Shown: in pieces, positions 1-64,000 of the stretch | Position numbering within the stretch: position 1 is the stretch's first letter | Layout of the letters: each line of letters opens with the position of its first letter | Origin: Geobacter sp. DSM 9736 | Lineage (GTDB): Bacteria > Desulfobacterota > Desulfuromonadia > Geobacterales > Geobacteraceae | Reading direction: 5' to 3' | NCBI RefSeq assembly: GCF_900187405.1 | Contig: NZ_LT896716.1 | Location: forward strand, 2,484,001 to 2,548,000 | Length of the DNA: 64,000 bases | Made by a program: the position numbers and the translations under genes | The notes under the pieces: model-generated | What the model saw: the letters and a program-made list of their open reading frames with translations, nothing else | Told to the model about the DNA's origin: nothing | Database searches by the model: none

Positions 1-804
1 CCGCTCGTTCTCGAGGATATAGTCAACACGGCTCAGCGGCCGAAGATCGAGGATTACGGGGAGTATCTCTACATAGTCCTCAGGATGCTCCATCCCACCG
101 ACAGCGGCTTCAGAAGCGAGCAGGTGAGCCTCGTCACGGGTCGGAACTTCGTCATCTCCTTCCAGGAAGGAATAACGGGCGATGCCTTCCGCAAGGTAAA
201 GGAGCGGATCAGGGGGAACAAAGGGCGGATCAGGAGCATGGGTGCCGACTACCTGGCCTATTCCCTCATCGACCTCGTCGTAGACGACTACTTTACGGTG
301 CTCGAAGGGATGGGAGAACGGATCGAGGATCTCGAAGAGCGGGTACTGACGGAAGCAACAACTGCAACGACGCGGGTCCTTCAGCAGCTGAAGCGCGAGC
401 TGATTGCGGTGCGAAGGAGCGTGTGGCCCCTTCGCGAGCTGCTGGCGGCATTGGGGAGGCGGGAATCTTCTCTGATTTCCGACCAGGTTGCTGTCTACCT
501 GCGTGACGTCTACGACCATGTGGTCGAGCTCATCGATACGGTGGAAGCCGACAGGGAGATGCTGGCCGGAATCCACGACATCTACCTCTCGACCCTCTCC
601 AACCGGATGAACGAGATCATCAAGTTCCTCACCATCATCGGGACCATCTTCATCCCCCTCACCTTCATCGCAGGCGTATATGGAATGAACTTCGAACACA
701 TGCCGGAGCTGCACTGGCGGTACGGATACTTCGGCGTCCTCATCCTGATGCTCCTCGTGGCCCTCTCCCTCCTCGGGTTCTTCAAGCACAAGAAGTGGCT
801 CTGA
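1..804 (+). CDS. corA: CorA family Mg2+/Co2+ transporter, 5' truncated
   Basis: The reading frame is open from base 1 (P-L-V-L-E-D-I-V-N-T...), so the window begins inside the gene and 267 codons remain. CorA proteins form homopentameric inner-membrane channels that import Mg2+ and sometimes Co2+ or Ni2+. The long helical cytoplasmic/stalk part is followed by two C-terminal membrane helices. The family signature YGMN sits just after the first helix (AGVYGMNFEHMPEL), and the protein ends in a basic tail (KHKKWL). Annotators could wrongly start it at the internal ATG at 85, but the upstream codons match CorA (QRPKIEDYGEYLYIVL). It is followed by convergent livK. Identification is firm; ion preference is not visible. 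Confidence 0.93.
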   Translation, partial: PLVLEDIVNTAQRPKIEDYGEYLYIVLRMLHPTDSGFRSEQVSLVTGRNFVISFQEGITGDAFRKVKERIRGNKGRIRSMGADYLAYSLIDLVVDDYFTVLEGMGERIEDLEERVLTEATTATTRVLQQLKRELIAVRRSVWPLRELLAALGRRESSLISDQVAVYLRDVYDHVVELIDTVEADREMLAGIHDIYLSTLSNRMNEIIKFLTIIGTIFIPLTFIAGVYGMNFEHMPELHWRYGYFGVLILMLLVALSLLGFFKHKKWL

Positions 805-853
805 ACGCAACTGTCCCGACTCCTGCCCTCCCATAAGACTCTGGAAGTATGCG

Positions 854-890
854 GAAAAAGAAAAGGGATCGGCCCAAAGCCGATCCCTTT
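854..890 (-). terminator. Rho-independent terminator of the livK-like gene
   Basis: A 12-bp perfect stem (AAAGGGATCGGC / GCCGATCCCTTT) has a 5-nt loop. On the minus strand it is followed by a T-rich run, which fits termination of the reverse-strand binding-protein gene ending at 915. It may also stop convergent corA transcripts, although no T-run follows on the plus strand. Confidence 0.85.
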
Positions 891-914
891 CAGTGTCACA
901 AGCAGCAAGAAGAG

Positions 915-2018
915 TTACTTAACCTGCTGCCACTTCCCCTCTTCCACCTTCCACACAACATACGGCGACTCCTTAACGTCACCCTTGGCGTCGAACTGGA
1001 TGTGGCCGAGAGCACCGTTGTAGTCGATCCCTCTGATGGCATCGGCAAGCTTCTTCCCATCCACCGCGCCAACCTTCTGGAGCGCCTGCAGGATGATGTT
1101 AGTGGCATCATAGGCGTAGACGGAGTAGACGCCCGGCTCGCCGAAGCGGTTCCGGTAGTTCTCGTTGAACCCTTTCGCCGAGGGGACTTCTTTCGTATCC
1201 GGGCCGAAGGTCGCATATGTACCTTCGGTGGCGGGTCCACCGATTTTCACGAGTTCCCCGCTCATGATGCCGTCGCCGCCGATGAACGGTGCGGTGCCGC
1301 CTACCGCCTTGAATTGCTTGATGAGCAACCCGCCTTCCACATAGATGCCGCCGAAGAAGACGAGATCCGGGTTGGCCGCCTTGATCCTGGTCACGACGGG
1401 GGAGTAATCCTTCTCTCCGACGCCGATTCCATCATAGGCAACCACCTGCGCCTTGTCGCCCAGACCTTTCCTGAACTCGTCGGCAAGTCCCTGTCCGTAT
1501 GTCGTCTTATCGTGGAGGATCGCCACCTTTTTCGCCTTGAGCACGTCCGTCGCATAGACAGCCGAGACCTTCCCCTGCTGGTCATCGCGCCCGCAGATCC
1601 GGAACAAGCTGGCGAATCCCTGCTCGGTCAGCTGCGGGTTGGTGGAGCCGTGGGATATCTGGGGGACGCCTGCCTTGTGATACACGGCCGACGCGGGGAT
1701 GGAGCAGTTGCTGTTGAAATGGCCGACCACAGCGGCGACCCCTTCGTTCACGAGTTTGTTGGCTGCCGAGACCGCCTGCTTCGGGTCGCGCTGATCGTCT
1801 CCCTCCACCATCACGATCTTCTTGCCGAGGACGCCCCCTTTCGCATTCCACTCGTCGATGGCGAGCTTCATGCCGTTCACCTGGTCCTGGCCGAACACCG
1901 CCATATCTCCCGTCAGCGGACCTGCCGCGCCGATCCTGATGACATCCGCTTCCTTCTCCTTCTTCGTGCAGGCAACCGTCGCCAGACACAGGCACATCAG
2001 CACGACAAGCTTTTTCAT
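915..2018 (-). CDS. Branched-chain amino acid ABC transporter substrate-binding protein (LivK-like)
   Basis: This 367-aa protein starts MKKLVVLMCLCLATVAC, a signal peptide with a plausible but non-ideal lipobox (T-V-A-C), so it is probably an inner-membrane or periplasmic lipoprotein. The start at 2018 has a strong ribosome site (GGGAGGGG); a longer upstream frame runs into repeat DNA and is rejected. The mature part matches type I periplasmic binding proteins for Leu/Ile/Val or related ligands (IGAAGPLTGDMAVFGQ, then GDDQRDPKQAV). No livHMGF permease or ATPase genes lie nearby, so it either works with a transporter encoded elsewhere or serves as a sensor or orphan binding protein. Ligand unknown. 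Confidence 0.88.
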   Translation of the reverse strand: MKKLVVLMCLCLATVACTKKEKEADVIRIGAAGPLTGDMAVFGQDQVNGMKLAIDEWNAKGGVLGKKIVMVEGDDQRDPKQAVSAANKLVNEGVAAVVGHFNSNCSIPASAVYHKAGVPQISHGSTNPQLTEQGFASLFRICGRDDQQGKVSAVYATDVLKAKKVAILHDKTTYGQGLADEFRKGLGDKAQVVAYDGIGVGEKDYSPVVTRIKAANPDLVFFGGIYVEGGLLIKQFKAVGGTAPFIGGDGIMSGELVKIGGPATEGTYATFGPDTKEVPSAKGFNENYRNRFGEPGVYSVYAYDATNIILQALQKVGAVDGKKLADAIRGIDYNGALGHIQFDAKGDVKESPYVVWKVEEGKWQQVK

Positions 2019-2147
2019 GTCCCCTCCCGATGGGCAGAAATTTTCAGAGAATTTACACCAATGTTGTAAAAAATCAAGATATTCAAACAGTGCGATAAAT
2101 AGGTTACGCAATGAGCGGAGCGGTCGGGAGGACTCTGGCTGGGCCGA

Positions 2148-2580
2148 GCAGATGGACTTTTGGCGAAGCCGCTTGAACCAGCGACGGCACAGCAAAAAGC
2201 TCCAAATGCAAGGCGCCGACGCCCCCCCAAATGAGGCGTAGCAGCGCTACGCCGCAATGCAGGGGGTAAGGAGGCAACGCAGCAGATGGACTTTTGGCGA
2301 AGCCGTACCGAACCAGCGACGGCACAGCAAAAAGCTCCATATGCAAGGCGCCGACGCCCCCCAAATGAGGCGTAGCAGCGCTAAGCCGCAGTGCAGGGGG
2401 TAAGGAGGCAACGCAGCAGATGGACTTTTGGCGAAGCCGTCTTACTTGAACCAGCGACGGCACAGCAAAAAGCTCCGTACGCAAGGCGCCGACGCCCCCC
2501 AAATGAGGCGTAGCAGCGCTAAGCCGCAGTGCAGGGGGTAAGGAGGCAACGCAGCAGATGGACTTTTGGCGAAGCCGTCT
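2148..2580. repeat. Tandem array of three ~129-bp palindromic elements (family D)
   Basis: Three near-identical units at about 2178-2306, 2312-2440 and 2450-2578 are separated by 5-9 bp and preceded by a degenerate half unit (2148-2172). Each unit is an imperfect palindrome. The outer arms resemble each other in inverted orientation (GACGGCACAGCAAAAAGCTCC versus TGGACTTTTGGCGAAGCCG), with inner runs of C and G. The central dyad is GGCGTAGCAGCGCTACGCC at 2235, 2369 and 2507; the last two have one altered base. The array lies between the 5' region of the livK-like gene and the xerC stop codon, which it almost touches. No coding potential is evident. Confidence 0.9.
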
Positions 2581-2582
2581 TA

Positions 2583-3458
2583 CTACTTGCGGGGGTGGGC
2601 CTTGTCGTACACCTCCATAAGCCTGTCAATGGAGACGTGCGTGTACTTCTGCGTGGTGGAAAGGGAGGCATGCCCCAGGAGTTCCTGGATTGCCCGCAGG
2701 TCCGCTCCCGCCTCCAGCATGTGGGTGGCGAACGTATGCCGCAGCGTATGGGGCGAAACCTTCTTCATGGTGGCGAGCCGGAGGATGTGCTTGTCGATGC
2801 TCCGGGCGACGCTGCGCCGGGTAAGGCGCCCCCCTTTCAGGTTAACGATGAGAGGAGCGTCGCCGGGAGGGTTCCCCCGTTCAGCAAGGTATGCCGCGAG
2901 GGCAGCTCGTGCGTGGCGGCCCACCGGCACGATCCGCTCCTTGTTCCCCTTGCCGAGGACCCGCCCGATTCCACTGTCGATGTCGATGCTCTCCACATTC
3001 ATCCCGGTTAGTTCGGAGACACGTATACCGCAGGAGTAGAGGAGCTCGAACATCGCCCGGTCCCGCAGAGTGGCCGGATCTGAGCCCCGGGGAGCCTCCA
3101 CCAGCGCCGTCACTTCGTCTATGGAGAGGTGAAAGGGCACCTTCTTCTCCTTTTTCGGCGTGGAAACCAGCTCCGCCGGGTTTCGCGCCACAACCCCCTC
3201 CCGAAGGAGAAATTTGAAGAACGCCCTTATTGCCGCGATCTTCCTGCCGATGGAGCTCTTCCGGTGGTCCTTGTGCAGGAGAGCCATGAACCTCCGGATA
3301 AGGAGATGATCCACCTCCCCCGGAGAAATACTTCCCCTTTCACGGCTCACGAAGTCGAGGAATTGCAGGAGATCGACACGGTAGGCGGCGGTCGTGTGAG
3401 GAGACACGTTACGGACAATGGCGAGGTGGCGGCAGAACCGCTCTATCTCTTCTTTCAT
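2583..3458 (-). CDS. xerC: Tyrosine recombinase XerC
   Basis: This 291-aa site-specific recombinase belongs to the XerC/XerD type, which resolves chromosome dimers at dif in the cytoplasm. The N-terminal SAM-like DNA-binding domain (about 1-100) is followed by the catalytic domain. The full active-site set is visible: R146 (GIRVSEL), K170 (LGKGNKER), H237-xx-R240 (SPHTLRHTF), H263 ([11 protein letters not shown]) and Y272. The start at 3458 follows a GGGAG site; the upstream extension to 3641 reads through the adjacent divergent gene region and is not supported. Length matches the family. XerC is chosen over XerD by general resemblance only. The repeat array begins 2-3 nt after its stop codon. 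Confidence 0.88.
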
Positions 3459-3584
3459 CGCTGCTCCCGCTCTGCATTTCAATGGGCGGATTCTAGAGGC
3501 AACAGCGCGCCGAGTCAAGGGTGACTCCCTGCGGCTGAAAAGCAGGCTTTGACATCGGCCTGCCCTGCTTCTATAGTTGTCGCC

Positions 3585-4736
3585 ATGAGCAAGGTCGTTC
3601 TTGAAAGGGTCGCCGAATACGACCCGAATCTTGTCGCACAAGGGGTGGAGCGGGTACTGGCGCCGCTGGGGGGAATCGAGAAGTTCGTGCTCCCCGGCGA
3701 GCGGGTGCTGCTAAAGCCGAACCTTCTGGCCGCAAAATCTCCCGAAGCTGCTGTCACAACCCACCCAGAGGTGGTCCGCGCGGTAGTGAAGCTGGTGCAG
3801 CGGGCTGGGGGGATCCCCATTATCGGCGACTCCCCCGGCTATGGGTCATATTCCCGTATAACCGAGAAAACGGGACTTTCGGCGGTAGCCCGAGAGACCG
3901 GCGCCCAGCTGGTAGAATTTTCCGACTCGGTCGAGGTCCAGGGGAGCGGCACCTTCCGCCGGTTCGAAATCGCCCGCCCCTACCTGGAGGCTGACCGCAT
4001 CATCAACCTGCCGAAACTGAAGACTCACGAGATGATGACAATTACCTGCGCGGTCAAGAACCTTTTCGGTGCGGTTGTCGGGGCGCGAAAGGCCGCCTGG
4101 CACCTCAAGGCGGGATCGGACCGGGAACTCTTTGCGAGGATGCTGGTAGAACTGAGCCTGCTGAGGGTTCCTGACCTGACGATCGTGGATGCGGTTATCG
4201 GCATGGAAGGAAACGGTCCGGGCAGCGGGGATCCCAGACACGTAGGCGTTCTGCTGGCTGGGACCGACCCGGTGGCGGTGGATGTCGTTGCCGCGGAGCT
4301 TGCCGGGATTCCCCGAAAGCTCCTCTACGTCGAACGGGCCGCAAGGGAGCTCGGCCTCCCCGGCAGCGACCGGTCGAACATCGAACTTGCGGGGTCTCCT
4401 CTGGAGGAACTGCGCGGAGCTCCCTTCAGGCTTCCCCACATTTCAGACGTCCAGTTCGGCCTCCCCCGGTTTCTCAAGAACCGCCTCCGCCACTACTTCA
4501 CCTCCCGCCCCTGCGCCACTGAAAGGTGCCGGATGTGCGGCATATGCATCGAGGCATGTCCTCCACGAGCGATCTCCATCGAGGAGGGAAAGCTGAAATT
4601 CGACTACCAGCGATGCATCCACTGCTTCTGCTGCCGTGAGCTCTGCCCCGACGCCGCCCTGGCCGTCAAACAGGGACTGGTGCTGCGGCTGGCGGCGAAA
4701 ATCGCCTTAATTAAAACTAATTTCAACCGCGGTTGA
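3585..4736 (+). CDS. DUF362 protein with C-terminal 2x[4Fe-4S] ferredoxin domain
   Basis: This 383-aa protein starts [17 protein letters not shown], the usual beginning of DUF362 proteins. The DUF362 domain occupies about residues 1-300. Two C-terminal clusters of ferredoxin cysteines follow ([12 protein letters not shown] and [12 protein letters not shown]), each able to bind a [4Fe-4S] cluster. No signal peptide is visible, so it is probably cytoplasmic. Family function is unknown; electron transfer is inferred from the clusters. The ATG at 3585 lacks a clear Shine-Dalgarno sequence; a TTG at 3549 would add 12 residues that fit the family less well. It is divergent from xerC. Its stop codon overlaps the -35 box of the next transcript. 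Confidence 0.85.
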
Positions 4737-4761
4737 CTTTTATCCGGGCTGACACTACTAT
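4733..4761 (+). promoter_or_regulatory. Strong sigma-70 type promoter of the orphan transcript
   Basis: TTGACT (4733-4738), a 17-bp spacer and TACTAT (4756-4761). The -35 box overlaps the stop codon of the DUF362 gene. The predicted start is near 4768. Confidence 0.7.
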
Positions 4762-4825
4762 TTAACTATCCTCCAGTGAATGAGCGAGGGAAGGGAATCT
4801 ACAGCGAAAGGAGACCTGAGAGCTT

Positions 4826-4900
4826 ATGTGGACCACAATCTATATGCTTCGCCCGGTAACCCGCTGCAAAGAAGGTTGCCCTAGATGGCCCGCCGCCTGA
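4826..4900 (+). CDS. Possible 24-aa peptide inside the small RNA
   Basis: An ATG with AAGGAG about 12-15 nt upstream opens a 24-codon frame, MWTTIYMLRPVTRCKEGC then PRWPAA and a TGA. The last codons lie in the stem just before the terminator, an arrangement seen in leader peptides. The spacing from the ribosome site is long and there is no amino-acid-biosynthesis gene downstream. It could be a chance frame in a non-coding RNA; treat as a hypothesis. Confidence 0.22.
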   Translation: MWTTIYMLRPVTRCKEGCPRWPAA

Positions 4901-4921
4901 TCGTGGCGGGCGCCCGAAAGA

Positions 4922-4947
4922 GAGCCCCCTGCAAAGGGGGCTTTTTA
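4922..4947 (+). terminator. Rho-independent terminator of the small RNA
   Basis: AGCCCCC / GGGGGCT stem with a TGCAAA loop, followed by TTTTT. Confidence 0.85.
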
Positions 4948-4998
4948 GTATCCCTGTATCCCCATGCTCCGTTTAACCGGAAGAACTGCAATTACTCC

Positions 4999-5049
4999 TT
5001 GACAAAGAACCCACCTTGGCGAAGAATCGTCACCTGAACAGTCGTTCAG
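4999..5049 (+). promoter_or_regulatory. macA promoter with 16-bp palindromic operator
   Basis: TTGACA (4999-5004), a 17-bp spacer and AAGAAT (5022-5027). The start region then carries a perfect dyad CTGAAC-AGTC-GTTCAG at 5034-5049. A palindrome of this size over the transcription start is typical of TetR-type repressors of efflux genes. The TetR encoded at 35273 has a different dyad at its own promoter, so the cognate regulator is probably outside the window. Confidence 0.6.
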
Positions 5050-5073
5050 CTAAACTTCTCAGTCAGGATCCCC

Positions 5074-6330
5074 ATGAAAAAGTACATCATTCCGGGCCTG
5101 CTTCTTGCGGCCGGCATTGCCCTCACCGCCTATTTCACCATCGACAGGAAGCCCGAGGTCACCTACAGGACCGCAAAGATCGAGCGTGGCGACGTCGTCT
5201 CCGCCGTGGCCGCCACCGGAAGTCTCGCAGCAGTCGTGACGGTCCAGGTGGGAACGCAGGTCTCCGGCACAATCCAGAAACTCTTCGTCGATTTCAATTC
5301 GCCGGTAAAGAAGGGGCAGGTGATCGCCCAGATAGATCCCTCCCTCTTTTCGGCGCAGGTGGAACAGAGCAGGGGAAACCACCTGAGCGCGCAGGCGAAC
5401 CTCCAGAAGGCGAAGGCAGACCTAAATGACGCAAAACGCAGCCTGGAACGCAACCGTCAGCTTCTGAAAGAAGGGATCGTCTCCCAGGGGGACTTCGATA
5501 CCGCCGAAAACCGCTACGCCATGGCGGCTGCCGCCGCTAAAGCCGCAGAAGCTAGCGTGGCACAGACCCGCGGCTCCCTCACCCAGGCCGAAACCAACCT
5601 CCGTTACTCGACCATCCGCTCCCCCGTAAACGGGACCGTCGTCTCCCGCAACATAGACATCGGGCAGACGGTGGCGGCATCGTTCCAGACACCTACCCTC
5701 TTCACCATCGCGCAGGATCTCACGAAGATGCAGATCGACACCAGTGTGGACGAGGCCGATATAAGCAAGGTAAAGGTGGGGCAGACGGTTTCCTTCACCG
5801 TTGACGCCTACCCGGAGGTCCGCTTCGCGGGCACCGTGCGCCAGGTTAGAAATGCCCCCATAGTAGCCCAGAATGTAGTTACTTACGTGGTGGTCATAGA
5901 TGTCGATAACCGGGAGATGAAGCTCAAGCCGGGAATGACGGCCAACGTAAGCATCGAGACATCGCGCAGGGACAATGTGCTCAAGCTGCCGGCGGCAGCC
6001 CTCCGGTTCAAGCCGAAGACGAAGGATGACAAGGTGATGAAGTCGGGGGGGGAAGCGAAAGGTCGCCCGGGCGGAGCACCCGCCGAAAAAGGGAAACACA
6101 GGACAGCCCCGGACGAGCAGCAGGTATGGGTCCTGGATGCGGAGCAGAAGCCACGGCCGGTAAAGGTACGTACCGGCATATCCGGAGACGGTAACGTGGA
6201 GTTGATGGAAGGGAGCCTCAAGGAAGGAGATGCGGTGATCGTCGAACAGATAAGCCCGCAGAAGAAGCCGTCGGGCGGCATGGGCGGCGGCATGGGTGGC
6301 GGACGTTCCCCCATGGGAATGAGAATGTAG
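5074..6330 (+). CDS. macA: MacA-like periplasmic adaptor of tripartite efflux pump
   Basis: This 418-aa membrane-fusion protein starts with an N-terminal membrane anchor (MKKYIIPGLLLAAGIALTAYF). Then come a barrel/lipoyl region (VGTQVSGTIQKLFVDFNSPVKKGQVIAQID), an alpha-helical hairpin rich in Ala/Gln (about 90-170), and the second lipoyl half (YSTIRSPVNGTVVSRNID). It would link the inner-membrane MacB ABC transporter to a TolC-type channel. The tail is unusually glycine/methionine rich (GGMGGGMGGG). The macB genes follow, interrupted only by a palindromic repeat. The ribosome site is weak. No outer-membrane channel is adjacent; the channel gene at 40769 belongs to another pump. Confidence 0.87.
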   Translation: MKKYIIPGLLLAAGIALTAYFTIDRKPEVTYRTAKIERGDVVSAVAATGSLAAVVTVQVGTQVSGTIQKLFVDFNSPVKKGQVIAQIDPSLFSAQVEQSRGNHLSAQANLQKAKADLNDAKRSLERNRQLLKEGIVSQGDFDTAENRYAMAAAAAKAAEASVAQTRGSLTQAETNLRYSTIRSPVNGTVVSRNIDIGQTVAASFQTPTLFTIAQDLTKMQIDTSVDEADISKVKVGQTVSFTVDAYPEVRFAGTVRQVRNAPIVAQNVVTYVVVIDVDNREMKLKPGMTANVSIETSRRDNVLKLPAAALRFKPKTKDDKVMKSGGEAKGRPGGAPAEKGKHRTAPDEQQVWVLDAEQKPRPVKVRTGISGDGNVELMEGSLKEGDAVIVEQISPQKKPSGGMGGGMGGGRSPMGMRM

Positions 6331-6369
6331 AGGTTGAGGTCCAGCTAAACAAAGCGTTTTGAATATTCA

Positions 6370-6490
6370 GGGTTGTTCAAAAACAGCCAGATCGTCGCAC
6401 CCGCAGAAAGCCCCACGGAGGCATAGCAGGGCTATGCCGCACACGGCGGCTTTCGAGGACGGCGGCGAGATGGCTGTTTTTCAACAACCC
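6370..6490 (+). repeat. Family A palindromic element, copy 1
   Basis: About 120 bp with ~19-bp near-perfect terminal inverted repeats (GGTTGTTCAAAAACAGCCA and its complement with one change). An inner inverted pair GAAAGCC/GGCTTTC and a central dyad GGCATAGCAGGGCTATGCC follow; here both core arms carry compensating changes, so pairing is kept. It lies between macA and the macB ATPase gene, inside what should be one operon. Confidence 0.9.
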
Positions 6491-6503
6491 CCAGAAAGAT
6501 AAG

Positions 6504-7235
6504 ATGGACGAAGTGGTTCGTGTAAATAACGTCACCAAGGTCTACACCATGGGGGACCAGCGGGTCGAGGCGCTCAAGGGGGTATCCTTCAGCGTGCGCC
6601 GTGGAGACTTCGTCGCCATAATGGGAGCGTCAGGGAGCGGAAAATCGACCTGCATGAACATGCTCGGCTGTCTCGACGTGCCCACGGGAGGGGAATACCT
6701 GCTGGACGGGGTGGACGTAGGGAAGCTTTCCTCCAACGAACTTGCCGAGATCAGGAACAGGAAGCTCGGATTCGTCTTTCAGGGTTTCAATCTCCTCCCC
6801 AGAACCACCGCTCGGGAAAACGTCGAGCTCCCGCTGGTCTATGCACGCGTCCCTGCGGCTGCCAGACATGAAAAAGCACTGGCAGCTCTTGAGCGTGTAG
6901 GGCTTGCCGGCAGATCGGGCCACTTCTCCAACCAGCTCTCGGGGGGGCAGCAGCAGCGGGTGGCGATCGCCAGGGCTCTTGTGAATGACCCTTCCATCCT
7001 TCTTGCCGATGAACCAACGGGAAACCTGGATTCGAGGACATCCGTCGAAATTATGGGAATCTTCCAGGAGTTGAACCGCCAGGGAATCACCATCATCATG
7101 GTCACCCATGAACCGGACATCGCTGCATTCACCGGCCGTCACCTGATATTCCGCGACGGGCACATCCTCTCCGACACAGTCAATCCAGCCCCCAGGGATG
7201 CAAAATCGGCACTCGCCGAGGAGGCTCGTGCATGA
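6504..7235 (+). CDS. MacB-type ABC transporter ATPase subunit
   Basis: This 243-aa ATPase belongs to the MacB/LolD type. Walker A GASGSGKST is at 41-49, Q-loop Gln at 93, signature LSGGQ at 145-149, Walker B ILLADE at 165-170 followed by PTGNLDS, and the switch His in MVTHEPD. It energises the permease encoded next, whose start overlaps its end by 4 nt (ATGA), implying coupled translation. In E. coli MacB these two parts are one polypeptide; here they are split. The ribosome site (AGAAAGATA) is poor and lies directly after the repeat. Confidence 0.9.
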   Translation: MDEVVRVNNVTKVYTMGDQRVEALKGVSFSVRRGDFVAIMGASGSGKSTCMNMLGCLDVPTGGEYLLDGVDVGKLSSNELAEIRNRKLGFVFQGFNLLPRTTARENVELPLVYARVPAAARHEKALAALERVGLAGRSGHFSNQLSGGQQQRVAIARALVNDPSILLADEPTGNLDSRTSVEIMGIFQELNRQGITIIMVTHEPDIAAFTGRHLIFRDGHILSDTVNPAPRDAKSALAEEARA

Positions 7236-8461
7236 CGACCCTCTGGCAAAGCCTCCTTATCGCAATGCGGGCGCTCCGCGTCAACAAGATGCGGTCGCTT
7301 CTCACCATGCTAGGAATCATCATCGGCATCGCCGCCGTCATAGCCATGGTCGCCATCGGCTCCGGCGCAAGCAAGATGATTTCGGATCAGATCGCCAGCA
7401 TCGGAAGCAACCTCCTCCTCGTCATCCCCGGCTCCACTACCAGCGGCGGCCTGCGCTCCGGCTTCGGCGGCACCCCGACCCTCACCTACGATGATGCCCG
7501 TGCCATCAAGGAGGAGTGCCCCTCGGTGGGAGAGGTGGCTCCCACAGTCCGCAGTTCGGCGCAGATCGTCTACGGCAACATGAACTGGTCGACCATCGTG
7601 ATGGGAGTGACGCCGGAGATTCTGACGATCCGTGAATGGCCCCTGGTAAGCGGGCGAAACCTTACCTACTCGGACGTGGAGGGAGCCACCAAGAACTGCC
7701 TCATCGGGCAGACCGTTGCTGACAACCTGTTCGGCAGCGTCGACCCCCTCGGGAAAGTGATAAGGATCAAAAAAATACCCTTCACAGTTGTCGGCGTACT
7801 CGACCGCAAGGGGCAATCCCCCCAGGGGACCGACCAGGACGATACCATCTTCATCCCGCTTCGCACCGCCCAGCGAAAGGTTTTCGGCAGCCAGTTCCCC
7901 AACACGGTCAACGCCATGATGGTACAGGCGAAGAGCGCAGACGTACTGAAAAAGGCCGAAGAGGAGGTGATCGCACTCCTCGACCAGCGGCACCGGATCG
8001 GGCCGTCCAAGGAGCGTGATTTCACCATACGCAATCTCTCCGAAATCCTGGCAGTCTCCGAGCAGTCCTCCAGGGTCATGTCGATCCTTCTTGGGGCCGT
8101 CGCCTCCATTTCCCTCGTCGTAGGAGGAATCGGCATCATGAACATCATGCTAGTGTCGGTGACGGAACGGACCAGGGAGATCGGCATCAGAATGGCGATC
8201 GGCGCAAAGCAGCGTGACATCCTGCTCCAGTTCCTCACCGAAGCGGTGCTGCTGACGACCTGCGGGGGGATTCTAGGAATGGGGCTCGGGGTGGCGGGAG
8301 CCATGGCGGTGGGAAGATTCATGGGATGGCCGACGCTAATCTCCACTCAGGCCATTGTGATAGCCTTTCTCTTCTCCGCCGCAGTCGGCATATTCTTCGG
8401 CTTCTACCCTGCCCGGAAAGCAGCACGGCTGAACCCGATAGAAGCGTTGCGGTATGAGTGA
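7232..8461 (+). CDS. MacB-type ABC transporter permease (FtsX domain)
   Basis: This 409-aa permease has the MacB topology: an N-terminal membrane helix (MLGIIIGIAAVIAMVAIGSG), a periplasmic core domain of about 210 residues, then three C-terminal helices of the FtsX domain (about 275-400). The motif VGGIGIMNIMLVSVTERTREIGIRMAIGA is typical of the family; residues in it that follow the second helix are strongly conserved. With the ATPase and MacA it should export macrolide-like or peptide substrates using ATP. It overlaps the ATPase gene by 4 nt. No terminator is evident directly after it; a palindromic A element begins 142 bp later. Confidence 0.9.
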   Translation: MTTLWQSLLIAMRALRVNKMRSLLTMLGIIIGIAAVIAMVAIGSGASKMISDQIASIGSNLLLVIPGSTTSGGLRSGFGGTPTLTYDDARAIKEECPSVGEVAPTVRSSAQIVYGNMNWSTIVMGVTPEILTIREWPLVSGRNLTYSDVEGATKNCLIGQTVADNLFGSVDPLGKVIRIKKIPFTVVGVLDRKGQSPQGTDQDDTIFIPLRTAQRKVFGSQFPNTVNAMMVQAKSADVLKKAEEEVIALLDQRHRIGPSKERDFTIRNLSEILAVSEQSSRVMSILLGAVASISLVVGGIGIMNIMLVSVTERTREIGIRMAIGAKQRDILLQFLTEAVLLTTCGGILGMGLGVAGAMAVGRFMGWPTLISTQAIVIAFLFSAAVGIFFGFYPARKAARLNPIEALRYE

Positions 8462-8603
8462 AAAGGTAAGAAGTTAGACGTGAGAAGTTAGAAGTAAATT
8501 TGCTTCACGCTCTGCGGCATGTCTTTTAGCCGCCTGTTCAGTTGGGGAGCTCGCAGACAGGCCGCTAACAGCAGACACAGTCCACTTTCTTAACCGCCGC
8601 CGC
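8462..8603. other. Intergenic spacer after the mac genes
   Basis: No gene is seen. A short imperfect direct repeat (AAGAAGTTAGA, GAGAAGTTAGA) lies at about 8467-8493. The rest shows no promoter or terminator that I would defend. Confidence 0.5.
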
Positions 8604-8725
8604 AGGTTGTTCAAAAACAGTCAGATCGTCGCACCCGCAGAAAACTCTCGCGGAGGCGTAGCAGCGCTACGCCGCACAAGGGAGCTTTCGAGGACGGCGG
8701 CGAGATGGCTGTTTTTCAACAACCT
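8604..8725 (+). repeat. Family A palindromic element, copy 2
   Basis: Same ends as copy 1 (AGGTTGTTCAAAAACAG ... CTGTTTTTCAACAACCT) and the core GGCGTAGCAGCGCTACGCC. It is followed 7 bp later by a family B element. Confidence 0.9.
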
Positions 8726-8732
8726 TATCAGC

Positions 8733-8852
8733 GGCGCCAGATTCGCGATGATTCCGTCGTCGGCGACGATCGACGGCCCGCAGGCGTAGCAGCGCCACGT
8801 CGAGGAGCCGGAGGAGGAACCGGCGGCGGAAGGGCGCGAATATGGCGTCGCG
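8733..8852 (+). repeat. Family B palindromic element, copy 1
   Basis: About 120 bp. The ends are imperfect inverted repeats (GGCGCCAGATTCGCG and, complemented, GACGCCATATTCGCG). The core GGCGTAGCAGCGCCACGTC resembles that of family A. The GACGCCATATTCG end lies 3 nt after the TGA of the reverse-strand phospholipase D gene. Confidence 0.9.
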
Positions 8853-10040
8853 TCACAAAAACCAGCTTGCCGGGGCGCTCAGCCGCTCCATCAACCGCAC
8901 CAACACGCCCCGCTGCTCATGTTCCACCAGATCGATCCGGTGTGAGCGGCGGATGTCCTCCTCTATGGCCCTCTCCACCTGCATCCCGAATTCATGGCTG
9001 TCCACCACCACGTTGAGTTCATAATTCCGATGGAAGCTGCGCAGGTCAAGATTTGCCGACCCTATTACGGTCCAGCAACCGTCTATGACCATGACCTTGG
9101 CGTGCAGAATGGTGCCCTGCCGCTCGTAGACCTCCACCCCCGCGCGTAGAAGCGGCCCATAGTAGCTGCGGCTCACGAGCCTTACAAGAGGAACGTCGCT
9201 TTTTTCCGGTAGCACCAGCTGGACGCGGACTCCCCGCCGCGCAGCGCGCAGCAGCGAGCGGAGGAAACGGGGCCCCGGCACGAAATAGGGGGTGAGCACC
9301 TTCACCGTCTCGGAAGCGCCCGCAACGGCCATCATGAAGGCGCTCCGGATGAAGGAGCGGTTGTGGTGGGGACTTCCAGTCACGACCATCAGAGAGGCGT
9401 CACCCGCCTCCCGGTCGGCAAGCGCTGTTTCCTCAGGGATGAACGTATCTCCCCTCTCCTCGACCCATGTCTCAAGGAAGAGCTGCTGCAGGAACGAGAC
9501 CGCGGGCCCTTCTATCCTGACACCCAGGTCGCGCCACTGCTCGCCGGTTTCCTCACCTGCTGCATATTCATCGCCGATGTTGATCCCGCCGAGAAAAGCA
9601 ACGGCGCCATCCACCAGCACCATTTTACGATGGTCCCGCCGGTCGAACCACGCAAGACCCCCGCGAAAGGGGGGAGGGTTGAAGGGGATGCAGCGTACAC
9701 CTCCTTTTTCGAGGTGCCTGAAATAGTAACCGGGAGTATCGAAGCAGCCGACATAGTCGTATAGAAGCCGGACGGAGACACCCCGGGCCGCCGCCGCCAG
9801 AAGGGCCTGAGCGAAGGCAGCGCCGGTACGGTCGCTCCGTATGATATAGAACTCGATGAGAATTTGGTGGCGGGCCTGGGCGAAGGATTCGATCATCGCC
9901 CGAAAGAGTTCGCCGCCGGTATCGAAGAGCCTGACCCGGTTCTGAGGAGAGCAGGCAGCCTCGGTGTTCCTCCTGAACCAGCGGAAGAACCGTGGCGTGC
10001 GAAATATGCGGAATTGCCGCTTGCGCCGCAGCCGGGACAT
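8853..10040 (-). CDS. Phospholipase D / cardiolipin synthase family protein (ClsB-like)
   Basis: This 395-aa protein has two HKD catalytic motifs: H137-K139-D144 (DHRKMVLVDG) and H313-K315-D320 (LHAKVMVIDG...GSANLD). Cardiolipin synthases of this type join phosphatidyl groups at the inner membrane. There are no N-terminal membrane helices as in ClsA, and the length is near ClsB, so the ClsB subtype is the better guess. The N-terminus is very basic (MSRLRRKRQFRIFRTPRFFR), suiting peripheral binding to acidic membranes. The start at 10040 has GGGAGGAG upstream; a longer frame reads into the NifU gene and is rejected. The stop codon abuts a family B repeat. Confidence 0.87.
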   Translation of the reverse strand: MSRLRRKRQFRIFRTPRFFRWFRRNTEAACSPQNRVRLFDTGGELFRAMIESFAQARHQILIEFYIIRSDRTGAAFAQALLAAAARGVSVRLLYDYVGCFDTPGYYFRHLEKGGVRCIPFNPPPFRGGLAWFDRRDHRKMVLVDGAVAFLGGINIGDEYAAGEETGEQWRDLGVRIEGPAVSFLQQLFLETWVEERGDTFIPEETALADREAGDASLMVVTGSPHHNRSFIRSAFMMAVAGASETVKVLTPYFVPGPRFLRSLLRAARRGVRVQLVLPEKSDVPLVRLVSRSYYGPLLRAGVEVYERQGTILHAKVMVIDGCWTVIGSANLDLRSFHRNYELNVVVDSHEFGMQVERAIEEDIRRSHRIDLVEHEQRGVLVRLMERLSAPASWFL

Positions 10041-10103
10041 TACACTCCTCCCAGTGGGTGATTCGACAAACGGAGCTACTGCGCGATGCGCCCCGGATAC
10101 GGA

Positions 10104-10136
10104 AAGGGGCGCGTAACACGGAATTGCGCGCCCCTT
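10104..10136. terminator. Strong hairpin between the NifU-like and phospholipase genes
   Basis: 10-bp perfect stem (AAGGGGCGCG / CGCGCCCCTT) with a 12-nt loop. It lies downstream of the reverse-strand NifU-like gene. On that strand it is followed by only a short T stretch, so termination may be partial. Confidence 0.55.
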
Positions 10137-10168
10137 AGTCCCGATATAAAAGCTAGGGGGATAAGGCT

Positions 10169-10393
10169 CTATTGAACCTGTACGACTTCCTTCACTCCCG
10201 GAACCTTGTCCTTGAGAGTCTTCTCGATCCCCATCTTGAGGGTCATCGTGGACATGGGGCAGTGGCCGCATGCGCCTACAAGCTTCACCTTGACCACTCC
10301 GTCCGGCGAAACGTCAACGAGCTCAACGTCCCCACCGTCGTTCTGCAGGGCAGGACGAATCAGCTCCAGAACTTTCTTTACGTCTTCAACCAT
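10169..10393 (-). CDS. NifU C-terminal domain (Nfu-type) Fe-S scaffold protein
   Basis: This 74-aa protein consists only of the NifU C-terminal domain: [18 protein letters not shown] followed by the cluster-binding motif C42-G-H-C45 ([14 protein letters not shown]). Such proteins carry and deliver [4Fe-4S] clusters to apo-proteins in the cytoplasm. The chosen start (10393) has AGGAGG at good spacing; a longer frame adds 11 unlikely residues. It lies 60 bp downstream of the aspartase gene on the same strand and may be co-transcribed with it. Confidence 0.92.
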
Positions 10394-10453
10394 CGTGTCT
10401 TCCTCCTTAGTTTTTCGTACTTCCATTGTACCAGAGAGCTTCCTGGAAAAGAA

Positions 10454-11854
10454 TTACTTCTGCCCCGGCACTCCCGGGGTCGTCAGCGGATACGGGTCGA
10501 GTATGCGCGCCAGCATCTGCGGGGTGAGAAGCTCCCGCGCAACGATGATATCCCTGACGCTCCGGCCCGTCTTGACCGACTCCTTCGCCACTTCGGCAGC
10601 AGCCTCGTATCCGAGGTAGGGCGCAAGCACCGTCACCAGCCCCACAGACTCCTCGAAATAGCGCAGACACCGGGTCTGGCTGGCGGTTATTCCCGAGATG
10701 CACGCCTCGCTGAACTTGCGCACACCGTTCGTCAGGATCTCCAACGAGAACAACAGGTTGTATGCAATTACAGGCATCATAACGTTCAGTTCCAGTTGCC
10801 CCGCCTGGACGGCCAGCGCCACCACCGTGTCCGCCCCCATCACCTGAAATCCGACCATGTTCATCATCTCTGCGATGGAGGGATTCACTTTACCGGGCAT
10901 GATGGAGGACCCGGGCTGGACCGCCGGCAGGGATATCTCGCCCAGGCCGGTGCGGGGGCCGGATGCGAGCAGGCGCAGGTCGTTGGAGATTCGCACGAGG
11001 TTGGCCGAGAGCCCCTTCAGCGCGGAGCTGAGGGCAAGGAACGGCTCCATGTTCTGGGTGCGCTCGACCAGATTGCCGCCGCGCCTCACTGGAAAACCGG
11101 TTTCCGCTTCGATGCCGGCCACAACCAGGTCGATGTATTGGTCTTCGGCATTGAGACCCGTACCCACTGCGGTTGCGCCGATTCCCAGCTCGCACAGTTC
11201 TGGAAGCGTCCGTTCAATGGCCTCCATATTCTTCCGGATGGCGGTGGCGTATGCCTCGAATTCCTGACCTAGCCGTATCGGGACGGCGTCCTGAAGATGA
11301 GTGCGCCCCGATTTGATGATACCGTCGAACTCGCGACCTTTTTCGCTCAGTTCGTTCTGCAGCCCCTCCAGCACCGGACGCAATCCCTCCACCAGGCGCA
11401 GAGACGCTATCCTCATGGCGGTCGGAAAGACGTCGTTGGTGGACTGAGCCATATTGACGTGATCGTTGGGGTGAACCTTCTGCCGATTCCCCCTGTCGCA
11501 GCCGAGCAGTTCACCCGCCCTCGCCGCCAGCACCTCGTTCACGTTCATGTTGTGAGAGGTACCGGCTCCCGCCTGGAAGGGGTCCACGACGAACTGGTCA
11601 GCCAACCCGCCGGCAATCGCCTCGTCGGCGGCCCGCACTATAGCCTCCCCCAATTCCTGCGGCAGACGCCCCGTAGCCATGTTCGCGCCGGCTGCGCATT
11701 TCTTGATGACGAGGGTGCTCCACACGAGCGCAGGATGCGGCTTCAGCCCCGAGATAGGGAAATTCGCAAGAGCCCGCGCGGTCTGCGCGCCGTAATACGC
11801 GTCCGCCGGAACCTCGACCTCCCCCAAGGTATCTTTCTCGATGCGTGTGGACAT
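10454..11854 (-). CDS. aspA: Aspartate ammonia-lyase (aspartase/fumarase superfamily)
   Basis: This 466-aa cytoplasmic lyase converts aspartate to fumarate plus ammonia, or, if it were a class II fumarase, fumarate to malate. Superfamily motifs are clear: GAGTSHNMNVNE (96-107), HPNDHVNMAQSTND (128-141) and the catalytic loop GSSIMPGKVNP (315-325). The sequence after the loop (SIAEMMNMVGFQVMG) and the N-terminal YYGAQTARALANFPISG lean toward aspartase rather than FumC, but this needs alignment. The start at 11854 follows GAGGATTC; an upstream frame would translate repeat DNA. A family A element begins only 17 bp upstream, so the promoter must lie within or beyond the repeat. Confidence 0.75.
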   Translation of the reverse strand: MSTRIEKDTLGEVEVPADAYYGAQTARALANFPISGLKPHPALVWSTLVIKKCAAGANMATGRLPQELGEAIVRAADEAIAGGLADQFVVDPFQAGAGTSHNMNVNEVLAARAGELLGCDRGNRQKVHPNDHVNMAQSTNDVFPTAMRIASLRLVEGLRPVLEGLQNELSEKGREFDGIIKSGRTHLQDAVPIRLGQEFEAYATAIRKNMEAIERTLPELCELGIGATAVGTGLNAEDQYIDLVVAGIEAETGFPVRRGGNLVERTQNMEPFLALSSALKGLSANLVRISNDLRLLASGPRTGLGEISLPAVQPGSSIMPGKVNPSIAEMMNMVGFQVMGADTVVALAVQAGQLELNVMMPVIAYNLLFSLEILTNGVRKFSEACISGITASQTRCLRYFEESVGLVTVLAPYLGYEAAAEVAKESVKTGRSVRDIIVARELLTPQMLARILDPYPLTTPGVPGQK

Positions 11855-11871
11855 GCCGAATCCTCTAATGC

Positions 11872-11988
11872 GGTTGTTGAAAAACAACCATCTCGCCGCC
11901 GTCCTCGAAAGCCGCCGTGTGCGGCGTAGCGCAGCTACGCCTTGTGGCTTTCTGCGGGTGCGACGATCTGTCTGTTTTTGAACAACCT
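11872..11988 (-). repeat. Family A palindromic element, copy 3 (inverted)
   Basis: Ends GGTTGTTGAAAAACA ... TGTTTTTGAACAACC, core GCGGCGTAGCGCAGCTACGCC. It sits between the aspA start codon and a family B element. Confidence 0.9.
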
Positions 11989-12010
11989 GGGTTTCAACAA
12001 CAGGCTACAA

Positions 12011-12131
12011 GCGACGTCAGATTCGCGATGATTCCGTCGTCGGCGACGACAGACGGCCCGCAGGCGTAGCAGCGCTACGTCGAGGAGCCTAAGGAGGAGC
12101 CGGCGGCGGAAGGGAGCGAATATGGCGTCGC
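12011..12131 (+). repeat. Family B palindromic element, copy 2
   Basis: Very similar to the copy at 8733: the same ATTCGCGATGATTCCGTCGT segment near the left end and GCGAATATGGCGTC at the right end. The core is GGCGTAGCAGCGCTACGTC. Its right end lies about 5 nt from the TAG of the reverse-strand rubrerythrin-like gene, in the same relative orientation as the other B copies. Confidence 0.9.
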
Positions 12132-12134
12132 CCC

Positions 12135-12590
12135 CTAGTTTCCCGTCAAGGCTGTGTACTTTTCCTCGATCACCCGCAGATGCTCCTTCTCCTCGTCCCG
12201 GAGCCTCTCCAGCATCGCCTTGCCGTCGGGGTCGCTGGTCCGCGCTGCAAGCGACTCGAAGAAGTCGATCCCCTTCCGCTCTATGTCCATCGCCACCTTG
12301 AGCGCCTCAAGGTCGTCGGTGCCGAAACCGACATGGTCCGCCCCTTCGGCATCCAGCGTGATGGTGGAGCCGCCGTAGAAAACCCAGCGCCCCCCCTCAT
12401 GGAGGGAGGAATAGAGTTCGTTCAGACGCAGGTAGTGCTCCTCCTCAGTCTTGGCGAGCCACCGGAACATGCGCTTTCCCGCCGGGTGGAACGTCTTCTG
12501 CTCGGCCTCGACATAGAAGTCGAATGTCTCCTTCTCCAGCTCCAGCGCCCGCATGATGGCATCGAGGGTTTCCTTCCTGCTCTCCGTCAT
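12135..12590 (-). CDS. Ferritin-like/rubrerythrin-type diiron protein
   Basis: This 151-aa all-helical protein has two ferritin-like half repeats. The first carries E(x)nETFDFYVEAEQ and EEEHYLRL; the second carries DIERKGIDFFESLA and DEEKEHLRV. The two ExxH motifs and helix glutamates are the ligands of a non-haem diiron centre. There is no rubredoxin domain, so it is a rubrerythrin-like protein of unknown redox partner; a role in peroxide or oxygen defence is inferred from the family. The start at 12590 has AGGAGAG and overlaps the stop of the HAD gene (ATGA), giving a two-gene operon. A family B repeat follows its stop codon. Confidence 0.85.
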   Translation of the reverse strand: MTESRKETLDAIMRALELEKETFDFYVEAEQKTFHPAGKRMFRWLAKTEEEHYLRLNELYSSLHEGGRWVFYGGSTITLDAEGADHVGFGTDDLEALKVAMDIERKGIDFFESLAARTSDPDGKAMLERLRDEEKEHLRVIEEKYTALTGN

Positions 12591-13246
12591 AAACTCTCCT
12601 CGTGTAGTAATTTGCAAAGTGGAAACAGCTCCTCGACGCTCTTGACAAGACAGACGGCGCACCCAAGGTCTGCGGGGAGGCGCAGATCCACGTCGTAGCG
12701 GTCCCCCACGAACAGACACTCTTCGGGTTTCCTTCCGATCTCGCGAAGAATAAACTCCAGCGTCTCCCGGTCCGGCTTAGGCTTCCAGGTTTCCTCGATG
12801 GTGAAGACGCGCTGGAACAGGCCGCTCACTCCGATGGTCTTCATGATCCGCTCGGCAAGGCGCCGGTTGTTGTTGGTGTAGACGAAGAGTTCGAATCCGC
12901 CGGCCAGCAGCCGTATCAGCTCCACCACCCGCTCGTCCGTCCGGATGAAGCGTTCCGGCTCCAGTTCGGAGGCAAACTTGTGATGCAGATCCCGCAGGTC
13001 CCCTCCAAGCTCCACGCAGGCCTGGCTCAGGGTTGCGGCAGAGCCGCTCCGCTCGGTGAGGGCTTTCCTTGTGCGGGCAACCAGCGTTTCGGCTTCGGAA
13101 ACGCTTATCCCCTTGAGGTCGGCAAGATAGCCGCACGCGGTTTCCGTTATCGCGCGTCCAAGATCGGCGCTGACGTAGAGGGTACCGTCAAGATCGAAAA
13201 TGAGGCTTCTGATATGATTGTTCACAATTCTTCCGTCGCCGTTCAT
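12587..13246 (-). CDS. HAD-superfamily hydrolase (phosphatase-like, IA subfamily)
   Basis: This 219-aa cytoplasmic protein has the HAD motifs in order: nucleophile motif FDLDGTLY (near residue 17), motif II VYTNNN, Lys of motif III in ETWKPKPDRETLEF, and motif IV VGDRYDVDL. This fits a phosphoglycolate phosphatase or pyrimidine 5'-nucleotidase-like enzyme; substrate unknown. The stop overlaps the ferritin-like gene by 4 nt. The ATG at 13246 has no clear ribosome site; a GTG eight codons in is an alternative. Confidence 0.82.
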   Translation of the reverse strand: MNGDGRIVNNHIRSLIFDLDGTLYVSADLGRAITETACGYLADLKGISVSEAETLVARTRKALTERSGSAATLSQACVELGGDLRDLHHKFASELEPERFIRTDERVVELIRLLAGGFELFVYTNNNRRLAERIMKTIGVSGLFQRVFTIEETWKPKPDRETLEFILREIGRKPEECLFVGDRYDVDLRLPADLGCAVCLVKSVEELFPLCKLLHEESL

Positions 13247-13276
13247 TAAGCAAGTCTACCACCCGAAGTCAGGCTG

Positions 13277-14458
13277 TCAAAACCCGCTTCCCCAATCGCG
13301 CATGCACAGAAGCCGCGGCTCCGCCACCCCCTTCGCCTGCACTAGCACCTTGAACGTGTCCCCCATGCCGCCGTCCGGAAGGATGAGCTTCTTGAGGGCG
13401 AGCCTGTTCTTGAGCCGCTCCTCCTCCGATCCGGCACGCTCTTCCAGCGCCATGATCTCCTCCATCATCCCGGCCCCCATGAGGAACCGGTACTGCTCCC
13501 CGTACCAGACGGTCCGCAGCCCCGCCCGCTCACCCCCGCGGGAAAGGGCCGTAAAATCGACATGGGTGGTTATGTCCTGCTCACCGAGACGGGCATACGG
13601 GTCCTCCTCGGTTGTATGACGGTAATAGCAGAGGAGGGTGCCGTTTTTCCTTGCAGGGGCATACAGTTCGTCAGCCAGGTATCCGTAGTCGATGGTCAGA
13701 ACGAAACCTCTTTCAAGGGCAGCGGCGGCAGCCTCGATCCAGCGGAGCGCGGCCAGGTTTACTTCGGCTCGCTGCCCTTCATGCAGAACGACCCCATCCT
13801 CCTGCAGGTACTGCTCGATCTCGGGGGTTGAAGGAGCATCGGCGATTTCCATGAGATCGCCGTTCACCGCCGTGACGTAGACTTCCTGGAGCCCGGCGCG
13901 GGTCATCTCGACCACATGGGTGGGGAAGGAATCGATCAGCTCGTTGGAAAGGATGCAGCCTGTAATCCTGAGGCTTCCGGCGGAGAGTTCCTCCGGAGTG
14001 CTCCACGCCGGCTTGTCGGGGTGAGCGGCAAGGATTTCCTGCTGCGCCGACCGGAGCGATGGTTCCTTCTCGATCAGACGGTAGGTAAGCGCGTCGTAGC
14101 AGCGCGGGTTCAGCTCACGGATCGCGTCGAGGATATCCCGGGCGAGGCGGCCTCCCCCTGCTCCGACCTCCACAACGGAGAAGCCGGAGGGCTCTCCCAG
14201 GTTCTCCCACATCCGGCAAAGCTCCCGGCTTATGAGCCTGCCGAACACCGCATGGACGTTGCTGCTCGTATAGAAGTCCCCTTCGGCCCCGACCTTTCGC
14301 CCGGGAGAGGTATAGTACCCGAGCCCCGGCTCGTAGAGGCACGCAGCCATGAATTCCGCAAAGGTGATCTTACCCCGTGTCCCTATTCTGTCGACAAGGA
14401 CCTCATGCAGCCTGCTTTTCCCTTTCTGCTCCACCACAACCTCCTGAAAGTCGATCAT
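13277..14458 (-). CDS. SAM-dependent methyltransferase, MidA/NDUFAF7 family (DUF185)
   Basis: This protein of up to 393 aa matches the COG1565/DUF185 family: ITFAEFMAACLYEPGLGYY, YTSSNVHAVFGRLISREL, then the SAM-binding loop VVEVGAGGGRLARDIL. The eukaryotic relative NDUFAF7 methylates an arginine of complex I; the bacterial substrate is not established. The ATG at 14458 lacks a ribosome site. A GTG at codon 9 is preceded by AGGAGG, so the true protein may be about 8 residues shorter. It is divergent from the periplasmic binding protein operon. Confidence 0.85.
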   Translation of the reverse strand: MIDFQEVVVEQKGKSRLHEVLVDRIGTRGKITFAEFMAACLYEPGLGYYTSPGRKVGAEGDFYTSSNVHAVFGRLISRELCRMWENLGEPSGFSVVEVGAGGGRLARDILDAIRELNPRCYDALTYRLIEKEPSLRSAQQEILAAHPDKPAWSTPEELSAGSLRITGCILSNELIDSFPTHVVEMTRAGLQEVYVTAVNGDLMEIADAPSTPEIEQYLQEDGVVLHEGQRAEVNLAALRWIEAAAAALERGFVLTIDYGYLADELYAPARKNGTLLCYYRHTTEEDPYARLGEQDITTHVDFTALSRGGERAGLRTVWYGEQYRFLMGAGMMEEIMALEERAGSEEERLKNRLALKKLILPDGGMGDTFKVLVQAKGVAEPRLLCMRDWGSGF

Positions 14459-14527
14459 TTATAGTGCATGGGCCTGCGTTTGTCAACCGGGCCCGCCCAC
14501 CTGGAAGAGAAGGGGGGATCGGCGGAT

Positions 14528-14563
14528 GTAAAGTATTTTTACCGAGTTGTAAACCATTTTTAC
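14528..14563 (+). promoter_or_regulatory. Double GTAAA-N5-TTTAC operator upstream of the binding-protein/MCP operon
   Basis: Two 15-bp dyads (14528-14542 and 14549-14563), each GTAAA-N5-TTTAC, are spaced exactly 21 bp start to start. That is two helical turns, so both would face the same side of the DNA. They lie about 45-80 bp upstream of a TATAGT -10-like box (14606-14611) that lacks a good -35. This arrangement suggests a dimeric activator. The regulator is unknown. Confidence 0.6.
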
Positions 14564-14636
14564 ACAAAGAACTAAAGTACAAGTTTCTAACGCCGAAGCG
14601 CCATCTATAGTCTGTACTCACCAGAAGGAGGTTTAC

Positions 14637-15398
14637 ATGAAAAAGCTTTATGTCGTACTGGCGGCTCTCTGCAGTCTGGTTCTGACTTCCGGCACCTCCC
14701 GGGGAGAGGAGCTAGTAATAGGAGCAGGCGCAGCTCCCACCGAAAACGTGCTCAAGCCGGTGAAGGATCCATTCGAAAAGGCAACCGGCATCAGGCTGAC
14801 CATAATCTCGTCGGGACCGAAAAACGCCCTGCTGGAAATGGATAAGGGGTCGGTGGAGGCAGCGGCTGCCGGGCTTTCGTTCCAGGACTGGATGAAGCTG
14901 ATGGAAAAGGAAGGGGCCCCGGTCAAGGACCCCGCGGCCCTGCAGCAGACGGTGATCGGCCGCGACCGGATCGTGGTGATCGTCAACAAGGAGAACCCGG
15001 TCACTAAACTCTCCAGGGAACAGCTCCAGGGGATCTTCAGCGGCCGGACGGAGAACTGGAAGGACGTGGGGGGGAGCGATACCCCGGTTCTGATCGTGTG
15101 GGGGAAGCTGATCCCGGGAACGAACAGCATGTTCTCGGCAAGGGTGCTGGACGGCACGCCGGTGACGACCGATCTCGTGGAAGCCACCACCGCCGAAGAT
15201 GTCCGGCAGAACATAGCCGCGAATCCGTCGGCCATCGGAATCGGCCCCGTCGCCATCCTCGACGGCAGCATCAAAGCCGTGGAAGCGCCGGAAGTAACCC
15301 GGGACATCGTGCTGGTCACGAAAGGGAAGCCTTCCGCGAAAGTACAGAAACTGCTGACCTTCATCAAGGGTGAAGGACAAAAATACATCAAGCAGTAA
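14637..15398 (+). CDS. Phosphate-type (PstS-like) periplasmic binding protein, paralog 1
   Basis: This 253-aa exported protein has a signal peptide (MKKLYVVLAALCSLVLTSG...SRG). The mature part is a PBP-like domain (AGAAPTENVLKPVKDPFEKATGIRLTI; ENPVTKLSREQLQGIFSGRTENWKDVGG), found in phosphate and related anion-binding proteins. A very good ribosome site (GGAGG) precedes 14637. It is the first gene of a three-gene unit with a close paralog and a chemoreceptor. No pst transport genes are adjacent, so it may act as a ligand-capturing sensor for the receptor rather than for uptake. Ligand not deducible. Confidence 0.85.
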   Translation: MKKLYVVLAALCSLVLTSGTSRGEELVIGAGAAPTENVLKPVKDPFEKATGIRLTIISSGPKNALLEMDKGSVEAAAAGLSFQDWMKLMEKEGAPVKDPAALQQTVIGRDRIVVIVNKENPVTKLSREQLQGIFSGRTENWKDVGGSDTPVLIVWGKLIPGTNSMFSARVLDGTPVTTDLVEATTAEDVRQNIAANPSAIGIGPVAILDGSIKAVEAPEVTRDIVLVTKGKPSAKVQKLLTFIKGEGQKYIKQ

Positions 15399-15420
15399 TT
15401 TCATCAACAGGAGGTATGTC

Positions 15421-16173
15421 ATGCGCAAAGCAGCACTGGTACTCGCACTTCTTTCACTTACGGTGGCGGGAGCCGCGGGAGCGGAAGAAATCAAGGTCGG
15501 CGGAGGGGGCGCTTCCATCGCCACCGCCTTCGTCCCAGTCAAGCCCCATTTCGAGAAGGCTACCGGAATGAATCTCATCAATCTCCAGAGCACGCCGAAG
15601 AACGGGCTCATCGACCTGGTCCAGGGCAAGCTGGATGCCGCAGTCTCCGCCGTCGCCCTCGAAGGTATGATCGCCGGCGCCGAGAAGGATGGCGTGAAGG
15701 TCGATCCCGCTTCCCTCCAGGTTACCCCTGTGGCGAAGAACAAGACCGTGGCCTTTGTCCACAAGGACAACACGGTGAAGAAGCTCAGCAAGGCGCAGCT
15801 GAAGGGGATCTTCACCGGCAAGATCGCCAACTGGAAGGAAGTCGGCGGCCCGGACAAGGACATCATCGTGGTCTGGGGCAAGAACAGCCCGGGGCAGAAT
15901 GCCCAGTTCGTGAAGGGTATTCTTGACGGCGAGCCGGTGACCAAGGAACACCTGGAAGCGACCGACTACGCCAGCATCAAGCAGACCGTCGCTTCCAACC
16001 CGGAGGGCATCGGCATCGATCCCCTCTCCTTCGCAGACGACACCTTCAAGCCGGTGGAGATGGACGTGGAGCTGACAAGCCCCATCATCCTCATCACCAA
16101 GGGGAAACCCTCGGCCAAGGTCCAGAAGCTCATCGACTTCGTCAAGGGTGAAGGACAGAAATACATCAAGTAA
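15421..16173 (+). CDS. Phosphate-type (PstS-like) periplasmic binding protein, paralog 2
   Basis: This 250-aa paralog shares its plan with the preceding gene: signal peptide MRKAALVLALLSLTVAGAAGA, then GGGGASIATAFVPVKPHFEKATG, KLSKAQLKGIFTGKIANWKEVGG and an almost identical tail (KGKPSAKVQKL...FIKGEGQKYIK in gene 1; FVKGEGQKYIK here). The equal ends and 22-bp spacing point to a tandem duplication. The ligand-loop residues differ (SSGPKNALLEMDKGSVEA against QSTPKNGLIDLVQGKLDA), so the two may bind different ligands. AGGAGG lies upstream of 15421. Confidence 0.85.
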   Translation: MRKAALVLALLSLTVAGAAGAEEIKVGGGGASIATAFVPVKPHFEKATGMNLINLQSTPKNGLIDLVQGKLDAAVSAVALEGMIAGAEKDGVKVDPASLQVTPVAKNKTVAFVHKDNTVKKLSKAQLKGIFTGKIANWKEVGGPDKDIIVVWGKNSPGQNAQFVKGILDGEPVTKEHLEATDYASIKQTVASNPEGIGIDPLSFADDTFKPVEMDVELTSPIILITKGKPSAKVQKLIDFVKGEGQKYIK

Positions 16174-16182
16174 TTGTACCAA

Positions 16183-16213
16183 GGGGCGCTGCCTTGAGAC
16201 CCGGCAGCGCCCC
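16183..16213. terminator. Perfect 11-bp hairpin between the second binding protein gene and the MCP gene
   Basis: GGGGCGCTGCC / GGCAGCGCCCC with a 9-nt loop and no T-run after it. It may lower read-through into the chemoreceptor gene or protect the abundant upstream mRNA from 3' decay. Confidence 0.6.
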
Positions 16214-16242
16214 GCTGCAATCATTTTCGTGGAGGCCTCTGT

Positions 16243-18690
16243 ATGACCATCAAGGGAAAGTTGACGCTCAACGTCGTTATCGTCATGGTAATCATCGCAG
16301 CAGTAGCGGCGACGAGCATCATCGGCATGGGCTTCGTGAAGAGCAAGCTCCATTACCTCACCCAGCGCAGCACTCCCTTCCAGATCAGGACCATCGAGTT
16401 CCAGAGGGCCATTCAGGGGGTAACGGGAGACCTGACCAAGGTCGGGGCCTCCAAGAACGCACAGGAATTCAAAACTTTCCGGGCAGAGGCGGAGAAGTCT
16501 CTTGCGGAGGTCCTGGAGACCCAGAAGACACTGGAGACCATCAGCGGCACCACGCGGAGCACCCACGAGGAGCTTACAGCCATAGCCAACGAACTTTTCT
16601 CGATCACCGAAGGGCGGCTCAAGGCGGAAGACGATGCGGTGACGGCAAACAGGACCATCAGCCAGAAGCTTGGCGAAACAGGGAGCAGACTTCGGGAGCT
16701 GGACGGCAAGATAAAGGGGCTGCAGTCTTCCACATCGAACTCTTACGTCAAGTCGGTCGACAAGACGAGGGACGTCACTTCGAGAGTCAGGAGCCTGGAG
16801 CTGCTGCGCCTCACCCTCAAGGATTTCCAGCTGGGCTTTTTCGAGGTCCAGAAGGCCCAGAGCAAGAAAGGGGTGCTGATCGCCCAGGGGAAGATCAACG
16901 CCGCAGTGAACAAGGCTAACCAGAACGAGTTCCTGAAAACTTCCGAGGCAGTGGCCGGCGATATCAGGTTCCTCGCTACCAAGGCCGCCGAGCTGATAAA
17001 GCTCCAGTCGTCGGTCGTGGGCCAGGCGGGTGCGGATACCGGGTCAAGGGACGCCCTGGTTACTGAACTCAACGAGAAGCTGAACTCGGTTATCCTCGTC
17101 GTGGAGCAGGAGGTGACCATCGCCGGAGAACGGATGGGTGTAGAGACCGGGAACCAGAGCGGCCTCTTCAGCAACTCCAACGCGGCGACCGGCGTCCTTG
17201 TGGGCAACTCCGAGCTTGTGGCGCTGGGCCTGACGGTAGAAGGCCTAGCCACCAGACTTTTCACGGTGCGCTCATCCAAGGAGGTGGATGCCGTCGAAGC
17301 TGAACTCCGCAAGACCCTCGGACGCGTGGGCACGGTGGCCGGAAACCTGGAGAACTCGCTCAGGAAGTTGAATGCGAAGGGTGAACTCAGGATTCTTCAG
17401 AACTCCGTAGCCGCCCTGAACTCGATCCGCGACATCCTGATGGTTAAGGACGGGGTCATCGGAAAAATTCGGCACCAGCTGCTCATGAACGAAAAAGCCC
17501 TGGCGGCCACCGGCAAGCTGCGGGAGATCGTGCTGAAACAGGCGGAAGAGGGGAAACAGACGGTATCCACCGCCCAGGGGGACCAGGAGAAGGCGATAAG
17601 CACAGTCAACAAGATGGTCCGCTTCAGCATTCTCCTGATAGCCGCCATCAGCATCGGAGCGGTTCTGTTCGGCGTAGGATTCGGAACATGGGTGTACCGT
17701 TCGATCTCCACCCCCCTGCACGCCCTCCAGAAAATTTCGGAAGATGTCGCAGGCGGGAACCTGGGAGTGAACATCACTGCCTCGTCGAAAGATGAAATCA
17801 GTGCGGTTCAACGTTCGATGGCGACGATGATAGACAATCTCCGCAACATGGTGGGCAAGATCAAGGAAGCCACCAACAGCCTGGCCAGCAGCGCCGAAGA
17901 GCTGTCGGCAACGGCCGTCACCGTCGAGCAGGGGACAGAAGAGCAGTCGGCAAGAATGGAGCAGTCGTCGGCGGCAATGACCGAGATGGCCCAGACCACC
18001 ACCGAAGTCGCGCAGAACTCACTCGACACCTCCACCGCTGCGGTGAAAATGAGCGAGATCGCGAGCCACGGGAAGGATGCCATGCACTCGACGGTGGCGG
18101 AGCTGAACAAGTTCGCCGAAACGGTGAAGGAAGCCGCCGACAAGGTGGAGTCTCTGGGGCAGCAGTCGGAGCAGATCAGCGAAGTCGTATCCCTCATCAA
18201 GGACATCGCCGACCAGACAAACCTTCTTGCCCTCAATGCAGCCATCGAAGCGGCGCGAGCAGGTGAGCAGGGAAGAGGCTTCGCCGTCGTAGCGGACGAG
18301 GTCAGGGCACTCGCCGAAAAGACGGCCGCCGCCACCGACGAGATATCCCGGACCGTCAGCAGCATGCAGGGGAGCGTATCGGAGTCGGTCGAATTCATGA
18401 AGGACGAGCGCGAATCGGTGGGAAAGGTGCTGGATCATGTGAACAACACCCTGCAGTCCATCGACGAGATCGTCAACTACGTCAGCCGCGTCACCGACAT
18501 GGTGCAACGTATCGCCGTGGCAGCGGAGCAGCAGTCATCCTCCACCGACGACATATCCAACAACATGGAGAGCATCGCCAATATCGCACGGGAGCTGAGA
18601 CACTCCTGCGGCGACATAAAGGGCTCCTCCGAGAACCTCTCCAAGCTGGCCGTAGAGCTGAACGGCATGGTCGCATGGTTCAGGGTCTGA
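16243..18690 (+). CDS. Methyl-accepting chemotaxis protein with large periplasmic sensor
   Basis: This 815-aa receptor has a first membrane helix at about 9-31, a helical periplasmic domain of about 425 residues, and a second helix at about 457-481 ([24 protein letters not shown]). A HAMP domain (about 482-535) and a cytoplasmic signalling coiled coil follow, with the highly conserved hairpin ([21 protein letters not shown], about 650-670, then [17 protein letters not shown]). It would feed CheA/CheW. It ends AWFRV without a clear CheR/CheB tether pentapeptide. The ribosome site GGAGG precedes 16243. Its position behind two binding proteins suggests indirect ligand sensing, as for binding-protein-dependent chemotaxis. 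Confidence 0.93.
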
Positions 18691-18750
18691 ACGCACTACT
18701 CGCCGTGACTTTCTGAAAGCAGGGACTAACAGGGCATTCATGACCTAAAG

Positions 18751-18786
18751 AACGCGGCACCCCGGAAAGGGTGTCGCGTTTTTTAT
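18751..18786 (+). terminator. Rho-independent terminator after the MCP gene
   Basis: Stem AACGCG-CACCC / GGGTG-CGCGTT (one mismatched pair) with a short loop, followed by TTTTTT. The T-run reaches the end of the convergent WYL gene. Confidence 0.88.
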
Positions 18787-19793
18787 TACCTCCCGGGCAC
18801 CCCGCCGTACATCTCCGCCATCGCGGCAATCATCCGGCGCAGCTCCTCCCGCAGGTCAGCCGGCTCCAGCACCTCCACATGCCGGCCATGTGAGAGGATC
18901 CAGGAGAGAATTTCCATCCTCCCCCCCGCCTCAAAGGTGAGAGTCGCGCTTCCATCCCCCTCTTCCGCCACCTGCTGGCTCGGATGCCAGAGCCGCTCCC
19001 GTGCCAGGTGCGCAAGGAGCGGCGAAAACCGGAGCCGCACCCGCATGGGAACCTCATCCACGATGCCGAACGCATGCCTCAGCTGCTCCTCGGGAAGGTA
19101 GCCCTCCGGCATCTCGAACCGCTCCCGCTGCATTTCAACGGAGCCGATCCTCTCGATGGCGAAGGTTCGCAGCGCCTTCCGGTTGTGTGCGTAACCGAGC
19201 AGGTAAAGCCCCCCCTTGAAAAAGAGGAGCGTGTAAGGATCTACCTCATAGGAGGCCGGACTCCCCTTCCCTTTGGCGCCGTAGGTCATCGTCACGCGGT
19301 ACTGGTATATAAGGGCTTCCCGCAGAAGCTTCAGCTGGTCGAACACTTTGCGGTAATCACGCCCACCCTGGTGCAGAGGAACCGTAACGCGGCCGATCCT
19401 TTCCAGGTGAGCGGCGTACCGTGGGGGCAACACCGAGTTGATCTTGCGGAATATGGCGTCTATATCCTGCTCGAAGGGGCTCCCCTTGAGGAAGTCGAGC
19501 TGGGAGCGGAGAAAGTGGAGCGTCATCAGCTCCTCCACGGTAAAACTGATGGGGGGGACGTCCTTGAACCTGGTAAGAAAACGGTAGCTCCGCTCGCCAT
19601 TCTCCCAGTCCGCAACGAGCGGGTACCCCGCCTCCTGGATCGCCGCCAGGTCACGGTAGACGGTCCGGCGATCGACCCCGCTCTCCTCCGCCAGCTCCCT
19701 GACGGTAATGCCGTGCCTCGCCTCGATAAGCCTTATTACATCGTGCATCCTTGCAGCCTGCGAGTACTTCCTGGCCGGCCTTCCCCGTTCCAT
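18786..19793 (-). CDS. Helix-turn-helix regulator with WYL domain (YafY/DeoR-like)
   Basis: This 335-aa cytoplasmic regulator has an N-terminal winged helix (DVIRLIEARHGITVRELAEESGVDRRTVYRDLAAI, about 17-52) and a central WYL domain with YEVDPYTLLFFKGGLYLLGY (about 185-205), plus the C-terminal WCX extension. WYL domains are thought to bind nucleic acid or nucleotide-like effectors. GGGAGGAG precedes the ATG at 19793. Its upstream region contains a GGTTTA hexanucleotide tract about 80 bp away. Target unknown. Confidence 0.85.
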   Translation of the reverse strand: MERGRPARKYSQAARMHDVIRLIEARHGITVRELAEESGVDRRTVYRDLAAIQEAGYPLVADWENGERSYRFLTRFKDVPPISFTVEELMTLHFLRSQLDFLKGSPFEQDIDAIFRKINSVLPPRYAAHLERIGRVTVPLHQGGRDYRKVFDQLKLLREALIYQYRVTMTYGAKGKGSPASYEVDPYTLLFFKGGLYLLGYAHNRKALRTFAIERIGSVEMQRERFEMPEGYLPEEQLRHAFGIVDEVPMRVRLRFSPLLAHLARERLWHPSQQVAEEGDGSATLTFEAGGRMEILSWILSHGRHVEVLEPADLREELRRMIAAMAEMYGGVPGR

Positions 19794-19873
19794 AATGGCT
19801 CCTCCCGCGGCTTCCCGCCGCGAGAAGAGATCATACCCGATGGCGCTGTTCAGGAAAAGGGGGTTTAAAGGCA

Positions 19874-19963
19874 GGTTTAGGTTTAGGTTTAGGTTTAGGT
19901 TTAGGTTTAGGTTTAGGTTTAGGTTCAGCTTTTACTCAACCTTTACCTCAACCTCAACCTGAT
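19874..19963. repeat. GGTTTA hexanucleotide tract with inverted degenerate partner
   Basis: Eight exact GGTTTA units (19874-19921) are followed, after a short spacer, by AACCTTTACCTCAACCTCAACCT (degenerate inverted copies, to about 19961). The DNA could fold into a long hairpin and would be prone to slippage. It lies upstream of the WYL gene start and downstream of the PEBP gene stop. Confidence 0.9.
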
Positions 19964-19980
19964 TTTAGCTGCTCCGCCCG

Positions 19981-20430
19981 TCACGCCCTTCCGTACAGGC
20001 CTACCAGCTCTGCGGTCGCTACCACATGACCTTCCATTGCCTCTTCCAGCTGCTCCCGGGAGGCGTTTCCCGCCAGCTCCGGGACCGTATCGAGCGCATA
20101 CAGCTTGAAGAAGTAGTGGTGCGTCCCGGAAGGGGGACAGGGGCCGCCGTAGCTGTTGCGGTGCCAGGTGTTCTTACCCGCATACGACTCCCGCGGCACG
20201 GTGTTTTCGGCAATCTCGGGCGTCCGCGGATTGATGTTCCAGACTATCCAGTGCGTCCAGGTCCCCTTCGGAGCGTCCGGGTCATCCACTATGAGCGCCA
20301 GGGACCTGGTCCCTAGAGGCACGTCATGAATATGCAACGGCGGGTTGATGTTATCGCCGTCACAGGTGTATCTTGGCGGAATTTTTTCGTTCGGCTGAAA
20401 CGCCGGACTGGTCAGCGTCATGCTTGCCAT
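19981..20430 (-). CDS. PEBP family protein (YbhB/YbcL type)
   Basis: This 149-aa protein has the PEBP signature: YTCDGDNINPPLHI, the LIVDDPDAPKGTWTHWIVWNI motif and GGPCPPSGTHHYFFKLYALD. Bacterial members are of uncertain role (homologous to Raf kinase inhibitor protein) and bind phospholipid-like ligands. No signal peptide is visible, so it is cytoplasmic. The start at 20430 has AAAGGAGG; the longer frame is not supported. Its 3' side meets the GGTTTA tract. Confidence 0.9.
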   Translation of the reverse strand: MASMTLTSPAFQPNEKIPPRYTCDGDNINPPLHIHDVPLGTRSLALIVDDPDAPKGTWTHWIVWNINPRTPEIAENTVPRESYAGKNTWHRNSYGGPCPPSGTHHYFFKLYALDTVPELAGNASREQLEEAMEGHVVATAELVGLYGRA

Positions 20431-20632
20431 AGGTGCTTCGCCTCCTTTCGGGCCGGTGCGTGATGGGGGGCACCGAAGAGGCGCCCTTTGAGAAAAGGAT
20501 ATCCCCACGCAGAGCATACGCAACAGTTGAAGGGGAATTCGCCGTTGTATTTGCCGGGCTCTTTTAGTATCATCCAACCTTGTTTCAGCGGGCGCACAAC
20601 GGCCGCTCACTTCCTCCAACGAGGCACCCGTA

Positions 20633-21556
20633 ATGGGAAAACGTCCCTTCTCCCTCGCCCGAAGCATCGGCAACACCCCCCTCGTCGAACTCAACACCAT
20701 CAATCCGAACCCGCGGGTCAGGATTCTTGCCAAACTCGAGGGTAACAACCCCGGAGGGTCGGTGAAAGACCGTCCGGCGCTCTACATGCTCACCAGAGCT
20801 GAAGAGAGCGGCGATCTCACCCGCGAAAAGGTAATTCTGGAACCGACTTCCGGCAACACCGGCATCGCCCTCGCGATGCTAGGTGCCTCCCGCGGCTACT
20901 GGGTGAAGCTCGTCATGCCCGCCTGCGTCAGCATGGAGCGACGAAGCGTCCTGGAAGCCTTCGGCGCAGAACTGGTTCTCTCCCCTTCCGAGGAGGCTAC
21001 TGACGGGGCGATCCGCCTCGCCCACCGTATCCTCCAGGAAAATCCGGATAAATATTACATGCCCAACCAGTACGCAAATCCGAACAATGTCCTTGCCCAC
21101 TACGAGACGACCGGACCGGAAATCATGCGTCAGACCGGAGGAGACATCGACGTCTTCGTGGCGGGGATGGGGACGAGCGGAACGCTCATGGGGACGAGCC
21201 GCTTCTTCAAGGAGAAGAAGCCGGGGGTGAAGATAGTAGGGATAGAACCCCGCCTCGGTCACAAGGTGCAGGGATTGAAGAACATGCAGGAGGCGATAGT
21301 TCCGGAGATCTACCGGGAGGAATCGCTGGACGAGAAGCTCACGGTGGAGGACGAAATAGCATTTTCGACCGCGCGGGAACTGGCGATCCGGGAAGGCCTT
21401 TTTGTCGGCATGTCCAGCGGCGCCGCCGTAGCCGGCGCTCTCCAGATAGCGAAGGAAATGTCGAGCGGCACCATAGTCGTCATTCTTCCCGACAGGGGGG
21501 ACCGGTATCTGAGCACGACGTTGTTTCGCTCAGTCTGCGCCTGCTGCCCGCCTTGA
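20633..21556 (+). CDS. cysM: Cysteine synthase, CysM type (PLP-dependent)
   Basis: This 307-aa fold-type II PLP enzyme makes cysteine from O-acetylserine and sulfide or thiosulfate. The PLP lysine lies in NNPGGSVKDRPALYM (about residue 45), the substrate loop in EPTSGNTGIALA, and the phosphate loop in GTSGT. The short C-terminus and the KDRPA motif resemble CysM rather than CysK, but subtype is provisional. The last residues CACCPP are unusual, with three cysteines. A family B repeat begins 2-5 nt after its stop codon. It is divergent from the PEBP gene. Confidence 0.88.
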   Translation: MGKRPFSLARSIGNTPLVELNTINPNPRVRILAKLEGNNPGGSVKDRPALYMLTRAEESGDLTREKVILEPTSGNTGIALAMLGASRGYWVKLVMPACVSMERRSVLEAFGAELVLSPSEEATDGAIRLAHRILQENPDKYYMPNQYANPNNVLAHYETTGPEIMRQTGGDIDVFVAGMGTSGTLMGTSRFFKEKKPGVKIVGIEPRLGHKVQGLKNMQEAIVPEIYREESLDEKLTVEDEIAFSTARELAIREGLFVGMSSGAAVAGALQIAKEMSSGTIVVILPDRGDRYLSTTLFRSVCACCPP

Positions 21557-21558
21557 GA

Positions 21559-21680
21559 GGCGACGCCATATTCGCGCCCTTCCGCCGCCGGTTCCTCCTC
21601 CTGCTCCTCGACGTAGCGCTGCTACGCCTGCGGGCCATCGGTCGTCGCCGACGACGGAATCATCGCGAATCTGGCGTCCC
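21559..21680 (-). repeat. Family B palindromic element, copy 3 (inverted)
   Basis: GACGCCATATTCGCGCCC begins 5 nt after the cysM TGA, and the element ends with ATTCGCGAATCTGGCG-type sequence. Core CGACGTAGCGCTGCTACGCC. Because cysM is on the plus strand, the orientation relative to its gene equals that of the other two B copies. Confidence 0.9.
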
Positions 21681-21703
21681 CAAGCACGTCGAAGTGCGGT
21701 AAA

Positions 21704-21738
21704 ATAAAAAGCCTCGGGCGTTCCCGGGGCTTTTTTTA
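21704..21738. terminator. Bidirectional Rho-independent terminator
   Basis: AAAAAGCC-CGGG / CCCG-GGCTTTTT hairpin with A-run before and T-run after. It separates convergent cysM and ychF, and lies between the B and A repeats. Confidence 0.85.
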
Positions 21739-21765
21739 TTGTTTTCATTGGCTGGGCACTGCTAA

Positions 21766-21886
21766 AGGTCGCTCAAAAACAGTCAGATCGTCGCACCCGC
21801 AGAAAGTCCCGCGGAGGCGTAGCTGCGCTACGCCGCACAAGGCGGCTTTCGAGGAGGGCGGCTAGATGGCTGGTTTTCAGCGACCT
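21766..21886 (+). repeat. Family A palindromic element, copy 4
   Basis: Ends AGGTCGCTCAAAAACAG and CTGGTTTTCAGCGACCT: the changed bases (GTCGCT / AGCGAC) are compensatory, so pairing is kept. Core GGCGTAGCTGCGCTACGCC. It lies 4 nt after the ychF stop codon. Confidence 0.9.
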
Positions 21887-21890
21887 CCTT

Positions 21891-22985
21891 CTACACGTTG
21901 AAACGGAAGTGCATGACGTCCCCATCCTGCACCACATACTCCTTCCCTTCGAGCCGCATGAGCCCCTTCTCTTTGGCACCTGACTCGCCGCCTGCGGCTA
22001 TGTAGTCGTTATACGCGATCACTTCGGCGCGGATGAACCCCTTTTCGAAATCGGAGTGGATCACCCCCGCGGCCTGAGGCGCCTTGGTCCCGGCGGGAAT
22101 GGTCCAGGCGCGGACCTCCTTTTTCCCGGCGGTAAAGTAGGTGATGAGCCCCAGCAGGTCGTAGCCGCTCCGGATCAGCCGGTCGAGTCCCGATTCGGAA
22201 AGCCCCATTTCGGCCAGAAAACTCTCCTTCTCCTCCTCATCCAGCTCCGCTATCTCCGCCTCCACCTTCCCGCAGATGACTACGACCTTGGCACCTTCCC
22301 GCTCGGCAAGCTCCCGAACGCGCCCGACCGCAGGATGGTTTCCCGCCAGGTCCTCCTCGCTCACATTGGCCACGTAGAGGACCGGCTTGTCGGTCAGCAG
22401 GTGCAGATCGCGCAGCATGAGCTTTTCTTCGTCGGTTTCCGCAGTCCCGCGCGCACCCTTCCCCTCTTCCAGCGACCGCTTCACCAGCTGGAAAAAATCC
22501 GCCTCCTCCTTCATTTTCTTGTCGCCACTCTTTGCGAGCTTCTCGACCCGCTGGAGCCGCTTTTCGACCGTGTCCAGATCGGCAAGGGCCAGCTCGGTCT
22601 GGATTATCTCGATATCGCGAACCGGGTCGATACTTCCGTCGACATGGACGATGTTCTCGTCCTCGAAGCAGCGAACCACGTGAATGATCGCGTCCACGGA
22701 ACGGATGTGGCCGAGGAACTGGTTCCCGAGCCCCTCCCCCTTGCTCGCACCCTTCACGAGCCCCGCAATGTCGAGGATCTCGATGGTCGTAGGAAGTATC
22801 CGCTCCGGATTCACCAGCTCCGCCAGCTTCTGCATCCGGGGGTCGGGCACCTGGACGATCCCGACGTTGGGGTCGATGGTGCAGAAGGGATAATTGGCAG
22901 ACTCCGCCCCAGCCGAAGTCAGAGCATTGAAGATGGTGGATTTTCCCACATTGGGAAGGCCGACAATACCGCAGTTGAAACCCAT
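21891..22985 (-). CDS. ychF: Redox-regulated ATPase/GTPase YchF (OLA1 family)
   Basis: This 364-aa Obg-related P-loop protein has G1 GLPNVGKS at 9-16, a coiled coil in the middle ([25 protein letters not shown]), and a C-terminal TGS domain ([20 protein letters not shown]...[13 protein letters not shown]). YchF prefers ATP and binds ribosomes. The start at 22985 has AAGGATAC upstream. The gene is not next to pth, its frequent neighbour. Its 5' leader holds consecutive hairpins (separate entry). Confidence 0.96.
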
Positions 22986-23013
22986 TTTTCGTATCCTTTT
23001 GGACAAAATGAAA

Positions 23014-23073
23014 GGGCGAGAAACCTCGCCCTGAGACTATGCTTTCGGAGCACTTCCTTCCGGAAAGGGAAGG
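23014..23073 (-). promoter_or_regulatory. Three-hairpin leader of ychF, possible attenuator
   Basis: Read on the minus strand: CCTTCC/GGAAGG (about 23073-23056), TGCT/AGCA (about 23052-23040), then a 7-bp GGGCGAG/CTCGCCC hairpin (23031-23014) followed by TTTCATTTT just before the ychF ribosome site. The last hairpin looks like a terminator inside the leader. A TTGACA lies upstream at about 23094-23099. No known riboswitch was recognised. Confidence 0.4.
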
Positions 23074-23144
23074 CTACATTAAATGAGGTCGGGATGTCAA
23101 TAGATGGGTATTGGTGTCTAGATGTTAAAGTCGAGAGCGCGGCC

Positions 23145-23172
23145 TTGACAGCTAATTAAATAAAATTAAACT
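23145..23172 (+). promoter_or_regulatory. Putative promoter of the SDR gene
   Basis: TTGACA (23145-23150), a 16-bp AT-rich spacer and TAAACT (23167-23172); the start codon is about 30 bp downstream. Confidence 0.5.
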
Positions 23173-23203
23173 TCATTTACTGTCACCCTAAGGAGAACCT
23201 TCG

Positions 23204-23920
23204 ATGAAAAATTCGATAATCGTCGGCGCATCCTCCGGCATCGGCCGGGAATTGGCGCATGCTCTCGCGGCGAAGGGACATACGGTGGGACTGGCTTCAC
23301 GGCGGACAGATGCACTGGAGGCGCTGCAGAAGGAAATCCCGCGTAAGACGTACGTCAGACAGATCGACCTCGCCGAGCCGGAAAAAGCGATGGATAGTCT
23401 GAGGGAGCTCATAACGGAGATGGGGGGAATGGAACTTGTGGTGATCAGCTCGGGAATCAGCTTCCACAACCCCGATCTTATGTGGGAGAGCGAGTTAGAT
23501 ACGATAAACGTTAATGTCGTCGGATTCACCGCGATGGCCACCGCCGCATTCCGCTACTTCTGCGAAAAGGGGGGAGGGCACATCGTGGGGATATCTTCCT
23601 TCCGGGCCCTGCGGGGCGGATGGAGCTCGCCGGCTTACAACGCATCGAAGGCGTATGTCTCCAATTATCTCGAAGGGCTGCGGATCAAGGCGAAAAAGCT
23701 GGGGAAAGACATCAGAATATCCGATATACGCCCGGGGCTAGTGGCTACGCCGATGATCGGGAAGAAGGAGGGGATGCTTGTCGCTTCGGCGAAAAAAGCG
23801 GCCGATCAGATCGCCGAGGCTATCGAAAAAAAGGAACCGGTGGCGTACGTTACCAAGCGCTACCGGCTCATCGCAGCACTGATGCGGAACATGCCCGACT
23901 CTGTCTACAGCAGATTGTAA
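23204..23920 (+). CDS. Short-chain dehydrogenase/reductase (SDR)
   Basis: This 238-aa classical SDR has the cofactor motif VGASSGIGRE at 7-16, ISSGIS in place of the usual NNAG region, the catalytic Ser in GISSFRA, and Tyr/Lys in YNASK. Position-specific residues after the second strand (ASRR) favour NADP(H). Substrate unknown. The ribosome site AAGGAG lies upstream of 23204. A strong bidirectional terminator follows. Confidence 0.9.
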   Translation: MKNSIIVGASSGIGRELAHALAAKGHTVGLASRRTDALEALQKEIPRKTYVRQIDLAEPEKAMDSLRELITEMGGMELVVISSGISFHNPDLMWESELDTINVNVVGFTAMATAAFRYFCEKGGGHIVGISSFRALRGGWSSPAYNASKAYVSNYLEGLRIKAKKLGKDIRISDIRPGLVATPMIGKKEGMLVASAKKAADQIAEAIEKKEPVAYVTKRYRLIAALMRNMPDSVYSRL

Positions 23921-23930
23921 AGCCCTGAAT

Positions 23931-23965
23931 AAAAAAGCCGCACCCATCAGGGATGCGGCTTTTTC
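23931..23965. terminator. Bidirectional Rho-independent terminator
   Basis: AAAAAGCCGCA / TGCGGCTTTTT, an 11-bp perfect stem between convergent genes. Confidence 0.9.
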
Positions 23966-23982
23966 CGACAAGGGAAAAGAGG

Positions 23983-24219
23983 TTACTTCTGCTCAGCCGG
24001 AGCTGCTGCCGGAGCTTCTTCCTTCTTCTCTTCTGCTTTCTTTGCCTTCTTGGCTTTCTTTGCTTTCTTGGCTTTCTTAGCCGGAGCTTTTTCTTCCTTG
24101 GCAACCGGCGGGTGGCCCGGAGGCATTGCACCCTGCGGTGCGGGCTCGGCAGCGAAAACGACGCCGGCGAAAGCAACAGCTACCAGTGCAGCAACTACGG
24201 AGGAGAAAACTTTTTTCAT
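23983..24219 (-). CDS. Small exported Lys/Ala-rich repeat protein
   Basis: This 78-aa protein has a clear signal peptide (MKKVFSSVVAALVAVAFAGVVFA/AEP). A mature part of about 55 residues follows, starting with a Pro-rich stretch (PAPQGAMPPGHPPVAKEEK) and then four KKA-type repeats (KKAKKAKKAKKAKKA), ending EEKKEEAPAAAPAEQK. It is strongly charged with no cysteines or predicted fold, probably disordered in the periplasm. Function unknown; a structural or polyanion-binding role is only a guess. GAGG lies upstream of 24219. It has its own terminator and stands alone. Confidence 0.75.
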   Translation of the reverse strand: MKKVFSSVVAALVAVAFAGVVFAAEPAPQGAMPPGHPPVAKEEKAPAKKAKKAKKAKKAKKAEEKKEEAPAAAPAEQK

Positions 24220-24484
24220 GTAGCACCTCGACATAGAATTTGATACAGCTCTGGACATTCAGCATGAAGTATGCCATGCCTCCGGCAGCCGTCAAGCCCC
24301 CGAATCTGCGGTGTTTGCCGAACCGTCCGCTCCGGCCGGGCGCGTCCCCTTCTCCAAATGAGCCATCCCATGCCTCATTTGCGGCATCGGCGTTCCGGGG
24401 AGCCCCCGTCACCCCTCATTTAACTCTTGCACCGGACCGGCAGATGGATTATGAATGGAGAACGCTGCAGCGAAGGAGGCTACG

Positions 24485-24784
24485 ATGAACAGTCGCAAAT
24501 TCGAACGTACCGAGTGCCAGACCGAAGCCGTCATCAATTACAAGGGAACCACATTCAAGGGTGAAGTGGACAACCTCAGCCTGAAGGGCCTCTTTGTAAA
24601 GACGGAACAGAAAATCCCGGTGAACGAACAGGCCGAAGTGACCATTTACTTTCATGGCCTAAGCTCAGATCTTTCCTTCAGCCTTCAGGGAACGGTGGTA
24701 CGAAACGCTGAGGACGGAATCGGCTTCAATTTTCAGAAGATCGATATAGACTCCCTGGCACTCCTCAACAAGACCGGCGCCTGA
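24485..24784 (+). CDS. PilZ domain protein (c-di-GMP binding)
   Basis: This 99-aa single-domain PilZ protein carries the two parts of the c-di-GMP site: an N-terminal Arg motif (RKFER) and DNLSLKGLFV, equivalent to D/NxSxxG. It would relay c-di-GMP levels to motility or surface functions in the cytoplasm; the partner is unknown. A strong AAGGAGG precedes the ATG at 24485, making this start better than one 10 codons upstream. It converges on the Crp/Fnr gene. Confidence 0.85.
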   Translation: MNSRKFERTECQTEAVINYKGTTFKGEVDNLSLKGLFVKTEQKIPVNEQAEVTIYFHGLSSDLSFSLQGTVVRNAEDGIGFNFQKIDIDSLALLNKTGA

Positions 24785-24805
24785 CAGCGCACAGCATCGT
24801 TGCCG

Positions 24806-25510
24806 TCATCTGCCCTCCTGCTGCGGACCGCCCCCCGACAACATCTTGAGACGGGCCATGTCGAGGACTATGACATGGCTCCCCTCCATTTCCAGCACTC
24901 CCTCCTCTTTCAGCTTACGGAACGCGCGCGACAGCGTCTCGCTTACGGTCCCGAGGCGGGAAGCGAGCTCCCCCTTCTTCATATCGAGATCGAAATAGGT
25001 CTTCCCCTGATACGTCGTCGATTTTCGCCCCGCCAGTTCCACCAGGTAAGAGGCAAGCCGGTTCGGAACCTCAGCGAAGGAGAGCTCCTCGATCTGCCGT
25101 GCAAACCGGCGAAGCAGGAGCGACAGCGACACGATCAGATTGAGGGAGAACTTCGGGTTGCGTTCGAGAAGCCCCATGAAGGGTTCCCGTGGAAAAAGAA
25201 GCGCCTCGCTCCGCTCCGTGGCCCGCGCCTCGGCCGGATATCTTCCATCCCCGAAAAACGCCGCTTCTGCAAAAGTTTCGGCTGGATGCACGAAATGAAG
25301 CACCTTCTCTTTCCCGTCGGGAGAGATCTTGCAGAGCTTGATGCTCCCGGAAGCAAGAAGGTAGAACCCGGTGGCGGGCTCCCCCTCCGAGAAAAGGGTC
25401 TCACCGCGGGCCACGGTGCGACGGGTCGCGATTGCGGAAAGCTCCTCCAGATGCTCGTCCTCCAGCCCTGCGAAGAGCATCGATTTTTTCAGTATAGTCA
25501 GATTGTCCAT
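24806..25510 (-). CDS. Crp/Fnr family transcriptional regulator
   Basis: This 234-aa regulator has a cyclic-nucleotide-binding-like barrel (about 15-125: GETLFSEGEPATGFYLLASGSIKL), a dimer helix, and a winged HTH (MKKGELASRLGTVSETLSRAFRKLKEEGVL, about 178-207). It lacks the N-terminal cysteine set of FNR, so it is not an [4Fe-4S] oxygen sensor. The barrel lacks the full cAMP-pocket signature, so the ligand is unknown; the HTH (ETLSRAF) resembles Dnr/FixK-like members. The ribosome site is GGAGG. It is divergent from the MerA-like gene and is a candidate regulator of it. Confidence 0.9.
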   Translation of the reverse strand: MDNLTILKKSMLFAGLEDEHLEELSAIATRRTVARGETLFSEGEPATGFYLLASGSIKLCKISPDGKEKVLHFVHPAETFAEAAFFGDGRYPAEARATERSEALLFPREPFMGLLERNPKFSLNLIVSLSLLLRRFARQIEELSFAEVPNRLASYLVELAGRKSTTYQGKTYFDLDMKKGELASRLGTVSETLSRAFRKLKEEGVLEMEGSHVIVLDMARLKMLSGGGPQQEGR

Positions 25511-25646
25511 CTTCCCCTCCAGTGGCGACGATTATACGAAGGTGCAGTGAGGAACTCAAGTGCCCCCTCTTCTTTTTCATGAAAGTTGCTGGTGCCTGCC
25601 TTGCCTTGCGGTAAACTCATCTATCAGGTACTGCTAAGGAGGCTGC

Positions 25647-27053
25647 ATGACCGCAAAGCCCGACCTTGTCATTCTCGGCTCCGGATCTACGGCGTTCGCC
25701 GCCGCACTGAGGGCACAATCCCTGGGAGCGAAGGTGCTCATGATCGAGAAGGGCGAGCTGGGGGGTACCTGCGTAAACTGGGGGTGCATTCCGAGCAAGA
25801 CCCTCATCCGGGATGCCCTTTTCCCGGCCGAAGCAAAGAGGGGTGCCTCTCGCGGCGTGCGGGTGCGGGAAGAACCGGTAGATTTCACCGAAATGATGCG
25901 GCAGAAAGATGAAGTGGTCCGGCACCTGCGGCAGGTCAGGTATCTCGATATCATCCGAAAGGTGCCGGGACTCGAAGTGCTGAAGGGAACCGCGCGATTC
26001 CTCTCCCCACGCACCGTCGGAGCCGGCTCGCAGGTAATCGAGTGCGACCGCTTTCTCATTGCTACGGGAGGGTATCCCCGTATCGTGAAACTGCCGGGGC
26101 TGAGCGATGTGGATTACCTTACGAGCCGCAGCGCTCTCATGCTCAAATCCTTCCCGGAATCGCTCCTCATCGTAGGAGGCGGGGTAATCGCGCTGGAACT
26201 GGGCCAGATGTTTCTGCGCCTCGGAACGAAGGTCACGGTCCTGGAGCATGGAAAGCGGCTCCTTCCGCAGGTCGACGCGGACGTGGCACAGGAGGTCCAT
26301 CGGTCGCTTGTAGCCGAAGGGATGGAGATCCACGTCGGCGCAGCGGTCTGCTCCCTCGCACGGGAAGGAGCAGTAGTGAGTGCAAGCGTCCAGCTCATGG
26401 AGGGGGAGCGGCAGCTGAGGGCGCAACGCCTGCTTCTGGCGACCGGCACCGCTCCGGCCACCGACAATATCGGCCTCGACCTGGCGGGAGTTGAAGTTGA
26501 CGGACGCGGGTTCGTCAGGGTGGACGGGCAGATGCGAACCACCGCTCCCGGGATATGGGCGGCCGGCGATGTAACCGGCGGCTTGATGATCGCCACGGCA
26601 GGAGCGCGGGAAGGGATCGTGGCGGTGGACAACATGTTCGATCCCGGGTGCGGCTGCTCGCTCGATTACCAGTCGGTGCCGATGGCGATCTTTACCGATC
26701 CTGAAATCGGAATGGTGGGGCACAGTGAGGAGTCGGCCAGGGAGGCAGGAATCGAATTCTCGGCCGCCACGCTTCGTGCCGACCAGATACCGAAAGCCCA
26801 CGTAACCGGCAACACTGCCGGATTGATAAAGATGCTTGCCGATCCGGTGACGATGCGGCTACTCGGCGTCCACCTGGCCTGCGACCGGGGAGCCGACATC
26901 ATTAACGAAGCGGCACTCGCCATCCGCGCACGGCTGACCGTCGATGATCTTGCATCCACGCTTCATGTCTACCCGAGCATGGCCGAGGGTCTGCGGCTCT
27001 GCGCCCAGAGCTTCAGGAGAGATGTCAGCCGCCTCTCCTGCTGCGCCGAGTGA
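25647..27053 (+). CDS. Mercuric reductase-like pyridine nucleotide-disulfide oxidoreductase (MerA core)
   Basis: This 468-aa FAD enzyme has a GSGSTAFAAALRA dinucleotide motif (10-22) and redox disulfide C42-VNWG-C47. NAD(P)H binding is at VGGGVIALELGQM, the FAD motif is GIWAAGDVTGG, and a C-terminal dimer domain follows. It ends LSCCAE, and a paired C-terminal Cys (465-466) is the Hg(II)-relay hallmark of MerA that dihydrolipoamide dehydrogenases lack. The N-terminal HMA domain is absent. No merR/merT/merP is nearby. If functional, it reduces Hg2+ to Hg0 with NADPH in the cytoplasm. AAGGAGG precedes 25647. A palindromic element starts 1 nt after the stop. Confidence 0.82.
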   Translation: MTAKPDLVILGSGSTAFAAALRAQSLGAKVLMIEKGELGGTCVNWGCIPSKTLIRDALFPAEAKRGASRGVRVREEPVDFTEMMRQKDEVVRHLRQVRYLDIIRKVPGLEVLKGTARFLSPRTVGAGSQVIECDRFLIATGGYPRIVKLPGLSDVDYLTSRSALMLKSFPESLLIVGGGVIALELGQMFLRLGTKVTVLEHGKRLLPQVDADVAQEVHRSLVAEGMEIHVGAAVCSLAREGAVVSASVQLMEGERQLRAQRLLLATGTAPATDNIGLDLAGVEVDGRGFVRVDGQMRTTAPGIWAAGDVTGGLMIATAGAREGIVAVDNMFDPGCGCSLDYQSVPMAIFTDPEIGMVGHSEESAREAGIEFSAATLRADQIPKAHVTGNTAGLIKMLADPVTMRLLGVHLACDRGADIINEAALAIRARLTVDDLASTLHVYPSMAEGLRLCAQSFRRDVSRLSCCAE

Positions 27054-27054
27054 C

Positions 27055-27194
27055 AGGCAGCAGAGAAACTACTGCGGGGGCAATCTGCTACGTTGCCACT
27101 CGCTACGGAAGCTCAACGTAGCGCTGCTACGCCTCGCCCCCTCGCTCGTTTGCGCCTTGCATATTGCCCTCCTCGCTACGTTTCTCAGCAGCCT
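27055..27194. repeat. Family C palindromic element
   Basis: About 140 bp. The arms AGGCAGCAGAGAAAC and, at the far end, GTTTCTCAGCAGCCT are inverted; the inner arms GGGGGCAAT / ATTGCCCTC also pair. The core ACGTAGCGCTGCTACGCC resembles families A, B and D. It begins 1 nt after the MerA-like gene stop. 27195-27340 contains no gene that I recognise. Confidence 0.8.
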
Positions 27195-27340
27195 GTCCGT
27201 ATTGCTCAAGAACTCAAACAAACCCTCCTTCGCCAATCGTGTGGCTGGGGCCGCATCGGAAAGACTGCTTCGGGATTCGCACCGAAAATCAATGCAACTG
27301 GATGAAGCATTTGCGGACGCAGCTCCCTCATTTCGCGGAT

Positions 27341-29377
27341 TCACCCCTCCGTCTTCAGCCAGCACCTGAGCAGCTCCGCCACGCTCCACGCCTGGGCTAC
27401 GCATCCGCGCGGAGAGTATGGGTCCTGGGCGTCATGGACCTCGTTGATGCTTCCTATGCACTTCTCGTTCAGCTCCGATGTCAACGGTTCAAGGAACCGC
27501 CGCGCCCCCTTCCTGTCCTCCGGAAAAACCCGCAGCCATGCGTCGACGAAAGGACCGATCAGCCACGGCCACACCGTTCCCTGATGGTAAGCCGCATCCC
27601 GGGAGCGGAGGTCACCGAAGTAGTTCGCCTTGTAATCGGGATGGCCTGGAGCCAGTGACCGCAACCCCACCGGCGTCAGAAGCCGTTCACGCACCAGAGT
27701 GAGTATGGTTTTCCATCGTGACGGATCGAGTACCGGATAACGAAGGGATATGGAGAATACCTGGTTCGGCCTGCAGGCCGGATCATCACCCTCTTCCCCG
27801 TCGACCACGTCGTAAAGGTGCCCCCCATCCTCGTACCAGAAGCGTTCGTTGAATGAGCGGTAGACAACCCCTGCCCTGGCCGCCAGATGGCTGGCCCGCT
27901 GCTCGTCCCCCTCCTCGCTGCACCACCGCTCCATCAGGCGCAGAGCATTGTACCAGAGCGCATTTATCTCCACCGCCTTTCCACGACGTGGCGTAACCAC
28001 CCAGTCCCCCACCTTCGCGTCCATCCAGGTGAGCTGATACCCTTCCGCCCCCTGTCGCAGGAGCCCGTCAGCGGGGTCGATGCCGATGTTGAAGCGGGTA
28101 CCCTCGATGTGCCGCTCCACGATCTCGATCAGGCGCGGCATGATCAGGGCAAGTGTAGTGCGATCCCCAGTGGCCTCCACATACCTGTCCACGGCGTGGA
28201 AGAACCAGAGGGTAGCGTCGGCAGTGTGGTAAAGCCCCTCGTTCTTCCCCTCGGGGAACATGTTCGGGATGAGGCCGTCGCGGACATAGTGAGCGAATGT
28301 CCGCAGAATCCAGCCCGCCTCATTGTGCCTTCCCGTAGAGAGGGTAAGCCCCTCAAGGGAGATCATGGTGTCGCGCCCCCAGTCTGTAAACCAGTGATAC
28401 CCTGCTATGACTGTGCGGATTTCGTCCCCCATCGCGTGTGCGCGGACGCTGTCCTCAAGGCGTCCGGCGGGGGTGATGATAAACTGGTCGGCCGCCATAA
28501 CCAGCTCTGCCGCCACTCCAGACCGCGCCCTCGGATCGGCCGCTGCCAGAAGCAGTCGGCGCCGCTCCCGTTCCGACTTCATCGCCCGGTCCGGATCGAT
28601 GGCGTTTATCGTCTCCCACTTTTCCGTAGACCCGATAAGAGTCGCATCCTGTCCTTCCGAAAGGTCCATGGCGAAATAGCCTGGGCTCCAGAGGTTGCCG
28701 TTCGACTCGTATCCACGGTTGTACTCGATGCGGTAGAAGATGTCGGGGATATGCTTCTCCTCAAGGGTGAAGGTGCCGCGCTCACCATGGAGGACGAAAC
28801 GGAGAGCGGGCATCCGCCTTCCCGCCGAGACCTGGTACCGGTTCTCCACCGCGGACAGGATGTACGGTTCCCCCCGTTCCTCATTAACCGGTGCTTCGTG
28901 GGGACGAAAATGCAGGGCCGGCTGGAGCTTGAGCCGTACGCCCCCACCCTGGAGCAGCCGGTAGGTGATGTGGACTGTGTTCTGCAGATGAACTAGCAGA
29001 ATGCGTTTTTCGAGAACGGTACCGTTGATTTCGTACCGCCAGACGGGGAGCCCCTCTTCCAGGGTGAAGGAAACAAGGTGATCCGCACCCTGAAGGTCGA
29101 CGGTCCCGTCCCCCCGCTCCTCCCCCCCCAGGATGACCTTCGTTCCGTCTTCGAACCGGAGAAGCTCCGTAAGTTTGTTGAACACGAGAACGCGCCCCAG
29201 GGGCGCCGGATATGCGGCGATAAGCATGCCGTGGTAGCGGCGGGTAAGGGCGCCGCCGACGGTGCCGGCAGCGTAACCGCCGAGCCCGTTGGTTACGAGC
29301 CACTCCCGCTTGAGGAGCAGCTCGTTTCGGGTCGGGTTCCTGCCCGTCCACGGCATGGTGCGTACAATGTCATGCAT
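27341..29377 (-). CDS. Glycogen debranching enzyme (amylo-alpha-1,6-glucosidase type)
   Basis: This 678-aa protein has the archaeal/bacterial GDE plan. The N-terminal domain starts RNELLLKREWLVTNGLGGYAAGTVGGALTRRYHGMLIA. The C-terminal (alpha/alpha)6 domain follows, with WFTDWGRDTMISLEGL and the GTVWPWLIGPF motif. It removes alpha-1,6 branches of glycogen in the cytoplasm. GGAG precedes 29377, and the start overlaps the treZ stop by 8 nt, so the two are co-translated. Together they could process maltodextrins toward trehalose. Confidence 0.9.
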   Translation of the reverse strand: MHDIVRTMPWTGRNPTRNELLLKREWLVTNGLGGYAAGTVGGALTRRYHGMLIAAYPAPLGRVLVFNKLTELLRFEDGTKVILGGEERGDGTVDLQGADHLVSFTLEEGLPVWRYEINGTVLEKRILLVHLQNTVHITYRLLQGGGVRLKLQPALHFRPHEAPVNEERGEPYILSAVENRYQVSAGRRMPALRFVLHGERGTFTLEEKHIPDIFYRIEYNRGYESNGNLWSPGYFAMDLSEGQDATLIGSTEKWETINAIDPDRAMKSERERRRLLLAAADPRARSGVAAELVMAADQFIITPAGRLEDSVRAHAMGDEIRTVIAGYHWFTDWGRDTMISLEGLTLSTGRHNEAGWILRTFAHYVRDGLIPNMFPEGKNEGLYHTADATLWFFHAVDRYVEATGDRTTLALIMPRLIEIVERHIEGTRFNIGIDPADGLLRQGAEGYQLTWMDAKVGDWVVTPRRGKAVEINALWYNALRLMERWCSEEGDEQRASHLAARAGVVYRSFNERFWYEDGGHLYDVVDGEEGDDPACRPNQVFSISLRYPVLDPSRWKTILTLVRERLLTPVGLRSLAPGHPDYKANYFGDLRSRDAAYHQGTVWPWLIGPFVDAWLRVFPEDRKGARRFLEPLTSELNEKCIGSINEVHDAQDPYSPRGCVAQAWSVAELLRCWLKTEG

Positions 29378-31262
29378 GGTCGTCTCCTGTGGCCACCGGA
29401 GCCAGCACGACGGCGCTGTGCCCCGGCATCAGCCAGAAGTTGTCGGTTTCCAGCCGGGGAGTCCCCTCCCCGTCATAGCGCGGATTCTCACTTGACCAGA
29501 TAGTGTCCCACATCTTTAATTCGGGAGGGGCGAGGAGCGGCTCCGGAGCCGGGTGCAGGCGCAGGTCGCGCCCGAGGTTGACCAGAAGGAGCCTTTCGCC
29601 GCTGTCGGCGAAAAACCGGATCAGAAAAGTGTGCGCCCCGAGTACGGCACCTTCTATCCTGGCGGCTGCCGCAGGCCTGAATACAGGATCGTCCCGGCGC
29701 AACCGGATCAGGTCGCGGTGCAGGAGGTAGACGGTATTGTGCTCCCCCCGCTCCCCCGGCTTAAGTCGGGACCTTTCGAATGTAGCGGGGGCAGCCGGAT
29801 CGTCCAGACTGTCGGAAACCTCTGCTGATGCGATATTCGCGAACTGGCTCAGAAACTCGACCCGTCCCGCCCGGACGCCCCGGACGATATCCGGATCGAG
29901 ATCGGCAAAGTAGAGGAATGGTGAAGAGGCAGCGAACTCCTGCCCCTGAAAGATCATCGGCGTCGAGGGGGCAAGAAGCAGGAGGGCCGTCATAGCGCGC
30001 AGACTTCCGGGAGACGTTAGCTCGTGAAGCCGCTTTCCCCGGGCTGAATTGGCAATCTGGTCATGGTTCTGGATAAAGCTGACGAAGCTAGCGGGGTTGA
30101 TTCCGAAGGTAGGAGTGCCCCGCCGTTTCCCCTGCCAGAAATAGCGTTGCCCCTGGTAGAGGTACCCCCACTTCACCGCAGAGACGAGTTCCTGCGGATT
30201 GCCGAGGTATTCGCTGTAGTAGGCGTCATTGTGCCCACTCAGGGCAACGTACGCACTGTGATGGAAATCGTCGTTCCACACCAGGTCGAGACCGCACCCT
30301 CCCTCCTCCTCGGAGCGTACCAGCATTACCTGCTGCGGCTCATTCTCGGCTACCAGAAGGATGGACCGTTCACCCGCGGCCAGGCGTGCACGCTCGGCCA
30401 TGCAGGCGATGACATGGCGGGGGGACTTGTCGAAGATGGTCTGGGTGGCATCCAGACGCAAGCCGTCCAGGTGGAACTCGCCGATCCAGTAGCCCGCATT
30501 GGTGATGAAAAACTCCCGGACCGGACCCGAGCCCTCTCCGTCGAAATTAACCGGCTCCCCCCACTCTGTCTTGTAGCGGTCGGTAAAATAGGAAGCCGAG
30601 TACTGCTTGAGATAATTCCCCTCGGGACCGAGGTGGTTGTAGACCACATCGAGAATGACCCCCAGACCGAGGGTGTGGGCGTGGTCCACAAACTGCCGGA
30701 AATCATCAGGCTCGCCATAGAGGTGGCTTGGAGCGAAGAGGTCGACTCCGTCATACCCCCAGCCGAACCGGCCCGGAAATTCAGCCACCGGCATCACCTC
30801 CAGAACCGTTACGCCGAGATCACGCAGCGCGGGAAGCTCCTCCATGGCGCTTCTCCACGTTCCACCAGGGGTGAATGTCCCTATGTGCATCTCGTAGATG
30901 ACTGCGTCCTGCCGCATCACCCCCCGCCATCCATCATCCGCCCAGGAGAAGGCTGGATCTACGACACGGGAAGGTCCGTGGGGTCCTTCGGGCTGAAAAC
31001 GTGAGGCAGGATCGGGGTAAGGTCCTTCCCTGTCGAGCCGGTAGCGGTACAGCGTTCCCGCAGCGGCTTCAGGACACCATGCGCTGAAGTAGCCATCACC
31101 TTCTGAAGCCAGAGAAATCCTTCTGACGTCCCCCCGCGCACCGGGGCCCCCTTCAAGAACAACCTCCACTTCGCGGCGCAGCGGTGCCCAAACCCTGAAG
31201 TGGACTCCTCCCCGCATCAGTTCTGCTCCCACCGGCAACCTTCGCTCTTCCTTGTGCTCCAT
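29370..31262 (-). CDS. treZ: Malto-oligosyltrehalose trehalohydrolase
   Basis: This 630-aa GH13 enzyme (EC 3.2.1.141) releases trehalose from malto-oligosyl trehalose. It has an N-terminal CBM48-like domain (about 10-100), then the barrel with YEMHIGTFTPGGTW, VILDVVYNHLGPEGNY, the nucleophile Asp region HLDGLRLDATQTI (about 265-280), the acid Glu in LVAENEP, and NHDQIAN. TreY, which makes the substrate, is not in the window. The start at 31262 has AAGGA very close to the ATG; a slightly later start cannot be excluded. It forms an operon with the debranching gene. Confidence 0.93.
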   Translation of the reverse strand: MEHKEERRLPVGAELMRGGVHFRVWAPLRREVEVVLEGGPGARGDVRRISLASEGDGYFSAWCPEAAAGTLYRYRLDREGPYPDPASRFQPEGPHGPSRVVDPAFSWADDGWRGVMRQDAVIYEMHIGTFTPGGTWRSAMEELPALRDLGVTVLEVMPVAEFPGRFGWGYDGVDLFAPSHLYGEPDDFRQFVDHAHTLGLGVILDVVYNHLGPEGNYLKQYSASYFTDRYKTEWGEPVNFDGEGSGPVREFFITNAGYWIGEFHLDGLRLDATQTIFDKSPRHVIACMAERARLAAGERSILLVAENEPQQVMLVRSEEEGGCGLDLVWNDDFHHSAYVALSGHNDAYYSEYLGNPQELVSAVKWGYLYQGQRYFWQGKRRGTPTFGINPASFVSFIQNHDQIANSARGKRLHELTSPGSLRAMTALLLLAPSTPMIFQGQEFAASSPFLYFADLDPDIVRGVRAGRVEFLSQFANIASAEVSDSLDDPAAPATFERSRLKPGERGEHNTVYLLHRDLIRLRRDDPVFRPAAAARIEGAVLGAHTFLIRFFADSGERLLLVNLGRDLRLHPAPEPLLAPPELKMWDTIWSSENPRYDGEGTPRLETDNFWLMPGHSAVVLAPVATGDDHA

Positions 31263-31384
31263 TCCTTCGGGTCCCCAGCGGCGTAATATAAAACACTTTT
31301 AATAATAACATACGCTGGCCGTATTGAAATGGGCAGCACCACGCCGGACCAAACCCTTCCCCGCAATCATTCTCCTGATGGAAT

Positions 31385-31418
31385 AAAAAAACGGCGGGGA
31401 GAAACCTCCGCCGCCGTC
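31385..31418 (-). terminator. Rho-independent terminator of the NlpC/P60 gene
   Basis: A GC-rich stem (ACGGCGG-type arms) has an A-run on the plus strand, giving a T-run on the minus strand downstream of the gene ending at 31450. Confidence 0.75.
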
Positions 31419-31449
31419 CATAATACTTACTTCTTCCCGTGTTCCGCCG

Positions 31450-32349
31450 TCACTGCCCTTCGTGCCAGCGCCGTATTACGAATCCCTTCGTCCCCTTCCC
31501 TCCGCCGGTCGGCCACGCATCGAGGGCTTCCCGTTTGGGCCGAAGCCCCTCCAGAACGTTTCGGAGCGGTCGCACCCGCACACCACCCCCCTCCCCTGAA
31601 CAGTCGAGGTAGCTTTCGATCACACGGTTACGGTCGAGGATGATGAGGACATGTCCGTCCCATACGATGAGATCGAGAGGTTTGACCGCCCGCATGATCT
31701 CCTCGTCGCTGCGTCCCGCGATGGGGACGCCGCTTCCGAAGTGCAGAAGCGCACTCGTATTGCGGGGAGTATACCCATCGGTCGCTTCATAGAGAAGGCC
31801 TGAACAGTCAACGCCTCTAAGTTCCCACCTGGCGGTCGTTTCCGGGGCTGTCGGCTTTTTCGGGGAATACAGCTCCCTAAGCTCCGGAATTCCGGACCGT
31901 ATATTCCCGCCCCAGACGTAGATGCTTCCCTGCGCCTGCAGGAGCCGGTCGATCACCTCCCGGCGAGGCGGCAGGTTGCGTTGCCGTTGCTGCGGCTTTT
32001 CGGAAGTGAGGTTCACGAGACGCCCATCGATGAAATACCCGGTTCTGGAGGGGTATGGGTAGTCTTCGGTAGTGACCCGGTATACCGGCACAGGAGCATC
32101 TGCAACCGAGCCTTCGATCCGGAAAACCGTCCCGGGGAGAGCTACGAACTCAAGCTGACGGATCTGGCCGCAACGGTCAGTTTCCAGCGTGGCGCCGTCA
32201 CTTCCGCCGAAGATACGCGGGAAATCCGGTATATTGAACATCGGTGTCGGCAACCGGGCAACAGCGTAGGAGGCAGGGGCGCCTGCCGCGTGGCGGGGAG
32301 GAAGCGCAGAAGCCGCAAGGGCGAGAATGGCTACTATGAAAAAACGCAT
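31450..32349 (-). CDS. Exported NlpC/P60-type cell wall hydrolase
   Basis: This 299-aa protein has a signal peptide (MRFFIVAILALAASALPPRHAAGA) and a middle SH3-like region. The C-terminal NlpC/P60 peptidase domain has the catalytic Cys in GVDCSGLLYEATDG (about 180) and His in DGHVLIIL (about 232). These enzymes cut peptide stems of peptidoglycan in the periplasm. AGGAGG precedes 32349. It follows the DUF3147 gene by 17 bp on the same strand. Confidence 0.85.
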   Translation of the reverse strand: MRFFIVAILALAASALPPRHAAGAPASYAVARLPTPMFNIPDFPRIFGGSDGATLETDRCGQIRQLEFVALPGTVFRIEGSVADAPVPVYRVTTEDYPYPSRTGYFIDGRLVNLTSEKPQQRQRNLPPRREVIDRLLQAQGSIYVWGGNIRSGIPELRELYSPKKPTAPETTARWELRGVDCSGLLYEATDGYTPRNTSALLHFGSGVPIAGRSDEEIMRAVKPLDLIVWDGHVLIILDRNRVIESYLDCSGEGGGVRVRPLRNVLEGLRPKREALDAWPTGGGKGTKGFVIRRWHEGQ

Positions 32350-32366
32350 AAAACCTCCTGCAGCTG

Positions 32367-32699
32367 CTACCTGAGCAGCCACTGATGTAGCGACGCCGCA
32401 GCCAGCCATACTGCAGCGCCGGTACCGATGGCGACTCCCAGGGGCATCGACCTGCGAAAGCAGAAAAGTACAACGGCGAAGAACAGTATGGTCGGGATGA
32501 TCCCCCAGAGGACTCCACGGGTGTAGTCGGTCAGGAGGCGCCCGTCTCCCGGGTTATCCGAAGCCAGCCACACAAGGACGATGAGGGAAGTAAGGGGCAT
32601 GGTGGCGATGAGTCCGCCGAGGGTAGGAAATTTCCTGCCGATCTGGGTGCAGACGATGATGATCATATTGGTGATGAGGAGCTTCACGAGAAACGGCAT
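32367..32699 (-). CDS. DUF3147 small integral membrane protein
   Basis: This 110-aa inner-membrane protein has four predicted helices (LLITNMIIIVCTQIG; TMPLTSLIVLVWLAS; LWGIIPTILFFAVVLF; VAIGTGAAVWLAAASL). The pattern GLIATMPLTSLIVL after an N-terminal helix is typical of DUF3147. Function unknown. The ribosome site is weak. It probably shares a transcript with the NlpC/P60 gene. Confidence 0.75.
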   Translation of the reverse strand: MPFLVKLLITNMIIIVCTQIGRKFPTLGGLIATMPLTSLIVLVWLASDNPGDGRLLTDYTRGVLWGIIPTILFFAVVLFCFRRSMPLGVAIGTGAAVWLAAASLHQWLLR

Positions 32700-32741
32700 G
32701 ACGTTATCCGTACCGGAAGGCGAGGCGCGGACTCCGGGTCC

Positions 32742-32843
32742 TTAAGAACCTGTTGAAAAAGTCAGGTTGTTCAGGCCGGCGAAGGCTCCGGCCGCCATGG
32801 CCTCCTGAATCTTCCGCTCCGCAATGGTCGCCAGGATGTCCAT
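32742..32843 (-). pseudogene. Truncated DUF1992 (DnaJ-related) gene
   Basis: The frame starts at 32843 with MDILATIAERKIQEAM, the characteristic beginning of DUF1992 proteins. After about 24 residues (AAGAFAGL) it runs into AACAACCTGACTTTTTCAACAGG, which resembles joined ends of a family A repeat, and stops after 33 codons. Normal DUF1992 proteins are around 100 residues or more. Its ATG shares a base with the DUF116 stop (TGATG), so the remnant is still translationally coupled. The loss of the rest was probably caused by insertion and deletion at the repeat. Confidence 0.65.
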
Positions 32844-33613
32844 CAGGCAAGAACCGTCCTTAGCGCTTCGTCGATCTTGGCCACATCGACCTTTGTGTTG
32901 ATGCAGGGGCCGAAGGGGCGGTTGTTGAGGATGCCGATCACCGGAAGGGGGTAACAGTCCTTGATCCCCGAGGTGAGATCCCGTTCGCAGGCAACGGCCA
33001 CTACGAGCTTCGGCCGCTTCTCGATAATGACCTTGCGGGCGAGCGTGCCCCCGGTCGCGACGCTGATGTCGATGTTGTACCTCTGCGCCAGTTCGGCGAG
33101 CCCCTTGATGTCGCACCGGCCGCACCGCACGCATTTATTGATGTCTCCGGTGACCTTTATTTCGCAGTCGAAGAGCTGCAGGCAGTGGGGAAGGAGGATA
33201 AGGACCCGGTCGGGGCGCACCTGAAGGCGCTGGGAGGCGACGAGGCTGTTGTTCATCGCAATGAAGGACTGGCGGATGGTGTCCTTGGAAATGCCGATCA
33301 GCTTCCCCATCAACTCGATCACCGGCAGGAGAAACTTTATGACCACTCCACGCATGAACCTGGTGAAGAGGATATCCTTGCTTAGCGCGGTGGTAAGGAC
33401 GAGGAGCAGTGTTCCGAAGAGAGCGATGCTTGAGAGTACGGCAAAGATAAGTCCTGCGATCCGCGGAAGCTCCGGGTGTATGTTCGCAAGCCCTTTGGTC
33501 GGAATCCACCAGAGGAGATAGATCGCGCCGACGATCAGCAGGCATGTCACACCCATGAGGGCGACGAAAAGGCGCTTGCGGGGCGGTACGTTCGGTTGCG
33601 CCTGATCAGACAC
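32843..33613 (-). CDS. DUF116 membrane protein with cysteine-rich domain
   Basis: This 256-aa protein has two N-terminal membrane helices (LFVALMGVTCLLIVGAIYLLWW; IAGLIFAVLSSIALFGTLLLVL). The DUF116 domain follows with cysteines in LPHCLQLFDCEI, KCVRCGRCDI, VACERDL, DCYP and GPCINTKVD, suggesting Fe-S or metal binding. DUF116 is often found beside fmt/def in this group; function unestablished. The start at 33613 overlaps the fmt end by 8 nt. Confidence 0.85.
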   Translation of the reverse strand: MSDQAQPNVPPRKRLFVALMGVTCLLIVGAIYLLWWIPTKGLANIHPELPRIAGLIFAVLSSIALFGTLLLVLTTALSKDILFTRFMRGVVIKFLLPVIELMGKLIGISKDTIRQSFIAMNNSLVASQRLQVRPDRVLILLPHCLQLFDCEIKVTGDINKCVRCGRCDIKGLAELAQRYNIDISVATGGTLARKVIIEKRPKLVVAVACERDLTSGIKDCYPLPVIGILNNRPFGPCINTKVDVAKIDEALRTVLA

Positions 33614-34556
33614 TCGGTGCGTCCTTGCCTAGGATCGCTCCGGCCGCCACCCGGTACCCGGCCAGGAATTCCTGCGCCGGCAGACGCTTCTTCCCCTCCA
33701 GTTGCAGCTCGTCAATGATGACGCTGCCGCCGCCGCACGCGACCTCAAGCCCGTTCCTGCCGGCGGCCAGAACTGTTCCTGGAACTCCGCTTCCTTCACC
33801 GGTCCTGACCCGGTAGATTTTGAGCATCTTCCCGTCCAGCTCGCTGTAAGCGCCCGGCCAGGGATTCATCCCCCTCACCTGGTTCTTTATGGCCGCAGGC
33901 TCGCGGCTCCAGTCGATGAGGCCGTGTTCCTTCTTGAGGAGCGGCGCGTAATTGGTCAGTGAATCGTCCTGCTTTTCAGGGATGAGCTTTCCGGCAACGA
34001 GAAGATCGAGTGTCTCCGCCAGGGCAGCGGCCCCGATACGTGACAGCCTGTCGTGGAGAGCCTGGGCATCCTCGTCCGGATCGATGGGAGTCGTCTTCTT
34101 GAGGAGCATGTCGCCGGTATCGAGCCCCACATCCATGAGCATGGTGGTGACCCCTGTTTCCGTCTCGCCGTTGATGATGCACCAGTTGAGGGGAGCCGCC
34201 CCGCGGTATCGCGGGAGAAGCGAGGCATGGACATTGATGCAGCCGTGCCGCGGTATGTCGAGAAGCGCCTTGGGCAGGATCTGGCCGAATGCGACGACCA
34301 CGATCAGGTCAGGAGCCAGCTCCCGGATCTGCTCGATGTTTTCCGGAGTCCGCACCTTTAGGGGCTGCAGGACCGGTATCCCGTGCTGCTGCGCAAGCAC
34401 CTTCACGGGTGGCGGCATCATCTGCTGGCCGCGACCTTTAGGCCGGTCGGGCTGAGTGACGACAGCCACAACCTGCTCCCCCCGCTCCATAAGCCGCTGG
34501 AGAGTGGGACAGGCAAACTCGGGTGTACCCATGAAGACAATGCGCAGACCGGTCAT
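33606..34556 (-). CDS. fmt: Methionyl-tRNA formyltransferase
   Basis: This 316-aa protein transfers a formyl group from 10-formyl-THF to Met-tRNAi in the cytoplasm. The N-terminal domain has IVFMGTPEFACPTLQRL, the active-site motif HASLLPRYRGAAPLNWCIINGE and the catalytic Asp in MDVGLDTGDML. The C-terminal OB-like domain starts at about residue 205. The ATG at 34556 shares a base with the def stop (TGATG). Length is normal. Confidence 0.97.
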   Translation of the reverse strand: MTGLRIVFMGTPEFACPTLQRLMERGEQVVAVVTQPDRPKGRGQQMMPPPVKVLAQQHGIPVLQPLKVRTPENIEQIRELAPDLIVVVAFGQILPKALLDIPRHGCINVHASLLPRYRGAAPLNWCIINGETETGVTTMLMDVGLDTGDMLLKKTTPIDPDEDAQALHDRLSRIGAAALAETLDLLVAGKLIPEKQDDSLTNYAPLLKKEHGLIDWSREPAAIKNQVRGMNPWPGAYSELDGKMLKIYRVRTGEGSGVPGTVLAAGRNGLEVACGGGSVIIDELQLEGKKRLPAQEFLAGYRVAAGAILGKDAPSV

Positions 34557-35068
34557 CAATCTCTCTCCTGTTCCTCGGCGAGCCGCCGGTATTTTTTCCT
34601 GAACATCTCACGCTTGAGGGGGGAGATATGATCGACGAAGAGAATGCCGTCGAGATGATCGATCTCGTGCTGGAAGGCAATGGCAAGAAGGCCTTCAGCA
34701 CGGTACGTCACCTCTTCCCCCTGAAGATTGAGGGCTTTCACTACGACACGGGCATGGCGGTGGACATTCGCTGAGTACTTGGGGATGGAAAGGCATCCCT
34801 CCTCTTCGTACGATTCCCCGTCGGCATGGATGATCACCGGGTTGATGGCGACGATCAGCTCCGGCTGGTCTTCCTTTGTGGATACATCGATGACGACTAT
34901 GCGCTGATGCACGCCTATCTGAGGCGCCGCCAGACCGACACCGGGTGCGGCATACATCGTCTCCGCCATATCCTTCACCAGCTCGGCGGTTTTCTCGGTG
35001 ATGACGGTAACGGGGAGCGCCTTCTTTTTCAACTCGGGATTTGGGTACGTAAGTATGTTTCTGACCAT
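34556..35068 (-). CDS. def: Peptide deformylase
   Basis: This 170-aa metalloenzyme removes the N-formyl group from nascent proteins. All three motifs are intact: GVGLAAPQIG (43-52), EGCLSIP with metal Cys92, and QHEIDHLDG with His134, Glu135 and His138. AGAGGAA precedes 35068. It is the first gene of a tightly overlapping def-fmt-DUF116 operon; the upstream minus-strand region contains TATAGT-like boxes. Confidence 0.97.
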   Translation of the reverse strand: MVRNILTYPNPELKKKALPVTVITEKTAELVKDMAETMYAAPGVGLAAPQIGVHQRIVVIDVSTKEDQPELIVAINPVIIHADGESYEEEGCLSIPKYSANVHRHARVVVKALNLQGEEVTYRAEGLLAIAFQHEIDHLDGILFVDHISPLKREMFRKKYRRLAEEQERD

Positions 35069-35207
35069 GAGATTCCTCTATCGACAATCGTTGTACTATA
35101 TATAACCTGCCGTTCAAAATGCAATTCTTAGTTGCAGCACGATAGTATACCATCCCTGGGCGAAAAGTTCTCCCTACCATTCAAGGTCGCCTGCGGAGAA
35201 TTTCGAG

Positions 35208-35250
35208 TTGACTTTCCTCGATCCCGGGCTTATATACCTACCGGTAAGTA
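35208..35250 (+). promoter_or_regulatory. tetR promoter with operator over the -10 box
   Basis: TTGACT (35208-35213), a 17-bp spacer and TATATA (35231-35236). A 16-bp dyad TACCTACC/GGTAAGTA (35235-35250, one mismatch) starts within the -10 box. Binding there would block transcription, so autoregulation by the encoded TetR is likely. Confidence 0.7.
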
Positions 35251-35272
35251 CAGCAGCCGAAACAGGGGAAGC

Positions 35273-35878
35273 ATGCCTGAGACTACAGCAAACACCTATC
35301 CGGCCCGGGAGCGGCTCCTCGCAGCCTCCCTCGACCTTTTCACCGCGAAGGGGTACGCCGGCACCTCGGTAAGAGAGATCGTCGCAGCAGCGGGAGTGAC
35401 AAAGCCGGTACTCTACTACTACTTCGGCAGCAAGGAGGGCATCTACCTTGAGCTGATGCAGGACACCTACAGTATCTTCCTGCAGATCGTCTCCGAGCTC
35501 TCGGCTGCTCCCGGAAGTGCCCGCGAGCGGATCATCCGCTTCGCCACCGGCATTTTCGACGCCTTCGTGGAAAGGATCCAGGTGGTCCGGCTCATCTACT
35601 CCATATTCTACGGCCCACCCCAGGGCACTCCGCCCTTTCCCCATGAGAAGTACTACGACACGATGCTTGAAACAGTAGCAGGTTTTATACGGAAAGGAGT
35701 CGAAGCAGGCGAGCTTAAAACCGTCAGCATCCACTCCGCCACATGGGCAGTCATATCCTGCATGAATACGGTTATGGAAGAACAGCTCTGCCAGACGCCG
35801 CCGAGAATCGACCGGCAGGGGCTGATTGACGTGCTTGGGCTGATCCTGGACGGGCTCTCCGATGGAGGACGAAGATGA
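35273..35878 (+). CDS. TetR/AcrR family repressor of the RND efflux operon
   Basis: This 201-aa regulator has an HTH at about 14-60 (LLAASLDLFTAKGYAGTSVREIVAAAGVTKPVLYYYFGSKEGIYLEL) and a ligand-binding helical domain after it. It probably represses itself and the downstream pump, with relief by a pump substrate. The start at 35273 follows AGGGGAA; a longer frame from 35132 would translate the promoter. It overlaps the adaptor gene by 4 nt (ATGA). Confidence 0.9.
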   Translation: MPETTANTYPARERLLAASLDLFTAKGYAGTSVREIVAAAGVTKPVLYYYFGSKEGIYLELMQDTYSIFLQIVSELSAAPGSARERIIRFATGIFDAFVERIQVVRLIYSIFYGPPQGTPPFPHEKYYDTMLETVAGFIRKGVEAGELKTVSIHSATWAVISCMNTVMEEQLCQTPPRIDRQGLIDVLGLILDGLSDGGRR

Positions 35879-37020
35879 AAAAACTGGTTTTGGTGATATT
35901 CATTGCCACTGCTGCCGCGGCCGCATCAGGCTGCTCGAAGGGGGAGGCCCGCCCGGACCAGGTCCGGAAGCCCTCGATTGCCGTGGAAGTAGCGGCGGCG
36001 CACCCGGCAGAAGTAGTCGAAGGCATCGATGTAACCGGAAGCCTGGAGCCGAAATTCTGGGCCGACGTGAAGACACAGATTCCGGGACTGGTGAAACAGG
36101 TTTACGTTCACGAATGGGTGCGTGTCAGCAAGGGGACGATGCTGGCGCGGATCGATGTGGCGGAGACAGAGGCCCTGGTAAAGCGGGCCGAAGCCTCGGT
36201 CGAATCGGCACGGGCGGGACTGGCTCAGGCCAGGGTCACCGCGACCAGAGCTGACCGCGAGTTTGCTCGTGCCGTTAAGCTTAAGGACGCGGGGCTCGCT
36301 ACCCAGCAGAGTGTCGACGATGCACGGACAGAAGCAGAAGCCGCTGCCGCCCGGATCGACGCATCAAAAGCACAGATACGCGTGGCGGAAGAAGAGGTGC
36401 GGCAAGCACGGGCCCGGCAGGCAAAAGGATTGGTGGTGGCGCCTATCGATGGCGTGGTGGCCCTTCGCGACGTCAACGTCGGCGACCTCGCCAGCGACGC
36501 CGCCGCTTCGAAACCGATTTTCCGCATAATCGACAACCGGGTCCTCAATCTCACGGTAACGGTCCCCTCAGCCGAATCCGCCCGGGTGAAGATCGGGCAG
36601 CCGCTGGAATTCACCGTGGATGCCCTCCCAGGCAAGACCTTCACCGGAAAGGTGATGTTCATCAATCCGGAACTGAACGCTGCCGACCGCTCACTCAAGG
36701 TGGTGGCGGAGGTGCGGAACGTCGACGAGCTGCTCAAGGCGGGAGTATTCGCCAAGGGGCGAATCATAACGGGGCGTCGCGGCAACGCCCTCCAGGTTCC
36801 GCGCAGCGCGATGGCGGGGTGGGACAGCGTATCGGGGAAAGGTCGGCTCTTCGTAGTTTCGGGAGAGACCGCTCGGGCGCGGGGGGTCGAAACGGGGACG
36901 GTCAGCGGGGATCTCGTCGAAGTGGTGAAAGGGCTCCAGGCAGGAGAGCGGTTCGTCGTCCGCGGCGGCTTCAACCTGAAGGATGGCGACCGGATCACCA
37001 TAGCCTCCCGGGGAAACTGA
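35875..37020 (+). CDS. RND efflux periplasmic adaptor lipoprotein
   Basis: This 381-aa membrane-fusion protein has a lipoprotein signal (MKKLVLVIFIATAAAAASGC) and lipoyl halves (VKTQIPGLVKQVYVHEWVRVSKGTML and LVVAPIDGVVALRDVNVGD). An Ala/Arg-rich coiled coil lies between them (about 95-180), followed by beta-barrel and membrane-proximal domains. It anchors to the inner membrane and links the RND pump to the TolC-type channel encoded downstream. It starts inside the tetR stop. An SMR gene and two repeats lie between it and its pump gene. Confidence 0.9.
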   Translation: MKKLVLVIFIATAAAAASGCSKGEARPDQVRKPSIAVEVAAAHPAEVVEGIDVTGSLEPKFWADVKTQIPGLVKQVYVHEWVRVSKGTMLARIDVAETEALVKRAEASVESARAGLAQARVTATRADREFARAVKLKDAGLATQQSVDDARTEAEAAAARIDASKAQIRVAEEEVRQARARQAKGLVVAPIDGVVALRDVNVGDLASDAAASKPIFRIIDNRVLNLTVTVPSAESARVKIGQPLEFTVDALPGKTFTGKVMFINPELNAADRSLKVVAEVRNVDELLKAGVFAKGRIITGRRGNALQVPRSAMAGWDSVSGKGRLFVVSGETARARGVETGTVSGDLVEVVKGLQAGERFVVRGGFNLKDGDRITIASRGN

Positions 37021-37021
37021 C

Positions 37022-37333
37022 ATGGCCTGGGTTCACCTTGTCATCGCAGGCATCTTCGAGATCGGCTGGGCTTTCGCCCTCAAGTTCAGTGAGGGATTCA
37101 GCCGTCTCTGGCCCTCCGTTGCCACCGTCGCCTGCATGGGCCTAAGCATGGTCTTCGTCTCCCAGGCGCTTAAGACGATCCCGATAGGCACCACCTACGC
37201 CGTCTGGACCGGAATCGGGGCCGCGGGTACAGCCCTTGTCGGGATGCTCGTCTTCGGCGAGCCGGCTACTGCCGCACGGCTACTCAGCATCGGGCTCATC
37301 ATCGCCGGGATAGCCGGACTCAAGCTGTTTTGA
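37022..37333 (+). CDS. SMR family exporter (SugE/Gdx-like)
   Basis: This 103-aa protein has four membrane helices and the essential Glu in the first (MAWVHLVIAGIFEIGWAFALKFSEGFSRLWPS). The WAFALK and GF-x-R-x-WPS sequence is like SugE/Gdx, which export guanidinium and some quaternary ammonium ions by proton exchange, rather than EmrE. It works as a dimer in the inner membrane. It starts 1 nt after the adaptor stop, inside the RND operon. I see no guanidine riboswitch upstream. Confidence 0.85.
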   Translation: MAWVHLVIAGIFEIGWAFALKFSEGFSRLWPSVATVACMGLSMVFVSQALKTIPIGTTYAVWTGIGAAGTALVGMLVFGEPATAARLLSIGLIIAGIAGLKLF

Positions 37334-37371
37334 AACGGGTAAGCGAAGCAGATACAAAACAGCACGAACCA

Positions 37372-37489
37372 AGGTTGCTCAAAAACAGTCAGATCGTCGC
37401 ACCCGCACAAAGCCCCGAGGCATAAACAGCGCTACGCCGCACGAGAGGGGTTTCGAGGACGGCGGCGAGATGGCTGTTTTTCAATGACC
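37372..37489 (+). repeat. Family A palindromic element, copy 5
   Basis: Ends AGGTTGCTCAAAAACAG and CTGTTTTTCAATGACC. The core is damaged (AGGCATAAACAGCGCTACGCC), so this is the most degenerate A copy. It lies in tandem with copy 6. Confidence 0.85.
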
Positions 37490-37494
37490 AAAAC

Positions 37495-37617
37495 AGGTTG
37501 CTCAAAAACAGCCAGATCGTCGCACCCGCAGAAAGCCCACGCGGAGGCGTAGCATCGCTACGCCGCACAAGGGCGGCTTTCAAGGACGGCGGCGAGATGG
37601 CTGTTTTTCAGCAACCT
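37495..37617 (+). repeat. Family A palindromic element, copy 6
   Basis: Ends AGGTTGCTCAAAAACAGCC and GGCTGTTTTTCAGCAACCT are fully complementary; the core is GGCGTAGCATCGCTACGCC. It ends 15 bp before the RND pump start codon, whose ribosome site AGGAGAG lies just outside. Confidence 0.9.
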
Positions 37618-37632
37618 CCAGGAGAGTAAAGG

Positions 37633-40600
37633 ATGATCCTTTCGGACCTGTCCATAAAACGCCCCATCTTCGCAGCAGTGCTGATGCTGAGCCTGGTGAC
37701 TCTCGGCCTCTTCTCTTACCGCCGGCTCTCAGTGGAGATGTACCCCAACGTGGAGATCCCCGTAATTTCCGTCACGACGAAGTATCCGGGAGCAAGCCCG
37801 GAGACGGTGGAACGGGAAGTATCCAAGCGGATCGAGGAGGCGGTGAACCAGGTGGCCGGGGTGAAGCACGTGATGTCCTTCTCCCGCGAAAGCGTCTCCA
37901 CCATCGTGGTCGAGTTCCGACTGGAGGAGAAGCTGAACGACGTAGCCCAGGAATCCCGGGCGAAGATATCGTCGATCCGCGGCCAGCTCCCCACTGGAGT
38001 CGAGGAACCGATAATACAGAAGCTCGACTTCAACGCGATGCCGGTGGCTTCTCTGGCGGTGCAATCCGATTCTGTATCGCCGCGGGAGCTTACCATCCTG
38101 GTGGACAAGCGGGTGAAGAAGCGGTTCGAAAGCATCGCCGGCGTGGGAAAGGTCGAGATGGTCGGCGGCCGAAAACGGGAGATCAGTGTCGATCTTGATC
38201 CGGCACGGCTGGATGCGCTGGGACTCGGGGTAAACGACGTCGTGAGCGGCCTCAGGAGCGAGAACACCAACACGCCGCTTGGCCGCCTCACCCGCGGCAC
38301 CGCTGAATACCCGCTACGGATCGAGGGAAAACCCGATCGGGCCGAAGGATACCAGGCCATGGTCATAGCGGAGCGGGGGGGACGGCCCGTAACACTGGGC
38401 GAAGTTGCTACGGTGGCCGACGGGACGGAGGAGCTGCGCAAGCTCGCCCTGGTCAACGGAGTTCCCGCAATCGGAATCGACATATACAAGCAGTCCGGCG
38501 CAAACCAGGTACAGGTGGTGGACAGCGTCAAAAAGGTGATGGAGAAGGTGCAGAAAGATCTGCCTTCCGGCGTATCCCTAACCCTCGTCCGCGACGGATC
38601 CATCATGACCCGCCACTCGCTGGCCGACGTACAGGAAACGCTCCTCATCGGCGGGATACTCACGATCATAATCGTCTTCTGCTTCATCAACTCCTGGCGC
38701 TCCACCGTCATCACCGGAGTTACCCTCCCCATCTCGGTCATCTCCTCCTTCATAGTCATGAACGCCATGGGAATGACTCTCAACGTCATGACCCTCATGG
38801 CGCTGTCGCTTGCCATCGGGCTTCTCATCGACGACGCCATCGTCGTGCGTGAAAACATAGTCCGTCACCTGGAGATGGGGAAGAGCCACATGGAGGCATC
38901 CAGGTTCGGTACCAACGAGATCGGCCTGGCGGTCTTCGCCACGACCATGTCGATCATCGCAGTTTTCGTCCCGGTTGCATATATGCGGGGCATCGTCGGT
39001 CGCTTCTTCTTTCCCTTCGGCGTCACCGTTTCCTTCGCCGTCCTCGTGTCGCTTTTCGTCTCCTTCACCCTCGACCCGATGCTGTCGTCACGGTGGCACG
39101 ACCCCTCGATCCATAGCCACGGTAGACGGAAGGGCCTGGCACGGCTCCTAGAAACCTTCAACGACTGGTTCGACTACACCGCCGACAAGTACCGCCGTGT
39201 CATCGCCTGGGCCCTGGATCATCGGAAGACGGTCATGGGGTCGGCGCTCGCTGCGTTCATCGCCGGAATCATGATCTTCGGCACCCTGGAGTCATCCTTC
39301 ATGGCGCCGGAGGATTCAGCCGAGTTCCAGGTCAGCTTCCAGACCGCTCCCGATGCAAGCATCGCCGAAACCGAAAACAGACTCAACGCGATACTGGCCT
39401 CCATGAAGGCCGTTCCGGAGATACACCACACATACGCGACCATCGGCGCGGGAGACAGCGGGACCGTGCGGGACGGACTCCTTTACGTGAAGCTTGTGGA
39501 AAAAGGGGAACGCCAGCGAAAGCAGGAAGCCATTCAGCGTGAGGTGAGATCGAGGCTCCAGTCGATTCCGGGGATCACCTCCTCCATCGAGATCGTCGGG
39601 AACATCGGCGGTGCGCAGAAACCTCTGAACGCGAACCTGAAAGGTGAAGACCTGGCGGTCCTCAAGCAGCTGGCCGCACGCCTCAAGGAGGAGCTCTACA
39701 AAGTGCCGGGCATCGTAGACATCTCTGCTACCCTTGAGCATGACATACCGGAGTACCGGATGCGGATCGACCGGGAGAAGGCGCTTTCAGCGGGAGTATC
39801 CACCAACGACGTCGTCAGCTCCCTCAGCCGGCTCGTAGGCGGCGAGGCCGTCACCACCTATGAAGACGAAGATGGGGACGCCGTGGACGTGCGCGTGCGC
39901 CTTCCCGAGTCGCTGCGGCACACGCCCGCCCAGGTCGGCAGCCTCAAAGTTTCGGTCCCCGACGGCAATGGCGGAGTGAAGCTCGTTCCCCTCTCAAGCA
40001 TCACCAGTTTTCAGGTTGCGGCGACACCCACCGAAATAAACCGCCGTGACCTGGCCCGACAGGTCACCGTCAGCGCCAATCTGGACAATCTCCCTATCGG
40101 AACCGCCGTCAAGCACGTGGAAGCAGCGGTGAAGCGGATCGAGATGCCCCCCGGCTATTCCGTCAACTTTTCCGGCGAAGCCGAGGACATGGCCGAATCG
40201 TTCGCCTTCATGGCGGAGTCCCTCATCCTGGCGGTCCTCTTCGTTTACCTGATCCTGGCCGCTCAGTTCGAGTCCTTCTTCGAGCCGCTCGCCATCATGC
40301 TGTCGCTCCCCCTTTCCATCGTCGGAATGGCAGGCATGCTCAAACTAACGGGGGACACCATCAACATCATGTCCCTGATAGGGCTCATAATGCTCATGGG
40401 ACTCGTGACGAAGAACGCCATCCTCCTGGTGGACTACGCCAAGGTTCTCCAGCGTCGGGACGGGAAGCCGCGCCGGGAAGCGGTGATCGAGGCAGGGCGC
40501 ACGAGGCTTCGTCCTATAGTCATGACGACCCTTGCCATGATCTTCGGCATGCTCCCGCTCTTTTTCGCCATCGGAAGCGGCGCCGAAGGGCGGGCGCCGA

Positions 40601-40776
40601 TGGCGAGGGCCGTCATTGGCGGACTCCTCACATCCTCCCTGCTGACTCTCCTCGTCGTGCCGGTGATGTACACCCTCATGGACGACCTGGCGGGCTGGCT
40701 TAAGCGTAAGTGGAAGCGGCAGGCGAAGCTCGAAGTCCACGAAGACACAGAGCCTCGGAGGGTGAGCAATGCATAG
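37633..40776 (+). CDS. RND efflux pump inner-membrane transporter (AcrB/HAE1 family)
   Basis: This 1047-aa proton-driven pump has 12 membrane helices with the two duplicated halves: helix 1 after [19 protein letters not shown], large periplasmic loops (about 35-335 and 560-860), and the helix-4 Asp pair in [18 protein letters not shown] (near 400). Helix 6 has [24 protein letters not shown]. The Asp pair and length fit drug-type (HAE1) rather than metal-type pumps. Ribosome site AGGAGAG. The last residues ([13 protein letters not shown]) are encoded by the arm of a dispersed repeat that continues into the next gene. Confidence 0.94.
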
Positions 40777-40899
40777 GTCGAGCGGAATAGGATCGGGCGC
40801 CATCCATACCGCCCTGGTCATTGTGCGGAAGATGAGATGCCGGTTTCGGCAGATTACATTCTTTGCAGGTTCCCTCTCCGTGTCTCTGTGTCTCTGTGG
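40737..40899. repeat. Dispersed ACACAGAG-type inverted repeat spanning the RND/channel gene junction
   Basis: The left arm CCACGAAGACACAGAG (40737-40752) and right arm CTCTGTGTCTCTGTGG-type sequence (40878-40899) are inverted around about 125 bp. The left arm encodes the pump C-terminus. The right arm encodes part of the leader region of the channel protein. Similar CACAGAGACACAGAG sequences are, to my knowledge, common extragenic repeats in such genomes. Confidence 0.6.
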
Positions 40900-42178
40900 C
40901 GGATTTCGGACTATGCAGGAAGCGCATGCCGCCGAAACCCGGGTCCTCACTCTGGATCAGGCGCTGGAGATAGCCGACAGCCGCAACCGGGACGTGTTGA
41001 AGGCGAGGGAATTCTACAACAGCGTTGAAGGGAAGTACGTCGAGGAGCGTTCCGCGGCTCTCCCGCAACTCTCCATCAACGGGCAGGTCTCCAGGCTGCA
41101 GGATGACAGCCAGAGCGCCCTGGCCGGCGGTCTTTTCCCATCCACTCAGAACTTCCGGGCAATCGAACTGGGCATCTCACAGCCGCTCTTCACCTGGGGA
41201 AAAGTCGGAGCGGCAATACGTGCCGCCAGGGAGGGCTACAGGGTAGCCGACGAACGGCTGAGGATCTCGCGGCAGGAGACGCGAAGAAACGTGATGACAG
41301 CCTTTTACGACGCCCTTCTGGCAAAGGAGCAGTTCGCCATAGCACGGCAGAACCTGGAGCAGAAGGAGCGCCACATGGAAGAAGCGAAACGGCGACATGC
41401 CGCCGGCGTCGCCACCGATTACGACGTCCTCGCGGCTTCGGTCTCCGTGGAAAACGCCCGCCCGGACCTGATCCGGACCGGCAACCTCATGCGGGCAACC
41501 CGCGATCGGCTACGGTATCTTCTTGCGCTGGAAGAGGATGTGGAGGTTAACGGCAACCTTGAAACCACCGTAGCTGATACCGGCACCTATGAAGAGATCC
41601 TCGGAACCGCCCGAAGGAGGAGGCCGGAACTGGAAGAACTCCGCAGGCGGCGGGACATTGCATCCGAACTCGTTACCATCGCCAATGCCGAGGACAAGCC
41701 GCGCCTGGACGCCAAGGGGGGAATTGGCTGGCGGCAGCTGGAAACCGGACCCTTCGACGCCGATGGCAAAGCCTGGAGTGCGGGAATATTTCTGTCGTTT
41801 CCCCTCTTCGACGGTTTGAAGACAAGGGGGCGGGTGGCTCAGGCGCAGAGCGACAGGCGCGCGCTGGAGATAGACGAAGCGAAACTGGCAGATTCGATTT
41901 CACTGGAAATACGGGATGCCATTCATGCCGTGCGCGAATCGGGGGAGATCGTTAAAGCCCTTGGAGGGACTGTGTCACAGGCTGAGCGACTTCTGAAGAT
42001 GGCGGAGCAGGGTTTCGAACTGGGAGTTAAAATACGGCTGGAGGTGGAGGATGCAGAATTCAACCTCCTCCAGGCCCGGGGGAACCTCGCCCGCGCCCGC
42101 CGCGACTACCTTGTGGCGCAAGCGAACCTGGATCGCGCAGCCGGAATCCTGGGGGAAGGCTCTGCGTCAAAAGAATGA
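40769..42178 (+). CDS. TolC-family outer membrane channel of the RND pump
   Basis: This protein of up to 469 aa has the duplicated outer membrane factor fold (LTLDQALEIADSRNRDVLKAREFYNS and the second half from about 275), with long coiled coils ending in AQANLDRAAGIL. It completes the efflux path across the outer membrane. The ATG at 40769 overlaps the pump stop by 8 nt and has a good GGAGGGTGA site, but gives an overlong leader. ATG 40832 gives a normal signal peptide (MRCRFRQITFFAGSLSVSL) with a weaker site. Part of the leader is repeat-derived. Confidence 0.87.
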   Translation: MHRSSGIGSGAIHTALVIVRKMRCRFRQITFFAGSLSVSLCLCGGFRTMQEAHAAETRVLTLDQALEIADSRNRDVLKAREFYNSVEGKYVEERSAALPQLSINGQVSRLQDDSQSALAGGLFPSTQNFRAIELGISQPLFTWGKVGAAIRAAREGYRVADERLRISRQETRRNVMTAFYDALLAKEQFAIARQNLEQKERHMEEAKRRHAAGVATDYDVLAASVSVENARPDLIRTGNLMRATRDRLRYLLALEEDVEVNGNLETTVADTGTYEEILGTARRRRPELEELRRRRDIASELVTIANAEDKPRLDAKGGIGWRQLETGPFDADGKAWSAGIFLSFPLFDGLKTRGRVAQAQSDRRALEIDEAKLADSISLEIRDAIHAVRESGEIVKALGGTVSQAERLLKMAEQGFELGVKIRLEVEDAEFNLLQARGNLARARRDYLVAQANLDRAAGILGEGSASKE

Positions 42179-42500
42179 AAAAAGATGCGTATTTTTTGTG
42201 CAGATTGCGCAAGTCATAACTGAAGCAACGTATTTTCCGGCAATCAACAGAGATATGAAAAGGTTATCCACAGGTTGTGTGGAAAAAGGCGCCTGAAGAA
42301 TTTTATCACGATGTTTTTCGTGAAAAATCGGCTAGATAGAGAACCCGGTATACAGCATGCGAGTTGATAAGTGGTGCATATCTCTTTATTTTCCTACCCG
42401 GGATAATCTTACGCAGACCCCCCCTTCAGTCATGCGATAAGGATTTTCCGCCAGCCCTCTCCCACTCTCCGCACCGCCTAAAATTCCCGCAGCCTCCCCG
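42179..42500. other. Gene-free spacer between convergent efflux and antiporter genes
   Basis: No gene is seen. It has one exact DnaA-box-like TTATCCACA (42264-42272) and a small hairpin TCACGA/TCGTGA at about 42306-42324 without T-run. It may act in termination for the convergent genes. Confidence 0.5.
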
Positions 42501-44483
42501 TCAGGTGCCCGGCTGAAAAAGCTTCCTTGCGGTAGCAAGCTGCTCCGGCGTTCCCAGCAGGAGCACCAGGTCCTCCGCGGCCAGCTCCCACACCGGGTCC
42601 GGGTTCGGAACAACCTCATCCTTCCGCTTTATCATGAGAACTGTCGCCCCCGACCGGCTCCTGATGGTTCCTTCCCGCAGGCTTTCCCCTTCAAGAGGAG
42701 CACCCTTCTGTACGCGGTAGGTGCCTATCTCCGCCCCCGAAAGGTAGCCGCTGATCCCCACTGCGTGACTGTGCCGCCGGCTCATGGTCCGCAGCATGTC
42801 GTAGCCATCCCGCCGCACGTCGGCGATCCGCTGCTCGATCTCGTCCTGGGGCACCATGAAATTCCTCAGCACGCGAGACAGAATCTCCACGGAAGTCTCG
42901 AACTCCTCCGGTATAACCTCGTTAACCCCCAGCTTGTAGAGGGGTTCGACCTCCATCAGGTACCTGGTGCGAACAATGATGTGCACTGCCGGGTTAAGCT
43001 GCCTCGCGAGGGCGGAGACCCTCCTGCTTGCTGCGGCATCGGAGATCGCCACCAGCAGGATACGCGCTTTGTCCAGGTGGGCATGCTCGAGAACTTCGGG
43101 CTTAGAGGCGTCTCCGAACAGAATCCGCTCCCCCTTTTTCTTCTCTGCGGTAATCGTAAAGGGGTTAGTCTCGATCACCATGTAGGGGATCTTCAGGTGC
43201 TTGAGGGAACGGGCCACATTCTTACCGTTGACGCCGTAGCCTACGATAATAACGTGCCCCGACAGGTCGTGCCGTTTCGACTCCCCAACAAGGTGACCCC
43301 GCCCTCTGCTCCACGAATGAGGTACGAAATTCACCAGCCACGCTGCCGCACCAGGGGCGATTCTTCTGAATAATGGAGTCAGTCCCATGGTCGCGATGGA
43401 GGCGGCGAGAAATATCTGGTACGCCTCCTGGGTGAGGAGGCCGTGCCGAAGCCCGCTTTGTGAAAGAACGAAGGAGAACTCACCTATCTGGGCAAGGGAA
43501 AGGGCAGCGATGACGGCGATCCGCATCGGCACCCCCAGGGCCATGACGGCTCCGGCGCCGATCAGGCTCTTGACCAGGAGTATTCCCATCACCACCCCGG
43601 CTATCAGGAAAGGGTATTTCATGAGAATCGCCGGGTCGAGAAGCATCCCGACGGATATGAAAAAGAGGCTCATGAACGCCTCCCGGAACGGCACGAGGTC
43701 GCTCAGGGCCTGCTGGCTGTACTCGGATTCGGAAATGGCGAGCCCGGCTATGAAGGCTCCAAGGGCCAGCGAGAGCCCTGCCTTCGCCGTGAGGAGAGCT
43801 GTCCCGAACCCGATGAAAATGATGGTGAGGATGAAGAGCTCGCGGCTCCTCGTCTTAACCACCTGCTTGAAAAGCCACGGGACGAAGAAACGCGCACCGT
43901 AATGAGCCGCCACGATGACGGCTGCGGCCTTTACGCCGATAAGGAGAAATCCGCGCAGCCCGTCCCCTTCACCCCCAAGGAGCGGCGTGAGGAGCATGAG
44001 CGGCACGATGCAGAGGTCCTGGAAGATGAGGATTCCGAGCGCAATCCTCCCTTGGGGGGTGTCGACTTCTCCGGAGTCGATGAGGAGTTTGAGGAGGATC
44101 GCAGTACTGGAAAGGGCGGTGAGGAATCCGAAAAAGACCGCCTGGTTAACCGGAAGCCCGAAAACGGTTCCGCATACGGCCACCGCGCCTATGGTGAGTA
44201 GGACCTGAAGCCCTCCCCCCCACAGCACGAGCTGCCGTATCCGCATCAGCTCCTTGAGTGAAAACTCGATGCCGATGGTGAATAGCAGCAGCACCACGCC
44301 TATCTCGGCCATCTGCTCGACCTGGTGGGTATTCCTGATGAAGCCGAGGGAATAGGGGCCGGCAAGCATCCCAGTGAAGAGGAAGCCGATTATGGAGGGG
44401 AAAAGGAGCTTTCGGAACAGGACGACCGTAACGAGAGCCAGTCCGAAGAGAATTTCAAGGTCCTGCAGTGCGCTGTAATCCAT
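42501..44483 (-). CDS. CPA2 monovalent cation/proton antiporter with TrkA domains (KefB/YbaL-like)
   Basis: This 660-aa protein has an N-terminal Na+/H+ exchanger domain of about 12-13 helices (1-385). A TrkA-N Rossmann domain follows (VIIVGYGVNGKNVARSLKHL, from about 410), and a TrkA-C domain (about 580-655: VQKGAPLEGESLREGTIRSRSGATVLMIKR). This is the plan of K+ efflux or K+/H+ antiporters at the inner membrane gated by NAD(H) or other ligands. No KefF/KefG-type partner is adjacent. The ATG at 44483 lacks a good ribosome site. Confidence 0.9.
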   Translation of the reverse strand: MDYSALQDLEILFGLALVTVVLFRKLLFPSIIGFLFTGMLAGPYSLGFIRNTHQVEQMAEIGVVLLLFTIGIEFSLKELMRIRQLVLWGGGLQVLLTIGAVAVCGTVFGLPVNQAVFFGFLTALSSTAILLKLLIDSGEVDTPQGRIALGILIFQDLCIVPLMLLTPLLGGEGDGLRGFLLIGVKAAAVIVAAHYGARFFVPWLFKQVVKTRSRELFILTIIFIGFGTALLTAKAGLSLALGAFIAGLAISESEYSQQALSDLVPFREAFMSLFFISVGMLLDPAILMKYPFLIAGVVMGILLVKSLIGAGAVMALGVPMRIAVIAALSLAQIGEFSFVLSQSGLRHGLLTQEAYQIFLAASIATMGLTPLFRRIAPGAAAWLVNFVPHSWSRGRGHLVGESKRHDLSGHVIIVGYGVNGKNVARSLKHLKIPYMVIETNPFTITAEKKKGERILFGDASKPEVLEHAHLDKARILLVAISDAAASRRVSALARQLNPAVHIIVRTRYLMEVEPLYKLGVNEVIPEEFETSVEILSRVLRNFMVPQDEIEQRIADVRRDGYDMLRTMSRRHSHAVGISGYLSGAEIGTYRVQKGAPLEGESLREGTIRSRSGATVLMIKRKDEVVPNPDPVWELAAEDLVLLLGTPEQLATARKLFQPGT

Positions 44484-44875
44484 ATGTACCCGTTTTAAGA
44501 TTTAGATACGACGTGGCTGCACAAAACGTGCAGTCCGGGAATTGATAGCAAGTGCCGGTTTCATTGTCAATGATGACCTGGTTGCTCAGCAGCCTCAAAC
44601 ACTGAGGATCGGAGCATGGAGGAGTGCAGAAAGTCCCAAAAGCTAAAAGTGAAAAACAATAATATGACTTTGATCTGTATTCGGGTGCCCTCGCTTGTTC
44701 CTTAAGTTCCACTAAGTTATATCGAAATTGTTTTTGCCTTTTGAGAGATGAAAGAGAGGGAAAATACCTGCCAAGAGAGGAGGAAAGCTGCCGTAGAAAC
44801 GGAGCGGAGAAGGTCATCTGCAGAAAGAGGCTGTCGCTGGGACAGAGCATCTATGTCCCGCTTACTCCAATGTAT
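44484..44875. other. Gene-free spacer between two same-strand antiporter genes
   Basis: About 390 bp that are richer in A+T than the flanks. I find no convincing gene, terminator or structured RNA; it should hold the promoter of the downstream KefB-like gene. Confidence 0.5.
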
Positions 44876-46366
44876 TCAGCGATCGAGCAGGCTCCCGTCG
44901 CCGGAACGTTCAGCTCCCCCCTCCAGCAGGGAGCGCACCAGTGGAGCTGTCTCAGCAGCCGCGAGGAGAAAGACCCGGTCGTTTTCCTCCAGCACCGTGC
45001 CGCCGCCTGGAATCAGGTACTCCCAGTCCCTCCTGATATAGACGATCAAGGCCCCGGTGGGGAGGCGAAGGTCCACGATCTGCCTTCCGGTCGCAGGCGA
45101 ATTCCCGCCGATCACCACCTCCAGCATCTCCCCCGTCATGTCGTCGGGCACAACCCCGTGCAGGTGGGACCGGGGGGGATGCCGCTCCTCGAGCCCTAGC
45201 AGACGCGCCAGGGCCGGGATGGTGGTCCCCTGTAGTAGAGCCGAGGTAAGCACGATGAAGAATACGATATTGAAGAAGGTTTCCGCCTGCCCCACCCCGG
45301 CCAGCAGCGGAAAGGTCGCCAGGATGATCGGCACCGCTCCCCGCAGACCCACCCATGAGACCATGGCCTTCTCCCGCATTGTGAGCCGCGAGAAGAGCAA
45401 CCCTCCGAACACGCTCAGAGGGCGTGCCGCCACCATGAGGAACGCCGCGCAGAGAAGCCCCTCCGGGATCACGGGAAGCAGATGCGACGGGAACACCTGG
45501 AGCCCCAGGATGAGGAACATGACGATCTGCATGAGCCACGCAAGCCCGTCGTGGAAGCGCATGAGGCTTCGCTTCTGCACGAGCCTGCTGTTGCCGATGA
45601 CGATTCCCGCAACGTACACCGAGAGGAAACCGTTCCCCTGGAGAAGCGTGGAGCTTCCGTAGGTGAAAGGTATCAGCGCCAGAGTGAGCACCGAATAGAG
45701 CCCTTCGTGCTCCAGCCGCAGGCGGTTGATAAGGTGGACGGCACCCCTTCCCACGGCATACCCGTAAAATGCGCCGAACCCCATCTGCCAGGCAACTGTA
45801 GGCACGAGAATCCCCATGCGCGACTGTCCCTCTACGACAAGGGTGGTGATGGCGATGGTGAGAAGCACAGCCATCGGGTCGTTGCTCCCCGATTCCAGTT
45901 CGAGGAGCGATTTCATATCATCCTTCAGGCGTATGTTGCGGGAGCGGAGCACGGCGAACACCGCGGCGGCATCGGTGGAGGAGACTATGGACCCTAGGAG
46001 CAACCCTTCCAGCCACCCGAATCCGAGAACCGCATGGGCGAACCACCCCATCAGGAGCGCGGTGAGGCAGACGCCGAGGGTCGAGAGGGCGATCCCCGCC
46101 CGGAGAACAGGGCGGACGCTGCGCCAGTCGGTGTCCATACCCCCGGAAAAGAGTATTGCAGCAAGGGCGATTACCCCCGCCGACTGGACGAGCCGCGGGT
46201 CGTCGAAATGGATTCCCCCTGGCCCCTCCGAACCGGCAAGCATGCCGACGGCAAGAAAGAGGAGGAGCGCCGGTATGCCGAGCCGGCTCGAGACCTTGCT
46301 CGCCAGGATGCTCAGGAGCAGGAGGACCGAGCCCCCGAAGAGCAGGTATTCAAGAGGGACGTTCAT
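44876..46366 (-). CDS. CPA1 K+/H+ antiporter with TrkA-C domain (CvrA/NhaP2-like)
   Basis: This 496-aa protein has about 12-13 inner-membrane helices (YLLFGGSVLLLLSILASKVSSRLGIPALLLFLAVGMLAG ...) and the ion-binding helix SSTDAAAVFAVLRS...LELESGSNDPMAVLLT. A C-terminal TrkA-C domain is at about 400-480 (GGNSPATGRQIVDLRLPTGALIVYIRR). NhaP2/CvrA proteins exchange K+ for H+. The ATG at 46366 has no strong ribosome site. It is divergent from the hydrolase gene. Confidence 0.9.
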   Translation of the reverse strand: MNVPLEYLLFGGSVLLLLSILASKVSSRLGIPALLLFLAVGMLAGSEGPGGIHFDDPRLVQSAGVIALAAILFSGGMDTDWRSVRPVLRAGIALSTLGVCLTALLMGWFAHAVLGFGWLEGLLLGSIVSSTDAAAVFAVLRSRNIRLKDDMKSLLELESGSNDPMAVLLTIAITTLVVEGQSRMGILVPTVAWQMGFGAFYGYAVGRGAVHLINRLRLEHEGLYSVLTLALIPFTYGSSTLLQGNGFLSVYVAGIVIGNSRLVQKRSLMRFHDGLAWLMQIVMFLILGLQVFPSHLLPVIPEGLLCAAFLMVAARPLSVFGGLLFSRLTMREKAMVSWVGLRGAVPIILATFPLLAGVGQAETFFNIVFFIVLTSALLQGTTIPALARLLGLEERHPPRSHLHGVVPDDMTGEMLEVVIGGNSPATGRQIVDLRLPTGALIVYIRRDWEYLIPGGGTVLEENDRVFLLAAAETAPLVRSLLEGGAERSGDGSLLDR

Positions 46367-46449
46367 GTAATTCCTTCGGTTCGTCTCGCCATGACGTTTC
46401 CCGGCGAGCTGCTACACTTTGAATGATACGGTACTGCGGACAAGGCGCA

Positions 46450-47604
46450 ATGAAACATTGGGGCACTAAAAACGGATCTGCAGCGTTTTTGCGACTGCTC
46501 AGCCAGCACCTCGCGCTCTTTATCGCATGCCTGCTGCTGTGCGGCTGCCATGTAACGCGTGGTTATGAAGCCGCGCTCCTGCTGGCGGACATCGCCTCCG
46601 GCCGCCAACCGAGCCGTCTGAAAAAGGTCACTCCCGACCCGTCACAGCATGAGATAGCCTACACAGCCTTGGGAGAGAAGGGACGGGGCGACCTCTACCT
46701 CCCCGGCGAAACTCCACTGGCCGGGATACTCCTTCTTCCCGGCGCCGCCGAAAACGGAAAGGATGATCCGCGCCTGCGCGCCTTCGCCACGAGCCTCGCC
46801 CGGGCAAGGTTCACCGTCCTCGTACCGGATCTGGAGGGCTTCCGTTCCCTGCGGGTCGGAAGCCGCGACATCGGGGAGACCGCCGCCGCCTTCGCCTGGT
46901 TCGTATCGCGGCCTGATCTTGTCCCGGGGGGACGAGGAGGGATCTGCTCCTTCAGCTACGCCTCCGGCCCAGCAATCCTCGCTGCCCTGGACAAGCGTAT
47001 CAGCGGCCGGGTCCGCTTCATGATGATAATCGGTGGATACTACGACCTTGCAGACGTCCTTGTTTTTTTCACAACCGGATACTACCGGGAGAACGGGGCA
47101 CTCCGGCACAGGGAGCCGAACCGGTACGGCACCTGGGCCTTCGTGGCGAGCAACCTGGAACGCATCGGCAATCCCTCCGACCGTCGACTCCTGCGCATCG
47201 CAGCGCAGCGGAAGATGGAAGACCTCGACGCCCCGGTGGAGGATCTTGCCGAAGATCTCGGCCCCGAGGGGAGAAGCCTCTACCGGTTCATCGACAACCG
47301 CGATCCGGCGCGGGCGACTCTTCTGATGGAAAAACTTCCCGGGCCGATCCGCAAGGAGATCGAGCTTCTAAACATCGCAAATCGCGACCTCACCGCTTTG
47401 AAATCACGGATGATTCTGATCCACGGATATGACGACGACATCATCCCCTTCACCGAGAGCATTGCTCTAGCGCGGGCGCTTCCTCCCGACAGGAGGACGC
47501 TATGCCTGGTACGGGGGCTGATGCACGTTGACCTTGAACCGAGGCTCGCCGACACGTACAGGCTCTGGCGGGCAATCTCGGCGCTGCTGCGGGAAAGGGG
47601 CTGA
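46450..47604 (+). CDS. Alpha/beta-hydrolase-like lipoprotein
   Basis: This protein of about 384 aa starts MKHWGTKNGSAAFLRLLSQH, with a hydrophobic stretch ending LLLCGC (lipobox, Cys 33), so it is probably a lipoprotein. The body looks like an alpha/beta hydrolase: LAGILLLPGAAENGKDDPRL for the oxyanion region, GGICSFSYASG for the nucleophile elbow, HGYDDDIIPF for the acid and RGLMHVDL for the His. Substrate unknown. An ATG nine codons upstream (46423) is possible, but AAGG before 46450 and the better signal favour the shorter form. It converges on the GH65 gene with 15 bp between. Confidence 0.72.
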   Translation: MKHWGTKNGSAAFLRLLSQHLALFIACLLLCGCHVTRGYEAALLLADIASGRQPSRLKKVTPDPSQHEIAYTALGEKGRGDLYLPGETPLAGILLLPGAAENGKDDPRLRAFATSLARARFTVLVPDLEGFRSLRVGSRDIGETAAAFAWFVSRPDLVPGGRGGICSFSYASGPAILAALDKRISGRVRFMMIIGGYYDLADVLVFFTTGYYRENGALRHREPNRYGTWAFVASNLERIGNPSDRRLLRIAAQRKMEDLDAPVEDLAEDLGPEGRSLYRFIDNRDPARATLLMEKLPGPIRKEIELLNIANRDLTALKSRMILIHGYDDDIIPFTESIALARALPPDRRTLCLVRGLMHVDLEPRLADTYRLWRAISALLRERG

Positions 47605-47619
47605 AATCGGCGAATCGGG

Positions 47620-50016
47620 TCACCGGTTTTCGAGGCGGAAGGAGACCGATTTCCCCGGCTCCAGGGTGTGCTCCTCGTCGGCGAACCTTATCCTGACCGG
47701 CTTCGGTTCCCCTTCCCCCGATGAAATCATCAGGCTGTCCCGCGTGGTCACGACGTCGAACCAGGTACCGCGGTGCTTGATGCGCATGGAGATGCTGTCT
47801 ATCGAGTCCGGAATGCACGGATTGAACTGGAGCACCCCCTTTATGAACCGCAGCCCCAGGGAGCAACGCTGGATCATGTCGACGCTGCCCGCCATCGCCC
47901 CCAGGTGTATCCCCTCATGGGTCGTCCCACCCTGAATGTCGCAGATGTCGCTCTCCAGTGCGCGCCGGAAGACCTGCCAGGCGCGATGCCGGTCGGATCT
48001 CGCCATCACCCAGGAATGAACCACGTTGCTCAGGGTGGAGCCATGGGAGCTGCGGGCTGCGTAGTATTCAACGTTCCTGTGGATCATCCTCGGCTCGAAC
48101 CGGTATCCCATGGCGGTGAACAGCTCGTCCAGTTCCTCGGCAGAGAAGAGGTAGAAGAGCATGATGACGTCAGCCTGCTTCGATACCCGGTAGCGGTTCG
48201 GAGTATCCCCCTCCGCTTCGAGGATCCGGTCGAGGCGCTGGATGTCGCCGTATTTTGCGCGATATCCCTCCCAGTCGAATTCGGCCAGGGTCTCGTACTC
48301 CTCGAACTGGCTGATGATATCGCCGTCATGAAATGGAACCCGCATGGTGCGTATGACATCCTGCCACCGCTCCGTTTCAGCCGAATCGAGACCGATGCTT
48401 TCCCTGAGGTCGCGCGACCTCCCTGGTGAAAGCAGGTCGAGGGCTTTCAGCGCCGTGCGCAGCACCCACACAGCCATGACGTTCGTGTAGGCGTTGTTGT
48501 TCAGCCCCGGCTTCTCCGCCCCCGGATAACGGTCGTGGTACTCGTCGGGGCCCATAACGCCCAGGATCTCGTGGCGCCCCGACCGCTCGCTCCAGGTCGC
48601 CAGGGAGGCGTAAAGCCGGGCGATTTCAAGGATCATCTCGATCCCGTAGGTCGCCATGAACTCCTTGTCGCCGGTAGTGTCGTAGTAGTGCCAGACGTTG
48701 TAAGCGATAGCCGCGTTCACGTGGCGCTGGAGGTGGCTGTTATCGGGAAGCCAGCGCCCCGACTTCGGGTTGAGGTGGACGTGCTGGGTCTCTTCGCGCC
48801 CGGTGCTGCCGCTCTGCCAGGGAAAAAGGGCTCCCGAAAGGCCCGCCTGCCGCGCAGCGACCCGCGCCGCCGGAAGCCTCCGGTACCGGTAGAGAAGAAG
48901 GGAGCGGGTAAGCACCGGTATCCTGAAGTTGAGATAGGGAAAGATGAAGAGCTCGTCCCAGAAGATGTGCCCCCTGTAAGCTTCCCCGTGCCATCCCCGT
49001 GCCGGAACGCCGGTGTCCAGATCGATGGAGTTACGGGAGACGGTCTGTAGCAGGTGAAAGATGTGAAGCCGGAGGATCATCTGTGTGCAGCCGTTGGCGG
49101 AAATGTTGATGTCGCACCTGTCCCAGAGGTGGTCCCACTCGGTGACGTGGCTGCGCAGCAGGTCGTCGAATCCGCCGCTCCGCTGCGACAACTCGATGGC
49201 GTCGAGCAGGGGTTCCGAAATTGCGAAGTCGCGGGAGCTGAAAAGGGTCACCAGCTTCTCGAAACGCAGAGGCGTGTTCTGAACGGCGTCGAGGACCATT
49301 TCTGTAAGGATGTATCCCGGCTGCTCCACCACCCGCCGCTCCCCCTCCACGATGGTTCCCGCAGTGAGGATGGTACGGGCGGCCTGCGCTATGCGGAGGC
49401 CGGACTGGGTGGTCTCAACAAGCAGATAGATCCCGTCTTCACCGAAGACCCCCTGTTTCAGTGTTTCCAGGTGCTTGGAGTTGAGCTGACGGTACCGCTC
49501 GACACCGGAATTGACTATCGTGCCGTCCAGCCCGGAATGAACCGTTATACGGCCAGACCAGTTCTCCGGGGTTATGGTGATCTCCTGGGCTGCCTGATGC
49601 ATCGACCCCATGTGGACGAAACGGCGGAATGCAACGGTGGTCTCCCGCTTCTGCCTGTCCCTGTAGCGCACCATCCGGGAAAGCACACCCTGCTTCATGT
49701 CCAGTTCCTGACGGTACGCCACGATCTCCGCCGACATGAGGTTGAACCAGTCCCCCCCCTCGGGCTTGAATCTGAAGATGAGCCAGTTGGGAAGATTCAC
49801 GAGGTCTTCGTTTTCCACCACCCGCCCCGCCACCTCCGTCTTCAGCCTGTTGTACCCCCCGGCCAGGTATGTGCCCGGATAATGGACATTGCTTGCCCAG
49901 GCCTCCGGGGCCGCCCCGCGGGTCGCGAAATACCCGTTGCCGAGAGTGCATAGAGCTTCCCGCAGCCCTTCCTCCGCAGGATCATAGCTGTCATAGACAA
50001 GTATCCAGGGGTCCAT
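47620..50016 (-). CDS. GH65 family disaccharide phosphorylase (trehalose/kojibiose/maltose type)
   Basis: This 798-aa protein has an N-terminal beta-sandwich (LGNGYFATRGAAPEA), the (alpha/alpha)6 catalytic domain with GHIFWDELFIFPYL and LPDNSHLQRHVN, and the catalytic Glu in GVMGPDEYHD (near 490). The phosphate-site region is KQADVIML...HGSTLSNVVHSW. GH65 enzymes split an alpha-glucoside with phosphate to beta-glucose 1-phosphate plus glucose. The fused beta-PGM upstream uses exactly that product. The neighbouring trehalose-phosphatase domain suggests trehalose as substrate (inference). The start codon overlaps the upstream stop (TAATG). Confidence 0.9.
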   Translation of the reverse strand: MDPWILVYDSYDPAEEGLREALCTLGNGYFATRGAAPEAWASNVHYPGTYLAGGYNRLKTEVAGRVVENEDLVNLPNWLIFRFKPEGGDWFNLMSAEIVAYRQELDMKQGVLSRMVRYRDRQKRETTVAFRRFVHMGSMHQAAQEITITPENWSGRITVHSGLDGTIVNSGVERYRQLNSKHLETLKQGVFGEDGIYLLVETTQSGLRIAQAARTILTAGTIVEGERRVVEQPGYILTEMVLDAVQNTPLRFEKLVTLFSSRDFAISEPLLDAIELSQRSGGFDDLLRSHVTEWDHLWDRCDINISANGCTQMILRLHIFHLLQTVSRNSIDLDTGVPARGWHGEAYRGHIFWDELFIFPYLNFRIPVLTRSLLLYRYRRLPAARVAARQAGLSGALFPWQSGSTGREETQHVHLNPKSGRWLPDNSHLQRHVNAAIAYNVWHYYDTTGDKEFMATYGIEMILEIARLYASLATWSERSGRHEILGVMGPDEYHDRYPGAEKPGLNNNAYTNVMAVWVLRTALKALDLLSPGRSRDLRESIGLDSAETERWQDVIRTMRVPFHDGDIISQFEEYETLAEFDWEGYRAKYGDIQRLDRILEAEGDTPNRYRVSKQADVIMLFYLFSAEELDELFTAMGYRFEPRMIHRNVEYYAARSSHGSTLSNVVHSWVMARSDRHRAWQVFRRALESDICDIQGGTTHEGIHLGAMAGSVDMIQRCSLGLRFIKGVLQFNPCIPDSIDSISMRIKHRGTWFDVVTTRDSLMISSGEGEPKPVRIRFADEEHTLEPGKSVSFRLENR

Positions 50017-51584
50017 TAGAGTCCTCCCGCGCAGAAGCCGGCCAGGCTCTCCAGAAACTTCCGCACCTCGCCGGTGTCCTTCAGCCGGTATGAAGCGGAC
50101 GTTTCGGCAGGAGCATCCTGCACGGCGATGCCGATCCCCCGCCCTTCCAGTTCGCCGAAAGCATCCTCGTCGGTGACGTCATCCCCGATGTACAGTGGTA
50201 TCACGTCGGGACGGTCCAGGTGGAGCGCACGGAGCAGGGCCAGGAGGGCCTTCCCCTTGTGCCAGTCCACGGCGGGACGCAGCTCGAATATCTTCTTCCC
50301 TCCGGTCTTGCGGAGCCGGGGGTTCAGCGCGACGAGGGCATCCACCGCACGCTCCACCTGCACCGCCTGTTCAGCCGCTACCCGCCGGTAATGAACGGCC
50401 ACGGCGAACTTTTTCCTCTCAATCAGTATCCCGGGGATCCGGGCGAGGTCGGCGGTCAGCTTTCGGCCGGCTTCTTCCAGGTCGGGAAGGAAATCGACCC
50501 CTACCCTGTTTTCCAGGTGGAGCCCCTCCGGACCTCCCATGTCGAATCCGTGACTCCCGGCGTAGAATATCGAGTCCAGGGCGACGAGACGCCGTACGTC
50601 CGGAAGGTCCCTTCCGCTGATGACGGCAACTGTGCAACGGCGTGCAAGATCCGTCACCACACTGCGCGTCTCGTCGGACATCAGGGCACGGTCGGGAGTC
50701 TCGGCGATGGGGACAAGAGTGCCGTCGTAGTCGAGGAAGATGGCGAGGCGCCTTCCCCGGCACCGCTCCCTTATCTCGTCCAGGGAGGCGAGGGCCGACG
50801 GGCGCAGCGCAGCAGCTCCCTCCTCCACCGCCACCTCTGCCAGATCCCCCACGACCAGGTCCGCCCCGTGGTAGCGAAGCGCCTCCCGGTTCCCCCCCCG
50901 GTCCACCCCGATGACGAAGCCGAAGCCTCCCGCCCTCCCCGCCTCCACCCCTGAAACCGCGTCCTCCACCACCAGGGCCCGCGAAGGCGCAACCCCCAGC
51001 CGCCGGGCGGCTTCAAGGAAGATATCGGGGGCGGGTTTACCCGCGATCCCCAGACGGGCAGACTCAACCCCGTCCACCCGCACGTCGAAGAGGTCCAAAA
51101 GCTGAACCTTCTCAAGGATTATCTCGCAGTTACGGCTGGAGGAGATGATCGAGGTTTTCATCCCGAGGCGCTTGAGAAGGTGCACGAACTGTACGGTGGA
51201 GCGGTAGACGGTGACCCCCTGCTCCCGGAGGAGCCGGAGGAACAGGTCGTTCTTGAGGCGGCCGAGGCCGTGGACGGTTACGGCCTCGGGAGGGTCCTCG
51301 GGCGTACCTTCGGGGAGCAGGATTCCGCGGGAGGCGAGAAAGCTCCTGATGCCGTCGAAACGGGGCTTGCCATCGATGTATATCCGGTATTCAGCCATCT
51401 CGAAGGGGCGGAAGGGATCGCCGGTACGAGGGGCACGGAGGGCGAGGAAGCGATCGAACATCTCCTTCCATGCCCGGGCATGGACCGACGCCGTGTCGGT
51501 CACCACCCCGTCCAGGTCGAAGATGGCCCCGTCGAAATCGGATGGGCGGATGACCGGCCCGCGCCTCACGGAATCACTGCACAT
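50016..51584 (-). CDS. Fusion of beta-phosphoglucomutase and trehalose-6-phosphate phosphatase
   Basis: This 522-aa protein has two HAD domains in series. The first (about 15-255) has FDLDGVVTDTASVHARAWKEMF and IAGKPAPDIFLEAARRLGV, matching beta-PGM. The second (about 280-520) has IFLDYDGTLVPIAE, VISGRDLPDVRRLV and YIGDDVTDEDAF, matching OtsB. Expected reactions are beta-glucose 1-phosphate to glucose 6-phosphate, and trehalose 6-phosphate to trehalose. GAGGAGG precedes 51584; the longer frame to 51875 is rejected. The gene overlaps the GH65 gene by 1 nt. No otsA is in the window. Confidence 0.9.
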   Translation of the reverse strand: MCSDSVRRGPVIRPSDFDGAIFDLDGVVTDTASVHARAWKEMFDRFLALRAPRTGDPFRPFEMAEYRIYIDGKPRFDGIRSFLASRGILLPEGTPEDPPEAVTVHGLGRLKNDLFLRLLREQGVTVYRSTVQFVHLLKRLGMKTSIISSSRNCEIILEKVQLLDLFDVRVDGVESARLGIAGKPAPDIFLEAARRLGVAPSRALVVEDAVSGVEAGRAGGFGFVIGVDRGGNREALRYHGADLVVGDLAEVAVEEGAAALRPSALASLDEIRERCRGRRLAIFLDYDGTLVPIAETPDRALMSDETRSVVTDLARRCTVAVISGRDLPDVRRLVALDSIFYAGSHGFDMGGPEGLHLENRVGVDFLPDLEEAGRKLTADLARIPGILIERKKFAVAVHYRRVAAEQAVQVERAVDALVALNPRLRKTGGKKIFELRPAVDWHKGKALLALLRALHLDRPDVIPLYIGDDVTDEDAFGELEGRGIGIAVQDAPAETSASYRLKDTGEVRKFLESLAGFCAGGL

Positions 51585-51619
51585 GAATGCCTCCTCGTCC
51601 GCGTTTGACGGCCGCAAGC

Positions 51620-54280
51620 TCAACCCGCGGCTGCCTGCCGTTTCCTCCTGATCCACTTGTCCACCTCCACCAGCACCACCACCGATGCCGAGATCGCCAC
51701 GATCCGCACCCACTCCACACCCCCGAGAGGAACCGTACGGAAAACCCACTGGAGGGGCGGCGCGTAGATGACGGCCAACTGCGCGACGAAGGCAGCGATC
51801 ATGCTGTAGAAGAGGAAAGGATTGCTGAACGGACTGATGTGGAAGATGGATCCCAGCTCCGAGCGGCTGTTCCATGCCTGGAAAAACTGGAAGAAGACCA
51901 TGGTGGTCACCGCCACGGTCCGTGCATGCTCCAGGCTCTGGCCCCCCCGAAGCGTCACCACGAAGTTGCAGACCACTCCCGCCGCGATGAGCAGGCCCAC
52001 GAGAATGGTCCTCTCCATGAGAAGTCGGGACATGATCCCCTCCTGAGGGGGGCGGGGGGGCCGGTCGATGATCCCTTTCTCCTCCGGCTCGAAGGCGAGG
52101 GCCACGTCCTGGAGGCCGTTGGTCACCAGGTTGATCCAGAGGAGCTGGGCGGGGACGTAGGGGATCGGCATCCCGAGCACCATGGTGCCGATGATGGAGA
52201 GGATGGCGGCGACCCCGGTGGGGATGAGGAAGAAGGTCACCTTGCGGAGGTTGTCGAAGACGATCCTCCCCTCCTTCACCGCGCTGAAGATGCTGGCGAA
52301 GTTGTCATCGGCCAGCACCATGTCGGAGGCCTCCTTGGCCACGTCGGTGCCGGTTATACCCATGGCGATGCCGATGTGGGCGGATTTGAGGGCCGGAGCG
52401 TCGTTGACGCCGTCGCCGGTCATGGCCACCACCTCACCGTGCCTGACGAGCTGCTGGGTTATCCGCAGCTTGTGCTGGGGAGATACACGGGCATAGACCG
52501 ACACCTCCCGTACCCGCTCGAAGAGCTCCTCGTCGCTCATCGCCTCCAGCTCCCGCCCCGTGATGACGGGAGCGCCGGGGCCGATGATGCCGAGCTCGCG
52601 CCCGATGGCCTCGGCCGTAACGGCGTGATCCCCGGTGATCATGACCACCCGAACCCCAGCCCTGTGACATCCGGCGATGGCGTCGATGACTTCGGTGCGG
52701 GGAGGATCGATCATCCCCTGCAGCCCTGAGAATAGAAGCCCACCCTCTTCCACGTCGCGGTGGGTCAGTTCATTCGTACCATCCGCCACCTTCTTCCAGG
52801 CGAAGGCCAGTACCCGCATCCCCTGGGCAGCGAGTTCCGTTGCCGCAGCGAGCATCTCCTTTCTCCGTGATCCCTCGGCAGCGCACATCTCCACGACCCG
52901 CTCGGGGGCTCCCTTGACAAAAAGATACGCCCCCTCCCCGTGCCGGTGGAGGGTCGCCATGTACCCCCGCTCCGATTCGAAGGGAACGATAGCCAGCTGC
53001 TCGTACCGCTCCTTTTCCTCCTCGACGGCGAGTCCCCCCTTGACGGCGGAGACGATGAGGGCACCTTCTGTCGGGTCGCCGCTCACCCTGAACCGCCCCT
53101 CCTCCTCGTAGACGTCGGACTCGTTGCAGAGCAGGCCGATCCGCAAAAGGCGCAAGAGGGCCTCGTTCTCCGGGAGTGCGGTCTTCTTCCCTCCGAGGAG
53201 GATCTCCCCCGCGGGTGCGTAGCCTATTCCCGTCACCTCGTAGAGCCGTTCCCCGTCGTGGAGGCGGGTGACGGTCATCTCGTTTCGGGTGAGGGTGCCG
53301 GTCTTGTCGGAGCAGATCACCGTGGTGCTGCCGAGGGTCTCCACCGCGGGGAGCTTCCGGATGATGGCGTTCGTCCGCGCCATCCGCGCCACCCCCACCG
53401 CCATCGCAATGGTGACGACGATGGGCAGCCCCTCGGGGATCGTTGCCACGGCCGCGGCCACCGCCGTCATGAACATCTCCTTTACGCTCTCTCCCATAAG
53501 GAGGCCGACCGCAAAGAGCGCCCCCGATGCCCCCATCACCAGGAGCCCGATCATCCGGGCGAAGCGGTCGATCTTCTCCTGGATAGGGGCCTTCACCAGG
53601 CCGATATCCCTGACCTCGCCTGCGATGGTGCCGAGGATTGTCGATGCGCCGGTCGCCGTAACGACCCCCCTGGCCCGGCCGTTCACCACGGCGGTCCCCA
53701 TGAACGCCATGTTCGTCTGGTCGGCGGGGATGAGATTTTCGCCGGCAACCGGAGCGGCTCCCTTCTCCACGGGGAGGGATTCCCCGGTGAGCATCGCCTC
53801 GTCGATCCGCAGCTCGTTCACGTGGAGAAGCCGCAGATCCGCCGGGACCCGCGCACCGGAAGCGAGCAGCACCAGGTCCCCCGGCACGAGCTCGGCGCTG
53901 GAGAGCTCCTTCTCCCTCCCATCCCGTATCACCCGCGCCTTGGGCACCACGAGCTTCTTGAGGGACTGGACGCTCTCCTCCGCCTTGTACTCCTGGAGGT
54001 ACCCGATGACGGCGTTGAGGAGCACCACCGCGATGATGACCCCGGCGTCGATGTACTCCCCCAGGAGGATGGTCACCACCGCGGCCACCAGAAGAATGAA
54101 GATGAGGGGGCTCGTGAACTGGTGGAGGAGGATCGCGAGGCGGCTGATCTTCTCTTCTTCGGCAAGTTTGTTGGGGCCGTAACGGGCAAGCCGTTCTCGA
54201 GCCTCCTGCCCGCTGAGCCCCCCGTCTGGAGTGCTTAGCTTCTCCAGGACATCCCGGGCTTCCATCTCGTACCAGAGCAC
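51620..54280 (-). CDS. P-type cation-transporting ATPase (P2A, Ca2+-ATPase-like)
   Basis: This 886-aa inner-membrane pump has actuator TGES (near 163), the M4 motif PEGLP in AVATIPEGLPIVVTIAMAVG, and phosphorylation site CSDKTGTLTRNE (Asp near 322). KGAPE, TGD and MTGDGVNDAPAL (near 627) follow, then ten helices ending in the PMR1/SERCA-like C-domain. M6 is LWINLVTNGLQDVALAF, with Asn and Asp but not the strict SERCA pattern, so ion choice (Ca2+, or another cation) is open. GTG at 54280 with GGAGG upstream gives MLWYEMEARDVLEKL, better than the ATG at 54265. It may lead the trehalose operon, with 35 bp to the next gene. Confidence 0.9.
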   Translation of the reverse strand: MLWYEMEARDVLEKLSTPDGGLSGQEARERLARYGPNKLAEEEKISRLAILLHQFTSPLIFILLVAAVVTILLGEYIDAGVIIAVVLLNAVIGYLQEYKAEESVQSLKKLVVPKARVIRDGREKELSSAELVPGDLVLLASGARVPADLRLLHVNELRIDEAMLTGESLPVEKGAAPVAGENLIPADQTNMAFMGTAVVNGRARGVVTATGASTILGTIAGEVRDIGLVKAPIQEKIDRFARMIGLLVMGASGALFAVGLLMGESVKEMFMTAVAAAVATIPEGLPIVVTIAMAVGVARMARTNAIIRKLPAVETLGSTTVICSDKTGTLTRNEMTVTRLHDGERLYEVTGIGYAPAGEILLGGKKTALPENEALLRLLRIGLLCNESDVYEEEGRFRVSGDPTEGALIVSAVKGGLAVEEEKERYEQLAIVPFESERGYMATLHRHGEGAYLFVKGAPERVVEMCAAEGSRRKEMLAAATELAAQGMRVLAFAWKKVADGTNELTHRDVEEGGLLFSGLQGMIDPPRTEVIDAIAGCHRAGVRVVMITGDHAVTAEAIGRELGIIGPGAPVITGRELEAMSDEELFERVREVSVYARVSPQHKLRITQQLVRHGEVVAMTGDGVNDAPALKSAHIGIAMGITGTDVAKEASDMVLADDNFASIFSAVKEGRIVFDNLRKVTFFLIPTGVAAILSIIGTMVLGMPIPYVPAQLLWINLVTNGLQDVALAFEPEEKGIIDRPPRPPQEGIMSRLLMERTILVGLLIAAGVVCNFVVTLRGGQSLEHARTVAVTTMVFFQFFQAWNSRSELGSIFHISPFSNPFLFYSMIAAFVAQLAVIYAPPLQWVFRTVPLGGVEWVRIVAISASVVVLVEVDKWIRRKRQAAAG

Positions 54281-54307
54281 CTTTGCGCCTCCGCAACCAC
54301 GTAATGT

Positions 54308-54328
54308 ACACCCCCCATGGGGAGGTGT
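54308..54328 (-). promoter_or_regulatory. Palindromic operator candidate upstream of the P-type ATPase gene
   Basis: 21-bp dyad ACACCCCCCATGGGGAGGTGT (nearly perfect) between a TATGAT-like box (minus strand, about 54340) and the GTG start. It is a probable repressor or metalloregulator site; the regulator is unknown. Confidence 0.4.
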
Positions 54329-54672
54329 GGGCATCATATAAAGCAGGTGCCGGTCTTCGACCCGCATGCAGTCCGCTCACCTTCAATCTAGCAGCTCAGG
54401 CCGGGGAGTCAACCGAAGGGGGTGGGCGCCTGATGTATTCGCTCTCTCAGGAAGATGACCCCTGACTTTGTACCCTTGAAGGAAGTCTCCCCTGGCCTTC
54501 CGCCACATTGAATCTGCCAGGGGTTGTGCATCTCATGGAACATGAAGACCCAGGGATGGCTTGAACCAACCCTGCAATGATCGCGATATTCCGCCGGATA
54601 ATGACCTTGACAGGAGCGGTCCGATTCATTTAACCTCCAAACGGTTGTTATCCCTTCCGAGACAAGACCGCC
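54329..54672 (+). promoter_or_regulatory. Intergenic region with promoter for the nhaA cluster
   Basis: About 340 bp with no gene that I can support. Near its right end are TTGACA (54607-54612), a 16-bp spacer and TTTAAC (54629-54634), about 39 bp before the first small gene. Confidence 0.45.
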
Positions 54673-55029
54673 ATGGATTTCCCTTCCATCTTTCATAGAT
54701 TTCTGGCCTCCGTCATGATCATGGTGATTTTCACCCTCACCGTGCAGAGCTTCGGCATCGCGTCTCCTTCTCCGGGAACGGTTACCGTTGCGGCTTCTAC
54801 GGCGGATGCGGGTTTCACATGGCAGGCTGACGATACGGAGCATGACCACGACTGTCCCGCCACGGAATCTTCAACTAACTACAGTCCCTTCTGTTTTGAA
54901 ACCTATCTGCTTCCCCAGTACTACCCCGACATCGCCCTGCTAACGGGTTTTGAGCCGTCCTCGGTTTTTCCGGAAGTCTACCGGGAACGTCTCCTTCCCC
55001 CTCACAACCGAATCGCTGACCAAGGTTGA
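54673..55029 (+). CDS. Small exported protein of unknown function, upstream of nhaA
   Basis: This 118-aa protein has a signal peptide (MDFPSIFHRFLASVMIMVIFTLTVQSFGIA). The mature part has a His/Asp-rich patch (TEHDHDCPATESS) that could bind metal, two cysteines, and a tail ending VFPEVYRERLLPPHNRIA. Tails of the type PEVY-x(4)-PP-x-N are, as I recall, seen in small exported proteins near metal-efflux genes. The ribosome site is poor. It is followed after 150 bp by nhaA. Not otherwise recognised. Confidence 0.55.
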   Translation: MDFPSIFHRFLASVMIMVIFTLTVQSFGIASPSPGTVTVAASTADAGFTWQADDTEHDHDCPATESSTNYSPFCFETYLLPQYYPDIALLTGFEPSSVFPEVYRERLLPPHNRIADQG

Positions 55030-55180
55030 TCCTGAAGGGGAGCACCCACTCCTTTTCTACGTCAGTATTTCCGTCTCAGATAGACCAAAAAGGTCTTGAT
55101 GACACCATGCGATTCCCGGCGCAGTCGCGGCTGTCGCCGAAAACATACCATTCAGGAATGCGCTGTTACAGGAGCACGTT

Positions 55181-56329
55181 GTGAGAGAAAAGATAAACCT
55201 TCTGCGGGAATTTTCCGTTCCGCTGCTTGCAGGTGTTATGGTCGCCCTGGTATGGGCAAACGTTTCGCCGCAAGGCTACCACCACTTTGTCGAGAGCCCG
55301 TTTCTCGGAAACCTGAGTTTTCATTTCGTTACCAACGAGCTGTTCATGGTCCTGTTCTTCGGCATGGCAGCAGTCGAGATAACACAGAGCTGCCTCCCGG
55401 GAGGTGACCTGAACCCTCCCCGGAAGGCGATAAACCCGCTGCTGGCCACATTAGGGGGTGTTGTCGGTCCGGTTGCGGTATACCTGGCTCTGAACGTTCT
55501 AATCGGCTCGCCTCTCCTTACAAGGGGATGGGGGATTCCTACGGCCACCGATATCGCCCTCGCGTGGCTCGCGGCAAGGATAGTGTTCGGCGCCCGCCAT
55601 CCTGCCGTCTCGTTCCTGCTGCTTCTTGCCATAGCAGACGACGCCATCGGCCTTGCCATAATTGCGGTTTTCTATCCCGATCCGGCTGTTCCGATGGCTC
55701 CCGCCTGGCTCCTCCTTCCGTTGCTGGGGATGGGGGCGGCTCTGCTCCTGCGGACCCTCAAGATCCAGAGCTACTGGCCCTATATCCTCATCGGGGGCAC
55801 GCTCTGCTGGACCGGGCTCTTCAAGGCGCACCTACATCCTGCCCTGGCCCTGGTTTTTGTCGTACCCTTCATCCCGCACCCCCCTCGTGAACGCATGGGC
55901 ATCTTCGAGACCGATCCGCACGACCGCTCTCCGCTGGCAAGTTTCGAGCACGACTGGAAGATAGTGGTTGACTTCGGCCTCTTCATGTTCGGGCTTGCAA
56001 ACGCCGGCGTGGAGTTTTCGGAAATAGGGACGGTGACTTGGCTGGTCCTGATCGCACTACTCCTCGGCAAAACCGCCGGCATCTTCATCATGGGATGGCT
56101 GGGTGCCCGGCTAGGGTTCCCGCTCCCCGGGAACGTCGGCTACAAGGAACTCGCCCTCACAGGATTGATTGCGGGGATAGGCCTCACCGTCGCCCTGTTC
56201 GTGGCAGGAGAAGCTTTTACGGAACCGGGCGTCCAGGGAGCGGCTAAAATGGGAGCGTTGCTGAGCGGAGCGGCCGCGATCGCGGCTATCCTGTTCGGCA
56301 AACTATTTCGTGTCAGGAAGATCGAATGA
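55181..56329 (+). CDS. nhaA: NhaA-type Na+/H+ antiporter
   Basis: This 382-aa inner-membrane antiporter exports Na+ in exchange for H+. The ion site is the Asp pair D153-D154 in LLLAIADDAIGLAII; the unwound helix 4 matches TATDIALAWLAARIVFG. It is a little shorter than E. coli NhaA and lacks some N-terminal sequence. It starts with GTG after GGAG. It is flanked on both sides by small exported proteins that may belong with it. Confidence 0.93.
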   Translation: MREKINLLREFSVPLLAGVMVALVWANVSPQGYHHFVESPFLGNLSFHFVTNELFMVLFFGMAAVEITQSCLPGGDLNPPRKAINPLLATLGGVVGPVAVYLALNVLIGSPLLTRGWGIPTATDIALAWLAARIVFGARHPAVSFLLLLAIADDAIGLAIIAVFYPDPAVPMAPAWLLLPLLGMGAALLLRTLKIQSYWPYILIGGTLCWTGLFKAHLHPALALVFVVPFIPHPPRERMGIFETDPHDRSPLASFEHDWKIVVDFGLFMFGLANAGVEFSEIGTVTWLVLIALLLGKTAGIFIMGWLGARLGFPLPGNVGYKELALTGLIAGIGLTVALFVAGEAFTEPGVQGAAKMGALLSGAAAIAAILFGKLFRVRKIE

Positions 56330-56394
56330 GGCGTGATACCTGCTGCAATGCCTGCTTCTCCTCCTCTGCAGACATGATTATCGAGGTGTCTTGA

Positions 56395-56745
56395 ATGCGG
56401 GCATATCCTTATATAGTCAGGGTGTCGGCATGCGCGATGCTGTTCGTCACCCTCGCATTCGCCACAAGCGGGCTCACGGTGCGGGAGCAGCTCCTGGAGC
56501 CGTTCCACGAGCGGGTGACGGACGGCAAAGGTACAGTTGCGGCTGACGACGCCGGCCAGGGGGTCAGCGCGGACCAGAAGCCCAGGTTCTATTTCTTCGA
56601 CTCCCCCTCCTTCTGGGGAATTCCGGGCTCCCTGCTGAGATATCTCCCCCTTGTTTCCTTCCTTCACATAGCGATACCATTCAAGGCGCTCACGGATGTC
56701 TTCAGGGACATCTTCATCCCCCCGGAACGGCCCTCTCTTTCCTGA
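56395..56745 (+). CDS. Small membrane/exported protein of unknown function, downstream of nhaA
   Basis: This 116-aa protein has an N-terminal signal or anchor (MRAYPYIVRVSACAMLFVTLAFATSG) and a short hydrophilic part, then a second hydrophobic stretch (LLRYLPLVSFLHIAIPF). Its tail, ALTDVFRDIFIPPERP, resembles the VFPEVYRERLLPPHN tail of the protein before nhaA. GAGG precedes the ATG. Not recognised. Confidence 0.55.
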   Translation: MRAYPYIVRVSACAMLFVTLAFATSGLTVREQLLEPFHERVTDGKGTVAADDAGQGVSADQKPRFYFFDSPSFWGIPGSLLRYLPLVSFLHIAIPFKALTDVFRDIFIPPERPSLS

Positions 56746-56816
56746 TCCCGGACCCGCAGAGGCCGATGATTCCGGCCGCTGCCGACTCAACATCTTGCAC
56801 AAGAGAGGAATAGAAC

Positions 56817-57389
56817 GTGACAAAAATAGCATCCTACTGGATTTTCGTTACCGCCTGCACGCTTGCACTATCCGCAGGCTGCGCAAAAAAGGAAATGATA
56901 AGAGCAGACGAGCAGGCATCGGCAACAGCCCCGTCCGCGAAGGGGCAGCCTGACCCGTCTGCCCTCCCCCCGACGGCCGTTGCCGAAGAAGGCATCAGCC
57001 CCGGAACTGTCGGCGAAACCCCTCTCGCGGAGCGTGACGACCTGCGGGCGGAGCAGCTCCGCACACTTGAAGCGGTCTACTTCAGCTTCGATTCTTTCAC
57101 CCTCACCAAAGAAGCCCGGGACATCCTTTACCGGAATGCCGGGTGGCTCGAAAAGAACCCCCAGGTGAACGTGCAGCTGGAGGGGCATACGGACGAGCGG
57201 GGCTCAGGGGAATACAACCTGGCTCTCGGTGAGAAAAGGGCCCTGTCGGCACAAAAATACCTCAGGACCCTCGGCATCGCGGAAGATCGCCTCTCCGTCA
57301 TAAGTTACGGTGAGGAGAAACCCGCGGCAAGCGGCCACGACGAGACCGCCTGGAGCAGGAACAGGCGCGTGGAGTTCGTTATCAAGTAG
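56817..57389 (+). CDS. Pal/OmpA-domain peptidoglycan-associated lipoprotein
   Basis: This 190-aa lipoprotein has a signal with lipobox (MTKIASYWIFVTACTLALSAGC) and a Pro/Ala linker of about 50 residues. An OmpA-like domain follows (VYFSFDSFTLTKEARDILYRNAGWL; VQLEGHTDERGSGEYNLALGEKRALSAQKYL; SYGEEKP...NRRVEFVI). It anchors the outer membrane to peptidoglycan. It is not next to tolB, so it may be a second copy rather than the Tol system Pal. GTG start after AGAGGAA. Confidence 0.9.
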   Translation: MTKIASYWIFVTACTLALSAGCAKKEMIRADEQASATAPSAKGQPDPSALPPTAVAEEGISPGTVGETPLAERDDLRAEQLRTLEAVYFSFDSFTLTKEARDILYRNAGWLEKNPQVNVQLEGHTDERGSGEYNLALGEKRALSAQKYLRTLGIAEDRLSVISYGEEKPAASGHDETAWSRNRRVEFVIK

Positions 57390-57397
57390 AGACATTG

Positions 57398-57424
57398 GGG
57401 GGAGCGGTTTTGCCCGCTCCCCCG
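57398..57424. terminator. GC hairpin between convergent pal-like and haem-PAS genes
   Basis: GGGGGGAGCGG / CCGCTCCCCC stem with a TTTTGC loop. No T-run on either side, so it may be a weak terminator or RNA-stabilising element. Confidence 0.55.
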
Positions 57425-57430
57425 CCTTCG

Positions 57431-58618
57431 TCATTTCTCCCACAGTATCGCGGCATAGATGCCGTTGGAGCAGTCCACAGCCGAGATCACCATTTCCACG
57501 GCAACATTCCCCCCTCCTGAAATGGCCACCAGCGCCTGCATCCTCACCCCCTGCATCGGCTCCATGCCTCGACAGCGGGGGAGCCGGGAACGAATCTCCC
57601 CGGTGACGAGAGAAAAGAAATCCCTCCCCAGCAGTTCCCCCTTCTCCAGCCCGAACAGACGTTCAGCCCTCGTATTGAAAAGGATGATGTTGCCTCCTTC
57701 TATGAAGGTGACTATGGCAGCATCGGACATCTCGACTATGGCGCGGTACCTGCGCTCGGAGTTTCGGTACTGGTCCGTCCTCATCTGAAGTTCGTGCATC
57801 ATCTCGTTGTAGGCCGCGACGAGGGCACGGATATCCGGGTCCGCCCCCGGAGGGGTGACCGGCGTGAATGTTCCGGTCTTTGCCATGCCTGTAACCGTCT
57901 CGGCCAGCTCTGCAACCGGATCGATGATCTTGCGGCGCATGAGCTTGCCGATCAGATACACGACGAGAAGAAAGATGACCCCCTTGACGAAGAGGCCGCC
58001 GTACATGCTCCACCCTTCCGGGTAGAATTCATCCATCGGAATGGTAACCGCGACGGCCCCGATGAGATCCCCTGAAGAGTGACCGTAGATGCGATGGCCC
58101 CGGGGGAAGAGGGAACGGACGGACGGTGGAGCATCATCACGTGCACCGTGGCAGGAAAGACATTTTTCGCTGACGGTCAGAGCCTGCACGTACAGGAATT
58201 CCTTCCTCCCCTCCCCCTTCAGAAGACGAGACGCTTCACGACGGCTTGAGCTCTGCACGAGCGGCTTCAAAGCCGTTTCAACATCCGTGGGGCGGAAGTG
58301 TTCACTGGCGGGAAGAAAGGACACGACCCTGATCAGGAACCTCTCCGGTGCAGTTACCCGGTTCACCACAGCCTCAAGATCAGTGGATCGATGGGTGGCC
58401 GGCACACCCGGCCGCATTACGGGTGCTACCCCAACCGCCTCTCCCATGAGCTCTGCCACCTCACCCGCCACCAGCCGCGCCTCGTTCAGCACAAGCCTGT
58501 CGATAAGGGTCCGGTTTCGTTGATAGGTGAAGAGGCTCGAAACCAGGAGCAGGCATAACATGAGGATCAGCATGAAAATGGTGAACCGTGTACCCATCCT
58601 GAAAGTAGAAGGGCGCAT
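57431..58618 (-). CDS. Membrane c-type haem sensor with HAMP and PAS, no output domain
   Basis: This 395-aa protein has a first membrane helix (FTIFMLILMLCLLLVSSLFTY) and a periplasmic DUF3365-like domain with a haem c attachment motif CLSCH (about 153-157). A second helix (GGLFVKGVIFLLVVYLIGKLM), HAMP and a cytoplasmic PAS domain (YRAIVEMSDAAIVTFIEGGNIILFNTRAERLFGLEK) follow. It then stops at EMVISAVDCSNGIYAAILWEK, with no kinase, GGDEF or MCP module. It could be a truncated or partner-dependent redox or gas sensor. The start at 58618 follows GGGAGGAG; the upstream frame of 40 codons is rejected. Confidence 0.78.
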   Translation of the reverse strand: MRPSTFRMGTRFTIFMLILMLCLLLVSSLFTYQRNRTLIDRLVLNEARLVAGEVAELMGEAVGVAPVMRPGVPATHRSTDLEAVVNRVTAPERFLIRVVSFLPASEHFRPTDVETALKPLVQSSSRREASRLLKGEGRKEFLYVQALTVSEKCLSCHGARDDAPPSVRSLFPRGHRIYGHSSGDLIGAVAVTIPMDEFYPEGWSMYGGLFVKGVIFLLVVYLIGKLMRRKIIDPVAELAETVTGMAKTGTFTPVTPPGADPDIRALVAAYNEMMHELQMRTDQYRNSERRYRAIVEMSDAAIVTFIEGGNIILFNTRAERLFGLEKGELLGRDFFSLVTGEIRSRLPRCRGMEPMQGVRMQALVAISGGGNVAVEMVISAVDCSNGIYAAILWEK

Positions 58619-58760
58619 CACTCCTCCCCGTCCGCCTTTTCCATCCAGTTTAACCGATGGGGACTTTGTGACAATACGCAAGGTGCGCTCCGTTGCCATA
58701 TGCCTCGCATCATTTATAATGAAGTGCAGGCGCATCAAGAACTGATTCGGAGATGATGGA

Positions 58761-61049
58761 GTGCTGGCAAGCGTTCTTTCAGGTTATATCGGTGCCCTGG
58801 CGGCGCCGTGGCTCAACCGGCGCGCTCCCAGGCATGCCGGCCGACTCTGCGCGGCGCTCCCCCTTGCACTCTTCCTATACTTCGCCGGGCGGCTCCTGCC
58901 GGGGGGCGAAACGGCAGAGGCGTGGGAATGGGCACCTTCCCTGGGCGTCAACCTCTCTTTCCAGCTTGACGGGCTGAGCATCCTTTTCGCACTTCTTATC
59001 ACCGGGATGGGTTCGGTCGTTCTCTTCTACTCTTCCGACTACCTGGAAGATCACCGCTACCTTGGAAGACTTTACGGCTACCTCCTGGCATTCATGGCTT
59101 CGATGCTCGGTCTCGTCCTTTCGGCGAACCTCGTTCTCATCTATCTCTTCTGGGAGCTGACGAGCATCTTCTCCTACCTGCTGATAGGGTTCGAAAATCG
59201 GCAGGAAGCCGCCCGGAAGTCCGCTCTGCAGGCCCTTCTTGTCACCGGCGCCGGTGGACTTTCGCTTCTCGCAGGCATCCTCCTTCTCGGCCACATGGGG
59301 GGGAGTCTCGAAATTTCCCACCTGATGGAGAGGAGTGCGGATCTACGCGACCACCCCCTCTACCTGCCGGCACTGCTGCTGATACTTGCCGGGGCCTTTA
59401 CGAAATCGGCACAGGTACCCTTCCACTTCTGGCTTCCCTCTGCCATGGCGGCTCCGACGCCGGTGAGCGCATACCTCCACTCGGCCACGATGGTGAAGGC
59501 CGGGCTCTACCTGCTGGCACGGCTCATGCCGATTCTGGGGGGAAGCGAAGCATGGCATTATGCCATCACGACGGCCGGGGTCGCGACGATGCTCACAGGC
59601 GCCATCATGGCTTTCCCTCAGGAAGACCTGAAACGGTTGCTGGCCTACTCGACGGTGAGCGCCCTTGGAACGCTGATGCTCCTGATCGGAATAGGGACGA
59701 CGACCGCCGTAGAGGCCTTCGTCGTCTACCTCCTGGTCCACGTGCTTTACAAGGGTGCGCTCTTCCTCGTAGCCGGGGCGGTGGATCATTCCACCGGGAC
59801 ACGGACACTGCACCAGCTCGGGGGCCTGTGGAAGGTCATGCCCGCTGTGACCGTCGCCGCCGCACTTGCGGCTCTGTCCATGGCAGGCCTCCCCCCCATG
59901 TTGGGATTCATCGGAAAGGAGCTCCTGTACGAGGCTAAGCTGCAGGCACCACGGGCCGCGTTCTTCATCACCGGAGCGGGGGTCCTGGCCAACACTTTCA
60001 TGGTGGCCGTCGCCTTCATGGTGGGATTCCGCCCCTTCTTCGGCGACGCTGCAGACCTCCCCCGGAAGCCCCACGGGGCGTCGTGGCGTCTCTGGCTCGG
60101 GCCTCTTATCCTCGCGCTCCTGGGAACCGGGATAGGACTTTTCCCCGACGCAGCCGCTCAAGTTCTTGTCGCCCCTGCCGTCAGCGCCATAAGGGCGGAG
60201 CCGAGCGAAGTCCACCTGAAGCTGTGGCATGGCGTCAACCAGGTGCTCCTGCTCGGAATTGCGACCGTCGCGGGAGGCGTCCTGCTATATGGAGCGAGGG
60301 GAATCCTTCTCCAGCGAGCGGCGGGGAGACCGGAGTGGAATATATGGGGACCTGCCAGGTTCTACCAGATACTCCTCGACGGCATGCTCGGCCTCGCCGG
60401 AATACAGACGAGGCTTCTGCAGAGCGGATACCTGCGCCGCTACCTCATGGCGGCAGTCGGCACTGCGATTCTCCTGCTTGCCTTCGCGCTCCTGCGGCAG
60501 GGGGAGCCGTTGCAAACGGGATGGACTGCGGGAGTGCGGATGTACGAACTGCTGACTGCGGGGGTCGTCATGGCCGGCGCACTCACCGCAGCGGTAACCA
60601 CTTCGCGGCTGGCCGCCGTAGCCGCCCTCGGAGCAGTCGGTTATGGCGTGGCACTGATCTACCTTCTCTTTGGAGCTCCGGACCTGGCGATGACGCAGTT
60701 CTGCATCGAGACGCTCACGGTGATTCTCTTCGTTCTGGTCCTCTACCGGCTCCCCCGGTTTTCCCTGCTGTCTTCAGCGAGTGTGAGACTGCGCGATGCG
60801 CTGGTGGCGCTGGCCTGCGGCGTGATGATGACCCTTCTCACTCTCACGGCGCTTTCCCGGCCGCTGCAGTCAAGGGTAAGCGGCTTCTATGCCGAAAACA
60901 GCCTGCCCGAGGCTCACGGCCGCAATGTCGTCAACGTCATTATCGTCGATTTCCGCGCTCTCGACACCCTGGGGGAGATAACGGTTTTCGCCGTCGCAGC
61001 CATAGGCATTTACGGCCTCATCAAATTCGGCAGCAGGGAGCGCGGGTAA
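58761..61049 (+). CDS. mrpA: Mrp Na+/H+ antiporter subunit A
   Basis: This 762-aa inner-membrane protein is related to NuoL. The first 14 or so helices include the Lys region [39 protein letters not shown] (about 210-250). The C-terminal part carries the MrpB-like domain ([41 protein letters not shown]) and ends [33 protein letters not shown]. With the other subunits it exports Na+ using the proton gradient. It starts with GTG at 58761 and is followed 1 nt later by mrpB. It is divergent from the haem-PAS gene. Confidence 0.95.
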
Positions 61050-61050
61050 C

Positions 61051-61458
61051 ATGCAGTCGCTCATTCTTTCCACTACATCGCGACTCCTCCTGCCGCTCCT
61101 TGTCCTCTTCTCACTGTTTCTGCTCCTCCGGGGGCACAATGAGCCGGGGGGCGGATTCTCCGGGGGGCTCGTAGCCGCGGCGGCCTTCGCCCTCGACGCG
61201 CTGGCCCACGGCGTGCGAAGCGCACGGCGAACGCTCGGCATCGATCCGCTCTTTCTCGTCTCCTGGGGGCTTCTGGTTGCCCTTACCGCCGGCGTGCTTC
61301 CACTGGCCTCCGGACTGCCGTTTCTGACCGGGCTCTGGATAGAGACCGGCATTCCCGGCATCGGCGCCGTCGGCACGCCCCTTCTCTTCGATTTCGGCGT
61401 CTATCTTGTGGTAACCGGAATGGTGCTGCTGGTGGTCTTTTCGCTCATGGAGGAATAA
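61051..61458 (+). CDS. mrpB: Mrp Na+/H+ antiporter subunit B
   Basis: This 135-aa protein with four membrane helices has the MnhB signature [25 protein letters not shown] and [11 protein letters not shown]...[25 protein letters not shown]. Stop and mrpC start overlap by 1 nt (TAATG). Confidence 0.95.
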
Positions 61459-61805
61459 TGGAAACGGTCCTGGCCCTGCTCATAGGGGGGCTTTATGCGA
61501 CAGGCTTCTACATGATGATGCGCCGGAGCTTCGTCAAGCTCGTCTTCGCCCTGTCGCTTCTCGGCAACGCTGCGAACCTCCTCATCTTCGTAATGGGACG
61601 GCTGGTGCGGGGGCGCCCGCCTCATGTCCCCATAGATGCGGCTCAGCCTCCCCCCCCCTTTGCCGATCCGCTTCCGCAGGCGCTCATCCTTACCGCCATC
61701 GTGATAAGTTTCGGCCTGCAGGCCTTCGCACTCGTGCTCGTCAGGCGGGCCTATCAGACCGTCGGCACCGACGACATAGACGAACTGACTACAACCGACA
61801 CATGA
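61458..61805 (+). CDS. mrpC: Mrp Na+/H+ antiporter subunit C
   Basis: This 115-aa, three-helix protein is related to Nuo[38 protein letters not shown], then [23 protein letters not shown]. It starts on the last base of mrpB and is followed after 13 bp by mrpD. Confidence 0.95.
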
Positions 61806-61818
61806 CAGGGAGCCCCGG

Positions 61819-63324
61819 GTGAAACAGCTAGTAATCTTGCCGCTGCTGATACCGCTTGCGACCGCCCTGCTCCAGCTGTTCGCCTGGAGAAAGAGGCGCA
61901 TTCAGCGGGTATTGGGCATCTGCGGAACGGGAGCCCTCCTGGCCGCCGGCATCCTTCTCCTGACGGCGGTCCGGCGGGAAGGTATCCTCAGCCTGCAGGC
62001 AGGAGGATGGCCCGCGCCTTACGGCATCACCCTGGCTGCGGATCTTCTCAGCGCCATCATGGTAGTTACCGCCGGGCTGAGCGGCCTCGCCGTTACCATC
62101 TATTCCCTCGCAAGCACCGACATCGAGCATGAGACCCTCGGGCACCACCCGCTCGTGCAGGTGCTCCTGCTGGGGGTCTGCGGCTCTTTTCTGACGGGAG
62201 ATCTCTTTAATCTCTATGTCTGGTTCGAGGTGATGCTGATCGCCTCTTTCGCCCTCCTGGCCCTCGGCAGCCATCGGGGACAGATGGAAGGAGCTGTCAA
62301 GTACGTCGCTCTCAATTTCACGGCGTCGGCTTTCTTTCTCGCCGGCATTGCGATTCTGTATGGCGTGACGGGGACCCTGAACCTGGCGGACCTTGCTCTT
62401 CTTTCACGTGTACAGTCTCCCGGCGGACCGATGGCGGCTACCGCCACCCTCTTCCTGGTTGCCTTCGGCATAAAAGCGGCGGTTTTCCCGCTCTTCTTCT
62501 GGCTCCCCGCCTCCTATCACACGCCCCCGGTGGCCGTTTCCACCCTCTTCTCCGCAATGCTGACAAAAGCCGGAGTCTACATGCTGATCCGGGTATTCAC
62601 GCTCCTCTTCGTCCACGACCGTGAGTATATCCAGAACCTCATACTTATCGCGGCCGGACTCACCATGGTGACCGGAGTTCTCGGAGCGGTGGCCCAGCAC
62701 GAGTTCCGGCGGCTGCTCTCGTTCCACATAGTGAGCCAGATCGGATACCTCCTCATGGGGCTCGGTCTCTTCAGTGCTGCAGCCCTGGCGGGGGCAATTT
62801 TCTTCATGGTCCACGTGATCGTGGCCAAGGCCGCCCTCTTCCTCGTAAGCGGCATAGTGCTGCGGGTCGCCGGGCATCATGACCTGAAAAAACTCGGAGG
62901 CCTCTATGAATCAAACCCTGCACTTTCCGCGCATTTTCTGATCCCCGCGCTCTCCCTCGCAGGCATACCTCCTCTTTCCGGTTTCTGGGGCAAGCTGGCT
63001 CTGGTGCGCGCGGGGATCGAGGGTGGACAATACCTGATCGTCACCACGGCCCTCGCGGTCAGCCTCCTCACCCTTTTTTCGATGACCAAGATATGGCAGG
63101 AAGCTTTCTGGAAGGAACGTCCGGCAGAGGCTGCTCCTTCCCGCCGGCACACGTTGCCTTCCGAAGCACGGCTGCTGCTCATGGGTCCGACGGCGGCTCT
63201 GGCCCTCTTCACAGTAGTGCTGGGAGCGGCTGCGGGACCGGCACTGCTCCTTGCGGATGAAGCTGCAGCACAGCTAATGAATCCGGACGGATACATCAAT
63301 GCCGTATTGGGCAAATCGCCATGA
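61819..63324 (+). CDS. mrpD: Mrp Na+/H+ antiporter subunit D
   Basis: This 501-aa NuoN/NuoM-like membrane protein of about 14 helices has the proton-channel Glu in [18 protein letters not shown] and the Lys region [40 protein letters not shown]. It starts with GTG at 61819 and overlaps the mrpE start by 4 nt (ATGA). Confidence 0.95.
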
Positions 63325-63788
63325 GAACCTTTCTCTTCCACATTCTGCTCATGCTGGCCTGGATAGCCCTTACGGGAAATTTCACCGCTACGAACATGGC
63401 CGCGGGCCTCCTGCTCGGCATCCTGGTAATCTGGGTCGTTCAGAAAGAGCGGGAGGGATACGTGACGCGGCTCGGACATGTGGCAGGCTTTCTCCTCTTT
63501 TTCCTCCGGGAGCTGACTGTGGCGAATCTGCGGGTGGCTCACGACGTGCTCACCCCCCGCCACCGGATGCGGCCGGGCATCCTTGCCATCCCGCTCGATC
63601 TGGAGTCCGAGGCGGAAATTACCTTCCTTGCCACCCTCATCACACTGACACCCGGCACCCTGTGCCTCGATGTAACTGAGGATCGCCGCACACTCTATCT
63701 ACATGCCATGTACATAGATGACCCGGAGAAAGTAAGGCGGACCGTCAAGGAAGGGTACGAACGGCGGGTGCGGGAGGTGTTCCGGTGA
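63321..63788 (+). CDS. mrpE: Mrp Na+/H+ antiporter subunit E
   Basis: This 155-aa protein has N-terminal helices ([32 protein letters not shown]) and the MnhE motif [35 protein letters not shown]. It overlaps mrpF by 4 nt (GTGA). Confidence 0.95.
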
Positions 63789-64000
63789 CTCTTGATCAGT
63801 TCATCATCAACTTCATCCTCCCTGTTCTCGCGCTGGGGATCATCCTCGCCTTCGCCCGGCTGGCCCGGGGGCCCGACCTTCCCGACCGCGTCATCTCCCT
63901 CGATCTCATGGCGAGCCTCATCATCTGCCTCGCCGCCGCATATTCGATAGCCGCGGACGAGCCCGCTTTCCTGGACGCGGCCATAGTCCTCTCGCTTGTC
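63785..64000 (+). CDS. mrpF: Mrp Na+/H+ antiporter subunit F, 3' truncated by window end
   Basis: A GTG at 63785 opens a frame of 72 codons that reaches the window end: [18 protein letters not shown], then ARLARGPDLPDRVISLDLMASLIICLAAAYSI and DEPAFLDAAIVLSLV. The RGP-x-LPDRV-x-x-LDL motif is the MrpF signature. mrpG is expected next. Confidence 0.93.
   Translation, partial: MTLDQFIINFILPVLALGIILAFARLARGPDLPDRVISLDLMASLIICLAAAYSIAADEPAFLDAAIVLSLV

Follow-up and report, generated by a model that had tools for sequence, protein, structure and literature searches.

The long palindromes in the 64,000 nucleotides analyzed here (the window, G000:C1:2484001-2548000, from the single 3,957,683-bp contig of Geobacter sp. 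DSM 9736) belong to a multicopy superfamily whose members share a core, have covarying arms, are present or absent at the same site in different relatives, follow a placement rule at gene ends, nest within one another, and exchange modules. These elements are probably non-autonomous, MITE-like mobile hairpins, a new variant of the YPAL/ERIC kind with hairpin- or gene-end-directed insertion. The family itself was noted in 2009; the docking rule, the modular build, and the turnover are new here.

The window contains 13 real copies, six of type A, three of type B, one of type C, and three tandem copies of type D, at or near the places listed in an earlier note on this DNA, and all 13 are nested imperfect palindromes around variants of GGCGTAGCAGCGCTACGCC, as the note had described. 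With the right end defined as the 3' end on the sense strand, the three D-type copies occupy 2176..2312, 2310..2446 (core at 2369), and 2448..2584, all on the plus strand, with a truncated right-arm remnant beside the first (around 2148-2170). The right end of the third meets the stop of a tyrosine recombinase gene that runs on the opposite strand (2583-3641, minus strand). This recombinase is Xer-like. The A-type copy at 6370..6492 (+) is followed 11 bp past its right end by the ATG (6504) of a same-strand ABC-transporter ATPase gene. A convergent intergenic region holds an A-B pair, the A-type copy at 8604..8727 (+) and the B-type copy at 8731..8852 (+), the latter contacted at its right end by the stop of an opposite-strand phospholipase-D-like gene (8853-10271, minus strand). 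An aspartase/fumarase-family gene starts (ATG 11854) 17 bp past the right end of the same-strand A-type copy at 11871..11991 (-), and an opposite-strand stop (12135) lies 3 bp from the right end of the B-type copy at 12010..12131 (+). A PLP-enzyme gene on the opposite strand has its stop (21556) at the right end of the third B-type copy (21555..21677, -), and the A-type copy with compensated GGTCGCTC/CAGCGACC ends (21766..21888, +) reaches to 2 bp from the opposite-strand ychF stop (21891). For the single C-type copy (27054..27195, -), an opposite-strand gene stop (27053) immediately adjoins the right end. The last two copies form a tandem A-type pair at 37371..37492 (+), in which the core loop is rearranged to GGCATAAACAGCGCTACGCC, and 37494..37617 (+), with the ATG (37633) of a same-strand AcrB-family transporter gene 15 bp past the right end. 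Leaving out inner tandem members, all nine terminal copies in the window abut a gene end or start.

The earlier note had divided these copies into four families. The copies and their common core are real, but the types are subfamilies of one superfamily, singletons included. Allowing up to two mismatches, the 19-bp core matched 97 places in the genome, and a reversed control matched none. About 100 copies, taken from stretches around these places, were compared, and a covariance model was built on 36 diverse ones. When used for the search of the genome and its relatives that the note had proposed, this model gave at least 136 matches in G000. Type A is represented by dozens of similar copies in this genome and type B by about 25; many others are singletons, with outer arms of their own sequence that are each self-complementary. 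The model also matched 26 of the family's 48 genomes and 185 of 277 genomes of the class, in 64 of 82 genera (Geobacter, Geotalea, Oryzomonas, and Pelotalea among the named ones), and none of the 19 genomes of the genus g6. We did not use 23 matches in the bin 'Nitrospirae GWC2_56_14' as a sign of presence in another phylum, since they are crowded on a few contigs and contamination of the bin is likely; these matches, at L195, L217, L229, and L260, are on probable contaminant contigs. At about 120 to 145 bp, with no protein, a stable hairpin, and many copies, the elements are MITE-like in the manner of YPAL and ERIC. An Rfam scan of the window gave no match at or above the curated cut-off, and that of the nif stretch described below gave subthreshold matches only; one was a weak match to P11 at L029:6161-6284 (-), with an E value of 3.3e-4 and 32.5 bits against a cut-off of 70.

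No published name was known to the earlier note, and we likewise found none, but the core and the family had been printed in 2009. Aklujkar (PMC2700814, Additional File 4) listed them for Geobacter metallireducens as '24 predicted short RNA elements', with further members in G. sulfurreducens, G. uraniireducens, and Desulfotalea psychrophila. The central palindrome given in that listing, GRCGTAGCGCTGCTACGCC, is the reverse complement of the core described here, and the elements of both sets are intergenic, so that those of G000 belong to the 2009 family. In its main-text passages on the listing, that paper has no mention of mobility, mechanism, subfamilies, a docking rule, nesting, or turnover. 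A second paper cited alongside this family (PMC2996986) concerns bemidjiensis.

The A-type consensus is predicted to fold into one long hairpin of -70 kcal/mol, consisting of an outer stem, a stem flanking AGAT/AGAT, an inner stem, and a core hairpin bordered on its two sides by GCGGA and GCAC(A/C). The facing AGAT/AGAT pair forms a tandem G-A mismatch, exact in 44 of 64 copies and present as AGGT/AGAT in 9 more (53/64). The core contains GTAG and CTAC, the former in the core stem of these units of about 120 bp, and the A arms contain CAAAAACAG...CTGTTTTTC, with a U tract that lies inside the stem and is found only in type A. The note had proposed a test for covariation and had pointed out compensatory arm changes in the copies at 21766 and 6370. 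Both changes are present (GGTCGCTC...AGCGACC at 21766 and GGCATAG...CTATGCC at 6420). In 64 copies, both sides had changed in 22 of the 28 predicted pairs, with 95.0% of cells paired in the covariation alignment, and the covariation of 0.427, compared with 0.160 after shuffling, was reached by none of 500 shuffles and by no slid control. Selection on pairing, as the note had suggested, is consistent with covariation that exceeds every shuffle, but quasi-palindrome template switching could also produce it, and the source may be either. The fold of the sense strand is predicted to be the more stable one in 86 of 98 copies. G-U pairs outnumbered A-C mismatches on this strand by 120 to 19, also in copies antisense to the abutting gene, for pairs that were themselves predicted on the sense strand; when the opposite strand is used for the prediction instead, the excess is reversed. 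Among single-copy changes, G-U and A-C were balanced (6 to 5 and 3 to 4). Because the pairs came from the sense strand and single-copy changes are without bias, we consider the evidence for the sense strand moderate and do not take the G-U excess as decisive for the strand of function.

We placed 98 copies of G000 relative to genes called with a simple codon-usage gene caller, together with 69 loci that a pattern search retrieved from other genomes. Placement is directional, with the right end facing and touching the gene end. Where the right end faced a gene on the opposite strand, the stop codon of that gene was no more than 8 bp away in 48 of 72 cases in G000 and 61 of 70 in other genomes; uniform placement in the same intergenic spaces would give about 7 and about 17 such contacts, respectively. 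Copies on the same strand as the following gene had their right end just before its Shine-Dalgarno sequence (16/24 in G000, 6 to 24 bp before the start, and 7/8 in other genomes). The left end abutted a stop in only 1 of 47 cases in G000 and 1 of 20 elsewhere, and divergent promoter regions held none of the 98 G000 copies and 1 of 78 in other genomes. In tandem arrays, the last copy abuts the gene. TAG was enriched among the abutted stops (27/50 versus 45/157; P = 0.002). At L029 (G000 1392838-1398103), nifH, nifD, and nifK are individually bracketed: a sense element lies upstream of each gene and an antisense one downstream, both with the right end toward the gene. The element cluster around nifHDK is dense, with three tandem copies upstream of nifH. 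Elements also occur near polyamine genes (carboxynorspermidine synthase-like, decarboxylase, and speA; L013) and near nifX, ferredoxin-like, and electron-transfer genes (L022).

The elements nest and carry exchangeable modules. Some 143-bp copies (L009:1600-1741, L029:1208-1351, and other 143-bp matches) carry TACCC...GGGGCATAAACAG, an extension of the core loop that represents an alternative core module, and a remnant of it is found in the copy at 37371. A 68-bp two-hairpin module (ACTTTTCACTTGTGAAAAGTGGACCGC...GGCCGAAGTC) sits at the same spot, between GCAC and ACAAGG, in four A copies (L017, L024, L054, and L058). A version of this module was also seen in copies of G006 and G007, and in L088 it is at a different place. 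B elements also occur within A elements and are then flanked by A arms on one side or on both, as at about 2,941,525-2,941,759, and superfamily elements of relatives can have a hairpin of the CCCTCACCC kind in their core. We looked among the A-arm pairs of G000 for an autonomous parent with the same arms and saw none: no pair encloses a gene, and each arm either has its partner close enough to form a hairpin or borders a nested element.

For evidence of mobility, we set some 700 kb of G008 against the corresponding part of G006 (87% identity where the two align) and some 340 kb against G007. Between these Geobacter-type genomes, there are orthologous sites that are filled in one and empty in another, as known for MITEs. 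The insertion at G008 1,180,725-1,180,846 has ATGAA at both ends, lies within an ATGA gene overlap, and corresponds to an empty site in two relatives. A second insertion has ATTTAG at both ends, and a third has no clear repeat; at some sites, the direct repeats are 5 to 6 bp long and include the stop codon. The 37 A copies of G000 showed no consistent direct-repeat offset, and we rejected a fixed target duplication in this genome for lack of a common one. The clean cases are few, and the insertion chemistry may be mixed, or old traces may have been lost. An orthologous site in G006 was available for 18 G008 elements; 3 of these sites were empty and 15 held 58 to 292 bp, and these contents mostly fold far better than shuffles (z to -8.7), about half of them with other hairpin families or modules. 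Since the G006 sites are mostly filled with folding, partly unrelated hairpins, the sites at gene ends are kept and their occupants are exchanged. Some orthologous copies are common to species, and thus not all copies have been recently mobile; the filled and empty pairs could in part be precise deletions. In the same comparisons, we observed several unrelated families of long inverted repeats (CCACAGAGGACACGGAGG, CCCTCACCCC, and ACAGGGATAATCAGGATATTCAGG types among them) inserted at stop or start codons in G008, G006, and G007, with flanks of GATTGA or of ATGAAA, mutated in one copy. At about 516,426-516,525 of G007 C1, the right arm of an element is identical to the apparent target and the left arm is the inverse of it, as though the target had served as the template for the outer stem.

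The REPIN/MITE-like origin that the note had considered stands in its MITE part, for which copies, filled and empty sites, and nesting argue, and fails in its REPIN part, given units of about 120 bp and no link to a RAYT. No RAYT gene lies in the window, as the note had said. A search for an associated RAYT, as the note had proposed, showed five Y1_Tnp genes elsewhere in the genome, none of which adjoins an element. G008, a complete genome with more than 60 elements, gave no Y1_Tnp match, and 18 of the 19 element-free g6 genomes have Y1_Tnp, several copies in most. Y1_Tnp does not track the elements, which refutes RAYT as a requirement. REP/REPIN elements moved by a RAYT (Y1 transposase) would likewise be palindromic and intergenic and could account for the GTAG/CTAC in the core of elements in a genome with five Y1_Tnp genes, but single 120-bp hairpins are not paired 20- to 40-bp REPs, and this origin is very improbable. 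We also rejected an IS1182-type transposase as the mobilizer, since PF05598 (DUF772) was found in only two of the nine genomes tested (G000 and G007) and is absent from the element-rich G008, G006, and G009.

Under the 2009 reading, the elements are cis-acting or small regulatory RNAs under selection, with the strand GGCGTAGCAGCGCTACGCC...GCACAAGG putatively transcribed and folded. The strong covariation, the more stable sense strand, the conserved G-A/G-A mismatch (AGAT opposite AGAT or AGGT), the Shine-Dalgarno sequence at the end of most same-strand copies, and the elements at nifHDK, nifX, and polyamine genes agree with such a role. We nevertheless think it unlikely, as most copies are antisense behind the stop codon of an unrelated gene, there are tandem arrays and filled/empty turnover, the neighboring genes have no common function, and the G-U excess is missing from single-copy changes. 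Selection for a hairpin after the stop codon would produce the placement rule if the elements were bidirectional terminators or mRNA 3'-end stabilizers, and their location, the other hairpin families at the same gene ends in relatives, the CAAAAACAG...CTGTTTTTC of the A arms, and the avoidance of divergent regions all fit. A consensus scan for intrinsic terminators, however, reported none of the elements, the U tract is within the stem and confined to type A, and a quarter of the copies lie just before starts. Such selection also leaves unexplained why only the right end makes contact and why new insertions are already flush with the gene, and we regard this explanation as likewise unlikely.

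The covariation might instead be a by-product of template switching or arm-to-arm conversion in quasi-palindromes, with no need for selection on pairing. The self-complementary outer arms that differ between singletons, the absence of strand bias in single-copy changes, and the G007 site at 186425, where the target recurs as the right arm and, inverted, as the left arm, point in this direction. Perfecting of palindromes would erase the AGAT/AGAT mismatch, however, and this mismatch stays unpaired in most copies; we consider such a by-product improbable. Possible, although doubtful, is an undescribed insertion system of the Desulfuromonadia, in which unrelated hairpins would be placed at CDS ends with a fixed end toward the gene and the stop codon in the duplicated target, the target being read from hairpin structure or translation signals and not from an ordinary motif.

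For the non-autonomous mobile hairpins that we favor, a putative enzyme acting in trans would copy elements into DNA at targets chosen by structure (hairpins or gene-end dyads) or by stop-codon-like sequence. Insertion would yield short direct repeats or replace a resident hairpin, and the right end would always be placed toward the gene, where the docked hairpin may serve as a transcript-end structure. YPAL is, in its features, the closest known kind, followed by ERIC. De Gregorio in 2006 reportedly described YPAL insertion close behind stop codons. We know of no strict right-end orientation or subfamily and module structure in YPAL, of no strict gene-end docking in ERIC, and of no autonomous transposon sharing termini with either. 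YPAL/RU-2 of Yersinia is a non-autonomous palindromic element of about 168 bp with filled and empty sites, variable duplications of 3 to 26 bp, and targets at or adjoining dyad symmetry (PMC2229807). ERIC/RU-1 of Enterobacteria (127 bp) resembles the elements here as a single long, intergenic, high-copy hairpin without a known mobilizer, but differs in sequence and in the TA at its termini; transcription with neighboring genes is a feature of ERIC. IS1272 of the IS1182 family targets stem-loops, inserts immediately downstream of genes, and replaces the hairpin without duplication (PMC5678879). This stem-loop replacement resembles the hairpin turnover described here, but IS1272 is an autonomous 1.9-kb IS.

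To our knowledge, the way in which ERIC, YPAL, and other small palindromic elements move has been an open question for decades. More than 100 copies in a genome, numerous sequenced relatives, clean filled and empty pairs, and a quantitative docking rule make this superfamily a large testable case, and the element-rich genomes without RAYT narrow the search for the mobilizer. Specialists may be surprised by the strict right-end docking across genomes, the individual framing of nifH, nifD, and nifK, and the turnover of hairpin for hairpin. Nitrogenase and other key Geobacter-type genes are framed by strong hairpins, and studies of their expression should account for them.

Follow-up and report, generated by a model that had tools for sequence, protein, structure and literature searches.

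A β-PGM–OtsB fusion gene and a GH65 gene in Geobacter may encode trehalose synthesis without OtsA

What use is a trehalose 6-phosphate (T6P) phosphatase, OtsB, to a bacterium whose genome lacks the T6P synthase, OtsA? The question is raised by two overlapping genes on the minus strand of the window (the whole 64,000-nucleotide stretch of Geobacter sp. DSM 9736 DNA that was analyzed). The upstream gene (50016..51584) encodes a 522-residue fusion of β-PGM and OtsB; the downstream gene (47620..50016) encodes a 798-residue GH65 glycoside phosphorylase, predicted to act on T6P. As the initial annotation had reported, their ends meet in a TAATG overlap (50014..50018), in which the stop of the fusion gene and the start of the GH65 gene have one base in common; the arrangement suggests translational coupling. 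Each gene has a good Shine-Dalgarno sequence on the same strand: GAGGAGG (51590..51596), five bases 5′ of the fusion-gene ATG, and GGGAGGA (50022..50028), which serves the GH65 gene from within the 3′ end of the fusion gene. A gene for a calcium-type P-type ATPase (51620..54367, minus strand) lies 35 nt upstream of the fusion gene and is possibly the first gene of one operon with the pair; a promoter-like site on the ATPase side (54385-54412) is no better than chance expectation. Genes for K+/H+ antiporters, NhaA, and a cation ATPase surround the pair.

Domain searches recover the three module types named at the outset: a β-PGM-type HAD domain (Pfam HAD, residues 18-220), Trehalose_PPase (283-503), and the N, M, and C domains of GH65, the catalytic one with E = 2.6e-132. 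The β-PGM domain (residues 18-222; 50919..51533, minus strand), supported by TIGR02009 and by alignment to Lactiplantibacillus PgmB, retains the cap domain and the complete DxD, T, H, R, S, K, E-D catalytic set (D23, D25, T31, H35, R75, S150, K183, E207, and D208, all aligned to PgmB and invariant across 12 units). It scores 169.9 bits with the subfamily model TIGR02009 (cut-off 153) and falls below the cut-off of the stricter equivalog TIGR01990. The OtsB domain (residues 277-515; 50040..50756, minus strand) carries the HAD motifs DYDGTL (285), SGRDL (323), KGKAL (443), and GDDVTDED (467), scores 174.4 bits with the curated T6P phosphatase model TIGR00685 (cut-off 68.05), and has 5gvx as its best match in the PDB.

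On which sugar does the GH65 enzyme act? The initial annotation had OtsB make trehalose from T6P, GH65 split that trehalose into glucose and β-glucose 1-phosphate, and β-PGM turn the latter into glucose 6-phosphate (G6P); it also called for a look at the substrate-binding residues, and it is these that speak against the proposed flux. At the six published GH65 specificity positions (64, 392, 394, 402, 416, and 585 in CsKP numbering), the enzyme has D71, Q401, G403, Q411, and E602, five of the six residues expected of a T6P phosphorylase (fingerprint DQGQDE); the remaining position, 416, falls in a gap of the larger alignment, with Asp425 (PDNS), also found in 9lb6, as the candidate. The resulting DQGQ.E matches neither EEAP of kojibiose phosphorylase nor TRIGPP of trehalose phosphorylase, and the latter mismatch speaks strongly against a trehalose phosphorylase. 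DQGQDE itself has been confirmed on a Caldithrix enzyme, which joins β-glucose 1-phosphate and G6P into T6P (De Beul 2021; PMC8537180).

The structural comparison points the same way. The T6P phosphorylase structure 9lb6 from Weissella ceti is the top match of the GH65 enzyme in both sequence and fold (TM of the model 0.90, vs. 0.84 for kojibiose phosphorylase), at 32% overall identity, and in a tree the enzyme groups beside 9lb6 and lactobacillar and Proteus GH65 genes accompanied by pgmB. The phosphate-site motif SSHGSTLS and the GPDEYHD motif are as in 9lb6, with a Ser-Thr pair at the phosphate site where kojibiose phosphorylase has Ser-Ser; GPDEYHD contains Glu492 (48541..48543, minus strand), the GH65 general acid, a role assigned from the literature (PMC8626586). 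Two further stretches agree with 9lb6 and may supply ligands of the 6-phosphate of T6P: His414 in loop 3 (HLNPKSG; 48775..48777, minus strand) and Arg597 (DRILEAEG; 48226..48228, minus strand). The enzyme is thus predicted to be a T6P phosphorylase rather than a trehalose-splitting enzyme. Could it instead use another sugar phosphate as acceptor, making a different phosphorylated α-glucoside from which the OtsB-like domain removes the phosphate? The specificity is read from few residues, the identity to 9lb6 is low, and position 416 is not placeable in the alignment; even so, this alternative seems unlikely in the face of five clear fingerprint positions, the 9lb6-like His414 loop and Arg597 stretch, and an OtsB domain far above the curated T6P phosphatase cut-off (174 vs. 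68 bits).

If T6P is the substrate, where does it come from? The host genome, a single contig estimated as 99.99% complete, contains no OtsA (PF00982; the same search found it in control genomes) and no sugar PTS (EIIC), which leaves neither as a supplier of T6P; the OtsB and GH65 domains of the unit are the only ones of their kind there. With OtsA and sugar PTS both missing, the one known T6P source left would be GH65 working in the direction of synthesis, and hence we propose a route from G6P to the protective sugar trehalose. In this route, (i) β-PGM would convert G6P into β-glucose 1-phosphate; (ii) GH65, a T6P phosphorylase in reverse, would combine β-glucose 1-phosphate with a second G6P to give T6P and phosphate; and (iii) the fused OtsB domain would dephosphorylate T6P to trehalose, pulling the chain forward. 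The net reaction, 2 G6P + water → trehalose + 2 phosphate, would be self-contained and free of nucleotide sugars, and its product may serve as a stress or osmotic solute. We consider it fairly probable that the gene pair makes trehalose in this OtsA-free way. The genome also encodes TreYZ trehalose synthesis (with two TreY), and the unit is therefore not its sole trehalose route; the initial annotation's view of the pair as tied to T6P and trehalose yet distinct from the TreYZ genes holds. That annotation also reasoned that a GH65 from the clade of another substrate, in a genome with neither otsA nor a T6P source, would speak against it: the clade is indeed another and otsA is absent, but the reversed GH65 would itself be the source.

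Two degradative readings compete with this synthesis. The turnover flux described above could draw on trehalose made by TreYZ, and GH65 and β-PGM pairs are catabolic in other families; but with DQGQ.E in place of TRIGPP, and with no OtsA in the genome to feed OtsB, which would be left without a substrate, it is improbable. The unit could instead degrade T6P to G6P by T6P phosphorylase and β-PGM, as in Lactococcus, with OtsB as an overflow valve and T6P from an unrecognized source. In cells, T6P phosphorylase has been described only in degradation, following PTS uptake (PMC12125463), which counts against the synthesis that we propose, and OtsA is present in many carriers outside the Nitrospirales (see below). 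Yet the host genome has neither OtsA nor PTS EIIC, 15 Nitrospirales carriers do without OtsA (11 of them also without TreY), and OtsB and the phosphorylase would be rivals for a single substrate; such a catabolic role is quite unlikely. Running the phosphorylase in reverse is feasible in vitro: T6P synthesis by this enzyme works well, also when coupled to β-PGM, although the Keq of 760 given there refers to the overall maltose + polyphosphate reaction and not to the phosphorylase step (PMC13121652).

How widespread is the unit? Of 16 distantly related GH65 genes, which come from several phyla and show 55-68% identity to the Geobacter one, 13 belong to loci with β-PGM, OtsB, and GH65 modules side by side, usually with overlapping gene ends; the arrangement is therefore not due to chance. 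Within the Nitrospirales, OtsA is found in none of 15 carriers, compared with 106 of 189 genomes overall, a contrast whose P = 2e-6 overstates independence because these carriers represent few lineages; many of them are also MAGs. In carriers that lack OtsA, the only OtsB is that of the unit. Outside the Nitrospirales, OtsA occurs in 7/10 distant carriers of an OtsB-linked GH65, in most cases next to a second OtsB; this refutes the idea of a general mutual exclusion between OtsA and the unit. Four OtsA-type hits were checked as possible glucosylglycerol-phosphate synthases, and all four score higher as OtsA. Given this frequent co-occurrence, the synthetic direction of the unit, like its substrate specificity, is something that we infer. 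Nitrospira and Brocadia, which carry the unit, are autotrophs, not sugar eaters; autotrophic carriers and the antiporter, NhaA, and cation ATPase neighbors were counted as points for synthesis.

Conservation extends to the putative 6-phosphate ligands: His414 and Arg597 are present in 36/36 OtsB-linked GH65 enzymes. By contrast, β-PGM–GH65 fusions from Geobacterales, Nitrospirales, Nitrobacter, and actinobacteria, whose domains are homologous to those of the unit, have no OtsB and, in separate lineages, have lost both residues; with Leu in place of Arg597 and His414 gone, they probably use another substrate. A sign test of OtsB loss against loss of these residues is not significant, with only 3-4 independent contrasts.

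Which known systems resemble the unit? Lactic acid bacteria pair a T6P phosphorylase (TrePP, GH65, EC 2.4.1.216) with an adjacent β-PGM, and their enzyme has the same fingerprint, His414, and Arg597 (identity to the L. plantarum homolog, about 36%); but TrePP acts on T6P from PTS uptake, whereas the Geobacter genome has no sugar PTS, and its unit has a built-in OtsB and would work in synthesis. With OtsAB, the proposed route has in common the T6P intermediate and the final OtsB step, but not OtsA or a nucleotide sugar; T6P would come from the reversed phosphorylase. A man-made counterpart is the in vitro T6P synthesis with T6P phosphorylase and β-PGM (Taguchi 2020, as cited in PMC13121652): as described there, it uses the same two activities in the same direction but is maltose-fed and has no OtsB, and a later form is called new-to-nature. 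The initial annotation likened the pair to M. tuberculosis OtsB1 (Rv2006), correctly given as about 1327 residues long; the protein has 1327 residues, and neither a T6P phosphatase activity nor a phenotype is known for it (PMC11046441), which counts against the proposed route. A 1304-residue Rhodococcus plasmid ORF, our stand-in for Rv2006, has the β-PGM-like, OtsB, and GH65 modules in the predicted order, in a single chain rather than two ORFs. To call the Geobacter pair a split version of OtsB1 is nevertheless misleading: the split form is the more widespread of the two, and the β-PGM part of the Rhodococcus ORF is degenerate, having lost its cap and catalytic residues, while that of the unit is intact.

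What would such a route add to trehalose biology? A 2025 review lists OtsAB, TreYZ, TreS, TreT, and TreP, with T6P phosphorylase only as a degradative enzyme (PMC12125463); the route proposed here is not among them, and no published description of a β-PGM/OtsB/GH65 unit was found in the open-licence literature. The odds slightly favor a natural OtsA-independent, nucleotide-sugar-free trehalose pathway composed of β-PGM, reversed T6P phosphorylase, and OtsB, which has passed laterally between autotrophs, metal reducers, and halophiles and provides one Nitrospirales clade with its sole trehalose route. If T6P phosphorylase is indeed used for synthesis in cells, this would be an additional route, independent of both UDP- and ADP-glucose; it would also account for otsB genes orphaned by the lack of otsA, offer a concrete ancestry hypothesis for the unexplained mycobacterial OtsB1, and caution against labeling such GH65 genes as trehalose-degrading.

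On the minus strand of the window, a 522-aa β-phosphoglucomutase (beta-PGM)–OtsB fusion gene (50016-51584) is followed by a 798-aa GH65 gene (47620-50016); ORFs, coordinates and domains bear out the initial annotation, down to the one-base overlap within TAATG. Both starts have a strong Shine-Dalgarno, that of the GH65 gene lying within the end of the fusion gene, an arrangement that fits translational coupling. The domain search that had been proposed recovers HAD, Trehalose_PPase and the GH65 N, M and C domains (Pfam). The OtsB domain carries the OtsB motifs and scores 174 bits against a cut-off of 68 in the curated trehalose 6-phosphate (T6P) phosphatase model; the beta-PGM domain matches the subfamily model TIGR02009, does not reach the equivalog model TIGR01990, and retains all its catalytic residues (D23, D25, T31, H35, R75, S150, K183, E207, D208). 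In the PDB, the fusion's top hit is the trehalose-phosphate phosphatase 5gvx, which we take to be M. tuberculosis OtsB2; it aligns at 242 bits (next phosphatase, 80 bits) to residues 179-515 (window 50040-51050), starting inside the beta-PGM domain.

A calcium-type P-type ATPase gene ends 35 nt upstream of the fusion gene on the same strand, making a three-gene operon conceivable. Two K+/H+ antiporter genes, KefC-like and NhaP2/CvrA-like, and NhaA are also neighbors; with the ATPase they surround the unit (42501-46366, 51620-54367 and 55181-56329) and would form an ion and pH stress cluster. A convergent 393-aa ORF (46423-47604), by eye a lipoprotein-like alpha/beta hydrolase, has no NCBIfam match.

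The question of which DISACCHARIDE was addressed with the six GH65 specificity positions of De Beul et al. 2021 (PMC8537180), which read TRIGPP in trehalose phosphorylases, EEAPxx in kojibiose phosphorylases and DQGQDE in T6P phosphorylases; that study verified DQGQDE with an enzyme from Caldithrix, which made T6P from beta-glucose 1-phosphate (beta-Glc1P) and glucose 6-phosphate (G6P). The window GH65 aligns D71, Q401, G403, Q411 and E602 to positions 64, 392, 394, 402 and 585; at position 416, the larger alignment has a gap and the smaller one a Trp, and the likely occupant, Asp425 within PDNS, is also present in 9lb6. This Weissella ceti structure is the closest solved one to the window enzyme by sequence and, through an AlphaFold model of that enzyme (pLDDT 80), by fold. 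Its PDB labels vary between T6P hydrolase and phosphatase; from subject and date, we infer that it corresponds to the T6P phosphorylase reported by Feng et al. 2025 (cited in PMC13121652).

Two further residues, His414 (loop 3, HLNPKSG) and Arg597 (DRILEAEG, five residues ahead of position 585), are candidate binders of the 6-phosphate. They occur together in all 36 OtsB-linked GH65s; 35 of 41 GH65s lacking this link have neither, the six exceptions being three T6P phosphorylase-like proteins that carry both (9lb6, lactobacillar and Proteus) and loci L019, L027 and L061. In beta-PGM–GH65 fusions, which form two separate tree groups (within Gram-negative units and among actinobacteria), Arg597 becomes Leu and His414 becomes Asn or another residue. 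On independent contrasts, a sign test of OtsB linkage against His/Arg gives 3-4 concordant and 0 opposed, which is not significant. The fusions without OtsB (L010-L014, L060, L080-L089) have Leu for Arg597 and have lost His414; six genomes with such a fusion (G055, G323, G325, G333, G335, G341) encode neither OtsA nor OtsB. On Paraburkholderia and Skermanella plasmids (L058, L059), a PfkB-type kinase gene immediately precedes a GH65 gene with the unusual fingerprint (A/S)RAP, and stand-alone Nitrospirales GH65s (L090, L091) read TRGP.E, which differs from every published fingerprint compared.

If the unit acts on T6P, where does T6P come from? OtsA, whose presence elsewhere the initial annotation had left to be checked, was not found in the whole genome (one contig, 3.96 Mb, 99.99% complete), nor was a sugar PTS EIIC, and the only OtsB and GH65 are those of the unit; the sole known T6P source remaining is thus the GH65 run synthetically. 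In vitro, a Lactococcus T6P phosphorylase converts beta-Glc1P and G6P into T6P at high titre, as does a mixture of maltose phosphorylase, T6P phosphorylase and beta-PGM (PMC13121652). The proposed catabolic flow, in which GH65 splits trehalose, is unlikely given the five T6P phosphorylase positions and the lack of OtsA. Two TreY genes lie outside the window (C1:641357-644272 and C1:3042940-3045873, C1 being the genome's contig); TreZ is inside it, at 27341-31262, together with a glycogen debranching enzyme of archaeal type.

Nor do we favor the view of the pair as a split OtsB1, the three-domain Rv2006. In the closest analogues compared, two plasmid-encoded Rhodococcus ORFs (1304 and 1080 aa), beta-PGM is degenerate or absent, whereas the window unit has an intact beta-PGM and two ORFs; by comparison with the Rhodococcus ORFs, it is better seen as a fully equipped form. 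The extent of the 5gvx match would suit an origin of that protein in a beta-PGM–OtsB fusion whose mutase part was later lost. No phosphatase activity or phenotype is known for OtsB1 (PMC11046441).

A scan of genome contigs yielded 16 distant relatives, with the three modules side by side in 13: a beta-PGM–OtsB fusion plus GH65 in 11, three genes in two (L026, L029). Hosts include Brocadia, several Deltaproteobacteria, Modicisalibacter, Nitrospira, and Beta- and Alphaproteobacteria; the unit is plasmid-borne in Indioceanicola, Croceicoccus and Legionella lytica, and plasmids carry OtsB+GH65 in Rubrobacter and the single-chain forms in Rhodococcus. Within Geobacterales, relatives turned up in only 7 of 141 genomes; leaving aside the window genome, the long ones number five, all of them beta-PGM–GH65 fusions that lack OtsB. 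This patchiness suggests lateral transfer. In one Nitrospirales unit (L079), an in-frame TAG breaks the GH65 gene, either a pseudogene or a sequencing error. In plasmids from Corynebacterium, Nitrobacter, Citricoccus and Pseudarthrobacter (L042, L060, L062, L063), a phosphoketolase gene adjoins GH65 or beta-PGM–GH65, and genes for copper ATPases or for other stress functions frequently accompany them.

The unit is present in 15 of 189 Nitrospirales genomes; OtsA occurs in none of these versus 106 of 189 overall (hypergeometric P = 2e-6, ignoring kinship, most of the 15 being one tree clade); TreY is also absent from 11 of the 15. Carriers without OtsA have no OtsB besides that of the unit. Of 10 carriers outside Nitrospirales, 7 encode OtsA, as a rule next to a second OtsB (G141, G147, G154, G146, also G144, in which L019 is a beta-PGM+GH65 pair and a beta-PGM–OtsB-sized frame lies elsewhere); no such partner accompanies OtsA in G142, G143 and G151, and the phosphatase of the unit may therefore act for both there.

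Synthetic flow through the unit is, with moderate confidence, the best reading. Beta-PGM would convert G6P into beta-Glc1P; GH65, in reverse, would join it to G6P, giving T6P and Pi; and OtsB would release trehalose and Pi. T6P dephosphorylation is irreversible, and would pull the two reversible steps forward; the fusion of beta-PGM to OtsB and its coupling to GH65 could, speculatively, channel beta-Glc1P and T6P. The antiporter and NhaA neighbors fit stress physiology, as do a cation:proton antiporter and a lactate permease adjoining the unit of Indioceanicola and a lactate permease next to L030. The families of both proteins are already known, and any novelty would lie in the pathway.
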